In this document: positions 1 to 64,000 of the stretch, one piece after another
How the letters are laid out: every line of letters starts with the position of its first letter
Numbering within the stretch: the first letter of the stretch is position 1
DNA from: Sipunculus nudus
Lineage: Eukaryota > Annelida > Sipuncula > Golfingiida > Sipunculidae
DNA length: 64,000 nucleotides
Reading direction: 5' to 3'
NCBI GenBank assembly: GCA_026874595.1
Contig: CM049308.1
Location: 26,522,367-26,586,366 of the forward strand
Program-made: the position numbers and the translations under genes
Notes under the pieces: model-generated
Told to the model about the DNA's origin: nothing
Databases searched by the model: none
The model's input: the letters and a program-made list of their open reading frames with translations, nothing else

Positions 1-2211
1 ACGATCAACACAAAACATAGTTCAATTTCCTTGCTTTAAAGAATTCTTGTAGGGAATTTGTGCCATATAGTGCAAAGTTAGCAACATTACCAAATCCTGG
101 CCTTCATTTGCCAAAAAAAAAATTGATCCATGAAAAATTACAAAAGCAAACCATTGAACAACAAATGTATGTATGACCTAACCAGGGTCAATTCAGTTTT
201 TAAATTTAATTCAGTTCCAGTTAAAAAATGTTTATGACATTTCAATTCTAACTTGATTGCAGTGCAAGAATATTTATGGTAATTTAATCGAATTTCGATT
301 ACAATTACAATTCTGTTAATTCCAATTCAATATATTTTCTTAAACGTCAGTTCCAATTCAGTTCTGTTTACCAAGTGAATTATCAATCAAAATTGGAGAC
401 TTTTTATGAAACTGCAGTACCAGTTCATTTAAATTTGTCCAGACAAAAATCATTTTAATTTAGTTTAAATTCATTTCAGAATTCAAATTTAGTAAGACAG
501 ATGTGTTCTTTTATCTGAATCTGTGGCAAAATTTGGCATGTGTCCTCCCCCTTTACAAAGTTTCACTGGAATTAGATCAGCAGCTTTTGCATATAGTCTT
601 TGCTAAAAGACAAACATTAAGACAAGGGTGAAAAACATAACCTTCTTGTCAGTGGTATCTTAAGCTCTTTTACACAAAAATTATGTTTATGTGTTTCATT
701 TGTCTAATATTGGGCATATGATTATGCAAATAAGTGAGTATGTTTCATTTTTAGCTCAGTTGACTGAAAGTCCTGAAGACTGGTGGCACCACCTGTATTT
801 TTTCTGCTTTTTTTTTCCCCTTTATTTTGAGACTGCCAAATTATTTTAATACTAACTGATATGCAACTGTGGTTTCATCTGTGTCCTGAAATCTTGTGTG
901 TTTATCAGGGCCCTCCTTGAATAAGCTTATTTATCCAGCCACACACCCATGCATTTGATCAAACAAAGATAAAAAACAAGGTCTGCCATTTATGTCATTT
1001 ATTAAAATGACTCAATAATTCAGCTGGATGTGCCCAAATTAAATGTCAATCATGCCAGGCAGAAACGTAAGCAGAGTCCAAGATTACCTGGGTGATAATA
1101 TTAATATGTACTAGTTAGTTATTATAATGCATTAAAGCTTCTCAAGGGGCACTGCCAGGTAAAATCAAACACCAAGTGATACAATTATAATTATAAACAT
1201 AAGACATAGTGCTTGGGGGAACCAAAAAAGGCCACCCCAGCATAAACACAAAGGCATAGAACTCGAGCATTGTTTATGTAAGTGTGGTGCAAAATGGAGC
1301 TTAAAAGAAAGAACCATAGCTGAGGTAAATTTTTTTACAACTAAAAGAACCCAAGTTAACAAACATACAAAAATTATTTGACAAAGGGTGGAGGATGGGG
1401 AGGTGGTAGAAAAAGTAAAAATTCTTGCCACGTGCTGTTCAGTGGCATGGCGCAAGAGAAAAGACCAGATATCCCAAGTGGAACTCTGACTACAAGTTCT
1501 GCGCATGCGCAGTGGAGAACTAACAATGTTTGATAAAGTGATAACCAATCACATTCAGTTATCTCTCCACCTTCTGTATATGATAGATCACTAAATCTAC
1601 AAGTTATACATGAGAAACCTTGAATGCATGTGTGGTGCTAAATAAATATTTAATGGTCCTTCGACCCTGAAAGGTCATATTCATCACCCTGTCAGATCTG
1701 TTTGTCTGTTCATCTGTTCGTCTTTCAGTTGTACCAGTATATCCGTCAAGTTTGTTTCCTGATGATAACTCCAGTGTGAATTGCCATATGGATTTCAAAC
1801 TTGACTTATATATGGCCCACCTCTAACGCAAGAATGTTGATTTTTTGGGTCATGAGGTCAAAGGTCAAATTCACGAACCCACTTATTTAGAAAGATTGTG
1901 GATGCATTTTAAGCCAAACTTTTTATTCTAAACTTTCCATCTTGCACATACAGCTCACCTGCCAATAGGGGAATGAATTGATTGATTTTGGGGTCACAAA
2001 ATCAAAGGGCAAGGTCACAGTGGCCATCTATCCACATATTTGATTCCAAATGATAACTTCAGTTTGGAATGATATATTGATTTCAATCTTGACTTATATA
2101 TGACTCTCCAATAATGTAAGAACCCTTTTGATATTGGGGACATGAGGGTAAAGGTCAAGATCACAGGAGATCACTAGGGTCACAGGGAGTTTCCTTTCTT
2201 TTTGGGGGGTC

Positions 2212-2389
2212 ACTAGGATCACAGGCATTTGACGTGTTATTCAACCAACTGGTTAAATAAGCAAAATAAACTAGTATGAAAGCTGCCTCTGTGTACTATA
2301 TGTTGTATACAGAGGCAGCTTTCATACTAGTTTATTTTGCTTATTTAACCAGCTGGTTGAATAACACGTCAAATGCCTGTGACTAGGAT
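2212..2389. mobile_element. 162-bp palindromic MITE with 8-bp target duplication
   Basis: The element spans 2220-2381, beginning CACAGGCATTTGACGTG and ending with its reverse complement. The arms (2220-2296 and 2305-2381) differ at only about two positions, with a loop of about 8 nt. The octamer ACTAGGAT flanks it on both sides (2212-2219, 2382-2389). An 8-bp duplication is typical of hAT transposons. It carries no coding sequence. The near-identity of the arms suggests recent insertion or strong folding constraint. Confidence 0.85.
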
Positions 2390-2611
2390 AAAGGCAAATT
2401 TCACAGGGCCCATCCATTCACAAATTAGTTTATGGATGATGACTTTAGTTTGGGTAGACGGGTTGGCTCCAAACTGATCTCAGGACCCATATTTTGAAAG
2501 CGCTTATAAACATATCCTTGTAGACAAACTCAGCTGAGTGTCAAGACCCATGTGTCCCTAGTTATTGGTTATAGTTTAATTTTTTTCTTAATGTGATACA
2601 TGTGTGTATGT

Positions 2612-2615
<4 letters not shown>

Positions 2616-2651
<36 letters not shown>
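2616..2651. repeat. (AT)n microsatellite
   Basis: About 18 AT dinucleotides in a row, preceded by TGTGTGTATG. Confidence 0.95.
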
Positions 2652-2654
<3 letters not shown>

Positions 2655-2773
2655 ATAGACAGCCTGTTTTCTTATCTATCTAAATTAATTAATGAAAATT
2701 TTTTTTTTAAATATTTGCATTTTGTTTAACACGTCATATTAATGATAAATATATTTGTTGTTTCTCTTTATAG

Positions 2774-2926
2774 CAATTATTGCCGTTCCCACCAGATCTG
2801 CCAGAACCAGTTGTCAGGGAGCACTGCACAGCAACGGTCCAGAACAGTGTGACCTTTGACATGTGTGCTGAAAAACTTGACATTGACATTACTGCTGAAG
2901 TTGAGGCATGTGTGATAGATGTCAAG
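2774..2926 (+). CDS. exon 1 of window: C8-like Cys domain, first half (cassette 1)
   Basis: 153 nt, phase 0-0, acceptor after TTTATAG, donor before GTATAT. Encodes 51 residues with cysteines in REHC, FDMC and EACVIDV, the spacing seen in the C8-like region that follows VWD in VWDE-type proteins. It pairs with exon 39981-40127 (147 nt, also phase 0-0), where the cysteines recur as KKC, GTC and EDC. Its own VWD partner should lie upstream of the window. The exon opens in mid-protein, so no start codon is expected. Confidence 0.82.
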
Positions 2927-5900
2927 GTATATAATATTGCACGTCTGTTTATTTATGTGAATTTATAACTCCTCAGGTACTGTACACTAAAATCCTAAAA
3001 ATGTCATGATAAATGATATGTGAAATGTAATTACCTATGAAAATTACATATATTTGAAAAACTAATGACAAATCCAAATATCATTCATCAGTGTTCTTAA
3101 ATGGCACCTTAAGGACTTAATAATCAATGTCTTCATTGTTAGGTGGGAAAGTATACGTGAATAGAAATAATAAATATTTCATATTACATGTATAATGTAA
3201 GTTCTTTTTCAGCTCAACTGAATTTCTAAAGGGCCATTAGAAAATTTTAAACTGGTTTCAGTGTTGGCCACTTCCTGGAAACAGTTCACTTAATAATAGC
3301 AAAACATTAAATGAATAAGAATACATGAATAGAAATAATTCATGTATAGAAATAATTAAATTTCTGTAATGGGGGATCAGTCATTGATATTATTTAAGTG
3401 CCCCAATCAGTATTTTGTTTGCTTTTCTTAAGCTTACTGGTAACCTGGACTGGGGTTTTACGGCTGCCGATGCTGTCAACGCAAAATGCAAGGATCAAAT
3501 CGTCGCAATTCCAGACCTGTGGGAAGATGACGGTGAAGGCAATATGGTGCCTCCAGTTTTGTTACCTGCCTTTAAGCCATGCCCTGACAACTGCAAAGGT
3601 CATGGTGAATGCAAAGAAGGTATGACCAAACGTTTCCTTTTTTTAGCCAAGATCTGTCAGTGAATACTGATACAGTCGTTAAAAAATTGTTGGTTGTAAA
3701 TTATATTACAAAAAATATCATTTGCTCAGACACTGATTATTTAGGGTTAGGCTGTATTTATGAAAATAATGAATTTTACCATACCATTCTTGTCTGTGTT
3801 TATCATTATATATACTTTGGAACCTTGTTTATATGAGCATCCTTGGGACTGGGATGAACTGCCCACATTACAGTGGTGTCCACTGTATGGAGCTGCCCAT
3901 TAGGAGAGGTCCACAATACTGTGATTGGTGTCATATTCGGGAGGTTAAACTATAACAATTTTCACTTTTTCAGTGTTTCACGAGGGCTCACAACATAGTA
4001 AACTACACAGATTTTATCCTTTTTTAGCTCAGCTGACTGAAAGTCATCTGAGCTATAGCGATCACTCTTTGTCCGTCGTCCGTCTGTCCGTCTGTCTGTC
4101 TGTCCGTCTGTCCGTCCGTTAACCAGGCACAAATGGTAACCGCTGGACCTAGAACCTTGTAACTTGGGATTCTGAGAGGTCCATAAAAAATCTCCTTGGA
4201 AACCAGAAATTAGGTCTCTGTTACCCATATCCTTCGAGCTATGTGGCCCCAAAGTACCCCCCAGAAAAGTCAAAAATTTCATACAAAAACTTCAATATCT
4301 CATTAACTACTTGACTGATGGTCATGATTTTTGGCATACATATTGATCATGAGATGTTACATCACTTCCTGCAGACTGGTGGCGCCACCTGTATTTTTCG
4401 ATTTTTTACGAATTTTTTCCTCTATTTTTGAGACCTTTAAAAATGTGAACATCTGTTAACAAGGCACAAATCATAAAGACTGGACTTAGAATCTTAATTC
4501 TTGACACACTGAGAGGTCCATGAAAAATCTCCTTGGAAACCAGAAATTAGGTCTCTGTTACCCATATCCTTTGAGCTATGGGGCCCCAAAGTACCCCCCA
4601 GAATAGTAAAAAATTTCATACAAAAACTTCAATATCTCAATAACTACATCACTGATGGTCTTCATTTTTGGTAAACATATTGATCATGAGATGTTCGATC
4701 AGTTCCTGCAGACTGGTGGCGCCACCTGTACTGTTTGATTTTTTACGATTTTTTCCTCTATTTTTGAGACCTTTGAGGATGCTGTCATCTGTTAGCGTGG
4801 CACAAATTGTAACGACTGGACCTAGAATCTTCATTTTCGACACACTGAGAGACCTATGAAAAGTCTCCATGGAAACCAGAAATTAGGTCTCTGTTACCCA
4901 TATCCTTCGAGCTATGGGGCCCAAAATTACCCCCCAGAATAGTCAAAAATTTCATACAAAAACTTCAATATCTCATTAACTACATCACTGATGGTCATGA
5001 TTTTCGACATACATATTGATCATGAGATGTTTCATCAGTTTGTGCAGACTGGTGGCGCCACCTGTATTTTTCAATGTTCACGAATTGTTTTCTCCAATTT
5101 TGAGACCTTTAAGGATGTAGTTATCTGTCAACAGGGTACAAATCGTAACGACTGGACCTAGAATCTTCGTTCTTGACACACAGGGAGACCCATGATAAGT
5201 CTCAATGGAAACCTGAAATTTGGTCTCTGTTACCCATATCCTTTGAGCTATGGCACTCCAAAGTACAGCTCAGAATAATGGAAAATTTGATACAAAAGCT
5301 AAAGTATCTGAACAACTAATGCAGAGATAACCATAATTGTTTGCATGGATATTGATCATGGAGTGTTTCATAAGTTTCTGCAGACTGGTGGCACCACCTG
5401 TATTTGTTCGTTTTTTTTTACGAAATTTTTCTGTATTTTTGAGACCTTTAAAGATATGAACATCTGTTAACAGGGCACAAATCATAAAAACTGGACCAAG
5501 AATCTTCATTCTTGACACACAGGGAGACCCATGAAAAGTCTCCATGGAAACTTGAAATTAGGTCTCTGTTACCCATATTCTTTAAGCTGTATGGGTCCAA
5601 AATACCCCCCCCCCCCCCAGAAAAATGGAAAATTTGATACAAAAACTGCAGTATTTCAATAACTACAACACTGATGGTCATGATTTTCGGCATACATATT
5701 GATCATGAGCTGTTCCATCAGTTTCTGCAGACTGGGTGTGCCACCTCTATTTTTTTTTCAAATTTTTATGAATTTTATTCTTTTTTTTGAGACCTTTAAA
5801 GATGTGGTTATCTGTCAACAGGGTACAAATCGCAACAACTGGACCTAGAATCTTCATTCTTGTCATGCAAGGAGGCCCATGAAAGGTGCCTGTGGAAACT

Positions 5901-8900
5901 TGAAATTAGGTCTCTGTTACCCATATCCTTCAAGCTATAGGACTCCGAAGTATCCCTCAGAATAATGGACAATTTGATACAAAAACTGAAGTATCTGAAC
6001 AACTAATGCAGAGATCACCATGATTTTTTGCATGGATATTGACCATTAAGTGTTTTTATTAGTTTCTGCAGACTGGTGGAGCCACCTGTATTTTTGTATC
6101 CGCCAAAAGGAAGTTTTGCGGATACTATGTTTTTAACCGAGTTCCTCCGCCGCGGCGGCGTTCCTTTCCAGAGAGCTCCTCGGAGACTAATGGACCGATT
6201 TTTCCCAAACTTACACCTATTATTGGGTCACATGTGAACTGGTGCCTAACCAATTTGCATTGACCTCTGACCTTTCCTCTCTATCCAGTGTCAATTTGTT
6301 GGTCTGTTTCCACTCATAAACCCTCATATCTCGGGAACCGTTTGACCGATCAGGAAATAAAATTGATACAAATGTAGCCCTTGGATTGCTTTATAACATA
6401 CACAAAAAATGGTGGCGCCACCTGTAACCATGTTTGCACAGTGTCCATCTGTTCATCTGCCTTGGGTTAAAATCACTCATATCTCTGCAGTGAATTGACT
6501 AATTCACCTGAAATTCGTCATGTGTATACATCCAGGATAGCTTTCTTGATTTTATGACAGGTGGCGCCACCTACGTTCACGTTCACGCTGATGACATCCA
6601 AGCTTGTATCTCGGGAACCGTTTGACCGATCAGGAAATAGAATTTATACAAATGTAGCCCTTTGATAGCTCTGTAACATACACAAAAAATGGTGGCGCCA
6701 CCTGTAACAATGTTTGCACAGCGTCTGTCTGTTAGTCTGCCGTGGCCTAAAATACTCATTTCTCTGTAGTGGTTCGACATAACTGCCTAAAATTTTGCAG
6801 GTTTATACATCGTGGACAGCTTTCTTGATTTTATGACAGGTGGCGCCACCTACATTCTAGTTAACGCTGGACACATCCAAGCTCATATCTCAGGAACCAT
6901 TTGATCGATTGGGCCAAAATTGTGCATGTGTTTAGATCTCACATAGGTCTTTATCATACACAAAACTGGAGGGGTTACCTGCAAAGATTTTTGCACAGTG
7001 TTTGTCTGTTTGTCTGCCATGGGCAAAAATCGCTCATATACATGTAGTGGTTTGACTTTTCTGCCTAAAATTTTGCAGGTGTATACAACTTGGACAGCTT
7101 TCTGGATTTGTGGTAGGTGGCACAACCTACATACACATTTAGGCTGCAGACATCCATGCTAATATGCAACATACCTCACTCTATTTCCCCTTGCCACTCA
7201 ATCCATGCCTCACCATCCGATTTTGGCAGATACATGTAGTCACTTGTCGGTTACCCGTATTCTAGTTTTAAAAGTTTACACATTTTTCTCTATTTTTGAG
7301 ATATATAAATACAGACTAAATCTTGGCCTGTTGGTTAATCTGTTTGATGCTTCAGTTGAATGGGTATATACTACCATTCTGATGATAAAATTTCCTTTTG
7401 CGAATCTCTTCCCAGTCAGCTGAGCGTCATGACCCATGGGTCACTTGTTGTATGAATTAAGTGCTATATTTGAAAAAATGTATACAATTTTAAAAGACCC
7501 AGGAAACATAGAGCAAGTGAAAATTCTTGTTCATTAGATACTGTAGATACTGTAATAGTCTCATATATTATGCATGGTATCAATCTTTAACTTAGAGATA
7601 ACACAAATACAGTAGACCCTCAAATATCCAAATGATTTGGGGGACATAAAATTTGTTTGAATAATTGATTTTACAGATATGCAAGTCAGACATTTTTCAA
7701 GATGTATACACTGCTTATATATTGGGCATATCATTATCAACATTTCATTAATATGTTAATCCTGGCATACCATTTTTGATCATCATTAATCCTGTTTTCC
7801 TTTCAAAATCAGCAAAACATTTAATCAAGGTAAATTTTCCTTACTTTAAATTTTGGAAAAACAAATTTTCCGTGAAAAGAGATACAGAAATTCAAGGCTC
7901 TATTGTATATGTTAATATATATAATGTCAAAATTTTACCATGCATAACTACAAACACAGATAATGTAAATGAAATGAGAATCAGACTAAATTATAAACTC
8001 AGAAGTATGTTTTCAACTAAATAGTTTAGGCAAATTATTTATAACAGTTTTATTTTTGCAATAATTCCTCTATCAAGAGTATCACAAATTTAAACCCTCA
8101 CAAAACAAAAAGCTGACCACTGTACGGTATCTTCAGACTGCCAAATCCTAAATAGTATAAAAATAAATTCTAATTGTATGTTTTTGACTGGGTTCCGCCG
8201 CCGCGGCTTTTGTTTCCAGAGAACTTCTCTGAGACTACTGGAATGATTTTTCCGAAACTTACACCAATTATCGGGTCACATGTGAACTGGTGCCTAACCA
8301 ATTTTTCGTGACCTCTGACCTTTCCTTTTTGCCCAGCGTCTATTTGTGGGTCTGTTTCCACACATAAACCCACATATCTTGGGAACGGTTTGACCTATCG
8401 GTAAAAATTTTTTGTACAAATGTAGCCTTTGGATAGCTTTATAACATACACAAAAAATGGTGGCGCCACCTGCAACTGTGTTTGCACAGTGTCCATCTGT
8501 CCATCTGCCTTGGGTTAAAATCACTCATATCTCTGCAGTGGTTTGACTAATTCACCTGAAAATCCTGGATAGCTTTCTTGATTTTATGACACGTTGCACC
8601 ACCTACATTCACATTCACGCTGCAGACATCAATGCTTTTATCTCTGGACTGGTTTGACATATATTCCTGAAAATTTGCATGTGTATAGATTTTACATAGC
8701 TCTTTATCATAAGCAAAACTGGTGGTGCCACCTGCAACCATTTTTGCACAGCATCCGTCTGTTTGTCTGCCGTGGGATAAAATCACTCATATCTAGTCAG
8801 TGGTTTGACATATCTGCCAAAAATTTTGCAGGTTTATACATCCTGGACAGCTTTCTTGATTTTATGACAGGTGGCGCCACCTACATTCTTGTTTACGCTG

Positions 8901-11900
8901 CAGACTTCCAAGCTCATATCTCAGGACTGGTTCGACATATCCCCCTAAAATTTTGCATGTGTATTGATCTCACATAACTCTTAATCATACACAAAATTGG
9001 TGGCACCACCTGCCACCATTTTTGCACAAGTCCATCTGTTTGTCTGCTGTAGGATAAAATCACTCATATACATTTAGTGGTTTGACCTATCTGTCTAAAA
9101 TTTGGCATATGTATATAACTTGGACAGCTTTCTGGATTTTGTGGTAGGTGGTGCAGCTTACATACACATTTCAGCTGCAGACATTCATGCTAATATGCAA
9201 CACACCTCACTCTATTTCCCTTTGCCACTCTGATTTTGGCAGATAGACGTAGTCGCTTGTCGACTACCCGTATTCTAGTTTATATAAGAACTCCCAACAT
9301 GGCCCCCTGCATGACACAGTGACCTGCAATTCTCTGAGAACTTACAATAGATAACTAAAAATTTGCACTCACAGATCAAAGACCTCCGCCATATAGCATT
9401 GTCAGAAATGTAGCATTTGTCCATAAAAAATTCTAGGATCAAGATGGTGATCCAGATCACCCTTAAAACTATTCAGTTGTTCCTTACATCATTGCTGAAT
9501 TGTCCTGAAAATTTCATCAAATTCATTCATAATTTTTTTAGCAATGTTGCAAAAAAAAAACAGACCAAAAAAAATGCAGAAAACATAAACACTGCTTGGA
9601 GGAGTTAATGATTGACTGCAACTGCTACCCACATCATATTGTTTCTACATTTTCCTCAGATTTCCTGCAGTGTACCATAACAAATCAATTAATAATTGTG
9701 TACAAGTTCAAATCCTACTATTTGCTGTTGAGGTGATTTCCTGCAATTTCTTCTAATACAGTATCTAATAATTATCCTGAAACAAATTTCAATTTGCTAA
9801 GATTTCTGTCAACAAATATTGCAGTTAATTAAAGGAATTCATATTAGGAGAAGCCTGTTTTACTCTAAAATGGTTGGAAATGTATTAATATGAAATTTTA
9901 AATGTTTAATTACCCAGTGAAAGTTTGTGTAGCACTTATTGATTCAATAATTCACTAATGTTATGTCACTTATTGAATTGTGGTTAAAGGTCATAAGTTT
10001 TATGAATTGAAAATATCACAAACCCAGTATAATTATGAAGATTTGCTTAATCTTAGTGAGTCAATATGGAGATCCTGTTTTTTCTCCAGGTGTATGTGAG
10101 TGTGAAGAAGACTGGTTTGGTGTTAACTGCGGCATTCCCGTTCCTGCACCTATCCCAGAATGCAGTATACCTAAGCCAATTTGCGATCCTCGCAAAGAAG
10201 ATTGTTCAGTCATTGAGATCGATGGGGATGAGTTTGCTAATGTGCCTGGGCTTGTTGTGCTGGTGACCTATATCACAGTGAGTACATCATTTCTGGATAC
10301 ACTAGCTGACCTTGTAGAAGTATTATACTTGTCTGAGAAAGTGATTTATTTTTTACTTTTTATATGCCTCTCAAATGACAGAAGTATTATCGTATACCCA
10401 CTGTCTGTCACTGTGACCTATATTCTCCAAGTTATACAGCAAAAACTAAAAATCCATCTGTCTTAGTGTTGAAATGCAAATTTTTTACCAAAAGATCCAG
10501 GAACTTCAAACTTCACCTGCTAATTGGTCCATTCAGGTCCTCCAAAGAAACAAGAAAGTAGGTAAATGTGGCCAATATTCTCCAAGTTATCCAGCAAAAA
10601 CCTTGAGAACCATTGTCTATCATTAAAGGGCACAAGTCATAACCATAACCAAGGAAGTTCTTACTTCACACATTGACAGAACCTGATAGGTTCTCTATGA
10701 AATCTGATTTAGTAGGTCAATGTGACCTTTATTCTTTGAGTTATGCAGCAAAAATATCAGAATCCATCTGTCAGACTATATACAACTCACACAAACTTTG
10801 AAGTAATTCTAGCTTTAGTATTTTACTGTATATTTGCTTCATTATCCATTCTTATTTACAGTTTTGTGCAGAGTGAATGGAAGGCATGTTAAAATTCAAT
10901 ATACAGGCGCCTTCTGGAGACATGGATGCCAGTGGGTTAGTCCACTGTTAAGGGAGGGGTGGCCAGGATATCTTACAGGTAGATGGCATGAGGATCGGTG
11001 TTGATTTCCCTGTACATAAAATTCAGGGCAAGAAAATCATAATGTTCAGGGTTTGTGTTTCAAGAAACATGTTCATTGTGTTATTCTGCTCTGTATTACA
11101 TATACACAGTGCTGTCTCACTAACATGACAACTTGCATGACCAGCCAAAGTGGTCAATGTAGAAGGGTGGTTGTTTAAGTGGGTTGTTATAAGGATGCTT
11201 GATATTAGTTTAGGACTGAAAAGGTGGCTGTCTTAGGCCAAAAAAAATAAAAGGTTACGGTTCTCAGGCACCGCCCGCATAAATTTTAACCCCCACCTCA
11301 AAATGTTTTATTTTGAATTTTCAGTCTATTGAAACTTACCAGTTTTGAGCTCCAGCCACTCAGATATTTCTTTCAATAAGATAACATAATACAGTTTTAA
11401 TAAAATTTCCTTTGTTTTGTAGTGCTTTCACTTATTTATCAAAGAAAATCTGTTATTATCATGCTTTTCCCTGATCATATGACATTTTTTTTCGAAAACA
11501 TACAAAAAAGGTAAAAAAAGCCCGCCCGCATTGATTTCTCAAAAAAGTGCCTGAGAACCAAAACTTATTTCATTTTTGGCCTTACCAGGATGGTAGAGAT
11601 AGTAGGGTTTTCATCAGAGGAGATTTCACTGTATATTACATTTTGTTTTACAGATAAAGCCAACAGGAACAGAAAAAGATGCCCCAATTGAGGTAGTACC
11701 CACCTTCATCAGCACAGTCAAAATATCCATCACTATTGAGATCAAGTCCGGTTTACACCCGACAGGTATAATAATCCAAGTCAGCAAAGATGGTGGAGAA
11801 ACCCTGGGCCCTGAGGTCAAAATCGTCTTCCCAAACACAGATTGCTTTGAATGTGACCCAGAAACAGCAGAATGTCTGCAAAAGGTCAGTGCAATAGATC

Positions 11901-14900
11901 AGTATATTCAGGGGCAGATCCCTGTGGGAGATTAGTGGGTTTAACCCTCTCCAAATTGGGAAATACTTTGGTTGCCTTTTAGTTTGTGAGGAATTCAATT
12001 TTTGTGATTTTTAGGAAAGGGTCACTATTGTGAAAATAAAATTAAGAGGCCCATTTGTCAAAAGTAAGTTGAAAAGCAAATGATTGATGTTATAAATAAT
12101 AATTGAACTTCTATGTTACTGTTTATCTAAGATAGCTATTATAGATAATCAGAATAAGGATTTCAACTCGCTCCATATTCACTTAGGTCCCTGTCAGATT
12201 CCTCAGCAATGTTTGACAGCATGTATTGTCCTGAAATTCTATGTGACTACCAACCTTGATTGCATATATAATCAGATAAACAACTTAGCCCCTTTGATAA
12301 GATGGGAGAATGCTCTCTCAATTTTAATGATTTAACAGTGTCACACTCTCCCTAGTGTTAGCTACAATAAGTCATCCAGCCCTGTACCAGCAAGCTACAA
12401 ACAGATTAGATTTCTCTGCATTAAAATTTTAAACCCCAGTGATCAGCATATCTCTTAAAGAACAAAATATCAACCTTATTTCAATTTTAGTCAGTTTCCA
12501 GAAGGCTGAGCTGTAGGAATTTGGATTAACAAATTTAAGATGCTGATATTATTTTTAACATATCTCTTAGTAGTCACAGTTATCTCTGCTCACAACACAA
12601 TTGTTGGCAGATTTTTATGTCATCAACAGAGTTTGTTTGTTGGTTTGTGTGTATTTTATCATCCATGCAATGTATCAAAAAATCATTGATGAATTTCAGT
12701 TAAATATGTTTCGGTAGTCCTCAGAACAAAGTCTCTGTGAGTGCTCTCCTTTTACTGATATGAAAATATTTTTCAGCCTAATGTGTGTATTATCGGTGAA
12801 ACATGTGTCACTGCTGGAACTCCTGACCCCGATGACCCACTTCAGAGATGCAACCCCTCCATCAGTTCTACTGAGTACACAGTGGTACCATGTAAGTCAT
12901 GTAAAAGCACTTCACAGAGGTGTACAAGCAGGGCACCAAAAGCCCTCACAAATTTTAGAAAAAATACAAGTGGTAACGGTGGGGGTTTATAATAATAATA
13001 ATCATATACAGCATTTCAAATTTCTAAAGTGTCCTATTCATTTTTTTAAATATGCTCTCAGGTGCTGTACAATGAATTAAATGTATCTACTTAGTACATA
13101 AAATGCTACAAAAAGATATACAATCCATTAAAATATGCTTGTTTAAAAATATAAATCATTAAAAGATTCATAAAAAATGAAAAATGAGAGTTTATCTCTG
13201 ATGTGATTAGTAAGTCCATCCCATAATAGGGGAGCTGAAGTTCTAAAGGATCTGTTTCCATATGTAATCGTCCTTGACTTAGGAACGTTTAAATTAACAT
13301 AGGAGGCTGGTCTTAAAGCTTGTGCTGGTTGGTTCTGCTGGACTAGTTTCCCAATATACATTGGTACAAGTGCATGTAGTGATTTAAAAGTATATAATAA
13401 AACTTAATATTGTAACCTACATTCAAAGGGTAGCCAGTGAAGGCCAGTAAGGTCTGATATCACTGACAATGTCAGTCTCATCTGTCTGTACAATTCACCC
13501 TCCTGGTCTCTCAGTAATGTTCATTCTTGTAGCTTTTCTCTGCTCCCTTGGGAGCATACAATCCAAGCAGCAATAACATGTGATATAAGGTTATTCTTTC
13601 TACATTTGTCTGCCACACATGACCAGTACCCATTCACTCCTGGGTGCAGAGAGCACACCCTTGTGGTAAAGACTTTGGCTAGGAATCTTAGGATGGAAGA
13701 AGGTCAGAATGGGACATGAACCCATAACCTCAGGGTCACAAGTTCATCGCAAGTTTGTGTTAATCATTATGCCGCCATGAAAGACATGCAGATTCCGTCT
13801 AAGCTGGAAAAAAACAAAGACCAAAAAGGCAATAGATTGTAGTTCATACAGGTACCTGTGTCACCATATGTTTTTTTTAGCTGAAAATATTTAAACAACT
13901 AAGCCAGTATAAAAATGTATGAAACTAATATGCAGATTAAAAAAAATATGAATTCCTTAAAATCAGTGAATTATTAACGTATTTACATTAAACTATCAAT
14001 CTAGAATAACTAGAAATCTGCATTCTGGTGAATGCAAGCCTCCACCATTTAGGGAGTATGCCCCTATTGTTTGCTTTCATTGATTCAGGGGACGAATTAG
14101 GCTAAAAAATTTACATGCTCCAGGTGCACTGTTGACACAAAACCAACATGCACCTCAAGATTTCAACATGCACCTTGTAATACTAGTGAGAAAATTTGCT
14201 GGTGAAGGAGTTTCTGTTGCTTAAAAAATGGAAATGCTAATATGTGATTGTGATGTTAATGAATAGTGAAAAAATAAGATGCTGCACCAACATTTTTTTC
14301 ATTGGTTTTATAATACATGCATAGAGTGCACCCTTGGTATGATTTCTAACTTTCTGTACATGCAAACGTGCACCCTTTATTTCGCAACCTGTTGATTAGT
14401 CCCATATTCCGAGGTTCATTCATGTATAAACGACTCTACATTCATGAATATTCCTTGATGAGATTCCTGAATCTGGATTATGTGTTGGATCCACACCAAA
14501 ATCTAGCCAATTCTTCATACATCCATTGCTGAAATGCCCTTAAAATATCATGAGATTCCTTACGTAATTTTGTGAGTGATGTTGTGAACAAACATACAAA
14601 CACACACAGGAATAAAGATGAACGCATACCCTTCTGGCAGAGGCAATAAAATCATAGTGTCACATGTGCCTATAAGCTGAGAGTCATGACAAATGGTTCA
14701 CTTTCTAATTTGTTTCAGCTACTCCAACTTGGCCTAACATTGTCTTAGGAAATATCGGACCAGTGCTAGACTACAGAGGTGTGACAATCTTCGGAGGTCC
14801 GTCCTTCTCTGGCCCAGGGGCTGTAATGGAGTGGAGATTCTTTGCCAAGACCATTGGCACCATCACATTTGCGATCTTCCGGCCAGATGGAGATGACCCA

Positions 14901-17900
14901 ACAAAATTTGTTGTGATTGGTATGAACACAGTGCCTGTTATGCAGCCAGGTCTCAACGTGATCAAAGTCCCTGCAGAACTCCAAATTATTGTTAACACTG
15001 GAGATCTAATGGGAGTGATGTTCCCGCAGACTTTTGACGCAGAAGCACTCGGAATCATTGCCATTGGAGTTGAAGATGACGTTAGTCCAGATGTTCCCGC
15101 TGATGCTATGGTGCCTTACTTCACTGTGAACATGAATACTGAAGATTTTGACGCGCCTGATATTGAAATCACAGCTACTATTGGAACTCAGAATGTATAC
15201 CCTGCTGTTATGCCTTCAACAGTGTCAGGTATGTATACAGCATTTATATTTAAAGGGATCTATTCACTTCCCAGGTATGTTAAATATACTGTGTTATTAC
15301 AGTGTTATCTCCTTCAAATATTATGTACAGTTAGATGTTGCTTACCTCTCCTACCATACCCAAACCTGGGTTGCTGGCACTTTGTTCTTTTTAGAAATTA
15401 AGGGAAAATCTCCATTTTTCCATTGAAAACATAATGTTACACTTAAAATCTGCCTACTATTAAAACCACTGTTTACAGCTGGCACAATTATTCCTCTAAA
15501 TATTTCCTGTGTAAACGTTAAAAATTATGTCAATGTTGTGTAAATCATAGAAGTTATTAACACTAACATATTGTACCTTGTCAAAACATCATTAAATATA
15601 TTCCTCACTTTCCATGGTAATTATAGAAGCTAAAGAGCAGTTTTCAAGTATTTAAAAATATTTTTTTTTTATTTAATTGTATGCCAGAAATAAGGTCAAG
15701 ATTTAATGGATTTCTTAGTTATTAGCAAAATTGTACAATCATTACCTTAAATTTTGCCCAACTCTGACCATGGCACATTTTCCCTATAAGGCCAAAAAAA
15801 ATTAAAGGTATGGTTCTCAGGCACCGCCCGCATTAATTTTAAACCCCCGCATCAAAAATTTTTATTTTAATTTTCAATGAAAACTTTCCAATTTTGAGCT
15901 GCTGCCTCTCTGACATTTCTTTCAAGAAGATAAAACCATACAATTTCCTTTGTTTTGTAGTGCTTTTACTTATTTAGTAAAATAAAACTGTTATTTTCAT
16001 GCTTTTCCCTTATCATTTGACATTTTTATCGAAACATACCAAAAAATTTAAATTAAAAAAAGCGCCCGCCCGCATTGATTTATGAAAAAAAGTGCCTGAG
16101 AACCATACCTTTTTTTTTAATTTGGCCTAAGCACTGTTGATTTAATTTTCATATCATGCTCACAGGAGCCAGCTAGTGTACCTCTCTCCTCTCTCCAATT
16201 GTCAGGTTCCATACAGTTTCCATAAACAAGTTATAATTTCTATGTTAAATTCAGATATTATTTCAAGACTAATGATACATTTTGATAAAAGTCCTAATGT
16301 AGTCATTTGTCCTTAAAATGATATAATAGTGCTTGTCAAGTGAGGAATGTTCATGATGTGAGGAATTCCCATTTGCCAGATACAGAAGAGCTGGAAACTT
16401 TGTGTTATTATTTTTAAATGTGTTAAATTCTCAGTACTTAAAAAGTTGAGCAATCTTTAATTATAAGCATGGTGATATTGTTTATATGATAAACCCTCAC
16501 TTCAAAATGACAGTGTGTATGCCAGATTTAAATAGGTGTTTTTTTTATCAATTTTACTTATTTATTTCAGTTAAAAATGAAACATTGAAACATTTAATTT
16601 AATTTGGAAACCTCTTGTCACGCCATTGTACAAAACTTATTTGAAATAGTGGTCCATGGTGGTCTAAATGGAAGCAGCATATGAACATAAACAAAGAAAG
16701 AGAACTTAGAATTCCCATTTTGTGATATGTTTATTATAAATGTAGATTGAAGTCATGATAAGGAGTACTCAAGCCAGAGCCAGGTGATGCTTATGGAGTG
16801 CTCAAATTCAAATCTTGCTACCCATTTCAGCCCTAGCTTTTAATAAGACTTTTACGATTTACTATTGAACTGATACATCACAATACAAATTCAAGAGTTG
16901 TAGTATTATCATCAGATGTCCCTTTATCGAAGCATTGACAGTATTTGATTATCCAATAGGAAGTAACATCTAACATTTAAAATAGTCTCTCAGCAACATG
17001 TCAGACATATGAGTGTGTAATTTCACTAATAAGAGACCAATTTAACAACACCCTAATGCCTAATTGTTTGTATATATATTTAATGGGTATGAAAATATCT
17101 TATGAGCATAAGCTTATATACATTTCTGAATACAAGGAAAAATTTGACTTGGAATTTAAATTGTAAAGTATCAAATACGTATGGTGTAGTGTATAATGAA
17201 TAAAGTATAGTAATAGTATCGTTACAGACCTAACTTTTGATAATGTAGTATTTAAATATTTCAGGAGCTATACCTCTGCCTGTTCCGTCACTGACTGCGT
17301 CTAAGGTTGCCGTGAAACCAGCACTGATGATTTTCCCCGGCCTCGCCTTCCCGGCGGGGGACACTATCAAAGGATTCTCATTTTATGCCATGGCTAAAGG
17401 AGACTTCTTTGTCAGTTTTTGGAGAGTAGATCCTAATGATGCTAAAGTCTACATTCTCATTGGTAAAATCTTGGTTACTGTAAAGAAACCGGGTAAGGTA
17501 GACTTCATGGCCACACCAGACACCTGGGTCGGTGTTATGCCCGGTGACGTGATTGGTATCCATTTCCCAGATGGCGCCACTGAGTCACCGTTGTCCATTT
17601 TTGATTCATCAGATCCAGGAGATGTGGATCCAGCAACCTTGATCCCTGTCCTTGAAGGAAAGTTGTTTGACGGAAAATTAACCATTGATTTCAAAGCAAA
17701 ACTCAAACCTGCAAAGAATGTTCAGCGTATGCCAGCTTTGACTGTTATAACTACCATTGGTAAGTTACCACTTATTATACTGTTTTTATTTAAAATAATT
17801 GATTAATTTCTATCAATGTATAAACCTAGGTCTAAATTTGTTGAAGTAACTCAGTTTTGCTCAGCAAAACTACTGTGACTGATTAAAGTATTTGGGATGT

Positions 17901-20900
17901 ACCCTGTGACCCCCAGGTTGCTGCATGCTAGTTATGCACATCATTTTGATAAATGTTTTGCATTGTGGATCTGCTTTAGGTCTTTCTAATTGAATAATAG
18001 ACTAATTATGCCCCCCCCCCAATGTTGTTTTCAGTGCCATCATCTGTCTCTGATATCTTGTGAACACAATAATTTTTGAAGGGCTGTATATTTTCCTCCT
18101 AAATTTGTAACACACATTGTTCCTATGAAAATCCTTGAAATCCATTGACCTTGACCTTCATCTTCAGGGTCAAATTTGCTGCAATGTTAAAGTTTTGTTA
18201 ACCCCAGACTTTTGAAGGGCTTTATATTTGGTCCTTAAAAAGTTACACAAATTATTCCTACCAATTTGAATGCAAAATCAAAAACCTGTGACCTTGACAA
18301 GGATCTTCAAGGTCAAATCAGCAAAATTAAAGTTATGGTCTTGTGAATGCAGTAACTTTTGAAGGGCTCCACTTTTTGTCCACAAATTTGGTACATCGAT
18401 TGTTCCTACCAAGTTTTTGGCTGAGTTCGAAAACTGGTGACCTTCACCAGGATCTTCAAGGTCCAATCTGCGAAAATGTAAAATTATTGTGAACTCCATA
18501 ACTTTTAAAGGGCTCCGCATTTTGTCCTTAAATTGGTTACAGAAATTGTCCCTTCTAAGTTGTTGGGCAAATTTAAAAACCAGTGACCTTGACCAGGAGC
18601 TTCAAGGTCAAATCAGCTGAATTATAGTTATTGTCTTGAAAATGGGATAACTTTTGAAGGGCTTCAAATTTTCCTCTAAAATTTGAAACACTCATTTTTC
18701 CAACCAAAATCTGGTACAAATTGGAAATCCTGTGAACTTAACCTACCTTACTCTTTAAGTTCAAGGTCAAATTTATGCTATTCTAGGATTATAACTTTAG
18801 AAGTACTGAAGATTTTTTCTTCAAATTTGACCCAGCAGTTCATTCTGCCTAAAATCTCTGAGAAGTTCAAAAAGACTTGACCTTGATCTTTAAGGTCAAG
18901 TCTCCTGAAATCTAGAATCATTGTTTTGAGTGCCTATTTTATCGCTAATGTTTTGGGATGGCCCATAGTGGTTAGACATAGCCATTCTTGTTGTTATTGG
19001 ATTCTTAAATTAATGTACCTTTTAAACATTCAAAATTTTCAGAATGTTAAAATATCATATGAAAATTATAAAAATTTTTAAAAAATGCTTTCCAACAGAA
19101 ACGACACTGTACCAGGTTTAAAATAATTTGTGCTTTATGGGATCTGTTTTGAATTTAAAGCAACTATTGGATTGATTCTAGGGGTTTTAGCCAATTGTGC
19201 TAGCTTAAATACCTAGGCCATTGTCTGCCTAAGTCATCCATCCAGTAACTATGTCATACTGGGTCTACTGACATACTTTTTGTGCAGCAATGGTCAATAG
19301 TTTGCCATTTGGTTTTTGCAGATATCTCCCTTGCTGGAGCATTCCCTCTGGATGCCACGACAGCAGGTGCTGACATAGGAAACAAGGGCGTAAACGCAGA
19401 GTTGACCAATGTGGTTTTTGGAGAGGGCCCAACAGCGAGTGGCGGTATCGTTCTTACTGGAGGAGTGGACAGCTTTGTGAACATCCCCAACACAGGCTCT
19501 CTAGATGTCAAGAAGTCCTTGAGCTTGATGATTAGCGTGAAGGTAGAAGGCACAGGTCCCATCTTGAACTTTGGTGCCGACAAACCCGGCGTCAGTTTAG
19601 AAATCACAGCTCCAGGAACTTTGGTCTTCAATCTCATCAGCGAAGGTGGCATTGCCAAAGGGGCTGTCACCGTTACCATAGAAATGAATGTCTGGGTTCA
19701 AATCACAGCTACTTATGACTATGACAAGGGAGTAGCTATGATTCTGCTGGATGGTAAGAAGGCAGGTTCAGCAAAGGTTGGGTCCTTCTTCTTGGCAACT
19801 GGCTTTGATGTGAGGCTGGGTGCTACAAGTTTCCACAAGATTGGGTTTAAGGGAGGAATCGCAAATCTGCAGATTTTCAGCAGAGTAGTCAGCACCAAGG
19901 AAGTGACAACCCTTACACTGGCTGCTGCAAGTAAGTGAGAAAACAGACAGGGTATTCCTATACTTAAAACCGTGAAATTCTTTTAAACTTTTATTGTATT
20001 TTAAAGGCCTTGAAAGTACTTGTACTGAGCTATTTTTGACAATTTTCTTGAACAGACATTAAATTTTATTCATTCTAATTGTTTGCTCATTAAACTTAAT
20101 GACATAATCATGCAATGACATGACTCAAATCTTTCTTACCAAATTACATGCAATAATTATATTACTAGGCTTTTAGATGGCAGCACCAGTTAGCCTATAA
20201 CAAGCATACTTTGTGAAAACGTTCAGTATGGTGGCTTTGACCAAAAACCGTCAAACTATTTGATGAAAACACTACTCTTGCAATTTGTATACATATAAAG
20301 AAAGTTGCTAAATTGGTCTACTAAGATGGTCTGTGTCTGTCTTTCCATCCTTCCATCTGTCTTGTCCGCCCAATCACTGATGCCATGTTACTTAGTTGTA
20401 TCCGCCAAAACAAAGTTTTGACCGGGTTCCGCCGCTGCTGCCACTGCCGCCGCCGTATATGTTTCTGGAGAACTCCACTGAGACTACTGTACTGATTTTT
20501 CTGAAACTTACACCAATTATCGGGTCACATGTGAACTGGTGCCTAACCAATTGGCGTTGACCTCTGACCTTTCCTCTCTGCCCAGCGTCAATATGTGCGT
20601 CTGTTTCCACACATAAACCCACATATCTCTGGGTCTATTTGACCGAACAGGAAAAAAATTTTTTACAAATGTAGCCCTTGGATAGCTTTATAACATACAC
20701 AAAAAATTGTGGTGCCACCTGCAACCATGTTTGCACAGTGTCCATCTGTTTGTCTGCCTTTGGTTAAAGTCACTCATATCTCAGCAGTGGTTTGACTTTT
20801 CCGCCTGAAATTTTGCATGGGTATATATCTTGGATAGTTTCTTGTTCAAACAACAGGTGGTGCCACCTACAATCATGTTTACGTAGCAGACATCCATGCT

Positions 20901-23900
20901 AATATGTAACACATCTAACTCTATTTCCCCTTGCCACTCAATCCATGCCTCACTTCATCCGTCCTACTCTGATTTTGGCGGATACACGTAGTCGCTTGTC
21001 GACTACCAGTATTCTAGTTTAACTATAGAGTTGTCCAGAATATCGAGTCTGTAACTTGGACATAAGCGGGGTATTCAACTTAAGCGAGTTCAACACAACA
21101 AGGTTTCACTGTTTTTAGTACTTAAATATCACCAAATGCTAGGGCCATGTCCTCTTAGCTGTTCAAATGATAATAAATGTAAAAAACAGTAATAACAGAA
21201 ATAAGAAATAATTTTATCTAAATCAGTTGAGCGCCTAGACCAATAGGTCCCTTGTTATTAAGTAGTCATTACAAGGTCAGTATGAAAAAAACCAGCAAAA
21301 CAGTATGTAACTTGTGCTCAGTTCACCTTTTTAGCCCTCAGCCCTTAGGCTGATGGGCTATTGTCGTCACCCAAGCTGTCCGTCCGTCCGGCGTCCGTTA
21401 ACTTTTTCCTTGTGAGTGGGATATCTGGAAAAGAATTAACCGTCAGAATTTTATTTCCTCGGTAAAGATGTATATAGACAAAATCTAGGTCAAGTTCGAA
21501 GATGGGTGACCTTGACCTATTTCTCTACATTTTAGAGCTGATTATAGAAAAACACTTAGATGCTTATTACTCAGGAACCATTTGGTGGATTTTTACAAAA
21601 CTTACTATGATTATTGGCACTGACAGTCTGTACCTGCCACACAAGTTTGGTGGCACCACCTACAATTTCTGATTTTAATTAATTTTTATTGGATTTTTCA
21701 ACTTTGGGCTTGTGAGCGGGATATCTCTAAAAGGATTTACCGTAGGAATTTTATTTTTTCGGTGAAGATGTATATTGACAAAATCTCAGTCAAGTTCGAA
21801 GATGGAAGACCTTGACCTATTTTTCTACGTTTTAGAGCTGATTATAGAAAAAACACTTAGATGCTTATTACTCAGGAACCATTTGGTGGATTTTTACAAA
21901 ACTTACTATGCTCATTGGGACTGATAGTCTGTACCTGCTACACAAGTTTTGGGGCACCACCTACAATTTCTGATTTTTAATGAATTTTTCTTGGATTTTT
22001 CAACTTTGGCCTTGTGAGCGGGATATCTCTAAAAGGATTCTTATTAGGAATTTTATTTCTTTGGTGAAGATGTATATCGACACAATCTCAGTCAAGTTCG
22101 AAGATGGAAGACCTTGACCTATTTTTCTACGTTTTAGAGCTGATTATAGAAAAAACACTTAGATGCTTATTACTCAGGAACCATTTGGTGGATTGTCATG
22201 AATCATGGTAAATACCTCTCCATTTTAAATTTATAACTGAGACATGTACAGATATACATCCATGTGAGAACAGATATTTAGTGCTTGTTGCTGTTACCAC
22301 CTTTAAACACTCTTCTTTTGGCTGAGGGCTTTTGTCAGCTTCTGCTGATGTTCTAGTTCCTTAATTGATACCCTCACTTATCTGCTAGCCTCACTAACTG
22401 GCAGTCTTTCTTGTGATTTTCATGTAGGTGAAAAAAGGAAGTAATACTGTATTTAATATATTTTAATCTATTTCAGGCGCGACAGCACCAACCCTTGACA
22501 GTCCCCCTGAGATCACAATGGAGGGAGATGGAAGCTTTATCTGTATCATTAAGACTACCCTTGGTGCTTCTGTTACCTTCACCATCAAGTGGTACATCGG
22601 CAAAAACCTTGTAGATACCATAACAATGCCAGGAACAGGGGCAGAAATTAAATTGACTCTGACAACTGATATGATTGGTAAACTGGACATTGCTCTCGGT
22701 GTAAGTACCTCTTTGCCATTTTCCATAATTTCATGTTTTATTCCCACAAGTAAGCCACTGGCCAAGGTCATCAACTCCAGGCCAACATTACTGGTGTCTA
22801 CACACTTGTTGGCCATCATGTAGGACCCAGTATTAAAGAAAACTCTGCAAACAGCCCTCTTTGGTCTCGGGATAGAGCACAAGACTCAAAGCTGTCAGGT
22901 CGTGAGTTCAAATTTCAGCTGAAAAGTGGTGAGATTTTTTTTGTTGGCTCCATCCCAGGGTAAGTGTTGTGCAGGCTTAATGGGAATTCTGTGCCCCACA
23001 ATGGTATACATCACTCACAAAATAACGCATCTTTAGGGGGTTCTTTGGTGTTATGTACTAGTGGTGGAGATGAAAACATACCCAGGACCTGCAGGTATGA
23101 AAGACTGCCCAGTCATATAGTCCCATACCAAAACAGAACTCTGCAGATGTATATACTTAGATTAAAGGTGCCCATTCACCTGTCTTTTGAAAAAGAATTT
23201 ATGTGATATCTGGCTTCCTCTGTGTATACATTTATGATCTAAGGGTAATTTTGGTTGTCAGATGTTTTTATAAGGCCTTCGTGATGGATGTATAAATTTG
23301 TTTATCAACAACCTATTTGTAAACACAGCAATGTTGCCAAACTGGAAAAACATTTAACCTAAGGTGGTAAGTTGCATTTATGCAGAGGTAGAATGTCACT
23401 TGTTGCAAAACACCATTTGCAAAGCTCTGGCTTATCTGACATGCTGCTAGATGCCCTTGTTGACTTTGTTTTGATTATTTTGGTGGGTCCCCACATATTA
23501 TAAACATGTTGATATAAACAAAACAAGCAGCCTGTGTGCGGTGATATCCACGTTTTCTGGTTTATTTTTAAAAAAGCTCATAGGGATTACCTGTAGTTTA
23601 TAAAGGTCAGATAGGTGATTGGGCCCCTTTAAGAATTAGATCAGTTAGCATAAAAAATGGAGATGGTTACCTCTGTAACTTAGGACTATTATAAGACCAG
23701 ATGCCATTGTATAAAATCTACCAAAACAGACTGGTTGCCTTCATATTTGCAGGTCAAAATTTTGGATGTTTTTATTTTGTAGGGGATCTCAATTGAAACC
23801 TTTACAGAGAGGACAATTTTACTCAGAAATATGGTTGTAATATGTTCATATTCTAGGCTATTTGCCCTTATGGCTATCCAACCAAAAAAAATTAATTGTG

Positions 23901-26900
23901 TTTGGACAGAAACTGCTCTTTGTTTCCATGGCACGTAACTGTCCTAACATGAGTCTGTCCCAGTGCCATATGTTTTTTTTTCACAGTAATTGCGTAAAGG
24001 ATATTCTTTTCACCTGAAATATGTATGCAGATGATCTGCAAATTTTGTGTAAAGTAATAATATATCAAGTAAAAAGCATTTATTTTGCAATGTTGATGCC
24101 AATGGCCAATGGAGGTTTCACAATATTCCAACCATCAAATGGTTCAATTATTATTTGTCAATAATTTTAATAATTTTTTGGTCAAGGTAAATGCCTCCAT
24201 TTTTAGCTCAGCTGACTATAAAGGATGGTCCTTTGTCTGTCAGCTGTCTGTCTGTCCATTAAACTGGCATGTTTTGAAATGTTAGACCTATTAATCTGAA
24301 ATTTGGCATACAGTTAGGTGTCCCTAAGTTCTCCTACCAGCTCCAAATTTTAAATATATGATGTAAAATATAAAAATGTCTGTCTTTAGTTAGGCATACT
24401 AGTTATAGAAAATGGACTGTAATATTAGAACATGTACTAAAAAACAAATCGAGACATCGCTTTTTGTGAAAAAAAAAAAAACAAGGTTAGGGGTCACGCC
24501 AGTTTGAAGTCACGTACGTTGATCATGTGCATGGAGAATCGCCATTGGAAGATGGGTGATAAGTTCTTTGTGGTTCATGTAAAACAATTCAAAATTATAA
24601 AAATGATTCAATTTGGTAGTATTTAATGGAGGCTATAAATGGAGGCTTCTGTTGTGTTGTCCATTTGGATAACCCAAAAGGCGGGTTCTGAGGATATTTC
24701 GGCTAATGTCTCATGTCATGGGGATTTAGATATTTGCATGGCCAACTTGAGAGATATTGATGTTAACAAAAACATTCTATTTACTTTGTTGATTAAAGTA
24801 AAAATACACATTTATAAATGTAACAAAAGAATATTAAATCTTATCAATTGGCAAATCTGTTATGTGTTTGTCATTCAAAAGCACCATATTATCACTTAAG
24901 TACCAGCCCTCCGATGATGTCGGCATGGAAGATATCCAGGAAACCTTCCATTTAAAACTGAACCCTACTTGTTGGAAAAAACACCTAGTTTCAGGATTTC
25001 AGTTTCTATTTTAAACCACGGTTAAAAAAGAAGAAATACGTAATACAAAAAGGAGAACTGGGATGACTGCATTGTATAACCACCGTGTGAAGAGTGTATA
25101 TTCATAAAAAGTAGATACTTGATGAAGAGAAAATGTTATATGAATAACTAACCTGCCAACATAGGTTGGTAAAATATGACTATAATGTCTGGGGTCTTAT
25201 TTTTGGTGATTTGAACCCTTTGGCAAATATTGCAGATTTGATACCCCTTCATATATGAAGCCAGTATGTTATATAATCCAGGATACTGATAAGAAATATT
25301 GGGATATAAGACTTTTTTACATGCCTTACAGGTGAGAGTGGAGGTGACAGTGGCTTACACAAGTAACCCGACAGCAACCATCAGTGCTCCATTTACATTG
25401 CCTCCAGTCACACCTGAATTCAAGGTTCGTTATCTGTTATTTTTTACTGTATTTCTACTGATATGTCTATATTTTATAAGAAAAAATACATGTAATAAAT
25501 ATAAATTGTACAACATCTACAACCAAAAAATATGGTTATGAATATGATAAAGTCAGTGCTGCCACTTTCTTTTTATTTTCTTAAACTTCTACTATCTTTC
25601 CAAAGAGACTACTTCTTATGCTTATTATTTTCATTTCTGTAACCATAAATCTCTTTATTGACTGCAGCTGTCAGCATTAGATCTTACAAACTTATGTTTA
25701 AAATAGTATTCTTGTTTTCACTGATACCACTGATCATGCAGGCATAATATTGCACAAAATTAAAGTAAGATCTCTTCTTAAGGATGACAGAATAAAGCTA
25801 TCAATTTTGTAGGATATAAAAGTGTAACCAGCATGACAGGGGTGGTAAAAATTAACATGCAGATAGATTCTGGCAAATATTCCCTGAAATATAAAATTAG
25901 GTCACTGTGATCTATATTGATATGTGATCTATCATGACCCATGGGCCATATGCCTGTCATTGCAGATCGAGACTGAGGGTCCATTGGTTATAACTGAGGG
26001 TGATACCGACCCAGTAACAATCACTGTTACAGCGACTGCCGGACCTGATGACCTTTGTCGACTAATCAAACCTTCCCTCAAGTCCTGCACCATCAAACTT
26101 ATGGCAGTATTGGCTGAGGATGTATCAAAAGACTTCAAATGCCCGAACGGTGATATCATCCCTCAAGTGGTGGTCCAGCCAGAGGGAACGACATCGGAAG
26201 AGATCGAACTGTCATTCTGTGGAAGCATCATGACAAAGGAGAACTTTGAAACTGGTGTAACAATAAACATCATTGCCAAGGATGACGGTTTGATTGACGG
26301 TGACCAAACACGTGATGTTGTGGTTCAGGCCATGGCCTTGGTTAACAATAAACCACAGGGACTTCTCTTCATTGGTACCATCCAGGTGAGCAGCTCTTGT
26401 TTCACTAACAGACTGGGTTCCTCCAGGCCCTTATAAAGTCATAATTATTATTTTGCATTTTTAAGGCCTTGAAAAGGTAGTAAAAATGCTAGGAATTCTG
26501 ACATAGTTCTTAAAAAGATATTAATTTTGATTTTACCCATCCTGATATAATGAATGTGCACAATCAGTTCGGTGATCAAACATAAGATTGAGACAGTTTA
26601 GGAGAAGTTGCCTTGGTTACTTGTCCAAGAAACATCTCTGTAGATTCTCAGGACTGCTTTTTTGCACAGACTACCATGAAACCAGTCCGAACTTGTAGTG
26701 ATCACCAATTGTGATCTTTAGTAGTTTTAAGGCATGAAAGGACCATTAAAGAATTCCGTGTATAAAAGGGTCTTCAATTTTCTGTCATCTGGTCTTAAAA
26801 AGACTTAAAAAGGTCTTAAATTTGCTTTGGCAAGAGGTGAAGAAACCCTGAAAGAACTGTGCTAAAAAAAAATTTGTTTACATTTTGTCAATATGCTTAC

Positions 26901-29900
26901 TCATGGAGATATTACCGATATTTGAAATGAAGAAAGTGCTCCATTTGGTGTGTTTTTGTGTGAGAATTGTGGGGCCGGGGGGGGGGGGGGGATTGGGGTT
27001 ATATCTTCAAGTTGAGCAAACGTATAACTAACAAAAACTTGTTATAAAAAAAACAGATATGCCTTTGGAAAATTAATAAACTGTGGAAACTATATACCAT
27101 GTTTGACTACATGTTTGAAGTTGCACCCAAGCACCTAAGTTCCGATGGCACACAGTATGTGATTTATGAGAGCATACAGAAACTGTTTTCTTTTTCTTTA
27201 TATAATCGGGATCTACTTTTTTTTCTCCAGGTAACAGTGAAGGATGCAAATACCAAACTGTCAACATGTTCTGTCTTCAATGATCCTCATATCAGAACAT
27301 TTGATGGGAAGTAAGTGGTTTTTTTTTTTACAGTCTTCTACAGGGTTCAAATCCCTTAAAAACAGTAAAGATAAATATGTAATTTTGAAATTTAAGTTCT
27401 TAGATTTCATCGAGTTTCAGAAGATATGTAAAAAGTCATTAAAAATCCACATTTATTCCCTTGAAAGACCCTTTAGATAAAATGCAAACATTTTTGGAAC
27501 CTCTGTTACTATGTCTCCCCCCCCCCCCCCCCCCCCCCCCTCCAGGGAAGACATTTTCAGTGCCATCGTCTGTCATTTGTCGTCTGTAGAATATCTTGTG
27601 AACATGATTACTTTTGAAGGGCTGAATATTTTTTCCCAAAATTTTAAACACTAATTGTGTCTCCCAAAATCTCGCTAGAGTTTGAAAACTGATGACCTTG
27701 ACCTACATCTTCAAGGTCAAATCTGCGGAAATGTAAAATTTTTGTGAACCCTATTACTTTTGAGGTATTTCACATTTTGTCATCAAATTTAGTACACAGC
27801 TTTTTTTATCAATAAAGTTCTTTGACAAGTTCAAAAACTAGTGAACTTGACCAGGATCTGCAAGGTCAAATAAGCTGATTTATAGTTATTGTCTTGTGAA
27901 AACAATAACTTGTGAAGTATTGGGTATTTTCCCCCTCAGATTCAAGACACAAGTTATTTCTACTGAGTTCTCGGAATAGCTTGGGGATTGATGACCTTTC
28001 AAGGTCAAATCAATGCATTTCTAGGATTACTGGGAACCCCATAACTTTGGCAGTACTGAAGTTTTTTTCTTCAAATTTGACACACCAGTTCTTTCTGCCA
28101 AAATCCCACAGGTTACCTTGATGGCGATCTTGAAGGTCAAATCTGCTGACATAATAGAATCATTATTTTGAGATATTGCATATTTTCTACCCTTAATGTT
28201 TTGAAGTGGCCCAATGGGGGGGGGGGGGGGAGGCATATATCTGCTTTGTGCTGTATAAATAAAACCATTTTAGTGTTCTTAGAATTTTCTTTCATAAATT
28301 CTTCCATAAATATACAGACAAGGTGAGAATAAATTGTTTGGTCAACAAATTTGTTTACAATTTACCAAAAAAATCTGTTTTTGGTGTTAAACATAAAATA
28401 CTGTATTTGACCTAATAAGTGGCTGGCCTGCCCTGATAAGCTTCCCTTCATGATTTTATGCTATTTGCTAGCCATGAAAAGCCTCCATTTCATTTAGTTA
28501 TGTAGTCCATATCAGTCATACATTCTTGTATAAAAGAAGACCATAAAAGCTAGGCTTGTGAATTGTGAGGGGCCTTTGAATCAATCCAATTTATCAATGC
28601 TTTACCTTTGGTTCAATTCTTGATTAATTTTACTTTAGTAGTTAATTTCAGACTTTCTTTCTAAAATAAAAACGAATATTTTACCATATTGGAATGTTAG
28701 TTGATTTAAGCAGGCAAAGGAACGATTTATCTTGCCCTCTGGTTATAGCCACTTTTTTGTTTCTATGTGAGAGGAGCAATTCTGGCAAACGATGAAAGTC
28801 GATTTTTAGTACACACATAAAAAATACCGGAAGTCTTGACCTCAAAGCATGCTCAGTCAAACTTGCCAGCACACTGAGGGTTTATGGGTGGTACACACAA
28901 AAAAATAATACTGGAATGAATAGATTCAGAGGCTATCAAATGATTATAGTTCTATCTTGTACAAGCTTATGCATCTAATTTGATGCCTTGTTACACTCCG
29001 GTGAATGGAAGATTCACCAAATACCAGTATGACATATCTGGGTGAGGAATTCTAAACAACATCAGTTTGGGATGGTTTTGAAAATTGATTTGAAAAGTCA
29101 GATCTATTTAGAATGTCAAATATTTTAAAATAAAGTAAGCCCCTTGGGACTTCATCAGGTCAAATACAGTAACTTGCTCAAAGAAGAATAAAAAAATAAT
29201 ATAACATTATGACTTGCATTTTAAGGGCTTGATATTATTTTTTTAATTATTTGCCCCATTGGGAAAGTCACCTTGTACTTTTACTTTACCTACATAAATT
29301 TTTATGTGCTCCAAAAATTTAGTCATTGAGGTTTTAAATACAAAGTTTGATCCCCACAATTTTTTTTTTATTTTATAATGCATATAAGACAACAAATGTG
29401 TTAAAAATTGTCACTTGTTAATTATTTCTCTTTTATCTATGAAATACAGTGCATAAATAATTTAAGACATTTCTATGGTGTAAGTCAAGTTTTTCACTTT
29501 TTTACCTCCAATTTTATTCTTTCTAAAATATGTAAAAAATGTGACAGTTAAAAATATGCTTATTATATATCTATAAAATTTGTCTTTGAATGGAATGTAT
29601 TGGTGATGTTAATTGTATTGCAGGAAGTATGACAACATGCATTTGGGTGAATTTATACTTTATCAACATACTACAAGACCATACAGTGTAAGTTATATTT
29701 TCTTTTTTTTTGGTGGGACAAAACAAAATATTGTCTGACAAAAAGACAAACGAATTAATAAGCACAAGTGTAAACATAACCTCCTTTGCAGTTGATGGAG
29801 ATAACAAATGAGTCGACAGCACATGTACTTTGTTTTGCACAGAGAAAATGCACTATTACATTTATGTGAAAATCATGGTTTCACCCAGCATCCAAGCTTA

Positions 29901-32900
29901 CACATGATGGTAGTTTGGTTTGATAATTCATTGATAGTTACTTAAATTAATCAAACATGAGTATACACTAACCTCACCAGTAAATATTCCACAAATAACG
30001 GGAAATCAGTTTTATTTTGAAGTAGAAATGTGCGTTGTTAGAAATGCAAGTCTCCCACCATGTTGGGGGGATGATCCTCAACCCAGGTTTGCATTCACTT
30101 ATTCGGGTCACATTCCCATGTTTGTTCCGGCATAAATGACTCTACATTTGTGAATATTCCTTGATGACATTCCTGAATCCGGATCATGTGCCTTATCCTC
30201 ACCAAATGTTTATTAGTTCTTCAGTGGCCTATTCCTGAAATGTCCTGAAAATTTCATGAGATTCCTTTCATGACTGTGTGAGATTTGTTGTGAACAGACA
30301 CACACACAAACACACATGAATGAACACTTACCTTCCTGATGGAGGCAATGATTCAGTGACAATTCAAAATTGGCAGAGGGTCAGTTAAGTGCACTTTATG
30401 ATCACTGATGTTGGTTTGTATTTTTTTTTTGCAGTACTTTGGACCATTATTTAAAAAAAGGCAGAAATTTCAGTTTGAAAAAATATTTATTTTGAGCAGA
30501 GTATGCTATATTTCATTATAGTCAATAAATGTTTTGGAATTATTTTTTAACATAAAGGATTTTTTAGATACAGCATAAATATCAGTAAAACAAATTCCAG
30601 CTCTTTGGTACATACAGAATCCCATGTTGATTAGTACTAGTAGAAGGAATAGTTTGTAAAATCATGAGAGAAAAATGACCGATGATCGATTATCTATCAG
30701 ATATTTATATACCATCTATATTGCTAGTTTTTCTGCTTTATAGAGTCATATTTAAATATTGAATAGGTAAATTTAGCCTGACTTGTATACATTTTGTTCA
30801 TTGGTCAAGATAATGACCAGGTTGTTAGTACTTGTTCACCACCTTGCGTCAAGTCTTGATTATATACTTGACAGGATTAAAATATTTTTCTGGATAATAT
30901 TACTTCTTTGCAATTGCATACATAAGCATTTCTGATTATGCAAAAAATGAAACCAGTTTATGAAATTAATGACAAATCAATGATATAATCAATTAATTGA
31001 CACGGCACTAATTAGCAGATTTTTTCTTAATAGGTACACTCCTTTGAGGAACCATGCAGCTTTGGAAAGCCTGGAGCAACATGCAACTGTGCCGCTGCTG
31101 TGCGTGCTGTTGATGATGTCTTCTACTTTAACAGCTGTGAAACAGGGGCGCTTACAGCAAAGTTGTACCTGAATGGTGAAATGACCCCAGGAACATATGT
31201 GTATTCAGTGAAGAATGGAAAATCATATGTGGTATTTATATTTCCAGCTTAAATTGGTTTAAATGCTATTTATTAAAATTATGGCAGATTAATTATAAAC
31301 AAATTGAAGAAAAAATTGGCTAAATTTGGTGAAGAAATGTGGATACTACTTGTCATGCTATGTTTGAAACCCACAAATATATTAAAATTTATCTTAGTAA
31401 CAAACAGTTTTTGTTTTTAACAAAAAAAATTGGATTTAATGCTATTCATTAAAATAATGGCAGATTAATTATTAACAAGTAGAAGAAAAAAAGGGGTGAA
31501 TATGGTTAAGAAATGTAGATACTACATGCCATGCCATGTTTGAAACCCACAGCACTATTTAATTTATATAAGAAACAAACATATATTGCTTTAGGTCTGT
31601 TAAATTGTACTCAGCTTATTATAGCAATATACAGGTATTAATAAACATTTCCTAATGGAATGGAACAGGGAACCATCCACAAGTATAAATTGCTCTATGG
31701 ATGGGCTTTGACATGCTCTCAACACAATAAATTGCAACAGAAAAAATGAAAATAATTTTTTAAATTCAATATTTTTTCCAAAGAAATTTGAGATATGTTT
31801 AGTAAAACCCTCCCAAAATAAAAGAAAAAATTGGCTTAATGATATGGGCCCCCATGTTTCAACTGATGCTGTATACATGAGTCTCTTGTATCTCCTATAT
31901 CAGGTCATTCTTCCAACTGGCACCCGCGTCATCATTATGCTTGGAGCACAGGGCTTCTTGACAGTCACTGTCAAGGCTGGTATTCACGACAAAGAGAACG
32001 TTGCAGGTTTGTTACCTGTTTTAATATAAATCTACAGGGCTTCAAATGTTAAAAGAAGAGAAATTTTTCAAGGGATAGTAACTTAAAGCTTTTCTATATG
32101 TAACTATTTATTTTGCTTCATTTCAGGGTGTATTTTTTTCTAATGCTGGCTTAACTAAGTATGTTCACCTGCATAATTCCATTCTAGCTTGGGACAACAT
32201 GATATTGCAGTAGCACATTCTTCCTCTTTATATTATATCCTGGTGTTAACCAGGCCCGGTGGCAACTGCACCTGCGAGATCTGGGTGTGCAATATTTCCA
32301 ATTGCTGGGTCATACCATTGAGTCATCCCCAAAGGAAGCACAGCTTTGTGAGTGAAACACAGCTGTGGGGCCGGTCTTCCCAGCAATTCGGTCACCCTGG
32401 GTGTTCGCCGACTGTGAAAAATATCATCTATTAGAACTCACAATCACAGAAGCAGGTTATCTTAGGGTTTAGTTTGTGTGATTGTTCAGTATGACAGTGC
32501 CCCCTGAATGATAAGTAAAGAGATTTCTGATTAAAATGTGCTTTTTTGAAGATTAAAACTTTTAATCATTGCTTAAGTAAGACTCAGATATTTAAGGATT
32601 TCCACTGCTCATCACATTTTAATATACTTGGGGAAATAAGAACATTTGATACTTACCTTTAAGATGAAGGAATTAGTTGTTAAATCATTGATCTCCCAAT
32701 CAGGAATCCTACAGGTGTACAAATTTCCCAGAAAACAATTTGATGTCACAGTCTTCTGTTCACATATTGAGTCTATTCTGGTCACTGACAAGTGGTTAAT
32801 CACGGAATACACAGCATTTTTTCTGGCACAAGTATTTCCTTCTAGTGAGGAGTGTAAATGTGAGGAACTTTCAAGTATAGGCCAATCTCATAGATGTATC

Positions 32901-35900
32901 AGGTAATGGTATGGCCAGTGTGCATCTTGCCATCTGTCTGTCTGTCTGTCTTTTACACTTTTGTTTCACCAAAATAGCATACTAGGCATCCGATGGATTT
33001 TCATGAAACTCTCAAGAGTTATTTATCAATTAAATATGTCATGTTACATGATTCTCAGGAAAATCTGTCAATAATTAATGGGTCAAAAGACAGGCAAATC
33101 TTGTTGTCTTAGAGTGCTCTTGTTGCAAGATAAATATATCTATCCCAGGATAAGAATGATTAATGTAAATTTGACATATAATAAATATACTTGTGTTTTT
33201 CTCTTTTCAGGATTGTGTGGAACATTTGATGGTGACACTTCAAATGATCTTACCATGCCAGATGGCAAAGTCTCAACAGAAGAAGCTGATTTGAGATACC
33301 CTGATAAGTTCTCCCTGTCTTGGCAGTAAGTTCTTAAAATCAAACTACTATAGTCTGTTCCACCAGTCGGTGCCCATTAAAATTTGGTGATTATTCCCTT
33401 AAACTGAGATATGATCACACAATTTGACACTACAGCTGATGAGTGAGCAAAGGCCTGACATGAGACGTAAAAATTCATACCAGTGTTTATATTTTGCAAC
33501 CCTCTTGTTCTTCTGAATCATATGACTAAGTGTCATGGCGTCTGTCATTGGTTTGCAGTCTCACTTTAACAGTTACATTTTTTGTACACCCATCTATGAC
33601 TGGATGTATTATAGCCACCGTCTGTCTGTTTGTCTGTTAACTTTTAGTGTTGCTGTGGTAACTTACTGGGGCATGATGGATTTTCACTAAACTCACCATA
33701 ACTACTTACCTATAGATTATCTTGTTCGAGATGTTGTAAAAAAATTTACTTTTTACTCAGATATAGCTTTTATCACATTACTTGAATATCTTGTCAGATA
33801 TGATTTTTAATTAATTATCTTTAATCAGGGGTATACTCCATTCTTTCAGTGCAGCATGCCATTTGGAATTATTCTGTAAATTTATTAAAATATTGCAAAA
33901 TTTAAATGAGCACACCACCATTTATACAGACTATATATAGTTGTTCCTTCCCCTCATGTCCACCTGATTTTTGCTATGAAAATATTTGTTATATTCAAGG
34001 GGGAAAAAATTTTAATGTAGGGTAGAAGGATATAAAGGACCTAATTTTTGGCAAGGTAAAAATGTACCTGCCCTGCATCTTATTACAGAAACAGAATTAT
34101 TTAAAAATATGAGAAATCAGTCTACATTTTACAACATATCAGCCCTACTTATAGCAGTTAAGGTCATTGGTCAAATGCAAAAGCAGTCTCAATTTACTGC
34201 TGCTGATTGGACAATGTCATGTAAACACTCTAAAAATAAAACCAGCTAAAACACAGATGGCTACTCTTGCAAGGAAACATCTGATCTGTCAGTTCATTGT
34301 AAAGATATCTAAAAAGTTGTGAAACATAAACTGATAATATTTTATTAAATTCTTAATTGCCATTTTTATGCCTTCATATCTCATATACAGCTTTGAAGGG
34401 AATCATTGAAATATATAAATTTTAAAAGAAATCTTCTCCAAAAACAAGGTGGACACAGGTTGATGGAACAGAGTATAGTAAATCTTCATGTTTACATTTG
34501 CTGAATCATTCATATGTGTATTTTATTTATCTATCACCAAAAAAAATAAGGTTTGGTTTTCAGGCACTTTTTTTTTTCAGAAATCAAAGTGGGTTTTTAT
34601 TTTAAATATTTTGTGTGTTTCAACAAAAATGTCAAATGAAAAGGGAAAGATAATGACATCTTTATTTTGCTAAACAAGTAAAAGCACTGCAGAAATAGGG
34701 AAATTTTTATCAAAATTGTATGATTTTATCTTCTTGAAAGAAATGTCTGAGCGGCTGGAGCTCAAAATTGATAAGTTTCTATTGAAAATCAAAATAAAAA
34801 TGTTTGATGCGGGGGTTTAAAATTGGCATGGATGGTGCCTGAGAACCATACATTTTATTATATTTGGCCTATTCATGATTATTTTTAATTATAATATTTG
34901 TCTTTAGTGAATCTAGAACTGTCATAGATTCAAGAACTGTCACAGTACCCTTAGATACAGCTGTTCATGTTGTGTTTCCACTTAGGTGTTGAAGTTGGAT
35001 TGGTGGTATCTGTTAATTGAGGACATATTAGTTTGATAAACTTTTTATCAGATTTATGAACTAGTATACTATCTTTTGAATCAGGCATTGATGGTTTATT
35101 AAAGAGCTATTTCTAATAATAGTTTTTTGGGTGGTATGTATTAATGTGTTGGCATATAAGTTTTAACAGATGAATATGTTGTCATGAATTCAAAAATATA
35201 TTGAATCAGAAACTGTTGTTTTATTACAGAGCTAAGCTTGAGAATAGCTTGTTGGGTGGTATCTGTGCCTCTGACCCCGATGAGGTCACCATGACTTGCG
35301 AGTGCCAGTTTGACACGTATACCTGTGGTCCATACATGCGTAATAACCTCTGTCAGCCAAAGGATGGTAAGTAAAACAGTTTCACTCTTGTTATACCTTC
35401 ATCTCATGTCTGTTAACTGTTGTTGTCTCTGCAGCGGTTATGGAAAAGGCAGGGGAAAAAATTATCTTGAAGGTCAAGTCAGGGAATTTCATAAAAGGTC
35501 AGGGAACTCTATGATATTTTGAGAAGTCAGGGAATGTTAAATGGCTATGTGGATTGTAGTTAGTTATCAGGTTGAAAGAGTTTGGCATCTCTTATAAAAA
35601 TATGGTAAGTTTGAAGATTTAATCTTGTTTCTTATTATTTTTGTATGCAATATCTAAGGTTGATGATTCAGGGTATGGATACACAACATATAACATCAAC
35701 AATTAATGATTGACTAATTCTGTTTCTGAGTAGTAATATAAAAAAGCAGGATCTGATGTATGATTCTGTACACTTTTCAGATGAAGTTTTGCAATGGGTT
35801 GGCTGTAAACCAGTTTTTAGCTCAGCTGACTGTAAGTCATCTGAGCTATAGTCGTGGTCCGTTGTCCGTTCGTCTGTCCGTAGATGTGGCACATTTTGAA

Positions 35901-38900
35901 ACCACAGGACCTAGGAATCCAAAATTCAGCATAATGTTAGATGTCCCCAAGATCTCCTACCAAGCCGAAAACTGGGTCTTTGCGACTTCGTTCCATTGAG
36001 AAATTAAAGAAAAACCTCAATTTTTTATTAAAAACCACTTTCTTACTTCAGGATTGCCTTATATCAAAACCACTCATCAGTTTTTCCTCATATTTACCAT
36101 AAATATTCCTCTATATAGTTCCTATGTACATGTTAGAAATTAAGTCTGTTAAGTATAAATTCTTTAAGTTATGGGCCCAAACATAATGGACTTTGTAAAA
36201 AATCAGGAAAATATTTACTCACTTAACATGAAAAATTTTGAAACAAGAGTCTATTTTCCCAAGTATATAACCATGATTTATTAAGATTCAATTGTTTACC
36301 CAAAATTAGATCTGAATTTTGTAAATTTTTTAAGTTATTAGCATAAAAATAAATTCAGTACCTTAAATTTTGCCCAACTTTGACCATGGCACGTTTTTTT
36401 TTCCTGTAAGTACCATTGATTTAATTTTCACATCATGTAAACATAAATATTTAATTTGTTTTAATCTGAAATTTGAAAATAAAAGCTTGAAAATTAAGCT
36501 AGTTATTGCTTTTTTCTTGAGGCTCTATTGTAGTCATTTGCTTTGATTACAGATTACAGATGCAGGGTCCCACTCCAGGTGACTGGAAGTCAGCAATGCC
36601 AGGGTTTCTGATTTGTTACAGTCACTGGGGGAGATCCCCTGCTGTGACAAGTGTACAGTTGTTCTCATGTCACCACCCCAATCATCCCTCCCCCCCCCCC
36701 CCCCCCCTGCGAACCCAACCCACCAAGTGTTATGCAGTAATTGTTATTGTTTTCACTATATCTCCTTAATTGTAATGCTGTTTCCACTCCGATATGCAAA
36801 AACTTTCCTTGAAAAAGTAATCCAAGGTGTAATCCAGAAGATGCAATGTTGTGTAATGTAGTATTTTTAAAGAAATCAATTTTCTTTTAAATGATTTTAA
36901 CAAATATAATTGAACCCATCAGTATGCTTAAATTTATAAAATATGAAGCACATTATGGATAAATAAAGACACAATTTAAAATTGTGAAATCTAAATCAAG
37001 TATTATTTTTAGATATTTATTGTTTTGCATATTTAAAAGATATATTTTTGTGGTAAGAAATAAACATTTGTATGCATGATGTGGTGTTATCTGACAAGAT
37101 TGAGGATTATGATGATGCAATTGAGAATAATGAATCAACTTTTATATTCAGATATATATATGTTATATTGGAAATGTATGGAAAAATAAACTTAAATTTA
37201 AAAAAAAATTGATGTGATAAAAAAATGAGGATTTAATACAAACATTTGTTCACTATTTTCCTGCCTCAGCAGACTTTGAGATCAGGCTTTGTTTGCCCTG
37301 TTTATGTTGTTAATTAGTTATATTTCAACTGTATACATTTCATTAAAAAAATACATATATATTTAATAATATATATTATACAAAAAAATACATTCAGTTG
37401 AACAAATGTGTAAACTATTGAAAAGTAAACAGTTAATCAAAAAGCCGACTAATGATCATGGTAATAGTACAGATCATTTGTTCACAAACTGCTCACATGC
37501 TTCAGTTTCAACATTAAGAAACACATGGTGAGGTCACAAAATATTATTTGCAACAATTTCTTGCTCATCAATACAAACCAATCATATAAACCAATCATGG
37601 CCTTTATTACCTCTTCCTTTTACACTTTATCTCCATTTGATATTATTTTAGATTTTTACCTACAAGGTCAACTTCAGCTGAGCACAGTGACCCATGGGTC
37701 CCTTGTTTTTTAGACCAATTTCAAAATTTGTGTGATAATTTATCCATGAAAACAACTGAAAGTCAGGGAATATTCAGGAAAAAGTCAGGGAATTTTTTAG
37801 AGTTGGCTGCTGGCAACTGTAATACCAGGGCTGTGATGGATTTTCATGAAACTCACTATGACAACTTGCCAATAGATTATATTGTCTGAGTTGAGTTCTA
37901 GGCAAAATTCACTCCTTTTTAGATTGGGCAGAGGTCACCTGGCTTCTTTGTTGTTTTGTCTCAATAACTTCCCTGGAATATGATGAATTTGATGAAACTC
38001 AAAAGAAATGTTCACCAATATAATACTGTTTTTGGCTTTATATTCACAAGGCTAATATCAGGATTTCTTCATTTGAATAATTCGTGAGGGTTTCATTTTC
38101 TTGGTTGCACACAAACCTACGCTATCTAAATACAGCAGTATTGTATTTGGTGTGAAATACACCATACCTCAGTCCTGTCTGTTACAGTCATGATACTATG
38201 ACTGGTGTCAGAGTTGATATATCCCCTTTGATTACCACAGGTCTTACAATAATTAATGTATGTTTGAATTGGCTGGCTTTGAAACCATAAGCATATTAGG
38301 TTCGCTAATTAATGAACCCTGCTTTCAGAGGTGTTATAACCCCTTTGCGCACAACCATCAGTATCCCTTCTTGTTCATTTTAGTTGATAGGATATCTTAT
38401 TCCTGAGGGTTTCATATTCGTGATTATTTCCCATTTAAACCCACGTGAACAAAAAGGGAACCACAGTATCTCACATAAGTTCAATTCATGGCAAAATCCA
38501 CATATTTTATGAGGTTTTCGTTCTCTTTTGTTGATGATGAGTGATATAACAATTGATTAGTGCACTGAAGCATCATGGTACAAAGTCAGATATTAAATTG
38601 ATATTGTCAGTTTTCCCTGTATTCTTATATTAATAACACATATCAATCCAACAGAAAGAATGGTGATATCCAGCAATTGAAAAGAGCAGCCCACCACCTG
38701 TACAGTAAACATGATTGGCCAGAAATCATTTCATCATTTGGCTTACTGCTGCATGATTACTCCAACAGTAGGGGCTTATTTATTGTTCAGTATTGCTGAA
38801 TTTACTCATTTGGTCCATATTCCCAGATTCGTTTGTGCAAACCCGGATCGTGCACTGGAACCACACCAAAATCTAATCAGTTCTGCGTAGGCTCATTCCT

Positions 38901-41900
38901 GAAATGCCCTGATTGCCTGATTTATGTTGTAAACAAATACACAAACACACACACGAACAGGGATGAACACATACCCTCCTGGCAGAGGAAAAAAATAAAC
39001 ATTGAAGGGAAATGACTCGGGCAGTGAACTGTTATACTACTTGTCATACAACTTGTAAGTATCATATCATGTAGAGTGTTGTGAGCGAAGTATCACTGTA
39101 CACGTTGTTTCACGAGATAAAGAATTGGTACACCTCTAATGATGGTTGTCTTTTTCTCCCTCCAGCTGAAGATATACTTGACCAACTTATCGATGAAGCT
39201 ATGGCCCCAGTGGGTTGCGATAATCCTGACGAGAGACCTGTTGTTGTGATTGATCCAGATTATGATCCAACGGTAAGTCGCTCATGGGAAGGGATTCTTG
39301 TCATGGGCTGGGTTCATGCACGTCCTTGATTTCCTAAGAAGTCCTGGAAAATGGCCATTTCAAACCAAAGCCTTGGAAGTCCTGGAAAATGGCCATTTCA
39401 AACTAAGGCCAGGGAAGTCCTGGAAAATGGCCATTTCAAATCCAGGCCTAGGAATTCCGGGTAAAACAGATTTTGATCATGTGTCCTAGAATTAGTGAGA
39501 ATTGGTTTGACCAGAGCTGAACATACAGATCAGGTCAAATTCAGCTAAACAAAGATGTCTGAATGTTTTTAAATGCATCTACCAGTCAATATATAGTCAA
39601 TCTTCCAAATTTTCAATCATGCGTTTTCATAAACTGTACCAAACACTTGTTTTAAGTCTAATTGTTGCTTGAGATCCACACAAGGTGCAATATAATATTG
39701 TATTCTGTTTGTTATCCATCCAAGGGTTTTGCCATTCACTATTTGTATGTCAGTACTATCTCTTCTATGTCAAATGCCATGTATGCTAGAGTATGCTCTA
39801 GAGCTGTATGAATTTTGAGCTATAAAAATATTTTTATATTAATAATGAAAAAAATAAAAATAATAATTAGGGGATTATTTTTAAGGGAATATCAAGATTG
39901 GTTTTATTAAATATTTGAACATTATGCATTTCATTCTTCTTTGTGTATTTTCATATTTATTTTTTTTTATCATTTTTCAGCCACCAAATATCAAGGAAAA
40001 AGACCTTGTCAAAGCTCAGAAGAAATGTGACAAAGTTATTAAAAAACTGGAAATATTTGGAACATGCTCAGCAATTCCAGAAGTGAACATCGCGGGAAAA
40101 ATGGAAGATTGTGCAATGGACTTAGCAGTAAGGAAATTTTTCTGTTTTTGACCTTCAAGGGCAAACTGATTTAAGAGCCTCACAGGCAAACTGTTAAGAG
40201 AGCCTCAAATTCAAAATGTAGGAACAGGCTAAAAGACAAAATTAATTTTTTTTGAAAACCTCACAGGAAAACTATTGTCAGAGCCTCACAGGTAAACTAT
40301 TGTCAGAGCCTAAAAGGTAAACTGTTGTGAGAACCTCACAGAAAAAAATTTTGTTAGAGCCTCAGAGAGAAATGGTTGTTAAAGCCTCACAGGTAAACTA
40401 TTGTTAGAGCCTCACAGAAAAACTATTTTCAGAGCCTCACAGGTAAACTATTGTCAGAACCTCACATGTAAACTGTTGTGAGAACCTCACAGGTAATCTA
40501 TTGTTAGAGCCTCATAGGTAAACTGTTGTAAGAGCCTCACAGGTAAACCTTTGTTAGAGCTTCCAATTAGCTTTTACAGCCCTTTGGTTAAATTTTGTCA
40601 GAGCCTGGAGAGAAACTCCTCAAATGCAAAATAATCTCAGTAATTTGCTCTTGTTTTATGTCTGAGATTATTACATCCTCTTTTCGCCAACCTTCATTTC
40701 TGAAAGTTTGTGGTGGAAACAATTGTATAGTTTCCCAATAAAAACTACTAGTGACAAGTTGATCCTGTCATAGTCTGAGAGACTGAATCAAGGCTCCTGT
40801 CATATTTTTTTTTTTGAATCAACAACAGTCTCTGAAGATAAATCCAAATTAAACAGAATCAAGGGGTTAAGTGGTTTTGTGACAGTTGGTGGCTCCAGAG
40901 TCCAAAATCTATGTAAGAATCTAGAGCACAAATATTTGCCCTCTGCAAAATCACCGATTCATGAATCTTAACTTTATTTAAGTTACCAGACATATAGGAT
41001 TAGCAAAGAATGAATCAACAATTTCTTATTGGACTTAAACCTTGACCTTCATCTTCAAGGTCAAATCTGCTGAAATGTTAACTTTTTTGGGTTATCTTGT
41101 GAACAAAATAACTTTTGAAGGGCATCATATTTTCAACCAAAATTTTTAAACACTAATGGTTCCTACCAAAATCTCAGACCCGTTCAAAACCTGGTGACCT
41201 TGATCTTCATCTTCTGCTGAAATGGAAAATTATTTTGAAGCCCATAACTTTTGAAGTATTTCACATTTTGTCTACCAATTTGGTACACCATTGTATCCAC
41301 ACTGATTGTTCCTATGTAAATCTTGGATGAGTGTGAAACCTGGTCACAGGACAGGGTCAGATCTCTCACTGTGTCTTCATTGATATAATCTATTTGCAAA
41401 CGGAGGTTTGGGGGGGGGGGGACCATTTTTGCAAGTGCAAAAACAATCCATCATAGTGTTGTACTGTTGCAGCTAGAGACTTCAAATATTGGATTCATTT
41501 CCCTCAGGCATAGTCAAGTTAAAACAGGAAAGTAGGACAGTTTTTAATAATCTGCAGCTGTTACAGAGATAAATAAAAAGTTATTTTCTGTATTTATAAT
41601 GCTTTATAAAATACACTGATATTGTTAATAAAATTCAACACTCTTTTATAATGCTTTATCCAGATCACTAAAAATGACGATTGGATAAACAACATCATCG
41701 ATGTGATCACGGAGCACTGCGTGGATATTGCTTCAACTGATACCACCTTGTTTCAAGTGACTGCAACTGGCCCAGCCCCACCAAGCTTCATTGCAAACAT
41801 ATGTCCAAGAGGCTGCAGTGGACAAGGAACATGTGCAGCTGGTATGTTTAAAGTCACTGATGTATTTAAACTTGACTTCATAACTGAGGGGTTAAAATTT

Positions 41901-44900
41901 TCAAAATTTCCAAGTTTTCAGTGTTTCCCTATGGTCCTATTTTCATAATTAGGGCCCCGCTTGACAAGGGCTGCCCTATAGTGATCACCGTGTCAGTCCA
42001 TTCTTCCGTCCATCCGTACTTCCATCCTTCTGTCAGTGACACTTTCTTTCCCGCGCGATAACTCAACAACAACATACTGCAGCTTTCCAAAATTCACAGG
42101 GATGATTAGTACCTATGAGGGCTCCAGACCTATCAAATAACAGACATGTTGGAATTCCAGTATGGCAGCCACAGCCCTATTATTGATTTTCTTTCACATG
42201 CAATAACTCAACAACAACATACTGCAGCTTTCCAAAATTCACAGGGATGATAAGTACCTATGAGGGCTCTAGACCTATTGAATTTCAAACCTGTCGGAAT
42301 TTAATATGGCAGCCTAAGCCCAAATGCTGAATTTCTTTCGCACGCAATTACTCAACAACAAAATACTGCAGCTTTCCCAAATTCACAGGGATGATTGGTA
42401 CCTATGAGGGCTCCAGACCTATCCAGTTACAGACATGTCAGAATTCCAATATGGCCGCCACAGCCTAATCGCTCATTTTCTATCGCACGCAATAACTCAA
42501 CAACAACCTACTGCAGCTTTCCCTATTTCACAGGGATCATTGGTGCCTATGAGGTCTCCAGACCTGTTGAATTACAGACTTGCTCAAAATCTAATATGGC
42601 TAACCAACTACATTCAGTGTTTATCTGTTGCACACATTATTTCAGACATATCTTCTTTAATATCATTTGATCCAGTAGAATTTTTCCCTCATGCATATGG
42701 ATAAAAACCTGTTTCTGTTTGTCATATTTGTCAAATTTAACTTTATTTTTCACCCATATGTAAACAAGTCAAGCACTAGCAGAAACGCGGGGCCCTTCAA
42801 GGACTTTTGTCCAACCACATCTAGTCTCACCATATATTTCAAACCTACTCAAAGTTATCAGTTATTATATGAATTAATTATTAATTGGACTGGATCCCTA
42901 ATCACTCTCAAAGGATTTTATTCATTAATGGCATATAAGTTGAGAGATCTTAGATTTGAAAAATTTGATAATTCATTTAAATAGCATGCAGTCTCTGAAC
43001 ACGAAAGATCTATTTTTGTTTATATACCATTGTTCTACCTTTTGACTTGCTTTCCATTATATGGCCTCTTATTCACAGAGGTTTTATTTTCATGATAATT
43101 CACCTTTCACAAATATTGCTAATTGGAAACTCTCACAAATGAACAGGAAACCACAGTACCAACCTTAAGTATTATATAAAACATTTTCCCAGAATGAGTT
43201 TTGTAAGACATTTGAAAGGGATACAGTGTGAAGAAATCGCAGGTTTATTGTTAGCCGTGAATTCATGCCTCAGTAGGTATTAATATTGGGCTGGTAAACT
43301 TAACTTGAGTCATGATATAAAACACAGGGGGAATGCACTGCAAATCACTCATATCTGGGCAGTAGTTTGACTTATCTTCCTAAAATTTTGCATATTTATA
43401 CATATTGGATAGCTTTCTGGATATTGTGGCAGGTGGTGCCACCTCCATTAACATTAAGCTGCAGACATCCACGCTTATATCTCAGGATTTGATAGACGTA
43501 TTGGGCTAACATTTTGCCTGAGTATAGATCTTGCATAGCTCTATAACTTACACAATTAGCTTTCAAACATTTTTGCATGGTATCCATCTATTCATCTGCC
43601 TAGGGTAAAAATCACTCATCTCAGCAGTGGTTTTACTTATCCACCTGTAATTATGTATACATATTGGATAGCTTTCTCTTCCAAATAACAGGTGGCACCA
43701 CCTACAATCATGTTTACATGGCAGACATCCATGCTAATATGCAACACATCTCACTCTTTTTCCCTTTGCCACTCAATCCATGCCTCACTCTACCGGCCAA
43801 CTTTGATTTCAGCGGATACACATATTCGCTGGTTGACTGCCCTTATTCTAGTTTTAAACAACTTTATAATAATTTCATACTTTTTAGAAAATGTTGATTG
43901 TTTTTCTCTCACAAATTTGTTTTTATGTTTAGATTGTCATTTTGTGACTATAAAAAGAAACACTTTATTGTAACACTTGAATAAAAGTTATTTTTGTTAA
44001 AATTTATAATCAGCTCATACTTATTATTAATAATTTAATTTTTATCTTAGAAATATGTACAGACATTAAGTGACTACACCTTATATTGAAAAACAATTAT
44101 TTAGAAAGATATCTTGTCATCTCCGGAATATAGCTTATTTTATATGCAAATAATATTTATCATTTTAATGTACTTTTTTACTCTTTTTATTAAAACAAAT
44201 TTGCACATGTTCAGTGTGTGAAGCAGCACTGTATGGTTAAAAATGGTTATAAAAATTTTAACAAATTTAAAAAAAAAAAAATTTACAGTAAATGTTAAAT
44301 TTTATTTTAAAAAAATTACTTTATCTTGGCAGGTATCTGTAAGTGTGATGAAGGCTTCATGGGCCCAGACTGCTCAATCAAAGTTGGTGTAGTCCCAGAA
44401 ATTGTGACCGAGCCTGTTATCTGTGATCGCAGCCTTGGACCATGTGTGGAGATAACAATTAGCGGATCAAATCTCATACCATCACCCGAAGCTGCATGTG
44501 CCTTCACTGAAATGAAGGTAACATAGTTATGAGATACATTCAGTCACACAAGAATAATGGAGACCAGACCTTCTAACCAATCTTAATAAAATAGAGTGAC
44601 TCTTTATTTTGAAGATTTACTGATAATGATGCTTATCACTTTTTTTCACTCTTTCTTTCACCAGCATTCTTTCTTTAAAAAAGTTGCGCGATTCACTATT
44701 TCTCTTGTGCTATTACAGTCCACTTAGTAAAAGATGGGACACAACATGTCCAGCATGTGTCAAAATAGGTGGTAAATGCTCTAATCTTCAGGCAGGGGCA
44801 TTTGCACCATGCATGTTTCTGACTTAGGGAGCAATATATATATACATTTTGTAGTATGGCAGGATAAGAGGCTGAAACAGTGCTGACTTCACCTTAACTA

Positions 44901-47900
44901 CCTACCATTGCCTTAAACCACTGATGACATAACAATCTACTGATTGGTTTTATAATCCACATACTACTTAAAATCATTATGAGAGAGTCACTAGACCATG
45001 CTTATGACTGGTAAAGGCTACCCACATACTACTTAAATGGCATTATGAGAGAGTCACTAGACCATGCTTATGACTGGTAAAGGCTACCCACATACTACTT
45101 AAATGGCATTATGAGAGAGTCACTAGACCATGCTTGTGACTGGTAAAGGCTACCCACATACTACTTAAATGGCATTATGAGAGAGTCACTAGACCATGCT
45201 TATGACTGGTAAAGGCTACCCACATACTACTTAAATGGCATTATGAGAGAGTCACTAGACCATGCTTATGACTGGTAAAGGCTACCCACATACTACTTAA
45301 ATGGCATTATGAGAGAGTCACTAGACCATGCTTATGACTGGTAAAGGCTACCCACATACTACTTAAATGGCATTATGAGAGAGTCACTAGACCATGCTTA
45401 TGACTGGTAAAGGCTACCCACATACTACTTAAATGGCATTATGAGAGAGTCACTAGACCATGCTTATGACTGGTAAAGGCTACCCACATACTACTTAAAT
45501 GGCATTATGAGAGAGTCACTAGACCATGCTTATGACTGGTAAAGGCTACCCACATACTACTTAAATGGCATTATGAGAGAGTCACTAGTCCATGCTTATG
45601 ACTGGTAAAGGCTACCCACATACTACTTAAATGGCATTATGAGAGAGTCACTAGACCATGCTTATGACTGGTAAAGGCTACCCACATACTACTTAAATGG
45701 CATTATGAGAGAGTCACTAGACCATGCTTATGACTGGTAAAGGCTACCCACATACTACTTAAATGGCATTATGAGAGAGTCACTAGACCATGCTTATGAC
45801 TGGTAAAGGCTACCCACATACTACTTAAATGGCATTATGAGAGAGTCACTAGACCATGCTTATGACTGGTAAAGGCTACCCACATACTACTTAAATGGCA
45901 TTCTGAGAGAGTCACTAGACCATGCTTATGACTGGTAAAGGCTACCCACATACTACTTAAATGGCATTCTGAGAGAGTCACTAGACCATGCTTATGACTG
46001 GTAAAGGCTACCCACATACTACTTAAATGGCATTATGAGAGAGTCACTAGACCATGCTTATGACTGGTAAAGGCTACCCACATACTACTTAAATGGCATT
46101 ATGAGAGAGTCACTAGACCATGCTTATGACTGGTAAAGGCTACCCACATACTACTTAAATGGCATTATGAGAGAGTCACTAGACCATGCTTATGACTGGT
46201 AAAGGCTACCCACATACTACTTAAATGGCATTATGAGAGAGTCACTAGACCATGCTTATGACTGGTAAAGGCTACCCACATACTACTTAAATGGCATTCT
46301 GAGAGAGTCACTAGACCATGCTTATGACTGGTAAAGGCTACCCACATACTACTTAAATGGCATTCTGAGAGAGTCACTAGACCATGCTAATGACTGGTAA
46401 AGGCTACCCACATACTACTTAAATGGCATTATGAGAGAGTCACTAGACCATGCTTATGACTGGTAAAGGCTACCCACATACTACTTAAATGGCATTATGA
46501 GAGAGTCACTAGACCATGCTTATGACTGGTAAAGGCTACCCACATACTACTTAAATGGCATTATGAGAGAGTCACTAGACCATGCTTATGACTGGTAAAG
46601 GCTACCATAGCCAGTGCACCCCCATGTAAAAAAAGGTGAAAACCATAGGGCACATGTTTTCGTAAAATTTCTTTGCCTTGCAGGCAGATTTGGAATTTTT
46701 TTTAAAGGATAGGTCCATGGCCTGAAGGAAGGGCTTGCTTTTGAATTTGGATGATTGTAATCCAGCCAAGAACAGTAACATAGAAATCAAGTCAAATCTG
46801 TGACTTGAACCACACTCAGATATTCCCCTGTCACATGGCAATAGACCTTTTCCACGAGCATGCACACAGTGTGTTTGAGCAGAGTTTGGGGCTGCAAGGT
46901 ACAGGTCGTCTAACCTCCAGACATGCGAGATGATGATATCAGATATCCAGGTGTCTAATATTAATAAACAGGAGGTAGAACACAACTATTTTATAGCTAG
47001 ATAGCCATATTTTCTTGTAATATGGCCAAAATAAAGGAATTAACATCATTATTTGTTTACGTATGTAGAATGGACTGTCAGCTATAAATAGGTTCAAAAG
47101 ATACAAGTTGAACTCTGTTTCATTCAGGTTCTCATGGTTGTCAAGGACACTACAAGTTATGTCACTGCAACAGGACCAAATACCCAAATTTGAATGTGGA
47201 TTGAAACCATTTTCAATGTGGATTGACCTTTCACACTGCAATAAAAATATGAACTTATCCATTTTGGCTCAATGTCATGTACTGTCAATTGACATCACAC
47301 TTGTGGCCTGTTGTTTCATATGACATTGATTGTTCTGCATGATGACGCAGGTATATGAAACCCAGACTTTAGGTCCATATTGTTTTGGTTTAGTTGTTAT
47401 GTGAAAGCACTAAATTGATTTCTACTATCTGCTTTGGCCTAAAGGGTTTGGGCACAGTGGCCATGTGAAATTGGTGTTAGACAATTAGGAAGTTGTAGAC
47501 TAAGACTTTGACATAAGCCCTTTTTACACTAGAAAAATGTGGCGCCCGCTAGACTGGTCCAGAAAAATGTGGAGCGGGCTACATTTTAACTTGCATTCAC
47601 ACTGTGCCGGACCAAGTGACCATGTAGAGCGCGCTACCCTGTCAACTTAGACCCCATTGCACTTGGCCCAGCCTATAATCTGCATTTTGTTTACACGCAG
47701 ATAAGTACTGCAATCTAGCGCGGTCTAGATTGGATTCCCCCTTGCGCGCATGGCTTAATCCTAGTCACATGACAGCCAAGTCTTGCTGGAGCGTGCTGTA
47801 TAGGTAGCATGATCCATTTCTGTTTACACTTGTTCGAAGCACATATGTAGGCAGCGCCAGAAGCATCTGGCGCGCGCCAGAATGTAGAACCAACTCAAAC

Positions 47901-50900
47901 CTGTGATCAAAATGTAGCATGCTCAAGACCTAAAATCCTCCTAATCTGGCGTGTTTGGGGGACTTGGCGCGCTAAATGATGTAGAGCTCTCCAGAAAAAC
48001 ATGTGTAAATGGGGCTATAGACTCTTAGGTAAGGACTTTAGAAATTAACCTGAGAAATCATCAAGCTCAGGTTCCTCAGTGTAAAAATCTGCCAAATACA
48101 GTCTAATGGTCACATGCTCTCAACATTCATATTTCAAATTATTTATATTATAATAAAAATTAGATAAAGTGGAACTTGTCTGAAAGACCACCAGTCTAAT
48201 ATGACCATCTCTCTATTAAGACCACCCTTGAGTGAACTGAAAAGATTCACAATAGTTATAAACCCAGTTATCAGCATCCCTGCAGAAGATTACCACAAGT
48301 TAATCATGCAATAATGTTTCAGATTGAGAACGGAGCATTGGTAGCAACAGAAAACGTGGAGGTGGTGAAAGCAGTACCTGTCGGAACCACAGCCATCAAG
48401 TGTCAAATCCCCGGAACCTCATCTTTCAGTATTAAGATCAGCAACTTTGGCACCGACTTCAGCACCTCATTCATGCTGCTCCTGCAGGTTGACAAACGCT
48501 GCTTCGATGTCGACTATGACGCCAAAAAGGGTCTCATCACCCTCGCCAGACTGGTAAGGATTTTATTCTTTTGTTTTTATTTATAATTTTCTAGGGTGGT
48601 ATATTTTAAGTGGTCAGTTTTGTTTTTATATTTTTATGAGATAACCACCTCCAATTCAGTATGCAAAGCTTAACCAATTTTACCCAGATGTTCTTTTTAT
48701 GGGCTCTCTACCATGGTGTACTAGTTAATTGACCTAACCATGAACTCTATGTGACCTTAGTAGCATATTCATTTAATGAATTATCATAAGCAGAGTAGTT
48801 GCAAGCAACCAATCAAATAACTGTTGGCAATGCAAAACAGTCTATCAACTGACAAGTTCAAAACTGGCATTATTTTTGCAACTCTCCCAAACAGAACACA
48901 TGTATCCTTCACCAGTATCACTCTCCGCATGTTTTTCAGGGATATATTATATTTCAGGGAAAATATAAAAAATTTCTAGGTCACAGGTTGCAGAAGCTGT
49001 CCTGCTGAGTGAATAATAATATCCCTACTTGCACTGAATTCAAATGAGACATATAATCGAAAATATGGCAAAACACTTACAAAACAATGATTGTGATGTA
49101 GCAGATTCTAGCTGCTGATGTCATTCAATGTGACGGCATATGCTACTGTACCCAAAGTGCCAGGATAGTCCAGTACTGGAGCCAGGGGTTACCCCTCACT
49201 AAATGGTCTACTTGCTCAAGGATAGGCCAGTACTGGAGCCAGGGGATACCCTTCACTAAGTGGTCTACTTGCTCAAGGATAGGCCAGTACTGGAGCCAGG
49301 GGTTACCCCTCACTAAGTGGTCTACTTGCTCAAGGATAGGCCAGTACTGGAGCCAGGGGTGACCCCTCACTAATTGGTCTACTTGCTCAAGGATAGGCCA
49401 GTACTGGAGCCAGGGGATACCCTTCACTAAGTGGTCTACTTGCTCAAGGATAGGCCAGTACTGGAGCCAGGGGTGACCCCTCACTAATTGGTCTACTTGC
49501 TCAAGGATAGGCCAGTACTGGAGCCAGGGGATACCCTTCACTAAGTGGTCTACTTGCTCAAGGATAGGCCAGTACTGGAGCCAGGGGTGACCCCTCACTA
49601 AGTGGTCTACTTGTTCAATGATAGGCCAGTACTGGAGCCAGGGGTTACCCCTCACTAAGTGGTCTACTTGCTCAAGGATAGGCCAGCACTGGAGCCAGGG
49701 GTTACCCCTCACTAAGTGGTCTACTTGCTCAAGGATAGGCCAGTACTGGAGCCAGGGGTTACCCCTCACTAAGTGGTCTACTTGCTCAAGGATAGGCCAG
49801 TACTGGAGCCAGGGGTGACCCCTCACTAAGTGGTCTACTTGCTCAAGGATAGGCCAGCACTGGAGCCAGGGGTGACCCCTCACTAATTGGTCTACTTGCT
49901 CGTGGATAGGCCAGTACTGGAGCCAGGGGTTACCCCTCACTAAGTGGTCTACTTGCTCAAGGATAGGCCAGTACTGGAGCCAGGGGTGACCCCTCACTAA
50001 GTGGTCTACTTGCTCAAGGATAGGCCAGTACTGGAGCCAGGGGTTACCCCTCACTAAGTGGTCTACTTGCTAATGGATAGGCCAGTACTGGAGCCAGGGG
50101 ATACCCCTCACTAAGTGGTCTACTTGCTCAAGGATAGGCCAGCACTGGAGCCAGGGGTTACCCCTCACTAAGTGGTCTACTTGCTCAAGGATAGGCCAGC
50201 ACTGGAGCCAGGGGTTACCCCTCACTAAGTGGTCTACTTGCTCAAGGATAGGCCAGCACTGGAGCCAGGGGTTACCCCTCACTAAGTGGTCTACTTGCTC
50301 AAGGATAGGCCAGTACTGGAGCCAGGGGATACCCCTCACTAAGTGGTCTACTTGCTCAAGGATAGGCCAGCACTGGAGCCAGGGGTTACCCCTCACTAAG
50401 TGGTCTACTTGCTCAAGGATAGGCCAGTACTGGAGCCAGGGGTGACCCCTCACTAAGTGGTCTACTTGCTCAAGGATAGGCCAGTATTGGAGCCAGGGGT
50501 TACCCCTCACTAAGTGGTCTACTTGCTCAAGGATAGGCCAGTACTGGAGCCAGGGGTTACCCCTCACTAAGTGGTCTACTTGCTCAAGGATAGGCCAGTA
50601 CTGGAGCCAGGGGTTACCCCTCACTAAGTGGTCTACTTGCTCAAGGATAGGCCAGCACTGGAGCCAGGGGTTATCCCTCACTAAGTGGTCTACTTGCTCA
50701 AGGATAGGCCAGTACTGGAGCCAGGGGTGACCCCTCACTAAGTGGTCTACTTGCTCAAGGATAGGCCAGTACTGGAGCCAGGGGTTACCCCTCACTAAGT
50801 GGTCTACTTGCTCAAGGATAGGCCAGCACTGGAGCCAGGGGTGACCCCTCACTAAGTGGTCTACTTGTTCAATGATAGGCCAGTACTGGAGCCAGGGGTT

Positions 50901-53030
50901 ACCCCTCACTAAGTGGTCTACTTGCTCAAGGATAGGCCAGTACTGGAGCCAGGGGTTACCCCTCACTAAGTGGTCTACTTGCTCAAGGATAGGCCAGTAC
51001 TGGAGCCAGGGGTTACCCCTCACTAAGTGGTCTACTTGCTCAATGATTGGCAAGCACTGGAGCCAGGGGTTACCCCTCACTAAGTGGTGTGCTTGCTCAA
51101 TGATAGGCCAGTACTGGAGCCAGGGGTTACCCCTCACTAAGTGGTCTACTTGCTCAAGGATAGGCCAGTACTGGAGCCAGGGGATACCCCTCACTAAGTG
51201 GTCTACTTGCTCAAGGATAGGCCAGCACTGGAGCCAGGGGTGACCCCTCACTAAGTGGTCTACTTGCTCAAGGATAGGCCAGTACTGGAGCCAGGGGTGA
51301 CCCCTCACTAAGTGGTCTACTTGCTCAAGGATAGGCCAGTACTGGAGCCAGGGGTTACCCCTCACTAAGTGGTCTACTTGCTCAAGGATAGGCCAGCACT
51401 GGAGCCAGGGGTTACCCCTCACTAAGTGGTCTACTTGCTAAAGGATAGGCCAGCACTGGAGCCAGGGGTTACCCCTCACTAAGTGGTCTACTTGCTCAAG
51501 GATAGGCCAGCACTGGAGCCAGGGGTTACCCCTCACTAAGTGGTCTACTTGCTCAAGGATAGGCCAGTACTGGAGCCAGGGGATACCCCTCACTAAGTGG
51601 TCTACTTGCTCAAGGATAGGCCAGCACTGGAGCCAGGGGTTACCCCTCACTAAGTGGTCTACTTGCTCAAGGATAGGCCAGCACTGGAGCCAGGGGTTAC
51701 CCCTCAGTAAGTGGTCTACTTGCTCAAGGATAGGCCAGCACTGGAGCCAGGGGTTACCCCTCACTAAGTGGTCTACTTGCTCAAGGATAGGCCAGTACTG
51801 GAGCCAGGGGATACCCCTCACTAAGTGGTCTACTTGCTCAAGGATAGGCCAGCACTGGAGCCAGGGGTTACCCCTCACTAAGTGGTCTACTTGCTCAAGG
51901 ATAGGCCAGCACTGGAGCCAGGGGTGACCCCTCACTAAGTGGTCTACTTGCTCAAGGATAGGCCAGTACTGGAGCCAGGGGTTACCCCTCACTAAGTGGT
52001 CTACTTGCTCAAGGATAGGCCAGTACTGGAGCCAGGGGTTACCCCTCACTAAGTGGTCTACTTGCTCAAGGATAGGCCAGTACTGGAGCCAGGGGTTACC
52101 CCTCACTAAGTGGTCTACTTGCTCAAGGATAGGCCAGCACTGGAGCCAGGGGTTACCCCTCACTAAGTGGTCTACTTGCTCAAGGATAGGCCAGTACTGG
52201 AGCCAGGGGTGACCCCTCACTAAGTGGTCTACTTGCTCAAGGATAGGCCAGTACTGGAGCCAGGGGTTACCCCTCACTAAGTGGTCTACTTGCTCAAGGA
52301 TAGGCCAGTACTGGAGCCAGGGGTTACCCCTCACTAAGTGGTCTACTTGCTCAAGGATAGGCCAGTACTGGAGCCAGGGGTTACCCCTCACTAAGTGGTC
52401 TACTCGCTCAAGGATAGGCCAGTACTGGAGCCAGGGGTGACCCCTCACTAAGTGGTCTACTTGGTCAAGGATAGGCCAGTACTGGAGCCAGGGGTTACCC
52501 CTCAATAAGTGGTCTACTTGCTCAAGGATAGGCCAGCACTGGAGCCAGGGGTGACCCCTCACTAAGTGGTCTACTTGTTCAATGATAGGCCAGTACTGGA
52601 GCCAGGGGTTACCCCTCACTAAGTGGTCTACTTGCTCAAGGATAGGCCAGTACTGGAGCCAGGGGTTACCCCTCACTAAGTGGTCTACTTGCTCAATGAT
52701 AGGCAAGCACTGGAGCCAGGGGTTACCCCTCACTAAGTGGTGTGCTTGCTCAATGATAGGCCAGTACTGGAGCCAGGGGTTACCCCTCACTAAGTGGTGT
52801 TTTGCAAAAGGAATTATAGGCTACTGACTGCTAAGCACATGTATAGTGTTTAAAGCTATTTGAGCTTTTAGCAATAGAAGTCAAGTGTGAAATACACGGT
52901 GTAATCAAACCTCCTCTGAACAGGTTAAGTAATTAAAAGTGAAACCAACTGAAACCAGTACCCCTACAAAATATCCAAAATTAATATACACAAACACACA
53001 CACATATATAGAGATAAATAGATAGATAGG

Positions 53031-53094
<64 letters not shown>

Positions 53095-56000
53095 AAATAG
53101 GGGTGGCAGGGTGGCAGTGCAGGTTTCATGGGTTCAGGCATGAAAACTGTAGATTTTATGTAACCTTTTTGTAAAAGGTGTTCTTGCAATTGTTACAGGT
53201 AAAACATATTTTTTAGCAAATGGTGGACAGATGCACACCCTTGTGTCCTTGCCCAGCTTATGTGAGAGGATATTTACAGTATGTGGCAGCAGGTTTACTG
53301 TGGTTGACTTCATATTTGCAATGATTTCTTCATTTTAAATGTATTGTGAGGGTTTCATTTTTGCTATTGCACCAGTATCGAAATACAACAATTTTTTTTA
53401 CTTTTATTTAAAATAAATCCTACAATACTTCCTCATAACGTATAGTAGCTGTATTAAGATTTGCATCATAGTTATTGTTTTGACAATTATTATTGCTTGT
53501 TTGTATGAGAACTTTCCGATATACCATCCACAGATTATGTTGTTGATTAAAAAAACCATGATAACCTATGCATTTACGCAGATGAATCATACCATATTGT
53601 GCAACCTCGATAAAAGGGCAGTTTTTCCCAGAGGGTTTCATATTCGCGAATATATCTCATTCGTGAATATTGCGAAAATAAAACCCTCGTGAACAAAAGA
53701 GCAACCACAGTCCACAGTATTTGTTGATGGACATTATTTTATCTGACAGGACTGTCTTTATTTTTCAGCCTAACACATGCTTTATCGATGGAGAATGCTA
53801 CATGCCTCTTGATCCTGATCCTGGAAATCCACTCAAGGCCTGTAATCCGACATCCAGCACAGATACATTCGTTGAAGTCGGAGGTCAGTTTTATTTAATA
53901 TATAATCACCTATAAAGCATTTATATAAATTGGTACCTGCCAAAATATTGCCCTGAATCATTTGCTTACTCCTGTACAAGGGTGTTGAAAAAAGTGGTTT
54001 GGGCAGGATCACAGGCGTCAACATTAACACAGCGTGTCGGACTCATGCTTCGACTGGGCTACAGCACCTGTCAATCAGATGCCCTGACTGACTGGGCCCC
54101 AAAAATGTAATAAATGTTACCGCTGGCTGAAACATCACATTTTCTGTGACTCAGGCCTGGAACCTTATACACAATCTGTGCTACCCGTGTCATTTCCGCT
54201 GATCCCCCTTGACCTATCGTACAGATATGTTGTGACAGGTTCTATAATGAATTTACATTCTGTCATGGACCGTCATGTCCATCCAATAGAGATATATCAG
54301 TTTGGACTACTCTTTGGGATCTGTCGTGCATGCGCAAAACTGGACCTGCGGTCACACTTTGTTTGTTATTTTTAAACAGACACATGTGTACTGTGTTTAC
54401 TAGCACACAAAACCATAACAACGTCCATAAACATCTCAAAGGAAGGTATTGAGACTGTATGTTGGGACTGTTTTTGCCTGGAAACTTTTAAATAAAGCCA
54501 AGGGGAACTGATAGTGTGAAAGAATAGTCGTATTATTACTTCTGATTTTAAATCATGATGACCTTGACCTTGATGTTTATTTTTTACACAATAACTTTTG
54601 AACCATTCATGATTTTATCATGAAATTTTGTAAATGTATTGTTTCTTCCAAAATGTTTGATGAGCCAGAAAAACTGGTGACCTTGACCTTTGACCAAGAT
54701 TTCGGATGAGTTTGAAAACTGATGATCTTTATGTTCGTCTTCTCTGTAAAATTTGCAGAAATCTCAGATTTTAAAGGACCCCATCACACATGAAGTGCTG
54801 CATATTTTATCTCCAGTATAATACACAAATTGTTTTAACCAAATTCTCAGAGGACTTAAAAAACTTATGAACGTGACTTTGATCTTAATGGTCAAATTTG
54901 TTGAAGTATATGATTTTTGTAAATACCACAATTTTTGAAGTAGTGCATATTTTTCCTCAAATTTGGGGATAGAGGCCTTAAGGCTTGGGGAGACATCTGT
55001 TTTTGCAATCTTAAAAACAAACCTAGGATAGTTAAAATAAAGTTAAAGGAACTTGAAACTTTGCAGCCTTTACAGTGATCAATTTTGTTGTTGTCTCAGT
55101 CCTATTTTTCACACTAATACTTCAAAAAAATATATTCTTTTTCCTACTTTTTCTTTGCTTTGAGAAGTGTGTTTATGTTACAGTGCAGTTAGTACAAGAT
55201 GGGACAAATTATTATTTTTGTGTATGCAAATGTTCAGCATGTACCACAACATGTTGAAAACGCCCTCATCTCCAGGCTGGTAGATGCCCACCATGTTTGT
55301 TTCTGCCTTTTAGATTGATATATATGAACATATTTGTAGTATGCCAAGCACATATCTTTATTTAATCTGTAATAAAAAATGGGGAATATGATGCCTTTTC
55401 AACTCTTTTTCATTATTTATTTCAAAGAAGGCTACCTTTTAATTTCAGAGCACTTACTCCTCTTTTTATTGGACATTTACCTTTGGGAGATTTGGTATAA
55501 AATTTTATCCAGCATTAATAATGTGTGGTTCAGACCTGTTTTTCCCTACTTTTTCTTTTGTTTTCCTACTTTTATTTTCCATTTCTATTTCTGTCCTACA
55601 TTTTTTGTAATGGTGTGCTGGGCAGCCTGAACTTATGACTTACAGACAAAAAGTTTTCCAACATGTATTACAATTTCGTCTTTAGTCATACAATTTGAAT
55701 GACTTCATCTTAACAACTTTAAAAGGTAAAAAAACATAATATAAATTGTAATACATGCATGTATATAAAAAATGCATAATATTAATATATCTTACCACTG
55801 CCAGCAAGACTGTTAGATTAATGAAAGTACACACAGGCAGTGAAAAAAATTTGAACATTCAGAATGGTACAGTTATTTGGTGTAAAAAGAGATTTTTTTA
55901 TGTGTTTTCATCTTATAGACATTTGTATAATTCAGGAATTAAAAAAAAGAGAAAATCAGTTTGTATCACAATTTAATGTTTTTTTATTTGACGTTTTAGG

Positions 56001-59000
56001 ATCCCTTACCTTCCCTACCGTTCCAATCGCTGCATTCCCACGTCCTGGCAAGCTTGAACTGACCATCATGTTGGATATGAAATTCACGGAGGATTCGCTG
56101 CTGACGTCCTTCAAACTCTTCGCAGAAAATACAGGAAAGATGTTCCTTGACGTGTTCAGACCGGGCAAGAAAGGTCTGACGTTAGTGTTCAAGGTCGAGG
56201 TTGACATTACAACTACCGGAGCTGTCCTCATCGAACTTGACACATCACTACAGTTCCTGGTCAAAGCTGGTGATGTGCTTGGCTTCCATTATGAAAAAGG
56301 TGATGGAAAAGAGGGTGGAGTTATTCCGTTCTGCGACAATGCTAAAGGAGGACTCATCGCAGGACTATCCAAGGCAGCCCTTAGTTCAGTGTTTACAGCA
56401 AAAATGGGAGATGCGGACCTGAGCTTGGACATCGAAATAAATGTTAAACCTGTGGCTGGTCTAAAGATCATGGCTGCCCTCTCACCACTTACTGTGCCAC
56501 CACCAGGTAATGTTCACAATCTTTTTATTTCATTGTCATAATAACAAATTTATAGAGGTTCTTTTAAGAAAACTATTTGTGACACTGATTGCCTATTATT
56601 TATTGATTGTATGATTCTTGAATCGTTATATACATGTTCTCTTGAATAACTAATCACAATTTCTTCGTTTTACCTTTTATTATATTATGGGTTCATAAAT
56701 ATACATAAGTATATCAGAATTCAGGTCAGTTGATCTTTTTTTAGCCTTCAGCAATTGGGCCTCTTATTCAAGATTTTTTTTCTCAATAATGGCCCTTTAG
56801 TGAATATTCAAAATTTAAACATTTGCAAAACAAAAAGGCAACCGCAGTATTGGTTTAAGGAAATTGGTAGATTATAAATAGGAAAAACTATATAAGAAAT
56901 TGTTCGAACCCTGAAATAGAAAATCTCTCTTTTCTCCATGTCCAGTATTTTTCAAACCATGTAACTCGTATGCATATAACAATGTTTTTATTATTGCTTC
57001 TTGCAGATAAACCCATGGCTTTCCCTCCAATGCCAGTCGTGAAACTGTCATACACACCAGACAGGAAGCTGATCGCATTCAAGGGCATATCCTTCATGAA
57101 CCTTGCTGTGACCAGTTCGTTCAAATTCTACGCCCTCACCAATGGAGTGTTTTACGTTATCTATACAGCTGTAGTTTCAGGCAAGCTCATGGTTCTTGGA
57201 ACTAACAAGGTCTTTGCCCCCAATGCCGGTGAGGTCACTGTGAACATCGATCCATCAGTTCGACTTATCGGAGCGCCAGGGCTTACCATTGGTATTGCTT
57301 ATGATGAAGACCCGACAACGAAATTTGGTATCATACCAGTTGAGCTTTTGACGAAGAAGCCTTGCTGTGGCTTGACCTCCAATATGTTCTATGATGTTCT
57401 CAAATTTGATGCATATTTCTCAGATATCGGAAAAGGTGACCTACCACCCATCTCACTTGACGTCAAGTTGACTGTTGCCTTACAGCCGAATCCTTCCACA
57501 TGTAAGTACCAGAACTTGTGTAATTAATTATACTATTCAAATAAATTAAACTTAATAAGTCTAGAGATAATGACCTGGGGTCAATTCAGATTTTTCAATT
57601 CCAATTCAGTTCCAGTTTATCAAAAAATTTTTATCAAACTTTTAAGTCCATTTGCTGATAAGTGTTATGAAAGAAAATATCAATTGCATTTGAACTTGTT
57701 TCCTTTTCATTTGCTCAAAGTCCTATATTGCAAATGATGCTCGTAACAATAAAATCTGTGGGGCTTTCACACCCAAGCCTACTGGCTCTGAGCCCCAAGC
57801 TTATCCCAGTTTCTGTAGCAATGAAGTGACTTAGGAGAGAAACTCCTCTTTGGTAGGAAGCTAGTCCAGCACCGGAAAATATTCCATGGCTCATCTGTAA
57901 AATAAACTGCTTCAAGAAAAGAAGAACAACTCTTGGGCAAGGTTAAGGTAGTATCAGTGACAAATTTGAAATTTCATGATAGGAGATCTGTATTGTTTCA
58001 TTTGTGTAAATTTTAATATTTAACAGATAAAAAACTGTTTTTTAGCTCAGCTGACTTATGAGTCATCTTAGCTTTAGTCGTGGTTCATTGTCCGTCATCC
58101 ATAGATGTGGCACATTTTGAAACCGTAAGACCTAGGAATCCAAAATTCTGCATGTTAGATGACCCCAAAATCTCCTACCAAGCTGAAAACTGTCCTTCGC
58201 GACTTCGTTCCTTCGAGAAATTAAGGAAAAACCTCAATTTTTTATTGAAAACCTATTTTCACACTACAGGACTGCCTAATATCAAAACCACTCATCTGTT
58301 TTTCCTCATATTTACCATAAATATTCCTCTATATAGTTCCTATGTACATGCCAGAAATTAGGTCTGTATTATATAATTTAAAAAAGTTGTGGGCCCAAAC
58401 ATATTGCACTTTGTAAAAAATCAGGAAAAAATATTTGGTCACATTTACACAAAAAAACGTTAAAGCTAGGCACTTTTTTTTCAGTTATATAACTTTAATT
58501 AATCAAAATTTAATTGTATACCCAAAATTAGATCAAAATCTTTTAAATTTTTAAAAATATAAGCAAAAATATAAAATTGGTATCTTAAATTTTGCCCAAA
58601 TTTGACCATGGCACATTTTTTTCTCGTAAGTATATTTAATTTATTTTTCACAGCTGGGATACATGTGGATTTATGTGGAATTCTGAATGTTTTTTCTTTG
58701 CAGACTTTGGTCCCGTTCCTGTGATCCCAATTAGCCCTGAATTTGCAGAAGTACCAGGACAGGATTTGTATGTGTTTACTGACCTGAAGTTCCACGATCA
58801 CGCTCACTTCGTAGGATTTACATTCATTAGCCTGGGCGCTGGTGATATTTACTTTGGCCTCTGGCGTCTGGAGGATGAGAAGTACACACTGATAACAGAC
58901 ATGAAGGTCACAAGCTTCGGTGCTGGTAAAATCATGGTGCTCATCCGTCCCCAGATTGTGGTGCAGCCCGGTGATATGATCGGCATCCACTACCCTAAAT

Positions 59001-62000
59001 ATGTCAAAAAACAACCAGGGCTGGTCCCATTTGCCTCTAAGAAGAAGCTCTGCTGCGGACTCACCGAGGACCACCTGTCTGGATACTTGAAGCTGCCTAT
59101 TGGTGCTGACAAGATTACAGTGCAACCCAAGTTCAAGAAGCCTGCATCTGGCTTACTTCCAGCCATCCAGCTTCTATCCATTAAAGGTATTTGTCTTTTC
59201 ATTATTGTATACTCTCCTAAATCATATGTCATATATGGCCTAGATTTCACAGAACTGGTAGAAATTCACAGCTTGTGAGAGCCTCCACAAATTTCTGTTA
59301 CAGAAAGGCATCACACCATAAAATTGCAGTATAATTTGATAAATTTGTTCCAGAAAATCATTCAGAAAGTTGGAGTCCACTTATACTCTAGTATAAGTAT
59401 ACAAATATATTTGCCAGACTTGGCAAACATGTCGGCTTTGGTCTCAAACTACATCAATTATGCCATGTCTGACTCCTCACCTCACGATGTCATTCCAGTT
59501 GAATTAGGTCGGTACTTGGCTGTTTGAATAAATAAATATATTTACATCCAAATAGCAATGTAATTCATTTATTTTGATATGATGCTCATTAAATAAATGA
59601 AAAAGTTAAAAAAACTGAGCAAAACACTTGCCCAAATGTTTTCTGCCATTCCCTGTTACCATACAACCAGCATGGTATGACCAGAGGCCCAACACATATG
59701 ATTAACAATAATAGATTGTAGCTAAGTACCAGAAAATAGTTGTAGGCAACCAAAAGTCAGCTTCTGCTTGCCCAGCTTTTGATATGATTGTGTACCTTAA
59801 CCTGAATCTCAACTAATCTTTAATTAGATATTTTATTTCTTGAAGAAATAAAATCATATTGATAATAACTTATTATCTTAAATTACCTATATGTTTATCT
59901 GTACAAATACTTTAGAGAAATTATTTTTAAAAAAAAAGAAAATATTTATAGTCTAAATAAAATCAAATGAGCAACATAAAAATATGGAACACATTTTGTA
60001 TACATCCATTTTGGTTGTTTAGAATCCAAAACAATGTACATGAACTTATTATTCTGTTTGATTGATAGATATGCAATTGATTGACAGGGGTGTATATTAT
60101 GTTCTTATTGTATCCGCCAAAACGAAGTTTTGCGGATACTATGTTTTTGACCGGGTTCCTCCGCCGCCCTGGCGTTCATTTCCGGAGAACTCCTCTGAGA
60201 CTACTGGATGGATTTTTCTGAAACTTACACAAATTATGGGGTCACATGTGAACTGGTGCCTAACCAAGTAACCTTGACTTCTGACCTTTCCTCTCTGCCC
60301 AGCGTCCGTTTGTGCGTCTGTTTCCACACATAAACCCACATATCTCGGGAACCGTTTGACCGATCAGGAAAAAAAATTTACCCAAATGTAGCCCTGGGAT
60401 AGCTTTATAACATACACAAAAAAAGGTGGCGCCACCTGCAACCATTTTTGCACTGTGTCCATCTGTTCATCTGCCTTAGGTTTAAATCACTCATATCTCT
60501 ACAGTGGTTTGACTAATTCACCTAAAATTCGGATTGCGTATACATCCTAGATAGCTTTCTTGATTTTATGACAGGTGGCGCCACCTGCATTCACGTTAAC
60601 GCTGCAGACATCAAAGCTCATATCTCGGGAACCGTTTGACCAATCAGGAAAAAAAATTTACACAAATGTAGCCCTTGGATAGCTTTATCACTTACACAAA
60701 AATGGTGGCGCCACCTGTAGCCTTTTTTGCACAGCGTCCATCTGTTTGTCTGCCTTAAGTTAAAATCACTCATATCTCGGCAGTGGTTTGACCAAATTAC
60801 CTGAAATTCGGCATGCGTATACATCCCGCATAGCTTTCTTGATTTTATGACAGGTGGCGCCACCTACATTCACGTTCACGCTGTAGACATCCATGCTTAT
60901 ATCTCCCGACTCGTTCAACCAGTCAGGAAAAAACTTTTACACAAATGTAGCCCTTGGATAGCTTTATAACATACACAAAAATGGTGGTGCCACCTCTAGC
61001 CACTTATGCACAGCGTCCATCTGTTTGTCTGCTGTGGGTTAAAATCACTCATATCTCTGCAATGGTTTGATTTTTCCACATGAAATTTTGCATGTGTATA
61101 CATCTTGGATAGTTTCTCGTTCAAATAACAGATGGCACCACCTACAATCATGTTTATGTGGCAGAGATCCATTCTAATATGTAACACATGTAACTATTTC
61201 CCCTTGCCACTCAATCCATGCCTCACTTCACCCGGTCTTCTCTGATTTTGGGGGATACACGTAGTCGCTTGTCGACTACCCGTATTCTAGTTGATTGAGG
61301 TATTTACATCATGTTCTGATTGATTGACAGGTGTGTACATCATATTATAATTTGATTGACAATGTGTGTATGTCATGTTGTAATTGATTGACAGGTGTGT
61401 ACATTATATTATAATTTGATTGACGGTGTGTCTGTCATGTTGTAATTGATTGACAGGTGTGTACATTATATTATAATTTGATTGACAGTGTGTGTCTGTC
61501 ATTTTGTAATTTATTGACAGTTGTGTACATTATGCTTTATTTGATTGACAGGTGTCTGGCCATCCCCACCAGTTCCAATGGGTACATTCCCTGTGAAATC
61601 TCAGCGATATTTGAACATCATGATGGAGCCAAAAATAAAGATTGCTTCCAAGATCTGCGGTTTTAAGTTTATCACTGATGAAGTTGGTGATGCTTACCTC
61701 AGCATCTGGCGCCCAGATTCTACTGGATCTCAGGTGACAAGGGTTGGTTCCATCCGTGTTTTTGTTGACAGCCCTGGAGAACATCACATCAATGTACCAC
61801 TAAACCTGCAAATAGATGCTCAGCCCGGTGACATCACAGGAGTTCATTACCATGATGCCTCTGGCGGTGATGGCATTATACCTTATGCACAGATTGACAA
61901 GACTTCAGGTCCCTCAATATGCTGCGGTGCGAGACCATCCAATATGGCTCCAGTGTTTTACCAGCAACTGAGCGAGGGAGACCTACCCACAGATCATACA

Positions 62001-63304
62001 CCAAAGAAAATCGACATCTCCCAAGACTTCCAAAGGGTCATGCCTGTTCGACCAATGGCCTACTTTGGTAAGTTAAATAAGTGATTGTAAAGTGATGAAT
62101 GACAGTAAAGTGATGACTGACTGTTAAGTAATGACTGATAGTAAAGTGACAACTGACAGTTAAGTGATGACTGACAGTACAATGATGACAGACAATAGAG
62201 TGCTACTGAAAATAAAGTGTTTATTGACACTAAATGTGATGACTGACTGTTAAGTGATGACTGACTGTAAAGTTATGGTTTATAGTAAAGTAATGATTGA
62301 CTTAAGTGGTAACAGACAGGTGATGACTGACTAAAGTGAATACTGAGACTAAAATGATTATTGATAGTGAAGTGAATGATTGACTGACTAACCAGTTTTA
62401 GGGTTGGTTGCATGTGGTCTGAAATTCATCAGACATACAGGAAGATTCTCTGATATGCTGAGTTTTAACAAAATCCCTTTGCACATTGTGGGTATTGTTA
62501 TAAAGTAAACAATTATATTTATGGTAAAGAGATTTGTTTCCTCACTGAGATTTTTCAACAGATTTATTTTCTCTGAGATTTTTTTAATGCTGTTCCACTC
62601 TGACATCTTGGTAGTTTGCTCTTACATTAAAATGAGAAAAGGTCTTTGCTCCTGAGCACCATGACCTATTGGTCACTTCTTTTTATATCAAAATGTGACT
62701 GAACCTGTTCTAGATGTAATCAAAAACAAAATTATTTTGAGTGCATTTCTAATAGTTTTCAGTTCTGATGGAATATGCTGTTTTTATTATCAAATACTTT
62801 GAACAAATTTTATAAGGTTTTGTTTTTCATTTCTAGATCTTCCAGCCCCTGCTGCCCCTGACATGGTTGTAGGTGAATACACTGGCAAGAGTAACCCCAA
62901 ATTCACCGTAGTGAAAGCACCTTTCACGTCCAAGGCTATGGTGACCGGATTCACGTTATACAGCCTTCTTGAAGGCCGAGTCCTGTTTTTGGATATTCTC
63001 CGACCAACGAGTGAAACTGAGGTGGAGATCGTTTGCAGCTACTCACACAAGACAACAGCTACAGGCTTTGTGACCTTTGCCCTCTCTACTGATGAATTCT
63101 GCCCAGTGGAAGTGGGTGACATGTGGGGCGTCCATTACACTGACTCGAAATCCGGAAGCATCATCCCTGTAGAGATGTCTAATGAAGCGCCATACGAGCT
63201 GTTCACTGCTAATACATTTGCAGCTGATGCTGAAGTTGGAGCAACAGTTACAGTCAAATCAGCAGGAAACGGAAACCTTGCTTTATACCCCAGCACAGTT
63301 GGAG
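2774..63304 (+). CDS. VWDE-like multidomain extracellular protein gene, internal part (28 exons)
   Basis: Overall gene model joining the exons listed separately below. All introns are GT-AG and the phase of every donor matches the next acceptor, giving one open frame of 7,354 nt (about 2,451 residues) with no start or stop codon, so both ends of the gene lie outside the window. Domain order is C8-like, EGF, IPT-like, Cys module, two unnamed beta domains, LamG, Ig-like, beta domain, VWD, C8-like, EGF, IPT-like, Cys module, five unnamed beta domains. The part from Ig-like through VWD to EGF and IPT matches the known VWDE layout (family knowledge). The LamG insertion and the repeated unnamed domain are not in vertebrate VWDE as I know it. 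Alternative: a mollusc-specific paralogue rather than a VWDE orthologue. No transmembrane segment is visible in this part. Likely extracellular or matrix. Confidence 0.88.
3433..3619 (+). CDS. exon 2: end of C8-like domain and start of EGF (cassette 1)
   Basis: 187 nt, phase 0 in, phase 1 out, donor GTATGA. The first half (LTGNLDWGF...NAKC) completes the helical Cys domain. The end, CPDNCKGHGECKEG, is the first half of an EGF-like domain, split after the third cysteine. Residues between them are acidic and proline-rich and act as a linker. Corresponds to exon 41664-41841 (178 nt, same phases), where the EGF half reads CPRGCSGQGTCAAG. Confidence 0.88.
4022..7450 (+). repeat. dispersed element with ~337-bp internal tandem repeats, interrupted by a Helitron
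   Basis: Begins TTTTAGCTCAGCTGACTG and ends near 7420-7450 with CCAGTCAGCTGAGCGTCATG, so the termini carry an inverted AGCTCAGCTGACT. Inside, units containing ATTGATCATGAGATGTT, then ACTGGTGGCGCCACCTGTAT, recur with a 336-347 base period (landmarks at 4375, 4712, 5048, 5384, 5731, 6072). A Helitron-like copy (6099-7265) splits the last unit. Other members start at 24203, 35816 and 58041. Confidence 0.8.
6099..7265 (+). mobile_element. non-autonomous Helitron-like element, copy 1
   Basis: Starts TCCGCCAAAAGGAAG after an A and ends with TATTCTAG before a T. The terminal hairpin is diverged in this copy. The host repeat resumes directly after the CTAG end. Contains about 280-base internal units with GGTGGCGCCACC palindromes. 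No ORF of note. Confidence 0.8.
8177..9278 (+). mobile_element. Helitron-like element, copy 2 (5' end truncated)
   Basis: Begins inside the family sequence at TATGTTTTTGACTGGGTTCC and ends GTAGTCGCTTGTCGACTAC, CCGTATT, CTAG. The 3' hairpin is intact. Four GGTGGCGCCACC-type boxes lie inside. The first about 25 bases of the family are missing. Confidence 0.8.
9290..9612. repeat. dispersed intronic repeat fragment
   Basis: Shares the string GTCCTGAAAATTTCATCAA and the terminal GGAGG-TTAATG style with the segments at 14020-14650, 30040-30350 and 38790-38990. Non-coding. Confidence 0.45.
10090..10277 (+). CDS. exon 3: second half of EGF and start of IPT-like domain (cassette 1)
   Basis: 188 nt, phase 1 in, 0 out, acceptor TTTCTCCAG, donor GTGAGT. 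It begins GVCECEEDWFGVNC, giving the CxCxxxWxGxxC end of the EGF domain. A proline-rich spacer follows, then a segment with Cys pairs (PICDPRKEDC) leading into VIEIDGDEF, the typical first strand of an IPT/E-set fold as it occurs after EGF in VWDE relatives. Counterpart: 44333-44517 (185 nt), with ICDRSLGPCVEITISGSN. Confidence 0.9.
10278..11653 (+). other. intron with a ~160-bp internal repeat and a MITE
   Basis: At 10405-10760, phrases such as ATATTCTCCAAGTTATACAG recur about every 160 bases (near 10420, 10580, 10730). The MITE at 11233-11584 is listed separately. Nothing coding was found. Confidence 0.5.
11233..11584 (+). mobile_element. PIF/Harbinger-like MITE, copy A
   Basis: The element 11236-11581 starts GGCCAAAAAAAATAAAAGG and ends with CATTTTTGGCC; the inner ends read CTCAGGCAC and GTGCCTGAG. 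It is flanked by TTA on both sides. A 3-bp TWA duplication is the hallmark of PIF/Harbinger. Confidence 0.75.
11654..11884 (+). CDS. exon 4: rest of IPT/E-set-like domain (cassette 1)
   Basis: 231 nt, exactly 77 codons, phase 0-0, acceptor TTTTACAG, donor GTCAGT. A beta-rich sequence ending with IIIQVSKDGGETLGPEVKIVF, the terminal strands of the E-set fold (compare the VSNDG motif at this point in VWDE proteins), then a tail with four cysteines (TDCFECDPETAECLQK). The paired exon 48323-48553 has the same length and phases but only one cysteine in its tail. Confidence 0.88.
12777..12891 (+). CDS. exon 5: short Cys module (cassette 1)
   Basis: 115 nt, phase 0 in, 1 out, acceptor TTTTTCAG, donor GTAAGT. 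38 residues of the pattern NxCxIxxxCxxxGxxxPxxPxxxCNPxxS. This module follows the E-set domain in VWDE-like invertebrate proteins and also occurs in other extracellular proteins; I do not know an official name for it. It is matched in length to the base by exon 53769-53883. Cassette 1 has GETCVTAG where cassette 2 has GECYMPLD. Confidence 0.88.
12985..13450 (-). mobile_element. LINE remnant: C-terminal tail of a reverse transcriptase ORF
   Basis: On the minus strand, 13361 to 13143 reads a 72-residue open stretch with TITYGNRSFRTSAPLLWDGL and TNHIRD, the familiar end of many non-LTR retrotransposon reverse transcriptases (pattern YGxRSFxxxAPxLWNxLPxxIR). It ends at a stop near 13143. Sequence to about 12985 is probably its 3' UTR (AATAATAAT tract). 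5'-truncated and presumably dead. Confidence 0.55.
13540..13790. repeat. SINE-like dispersed repeat
   Basis: A GC-richer block with ACCCATAACCTCAGGGTCAC and TTATGCCGCCATG, phrasing typical of interspersed short repeats in marine invertebrates. Recognised by style only; the boundaries are uncertain. Confidence 0.35.
14020..14650. repeat. dispersed repeat split by a nested MITE
   Basis: AATATTCCTTGATGAGATTC, GATTCCTTACG, AACACACACAGGAAT and GGCAGAGGCAAT parallel 30040-30350 and 38790-38990. The block 14098-14403 interrupts it. Confidence 0.6.
14098..14403. mobile_element. nested MITE-like element
   Basis: Begins GGGGACGAATTAGGCT and ends AACCTGTTGATTAGTCCC, imperfect inverted ends. Inside are recurring CATGCACCT/GTGCACCCTT words. 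It interrupts the surrounding repeat, which is continuous in the copy at 30040-30350. Confidence 0.5.
14719..15228 (+). CDS. exon 6: unnamed ~165-aa beta domain, copy 1
   Basis: 510 nt, phase 1-1, acceptor TGTTTCAG, donor GTATGT. A whole domain on one symmetric exon. Shared signature: a hydrophobic strand, then F-x-IFRPDGDDP (the W/F-R-P/V motif), FVVIG, a glycine turn (PGLNVIKV), strand LQIIV and the box NTGDLMGVMF, followed by an acidic loop and a C-terminal beta strand IEITATI. No cysteine, so it lacks the CCG motif of copies 4-6. Flanked by the Cys module and copy 2. The function is unknown; a beta-sandwich for adhesion or glycan binding is only a guess. Confidence 0.9.
15241..15786. repeat. 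divergent copy of the 36-kb / 58-kb repeat
   Basis: Shares CTCCTACCATACC, AAACCTGGGTTGCTGG, ATTCCTCTAAATA and the end TTAAATTTTGCCCAACTC / TGACCATGGCACATTTT with 35880-36400 and 58100-58620. Non-coding. Confidence 0.6.
15787..16130 (+). mobile_element. PIF/Harbinger-like MITE, copy B
   Basis: The element 15790-16127 is flanked by TAA on both sides. Termini GGCCAAAAAAAATTAAAGG and TTTAATTTGGCC. Internal GCACCGCCCGCATT and GCGCCCGCCCGCATTG match copy A. Confidence 0.78.
17265..17759 (+). CDS. exon 7: unnamed ~165-aa beta domain, copy 2
   Basis: 495 nt, phase 1-1, acceptor ATTTCAG, donor GTAAGT. Same plan as copy 1: FSFYAMAKGDFFVSFWRVDP, YILIG, PGKVDFMAT, then MPGDVIGIHF, an acidic loop and a basic C-terminal strand (TIDFKAKLKP). 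No cysteines. Same length as its cassette-2 partner 57007-57501 (495 nt). GC content and codon use are clearly higher than in the surrounding intron. Confidence 0.9.
17994..18990. repeat. dispersed element with TCAAGGTCA units
   Basis: Starts ATGCCCCCCCCCC and consists of about 120-150 base units, each with a TTTTGAAGGGCT word, a GACCTTGACC word and TTCAAGGTCAAATC. Related segments are at 27505-28255, 41035-41425 and 54545-54990. Poly-C at the left end and poly-G at the right end of other copies make inverted ends. Confidence 0.75.
19322..19930 (+). CDS. exon 8: LamG-like (concanavalin A-like jelly roll) domain
   Basis: 609 nt, phase 1-1, acceptor TTTTTGCAG, donor GTAAGT. About 203 residues with the LamG layout: AFPLDATTAG start, GIVLTGGVDSFVNIPNTG, a SLSLMISVKVEG strand, the VWVQITATYDY strand, MILLDGKKAG, and the end FKGGIANLQIFSRVVS. 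This matches the Laminin_G_3 / LamGL type (family knowledge). One symmetric exon, which makes it easy to insert by exon shuffling. It lies between unnamed-domain copy 2 and the Ig-like domain. There is no counterpart in cassette 2 within the window. Confidence 0.9.
20401..21017 (+). mobile_element. Helitron-like element, copy 3 (short form)
   Basis: Preceded by A, starts TCCGCCAAAACAAAG; ends GTAGTCGCTTGTCGACTAC, CAGTATT, CTAG, then T. It also has TTTTGGCGGATA just before the hairpin, the inverse of its 5' end. About 560 bases shorter than copy 5, equal to two internal units. Confidence 0.85.
21330..22356 (+). mobile_element. second Helitron-like candidate with ~303-bp internal repeats
   Basis: Begins about 21330 with TTTAGCCCTCAGCCCTTAGG and ends TCAGCTTCTGCTGATGTTCTAG followed by T: a 5-bp hairpin and CTAG end as in the main family. 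Units starting near GAGCGGGATATCTCTAAAAG repeat three times (about 21413, 21715, 22017). The 5' boundary is uncertain. A fragment of the same start occurs near 56743. Confidence 0.55.
22477..22700 (+). CDS. exon 9: Ig-like domain, first part
   Basis: 224 nt, phase 1 in, 0 out, acceptor ATTTCAG, donor GTAAGT. Contains SFICIIKTT, a core tryptophan in TIKWYIGK and the strand EIKLTLTTD, consistent with an Ig-like fold placed before the VWD region as in VWDE. The domain continues in exon 25332-25424. Confidence 0.85.
22701..25331 (+). other. intron
   Basis: 2.6 kb with no exon found. 24203-24440 starts TTTTTAGCTCAGCTGACTAT, a partial member of the 4-kb element family. The rest shows no clear structure by eye. 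Confidence 0.5.
25332..25424 (+). CDS. exon 10: Ig-like domain, last part
   Basis: 93 nt, phase 0-0, acceptor GCCTTACAG, donor GTTCGT. 31 residues beginning VRVEVTVAYTSNP. In VWDE relatives I would expect a cysteine in this strand pairing with the one in FICIIK; none is present here, so the Ig disulfide seems to be lost. The end TLPPVTPEFK links to the next domain. Confidence 0.82.
25966..26385 (+). CDS. exon 11: beta domain upstream of VWD
   Basis: 420 nt, 140 codons, phase 0-0, acceptor CATTGCAG, donor GTGAGC. Opens LVITEGDTDPVTITVTA, a Calx-beta-like or VWDE-specific strand start, with cysteines in DDLC, KSCTIKL, FKCPNGD and LSFCGS, and ends with FIGTIQ. In VWDE the same position holds a cysteine-bearing beta domain before the VWD. 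Calx-beta is an alternative reading that I cannot settle by eye. Confidence 0.88.
26386..27230 (+). other. intron
   Basis: No exon. One poly-G tract (about 26977-26992), otherwise AT-rich unique-looking sequence. Confidence 0.5.
27231..27310 (+). CDS. exon 12: linker and start of VWD domain
   Basis: 80 nt, phase 0 in, 2 out, acceptor TTTCTCCAG, donor GTAAGT. It ends with STCSVFNDPHIRTFDGK, the diagnostic VWD opening (C-x-DPH-x-TFDG). The DPH aspartate belongs to the calcium site in this family. The last codon is completed by the next exon. Confidence 0.92.
27505..28255. repeat. TCAAGGTCA-unit element, second copy
   Basis: Bounded by a poly-C tract (about 27517-27540) and a poly-G tract (28217-28230) followed by AGGCATAT, giving inverted ends. 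Units carry CTTCAAGGTCAAATCTGC, TGCAAGGTCAAAT, TTCAAGGTCAAATC and TTGAAGGTCAAATC. Confidence 0.75.
29624..29687 (+). CDS. exon 13: VWD domain, small exon
   Basis: 64 nt, phase 2 in, 0 out, acceptor ATTGCAG, donor GTAAGT. Encodes KYDNMHLGEFILYQHTTRPY, the strand after TFDG with the GEFILYxH pattern typical of VWDE-type VWD domains. Too short for ordinary ORF searches. Confidence 0.9.
29688..31033 (+). other. intron with a dispersed repeat
   Basis: 30040-30350 is a copy of the family at 14020-14650, uninterrupted here (CATGAGATTCCTTTCATGAC, ACACACACAAACACACATG). The rest is AT-rich. Confidence 0.55.
31034..31231 (+). CDS. exon 14: VWD domain, central part
   Basis: 198 nt, 66 codons, phase 0-0, acceptor TTAATAG, donor GTATTT. 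Cysteines in EEPCSFGKPGATCNCAAAVR and FNSCETG, followed by LYLNGEMTPGTY, all characteristic of the VWDE-type VWD (CNC-AVR and LY-NG-PGT motifs). Donor GTATTT is weaker than the others but gives the only in-frame join. Confidence 0.9.
31250..31590. repeat. two-copy tandem duplication, ~180 bp
   Basis: TTATGGCAGATTAATTATAA and GCTATGTTTGAAACCCACA in the first copy recur as AATGGCAGATTAATTATTAA and GCCATGTTTGAAACCCACA in the second. It lies in the intron right after VWD exon 14. Confidence 0.75.
31904..32006 (+). CDS. exon 15: VWD domain, late part
   Basis: 103 nt, phase 0 in, 1 out, acceptor ATATCAG, donor GTTTGT. Encodes VILPTGTRVIIML...FLTVTVKAG and IHDKENVAG, the strands just before the GLCG motif. 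Confidence 0.9.
32230..32440. repeat. GC-richer SINE-like insertion
   Basis: A block from about GGCCCGGTGGCAACTGCACC to TTCGGTCACCCTGGGTG, with base composition unlike the surrounding intron. It has no splice-compatible continuation with neighbouring exons. Boundaries and class not determined. Confidence 0.3.
33211..33325 (+). CDS. exon 16: VWD domain, GLCG end
   Basis: 115 nt, phase 1 in, 2 out, acceptor CTTTTCAG, donor GTAAGT. GLCGTFDGDTSNDLTMPDG is the conserved VWD C-terminal motif with the Ca-binding DGDxxND loop, followed by PDKFSLSWQ. The VWD is complete across exons 12-16. Confidence 0.93.
33326..34536 (+). other. intron without recognised structure
   Basis: Only short CTGTCTGTTTGTCTGTT phrases near 33620, seen in many dispersed repeats of this window. 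No exon. Confidence 0.45.
34537..34871 (-). mobile_element. PIF/Harbinger-like MITE, copy C (inverted)
   Basis: In reverse orientation relative to copies A and B: CAAGTAAAAGCACTGCAG and GGAGCTCAAAATTGATAAG are reverse complements of their internal text. It ends GGTGCCTGAGAACCATAC and TTTGGCC. The left terminus is eroded, so no clear 3-bp duplication is visible. Confidence 0.7.
35230..35366 (+). CDS. exon 17: post-VWD Cys-rich segment
   Basis: 137 nt, phase 2 in, 1 out, acceptor TTATTACAG, donor GTAAGT. Contains GGICASDPDE, a cluster TCECQFDTYTCG and NLCQPKD. Lies where VWDE proteins have a Cys-rich stretch between VWD and the C8-like helices. Confidence 0.88.
35816..36440 (+). repeat. AGCTCAGCTGACT family member
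   Basis: Starts TTTTAGCTCAGCTGACTG; contains TGTGGCACATTTTGAAACC, ATCTCCTACCAAGCCGAAAA and TTCCTCTATATAGTTCC. Close to the copy at 58041-58640. The matching 3' end word CAGCTGAGCACAGTGACCC occurs at about 37676, so the element may extend to 37712 with later insertions. Confidence 0.7.
36690..36709. repeat. poly-C tract
   Basis: About 18 consecutive C after ATCATCCCT. A similar tract is at 5607-5621. Confidence 0.85.
38790..38995. repeat. dispersed repeat, third copy
   Basis: CCACACCAAAATCTAATCAG, TTCCTGAAATGCCC, ACAAACACACACACGAAC and CTCCTGGCAGAGG match 14020-14650, with an internal deletion. Confidence 0.6.
39166..39272 (+). CDS. exon 18: acidic linker after VWD
   Basis: 107 nt, phase 1 in, 0 out, acceptor CCCTCCAG, donor GTAAGT. 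36 residues: a short helix (EDILDQLIDEAM), one Cys, then an acidic loop VVVIDPDYDPT. The matching exon of cassette 1 should lie just upstream of the window. Confidence 0.85.
39333..39460. repeat. 38-bp tandem repeat, 3 copies
   Basis: GTCCTGGAAAATGGCCATTT starts at 39341, 39379 and 39417, shortly downstream of the donor of exon 18. Confidence 0.9.
39981..40127 (+). CDS. exon 19: C8-like Cys domain, first half (cassette 2)
   Basis: 147 nt, 49 codons, phase 0-0, acceptor ATTTTTCAG, donor GTAAGG. Helical and lysine-rich (KEKDLVKAQKKCDKVIKKLE), with further cysteines in FGTC and MEDC. Homologous to exon 2774-2926. A tandem repeat with donor-like CAGGTAA units begins about 45 bases downstream of this donor. 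Confidence 0.88.
40171..40625. repeat. ~25-bp tandem repeat carrying donor-like CAGGTAA
   Basis: Units of the form GAGCCTCACAGGTAAACTAT plus TGTCA, degenerate, with a 25-28 base period. Many contain CACAG-GTAAAC, a fair match to a 5' splice site. It starts about 45 bases after the real donor of exon 19. Confidence 0.88.
41035..41425. repeat. TCAAGGTCA-unit element, third copy
   Basis: Contains CTTCAAGGTCAAATCTGC, ACTTTTGAAGGGC and a terminal poly-G tract (about 41408-41422). Confidence 0.65.
41664..41841 (+). CDS. exon 20: end of C8-like domain and start of EGF (cassette 2)
   Basis: 178 nt, phase 0 in, 1 out, acceptor TTATCCAG, donor GTATGT. ITKNDDWINN...TEHC closes the helical domain; CPRGCSGQGTCAAG starts the EGF domain. 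Pairs with exon 3433-3619, splitting the EGF at the same place. Confidence 0.9.
41950..42805 (+). mobile_element. element with GGGCCCCGC inverted ends and 145-bp tandem units
   Basis: Left end AGGGCCCCGCTTGACAAGGG; right end CGCGGGGCCCTTCAAGGAC, roughly inverted. Inside, ACTCAACAACAACATACTGC recurs at 42061, 42206, 42350 and 42495 (about 145-base period). Confidence 0.6.
43340..43851 (+). mobile_element. Helitron-like element, copy 4 (old, 5'-truncated)
   Basis: Only the 3' half: AAATCACTCATATCTGGGCA ... GGTGGCACCACCTACAATC ... and a decayed end ATTCGCTGGTTGACTGCCC, TTATT, CTAG, T. The hairpin no longer pairs perfectly. Confidence 0.7.
44333..44517 (+). CDS. exon 21: end of EGF and start of IPT-like domain (cassette 2)
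   Basis: 185 nt, phase 1 in, 0 out, acceptor CTTGGCAG, donor GTAACA. GICKCDEGFMGPDC completes the EGF; VICDRSLGPCVEITISGSNL is a good IPT/E-set start, followed by EAACAFTEMK. Pairs with 10090-10277. Confidence 0.9.
44518..44954 (+). other. intron part before the 66-bp array
   Basis: 44720-44830 (AGTAAAAGATGGGACACAAC, CAGGCAGGGGCATTTGCACC) resembles 55185-55300 in another intron; probably a dispersed repeat. No exon. Confidence 0.4.
44955..46606. repeat. 66-bp minisatellite, about 25 copies
   Basis: Unit: CCCACATACTACTTAAATGG, CATTATGAGAGAGTCACTAG, ACCATGCTTATGACTGGTAA, AGGCTA. The copies are nearly identical; the commonest variants are CATTCTGAG and GCTTGTGAC. The first unit is diverged (AAAATCATT). 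66 is a multiple of 3, so short open frames appear on the minus strand; not considered coding. Confidence 0.97.
47513..48016. mobile_element. GC-rich foldback-like element
   Basis: Left end ATAAGCCCTTTTTACACTAG, right end ACATGTGTAAATGGGGCTAT, inverted around GCCCxxTTTACAC. The inside is GC-rich with repeated AGAAAAATGT, GCGCGC and GTAGAGC words, unlike neighbouring intron. No ORF. Confidence 0.55.
48323..48553 (+). CDS. exon 22: rest of IPT/E-set-like domain (cassette 2)
   Basis: 231 nt, 77 codons, phase 0-0, acceptor TGTTTCAG, donor GTAAGG. FSIKISNFGTDFSTSFMLLL is the terminal-strand motif of the fold; the tail is RCFDVDYDAKKGLI. Same size and phase as 11654-11884, but three of the four tail cysteines of that exon are missing. 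The two biggest minisatellites of the window lie in the introns on either side. Confidence 0.9.
48554..49150 (+). other. intron part before the 57-bp array
   Basis: Unremarkable AT-rich sequence; no exon seen. Confidence 0.45.
49155..52800. repeat. 57-bp minisatellite, about 64 copies
   Basis: Unit: GGATAGGCCAGTACTGGAGC, CAGGGGTTACCCCTCACTAA, GTGGTCTACTTGCTCAA. Variation is concentrated at few sites (GTACTGG/GCACTGG; GGGGTT/GGGGTG/GGGGAT). Because 57 = 3 x 19 and the unit has no stop in one minus-strand frame, long open frames of 303, 450 and 450 codons arise, broken only where GCTCAAGG became GCTAAAGG or GCTAATGG. There is no start context, no splice fit with the host gene and no family resemblance, so I treat these as non-coding. 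Confidence 0.97.
53035..53090. repeat. (GA)28 microsatellite
   Basis: Uninterrupted GA run, preceded by GATAGATAG and CACACACA tracts. Confidence 0.97.
53625..53715. repeat. short palindromic dispersed repeat
   Basis: GAGGGTTTCATATTCGCGAA and AATATTGCGAAAATAAAACC form inverted halves, then CTCGTGAAC...AACCACAGT. Related pieces are at 38400-38470, 43075-43160, 53335-53370 and 56760-56850. Confidence 0.55.
53769..53883 (+). CDS. exon 23: short Cys module (cassette 2)
   Basis: 115 nt, phase 0 in, 1 out, acceptor TTTTTCAG, donor GTCAGT. NTCFIDGECYMPLDPDPGNP then KACNP; four regularly spaced cysteines. Identical length to exon 12777-12891. The donor was chosen after GGAG because it keeps the length and phase of the partner exon. 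Confidence 0.9.
53884..55999 (+). other. intron with a TCAAGGTCA-type element
   Basis: 54545-54990 carries the GACCTTGACC / ACTTTTGAA words of the family at 17994 but is more diverged. 55185-55330 matches 44720-44830. No exon. Confidence 0.5.
56000..56506 (+). CDS. exon 24: unnamed beta domain, copy 3
   Basis: 507 nt, phase 1-1, acceptor GTTTTAG, donor GTAATG. Signature: FKLFAENTGKMFLDVFRPGK, LTLVFKV, a glycine turn, LQFLVKAGDVLGFHY, then GGVIPFCDNAKGG and strand LSLDIEINV. It has one cysteine where copies 4-6 carry CC. Partner of exon 14719-15228 in the cassette duplication. Confidence 0.92.
56507..57006 (+). other. intron
   Basis: Contains a fragment TTTTTTTAGCCTTCAGCAAT near 56740 (start of the 21.3-kb element family) and a GCAAAACAAAAAGGCAACCG word of the 53.6-kb repeat. 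No exon. Confidence 0.45.
57007..57501 (+). CDS. exon 25: unnamed beta domain, copy 4
   Basis: 495 nt, phase 1-1, acceptor TTCTTGCAG, donor GTAAGT. FKFYALTNGVFYVIYTAVVS, a glycine turn, GAPGLTIGIAY in place of the GD-x-x-G box, FGIIPVELLTKKPCCGLTSN and the strand ISLDVKLTV. It has the vicinal CCG motif after the IIP strand. Same length as its partner, exon 17265-17759. The aspartate of the GD box is replaced, a visible divergence. Confidence 0.92.
58041..58640 (+). repeat. AGCTCAGCTGACT family member, close to the 36-kb copy
   Basis: TTTTAGCTCAGCTGACTTAT, then TGTGGCACATTTTGAAACCG and ATTCCTCTATATAGTTCC, ending TTTGACCATGGCACATTTTT about 85 bases before exon 26. Confidence 0.7.
58704..59186 (+). 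CDS. exon 26: unnamed beta domain, copy 5
   Basis: 483 nt, phase 1-1, acceptor TCTTTGCAG, donor GTATTT. The clearest copy: FVGFTFISLGAGDIYFGLWR, YTLITDMKV, GAGKIMVLI, VVQPGDMIGIHYPK, LVPFASKKKLCCGLTEDH, then LPAIQLLSIK. An open frame of 208 codons on the opposite strand here is a shadow caused by codon bias. Confidence 0.93.
59418..59507 (+). CDS. possible extra small exon between copies 5 and 6
   Basis: 90 nt, preceded by TTTGCCAG and followed by GTCGGT, open in the frame required and symmetric (phase 1-1), so it could be included or skipped without disturbing the frame. It would encode about 30 residues (DLANMSALVSNYINY...DVIPVELG). The end DVIPVELG resembles the IIPVEL strand of domain copies 4 and 7, so it may instead be a remnant of a decayed domain copy. 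Seen: frame and splice-like ends. Not shown: any use. The polypyrimidine tract is poor. Confidence 0.28.
   Translation, partial: TWQTCRLWSQTTSIMPCLTPHLTMSFQLN
60045..60112. repeat. left part of acceptor-like repeat array
   Basis: AATTGATTGACAGGGGTGTA at about 60075-60095 belongs to the array at 61291-61551; the two parts are separated by Helitron copy 5. Confidence 0.65.
60113..61290 (+). mobile_element. Helitron-like element, copy 5 (most complete)
   Basis: Preceded by A (60112), begins TCCGCCAAAACGAAG; ends with hairpin GTAGTCG-CTTGT-CGACTAC (61261-61279), then CCGTATT, CTAG (61287-61290), followed by T. Two interleaved sets of GGTGGCGCCACC-type boxes lie at 60426/60703/60984 and 60572/60850/61130, showing a roughly 279-base internal unit present nearly three times. 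TC start, hairpin, CTRR end and A/T target fit Helitrons; no Rep/helicase ORF, so non-autonomous. Confidence 0.85.
61291..61551 (+). repeat. tandem array of splice-acceptor-like units before exon 27
   Basis: Alternating ~32-base half units: TTGATTGACAGGTGTGTACA-type and TTGATTGACAATGTGTGTAT-type, giving a 62-64 base period (ACAG ends at 61330, 61394, 61456, 61520). The real acceptor of exon 27 (ACAG ending 61551) is the last member. Confidence 0.88.
61552..62067 (+). CDS. exon 27: unnamed beta domain, copy 6
   Basis: 516 nt, phase 1-1, acceptor GATTGACAG, donor GTAAGT. CGFKFITDEVGDAYLSIWRP, VTRVGSIRV, a glycine turn, LQIDAQPGDITGVHYHD, GIIPYAQID, the vicinal pair SICCGARPSN, then a longer tail than the others. 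The acceptor lies at the end of an array of near-identical GATTGACAGGTGTG units, so the true site is one of several look-alikes; this one is chosen because it alone leads into the open frame and conserves phase. Confidence 0.92.
62070..62395. repeat. degenerate ~20-bp tandem repeat
   Basis: Units like AAGTGATGACTGACTGTT/AGTAAAGTGATGACTGAC directly after the donor of exon 27. Confidence 0.85.
62837..63304 (+). CDS. exon 28: unnamed beta domain, copy 7
   Basis: 468 nt, phase 1-1, acceptor TTTCTAG, donor GTTTGT. VTGFTLYSLLEGRVLFLDIL with RPTSE, a glycine turn, CPVEVGDMWGVHYTDSK, SIIPVEMSNEAP and strand GATVTVKS. No CCG motif; two single cysteines (EIVCSY, DEFCPVE) instead. The phase 1 donor shows the gene continues beyond the window. 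Confidence 0.9.
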
Positions 63305-64000
63305 GTTTGTGTTCAGTTTTATTTTCTTTTTTCTTTCATTCATAACCAGGCATACAAAATCCATAATAAGTATGGTATGTAGGGCGTCTGCTGACTCCTA
63401 CATTTTTCCCATTAAAAAAATTATCTCCTATAATTTCCTATATTCTACAGTTTTTTTTACCATAATCTCCTGTAAATGTTCACTGCACAATGGTATTTTG
63501 ACGGATAATATAAAAGATACCTGTTATAATTGATAATGTCAGTAATAATTGCCTTATGGCACTACAGGCACAGATAATGTATATGTCAGTGCCACTATAT
63601 TATAAACGAATGTTCATTTGTGTAGTTTACACACCTTTTTTTGTGAAGTTTTTTTTTATAATAATTTACCTTGCACATATATCACTTTTTTTTACACTGG
63701 TGTACCAAATGCTCACCACATCAGTGACATGTTAACACAAAGGAAAGCATGTCAGTATATAAGCATAATGCAGATCCCATCTCTTCGGTAACTGACACTT
63801 TTTTCTGCGCTTTGCACAACTTAACTGTCAAACTGCCAATTTATGACAAAAAATGCTGGGTCATTTACTGTTGTCAACTGATATAACATAACTCTTTACA
63901 TTTTGTGGGTGTTTCTCGAGAATAAACAAACTTAGTAAATGGTTGGCCCAGTCAGTTCTACGTGTCACTATTAGTGATGAAAAAAATACAAACTTGAAAT
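63305..64000 (+). other. intron, 3' side of the window
   Basis: No further exon recognised; AT-rich with poly-T runs. The next exon should lie beyond the window. Confidence 0.5.

Follow-up and report, generated by a model that had tools for sequence, protein, structure and literature searches.

A domain without a Pfam name on seven predicted phase 1-1 exons of a putative VWDE-like gene in Sipunculus nudus

Introduction

Which domain is encoded by seven similar exons in this part of the Sipunculus nudus genome, has it been named, and what might it do? An earlier note on the window (the whole analysed stretch of 64,000 nucleotides) had described seven copies of an unnamed domain, each on a single phase 1-1 exon. 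Here, the copies are termed C1 to C7.

Exon structure of the seven copies

All seven exons were on the forward strand, at 14719-15228 (C1), 17265-17759 (C2), 56000-56506 (C3), 57007-57501 (C4), 58704-59186 (C5), 61552-62067 (C6) and 62837-63304 (C7). As predicted from genomic DNA, all seven have phase 1 borders on either side, with AG at the acceptor and GT at the donor, in agreement with the starts and phases reported previously. Exon lengths ranged between 468 and 516 nt, always a multiple of 3, corresponding to 155-171 whole codons plus a split codon.

When the sequence was scanned blindly for phase 1-1 exons under splice thresholds, five of the seven were recovered whole (C1, C3, C4, C5 and C7). 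Copy C2 was found only as a 3' piece and copy C6 was missed, because their acceptors are weak (scores of 2.2 and 2.6, respectively); that of C6 lies inside a tandem repeat (61309-61558). The donor of C7 (GAG/GTTTGT) was also weak. For C1, an alternative donor of equal strength exists at 15274 (phase 2), and for C4 and C5 slightly better-scoring acceptors were present further 5' in other phases (56946 and 58654). Where splice signals competed, exon borders were chosen by their fit to the domain alignment.

Homology and age of the copies

Leave-one-out profiles, run against the 1098 six-frame ORFs of the window, recovered C1 to C7 with E values of 6.7e-19, 4.6e-21, 1e-30, 3.5e-15, 1.8e-23, 1.6e-27 and 1.3e-14, respectively, and the best non-copy ORF in any run had an E value of 0.13. 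Genuine copies scored 50.9-103.9 bits, versus 2.8-7.5 bits for the best of 200 shuffles per copy. Chance likeness was thus ruled out, and the seven-copy observation is real. Identity to C3 was 22-28 percent, and five positions were invariant in all copies (P5, G45, G73, G90 and G94, C3 numbering). While the homology of all seven stood, the motif pattern proposed in the earlier note proved to be looser: strict GDxxGxHY occurred in four copies (C3, C5, C6 and C7) and (F/W)RP in three (C1, C3 and C6), with LRP in C7. The most diverged copy, C4, had neither motif, lacking both RP and GD.

Judged by their divergence, the window copies are old. Their terminal branches measured 0.8-1.3 substitutions per site, and support in the seven-copy tree was just 33-58. 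Recent tandem duplication of the window copies was ruled out by the lack of any exon-to-exon DNA match between them at E ≤ 1e-3. The DNA matches between different copies were in flanks (C1 with C5, 68 percent) and in tandem repeats near C6 and C7; the remaining ones were overlapping flanks of C3/C4 and C6/C7.

Phase 1 symmetry would allow an exon to be inserted or duplicated between phase 1 exons with the frame intact. The symmetry itself held for all seven window copies, in a family that recurs across the genome; among plus-strand members outside the window, the best-scoring splice sites were 1-1 in 6 of 9, and minus-strand members were examined with phase 1 imposed only. The "unlimited tandem growth" that had been read from it is too strong, because the window copies are old.

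The host gene

The modules around the domain copies were all on the forward strand. Four exon types occurred twice and in the same order: 2774-2926 and 39981-40127; 3433-3619 and 41664-41841, with the first half of an EGF; 10090-10277 (3' border uncertain) and 44333-44517, with the second EGF half and a tail; and a cysteine-motif exon at 12777-12891 and 53769-53883. None of 500 shuffles reached the score of any of these pairs. A fifth candidate pair, 11654/48236, was rejected, since 125 of 500 shuffles reached its score. EGF_2 matched the joined exon pairs 3433/10090 and 41664/44333 with 23.9 and 26.1 bits (cut-off 22.1). Both copies of the cysteine-motif exon end in phase 1 and stand ahead of domain copies: two (C1 and C2) in the first block and five (C3 to C7) in the second. 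The cysteine-motif exon has the pattern PNxCxI...PDPxxPLxxCNP, and both of its copies were without a Pfam match.

Copies C1 and C2 are followed by a phase 1-1 Laminin_G_3 exon (19322-19930, Pfam E 4.2e-13) and by two candidate exons without a Pfam match, at 22477-22749 (3' border uncertain) and 25966-26385 (140 aa). A VWD domain then extends over exons 27231-27310 (domain start), 31034-31231 (borders uncertain), 31904-32006 and 33211-33325 (domain end), which when joined matched Pfam VWD over profile positions 1-156 (E 6.2e-13). With a candidate exon at 29624-29687, placed by splice phase only, added to the query, the best PDB match was FCGBP (E 4.8e-26), followed by mucins and VWF. The scan gave no phase 1 exon candidate in the six gaps C1-C2, C2-LamG, C3-C4, C4-C5, C5-C6 and C6-C7, and two overlapping frames before C3 were unconvincing.

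The gene starts outside the window, and related modules were found beyond it as well. The VWD-end exon (E 2.9e-5) and the exon at 39166 (E 4.5e-4) had matches in the 10 kb that precede the window, and an EGF-like frame was seen by eye downstream (contig C3:26588235-26588378). A PAN_1 match on the gene's strand (contig C3:26518145-26518360) lies 4 kb upstream of the window, between the VWD-end and 39166-type matches. We infer that all modules and the upstream and downstream matches belong to one transcript.

By its domain content, the predicted host protein is VWDE-like and mucin-like. VWDE is described, in the available part of the source, as a VWD domain plus EGF repeats (PMC9117669). The likeness lies in the VWD domain followed by EGF exons, with an EGF-like frame again downstream of the window. 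Unlike VWDE, as known from that description, the host gene has repeated module blocks as well as insertions of the unnamed domain and of a LamG exon.

Copies near the window and across the genome

The earlier note had expected more copies beyond the window. This was the case upstream, where two copies on the same strand sit at 35-39 kb (contig C3:26486804-26487364, E 7.5e-21; and contig C3:26482988-26483374, a partial match, E 5.8e-6), probably in the same transcript, but no copy was detected at E ≤ 1 in the 20 kb downstream or the 10 kb directly upstream. The upstream search covered the sequence on either side of a ~20-kb interval (contig C3:26492000-26512401).

Whole-genome searches with C6, C2 and C5 gave 25, 11 and 9 matches (E limits of 10, 1 and 1), among them 6, 5 and 5 window copies; C7 was in none. 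The seven-copy profile, applied to ORFs of selected loci, matched the copy 35 kb upstream (locus L016) at E 6e-21 and further outside members on contigs C13 (1e-17), C12 (3e-15), C15 (4e-14) and C7 (1e-12), the weakest being loci L031 (E 3e-5) and L012 (E 0.0015). When one outside member served as genome query, 68 of 77 scored candidates matched (63 at E ≤ 1e-4); it recovered window copy C6, the nearest to the genome-wide family, at E 3.2e-6. A few of the 68 matches possibly represent fragments of a single exon. Contig C7 held 43 of the 68, and its region at 66-74 Mb held 40 of the 63 family places. Stop codons were present in 10 of the 68 matched places (8 among the 63). The same 8-Mb region also holds 17 of the listed PAN places, and some of its domain copies have stops. 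Three members with equal scores, at contig C3:57861609, 57870082 and 57878549 (spacing ~8.47 kb), are probably the product of recent tandem duplication.

The relationship was also recovered in the opposite direction. A profile of outside members only (11 exons and one stray fragment) found six of the seven window copies at E ≤ 4.8e-6 and missed C4. With four bridging members added (16 rows), the same six were found at E ≤ 9.9e-10, and C4 had an E value of 1.0. Copy C4 is joined to the family via the window copies only (E 3.5e-15). Similar sequences presumably occur in other invertebrates, without a name.

Partner domains

By neighbourhood, the domain adjoins different partners: VWD, EGF and LamG in the window, and LDLa or PAN elsewhere. 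Three LDLa repeats (E 3.4e-30) come after one family member, and a PAN domain (8.2e-10) after another. At least 21 of the 63 domain places had a same-strand PAN_1 within 5 kb on their 3' side, compared with a mean of 1.26 and a maximum of 5 in 2000 shifted controls; on the 5' side there were 0 of 63 among the listed PAN_1 places. Within 10 kb, among the listed places, the numbers were at least 23 (3') and at least 3 (5'), and at least 15 of these 23 lay within 1 kb of the domain. As 150 of 268 PAN_1 candidates were scored and 146 listed, the count of 21 is a minimum for the 63 places. The domain and PAN thus form a recurrent cassette.

Near one family member (locus L042), three ORFs, numbered along the minus strand as 5145-5561, 6381-6773 and 7500-7862, share a pattern in which (L/W)WxExGC precedes GSPxNS or GGPANS. 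Pfam gave no match for the first two, and the three frames possibly represent another unnamed repeated domain.

Searches of domain libraries and literature

The view that the domain is unnamed was upheld within Pfam-A (2025) and PDB sequences. Pfam-A gave nothing better than E 0.17 for the seven window copies and seven outside members; none of these 14 sequences significantly matched a CBM or lectin family that has a name. Against PDB sequences, the best E values were 0.66 (7-row profile) and 0.99 (15-row profile). NCBIfam and PHROGs, which are prokaryote and phage libraries, were blank as well. The neighbouring Laminin G exon is likewise phase 1-1, but kinship with that single exon was rejected (hhalign probability 0.5 percent), and none of the seven copies had a Pfam LamG match. 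Kinship with the 25966 exon was rejected as well. The sequence searches, which reach close relatives only, also spoke against a prokaryotic or viral origin: C6 and C5 had no relative in viral contigs and C5 none in genome contigs, and the best phage and plasmid matches were at E 0.3 (C6) and E 2 (C5). The domain was not named in the available parts of the literature found via its neighbouring domains and structural matches, rather than via the domain itself (including PMC9117669, PMC4595640, PMC9105624 and PMC13033339).

The family is unnamed in the libraries searched (Pfam-A, PDB sequences, NCBIfam and PHROGs) and widely expanded in this genome. Its fold and kind, a phase 1 shuffled extracellular beta-sandwich, are already known.

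Predicted structure and structural likeness

AlphaFold, given copy C3 and the seven-copy alignment, produced a confident model in one of five (pLDDT 87.8, pTM 0.85), made up of 12 strands and nearly free of helix. A prediction for C6 without an alignment failed (39.8). The C3 model supports an all-beta sandwich as the predicted domain fold, in line with the beta-sandwich considered in the earlier note.

The nearest solved structures to the C3 model were phage baseplate or fibre proteins and CBM-like domains of esterases; a phage capsid entry was also among the matches, and absence of a family from this list does not exclude that family. Identity to the matched phage proteins of fibres and baseplates (phi812, 9eui; Douge gp20, 8zdp; Bxb1, 9d93) was 9-14 percent, and the domain has no phage relative by sequence; the phi812 match spans chain residues 569-944, and hence includes large insertions. 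The CBM-like domain of PbeAcXE (PDB 7toh) had 6 percent identity and no sequence match, and it is bacterial and fused to an esterase. For F-type lectin (fucose-binding), F5/8C and CBM32, ~100 of 168 residues aligned, without a Pfam match. According to the available parts of the respective papers, one esterase CBM-like domain contacts its sugar ligand (PMC9105624), and some domains of one matched phage fibre bind glycans (PMC13033339).

Possible function

The computed base for an interpretation consists of the homology, the symmetric phase 1 exons, one confident all-beta model, the host gene with VWD, EGF and LamG, and the genome-wide family. The explanation we favour, with confidence and doubt about evenly balanced, is that the seven exons each encode a copy of the same extracellular beta-sandwich domain, from a family without a Pfam name. 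The role of this domain on secreted or surface proteins would be ligand binding or adhesion, with glycans as the most likely target. A ligand-binding and most likely glycan-binding role is suggested by the sugar-binding members among the structural matches and by the partner domains. Repeated copies between VWD units would then make a multivalent gel or matrix protein, and the clustered domain-PAN genes would encode many lectin-like proteins. More tentatively, the domain could define a large unnamed animal lectin-like family, with a domain-PAN cassette present in dozens of copies in one 8-Mb region, duplicating and being lost like a recognition repertoire; an old branch of this family would have entered a VWDE-type gel protein as tandem copies.

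There is an appreciable, if lesser, chance that the copies serve a VWDE-like matrix protein as structural spacers or polymer-contact modules, without sugar binding. Their tandem arrangement between VWD units of a mucin-like protein would suit this, as would the nature of the invariant positions (proline and glycines) and the phage capsid entry among the structural matches; however, the family also occurs elsewhere, beside PAN and LDLa and in large clusters, which recognition fits better. We consider it unlikely that a named extracellular beta-sandwich family (e.g., F5/8C, F-type lectin, CBM or C1q/TNF) includes the domain as a strongly diverged member below the reach of profiles, given the Pfam result for the 14 sequences, the PDB results with both profiles and the hhalign comparison with the single LamG exon. 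That the exons are decayed or untranslated and their likeness residual is very improbable: stop codons do occur in 10 of 68 matched places elsewhere and C4 has lost the motifs, yet at ~25 percent identity the seven frames of 468-516 nt are all uninterrupted, and splice sites and phases have been preserved.

With the domain at about 60 places in the genome and no Pfam entry, many secreted proteins may contain a stretch that has no description. Such proteins could be annotated with a profile based on these copies, and the domain-PAN cassette makes the favoured recognition role directly testable.

Repeats in the window

Scans of the window with Rfam (gathering threshold) and for tRNAs found nothing. 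A 66-bp satellite at 44957-46606 has 25 copies with 99 percent matches. Between the two groups of domain copies lies a 57-bp minisatellite (49162-52798, 63.8 copies), which is open as long frames on both strands, with minus-strand ORFs of 308, 455 and 460 aa.
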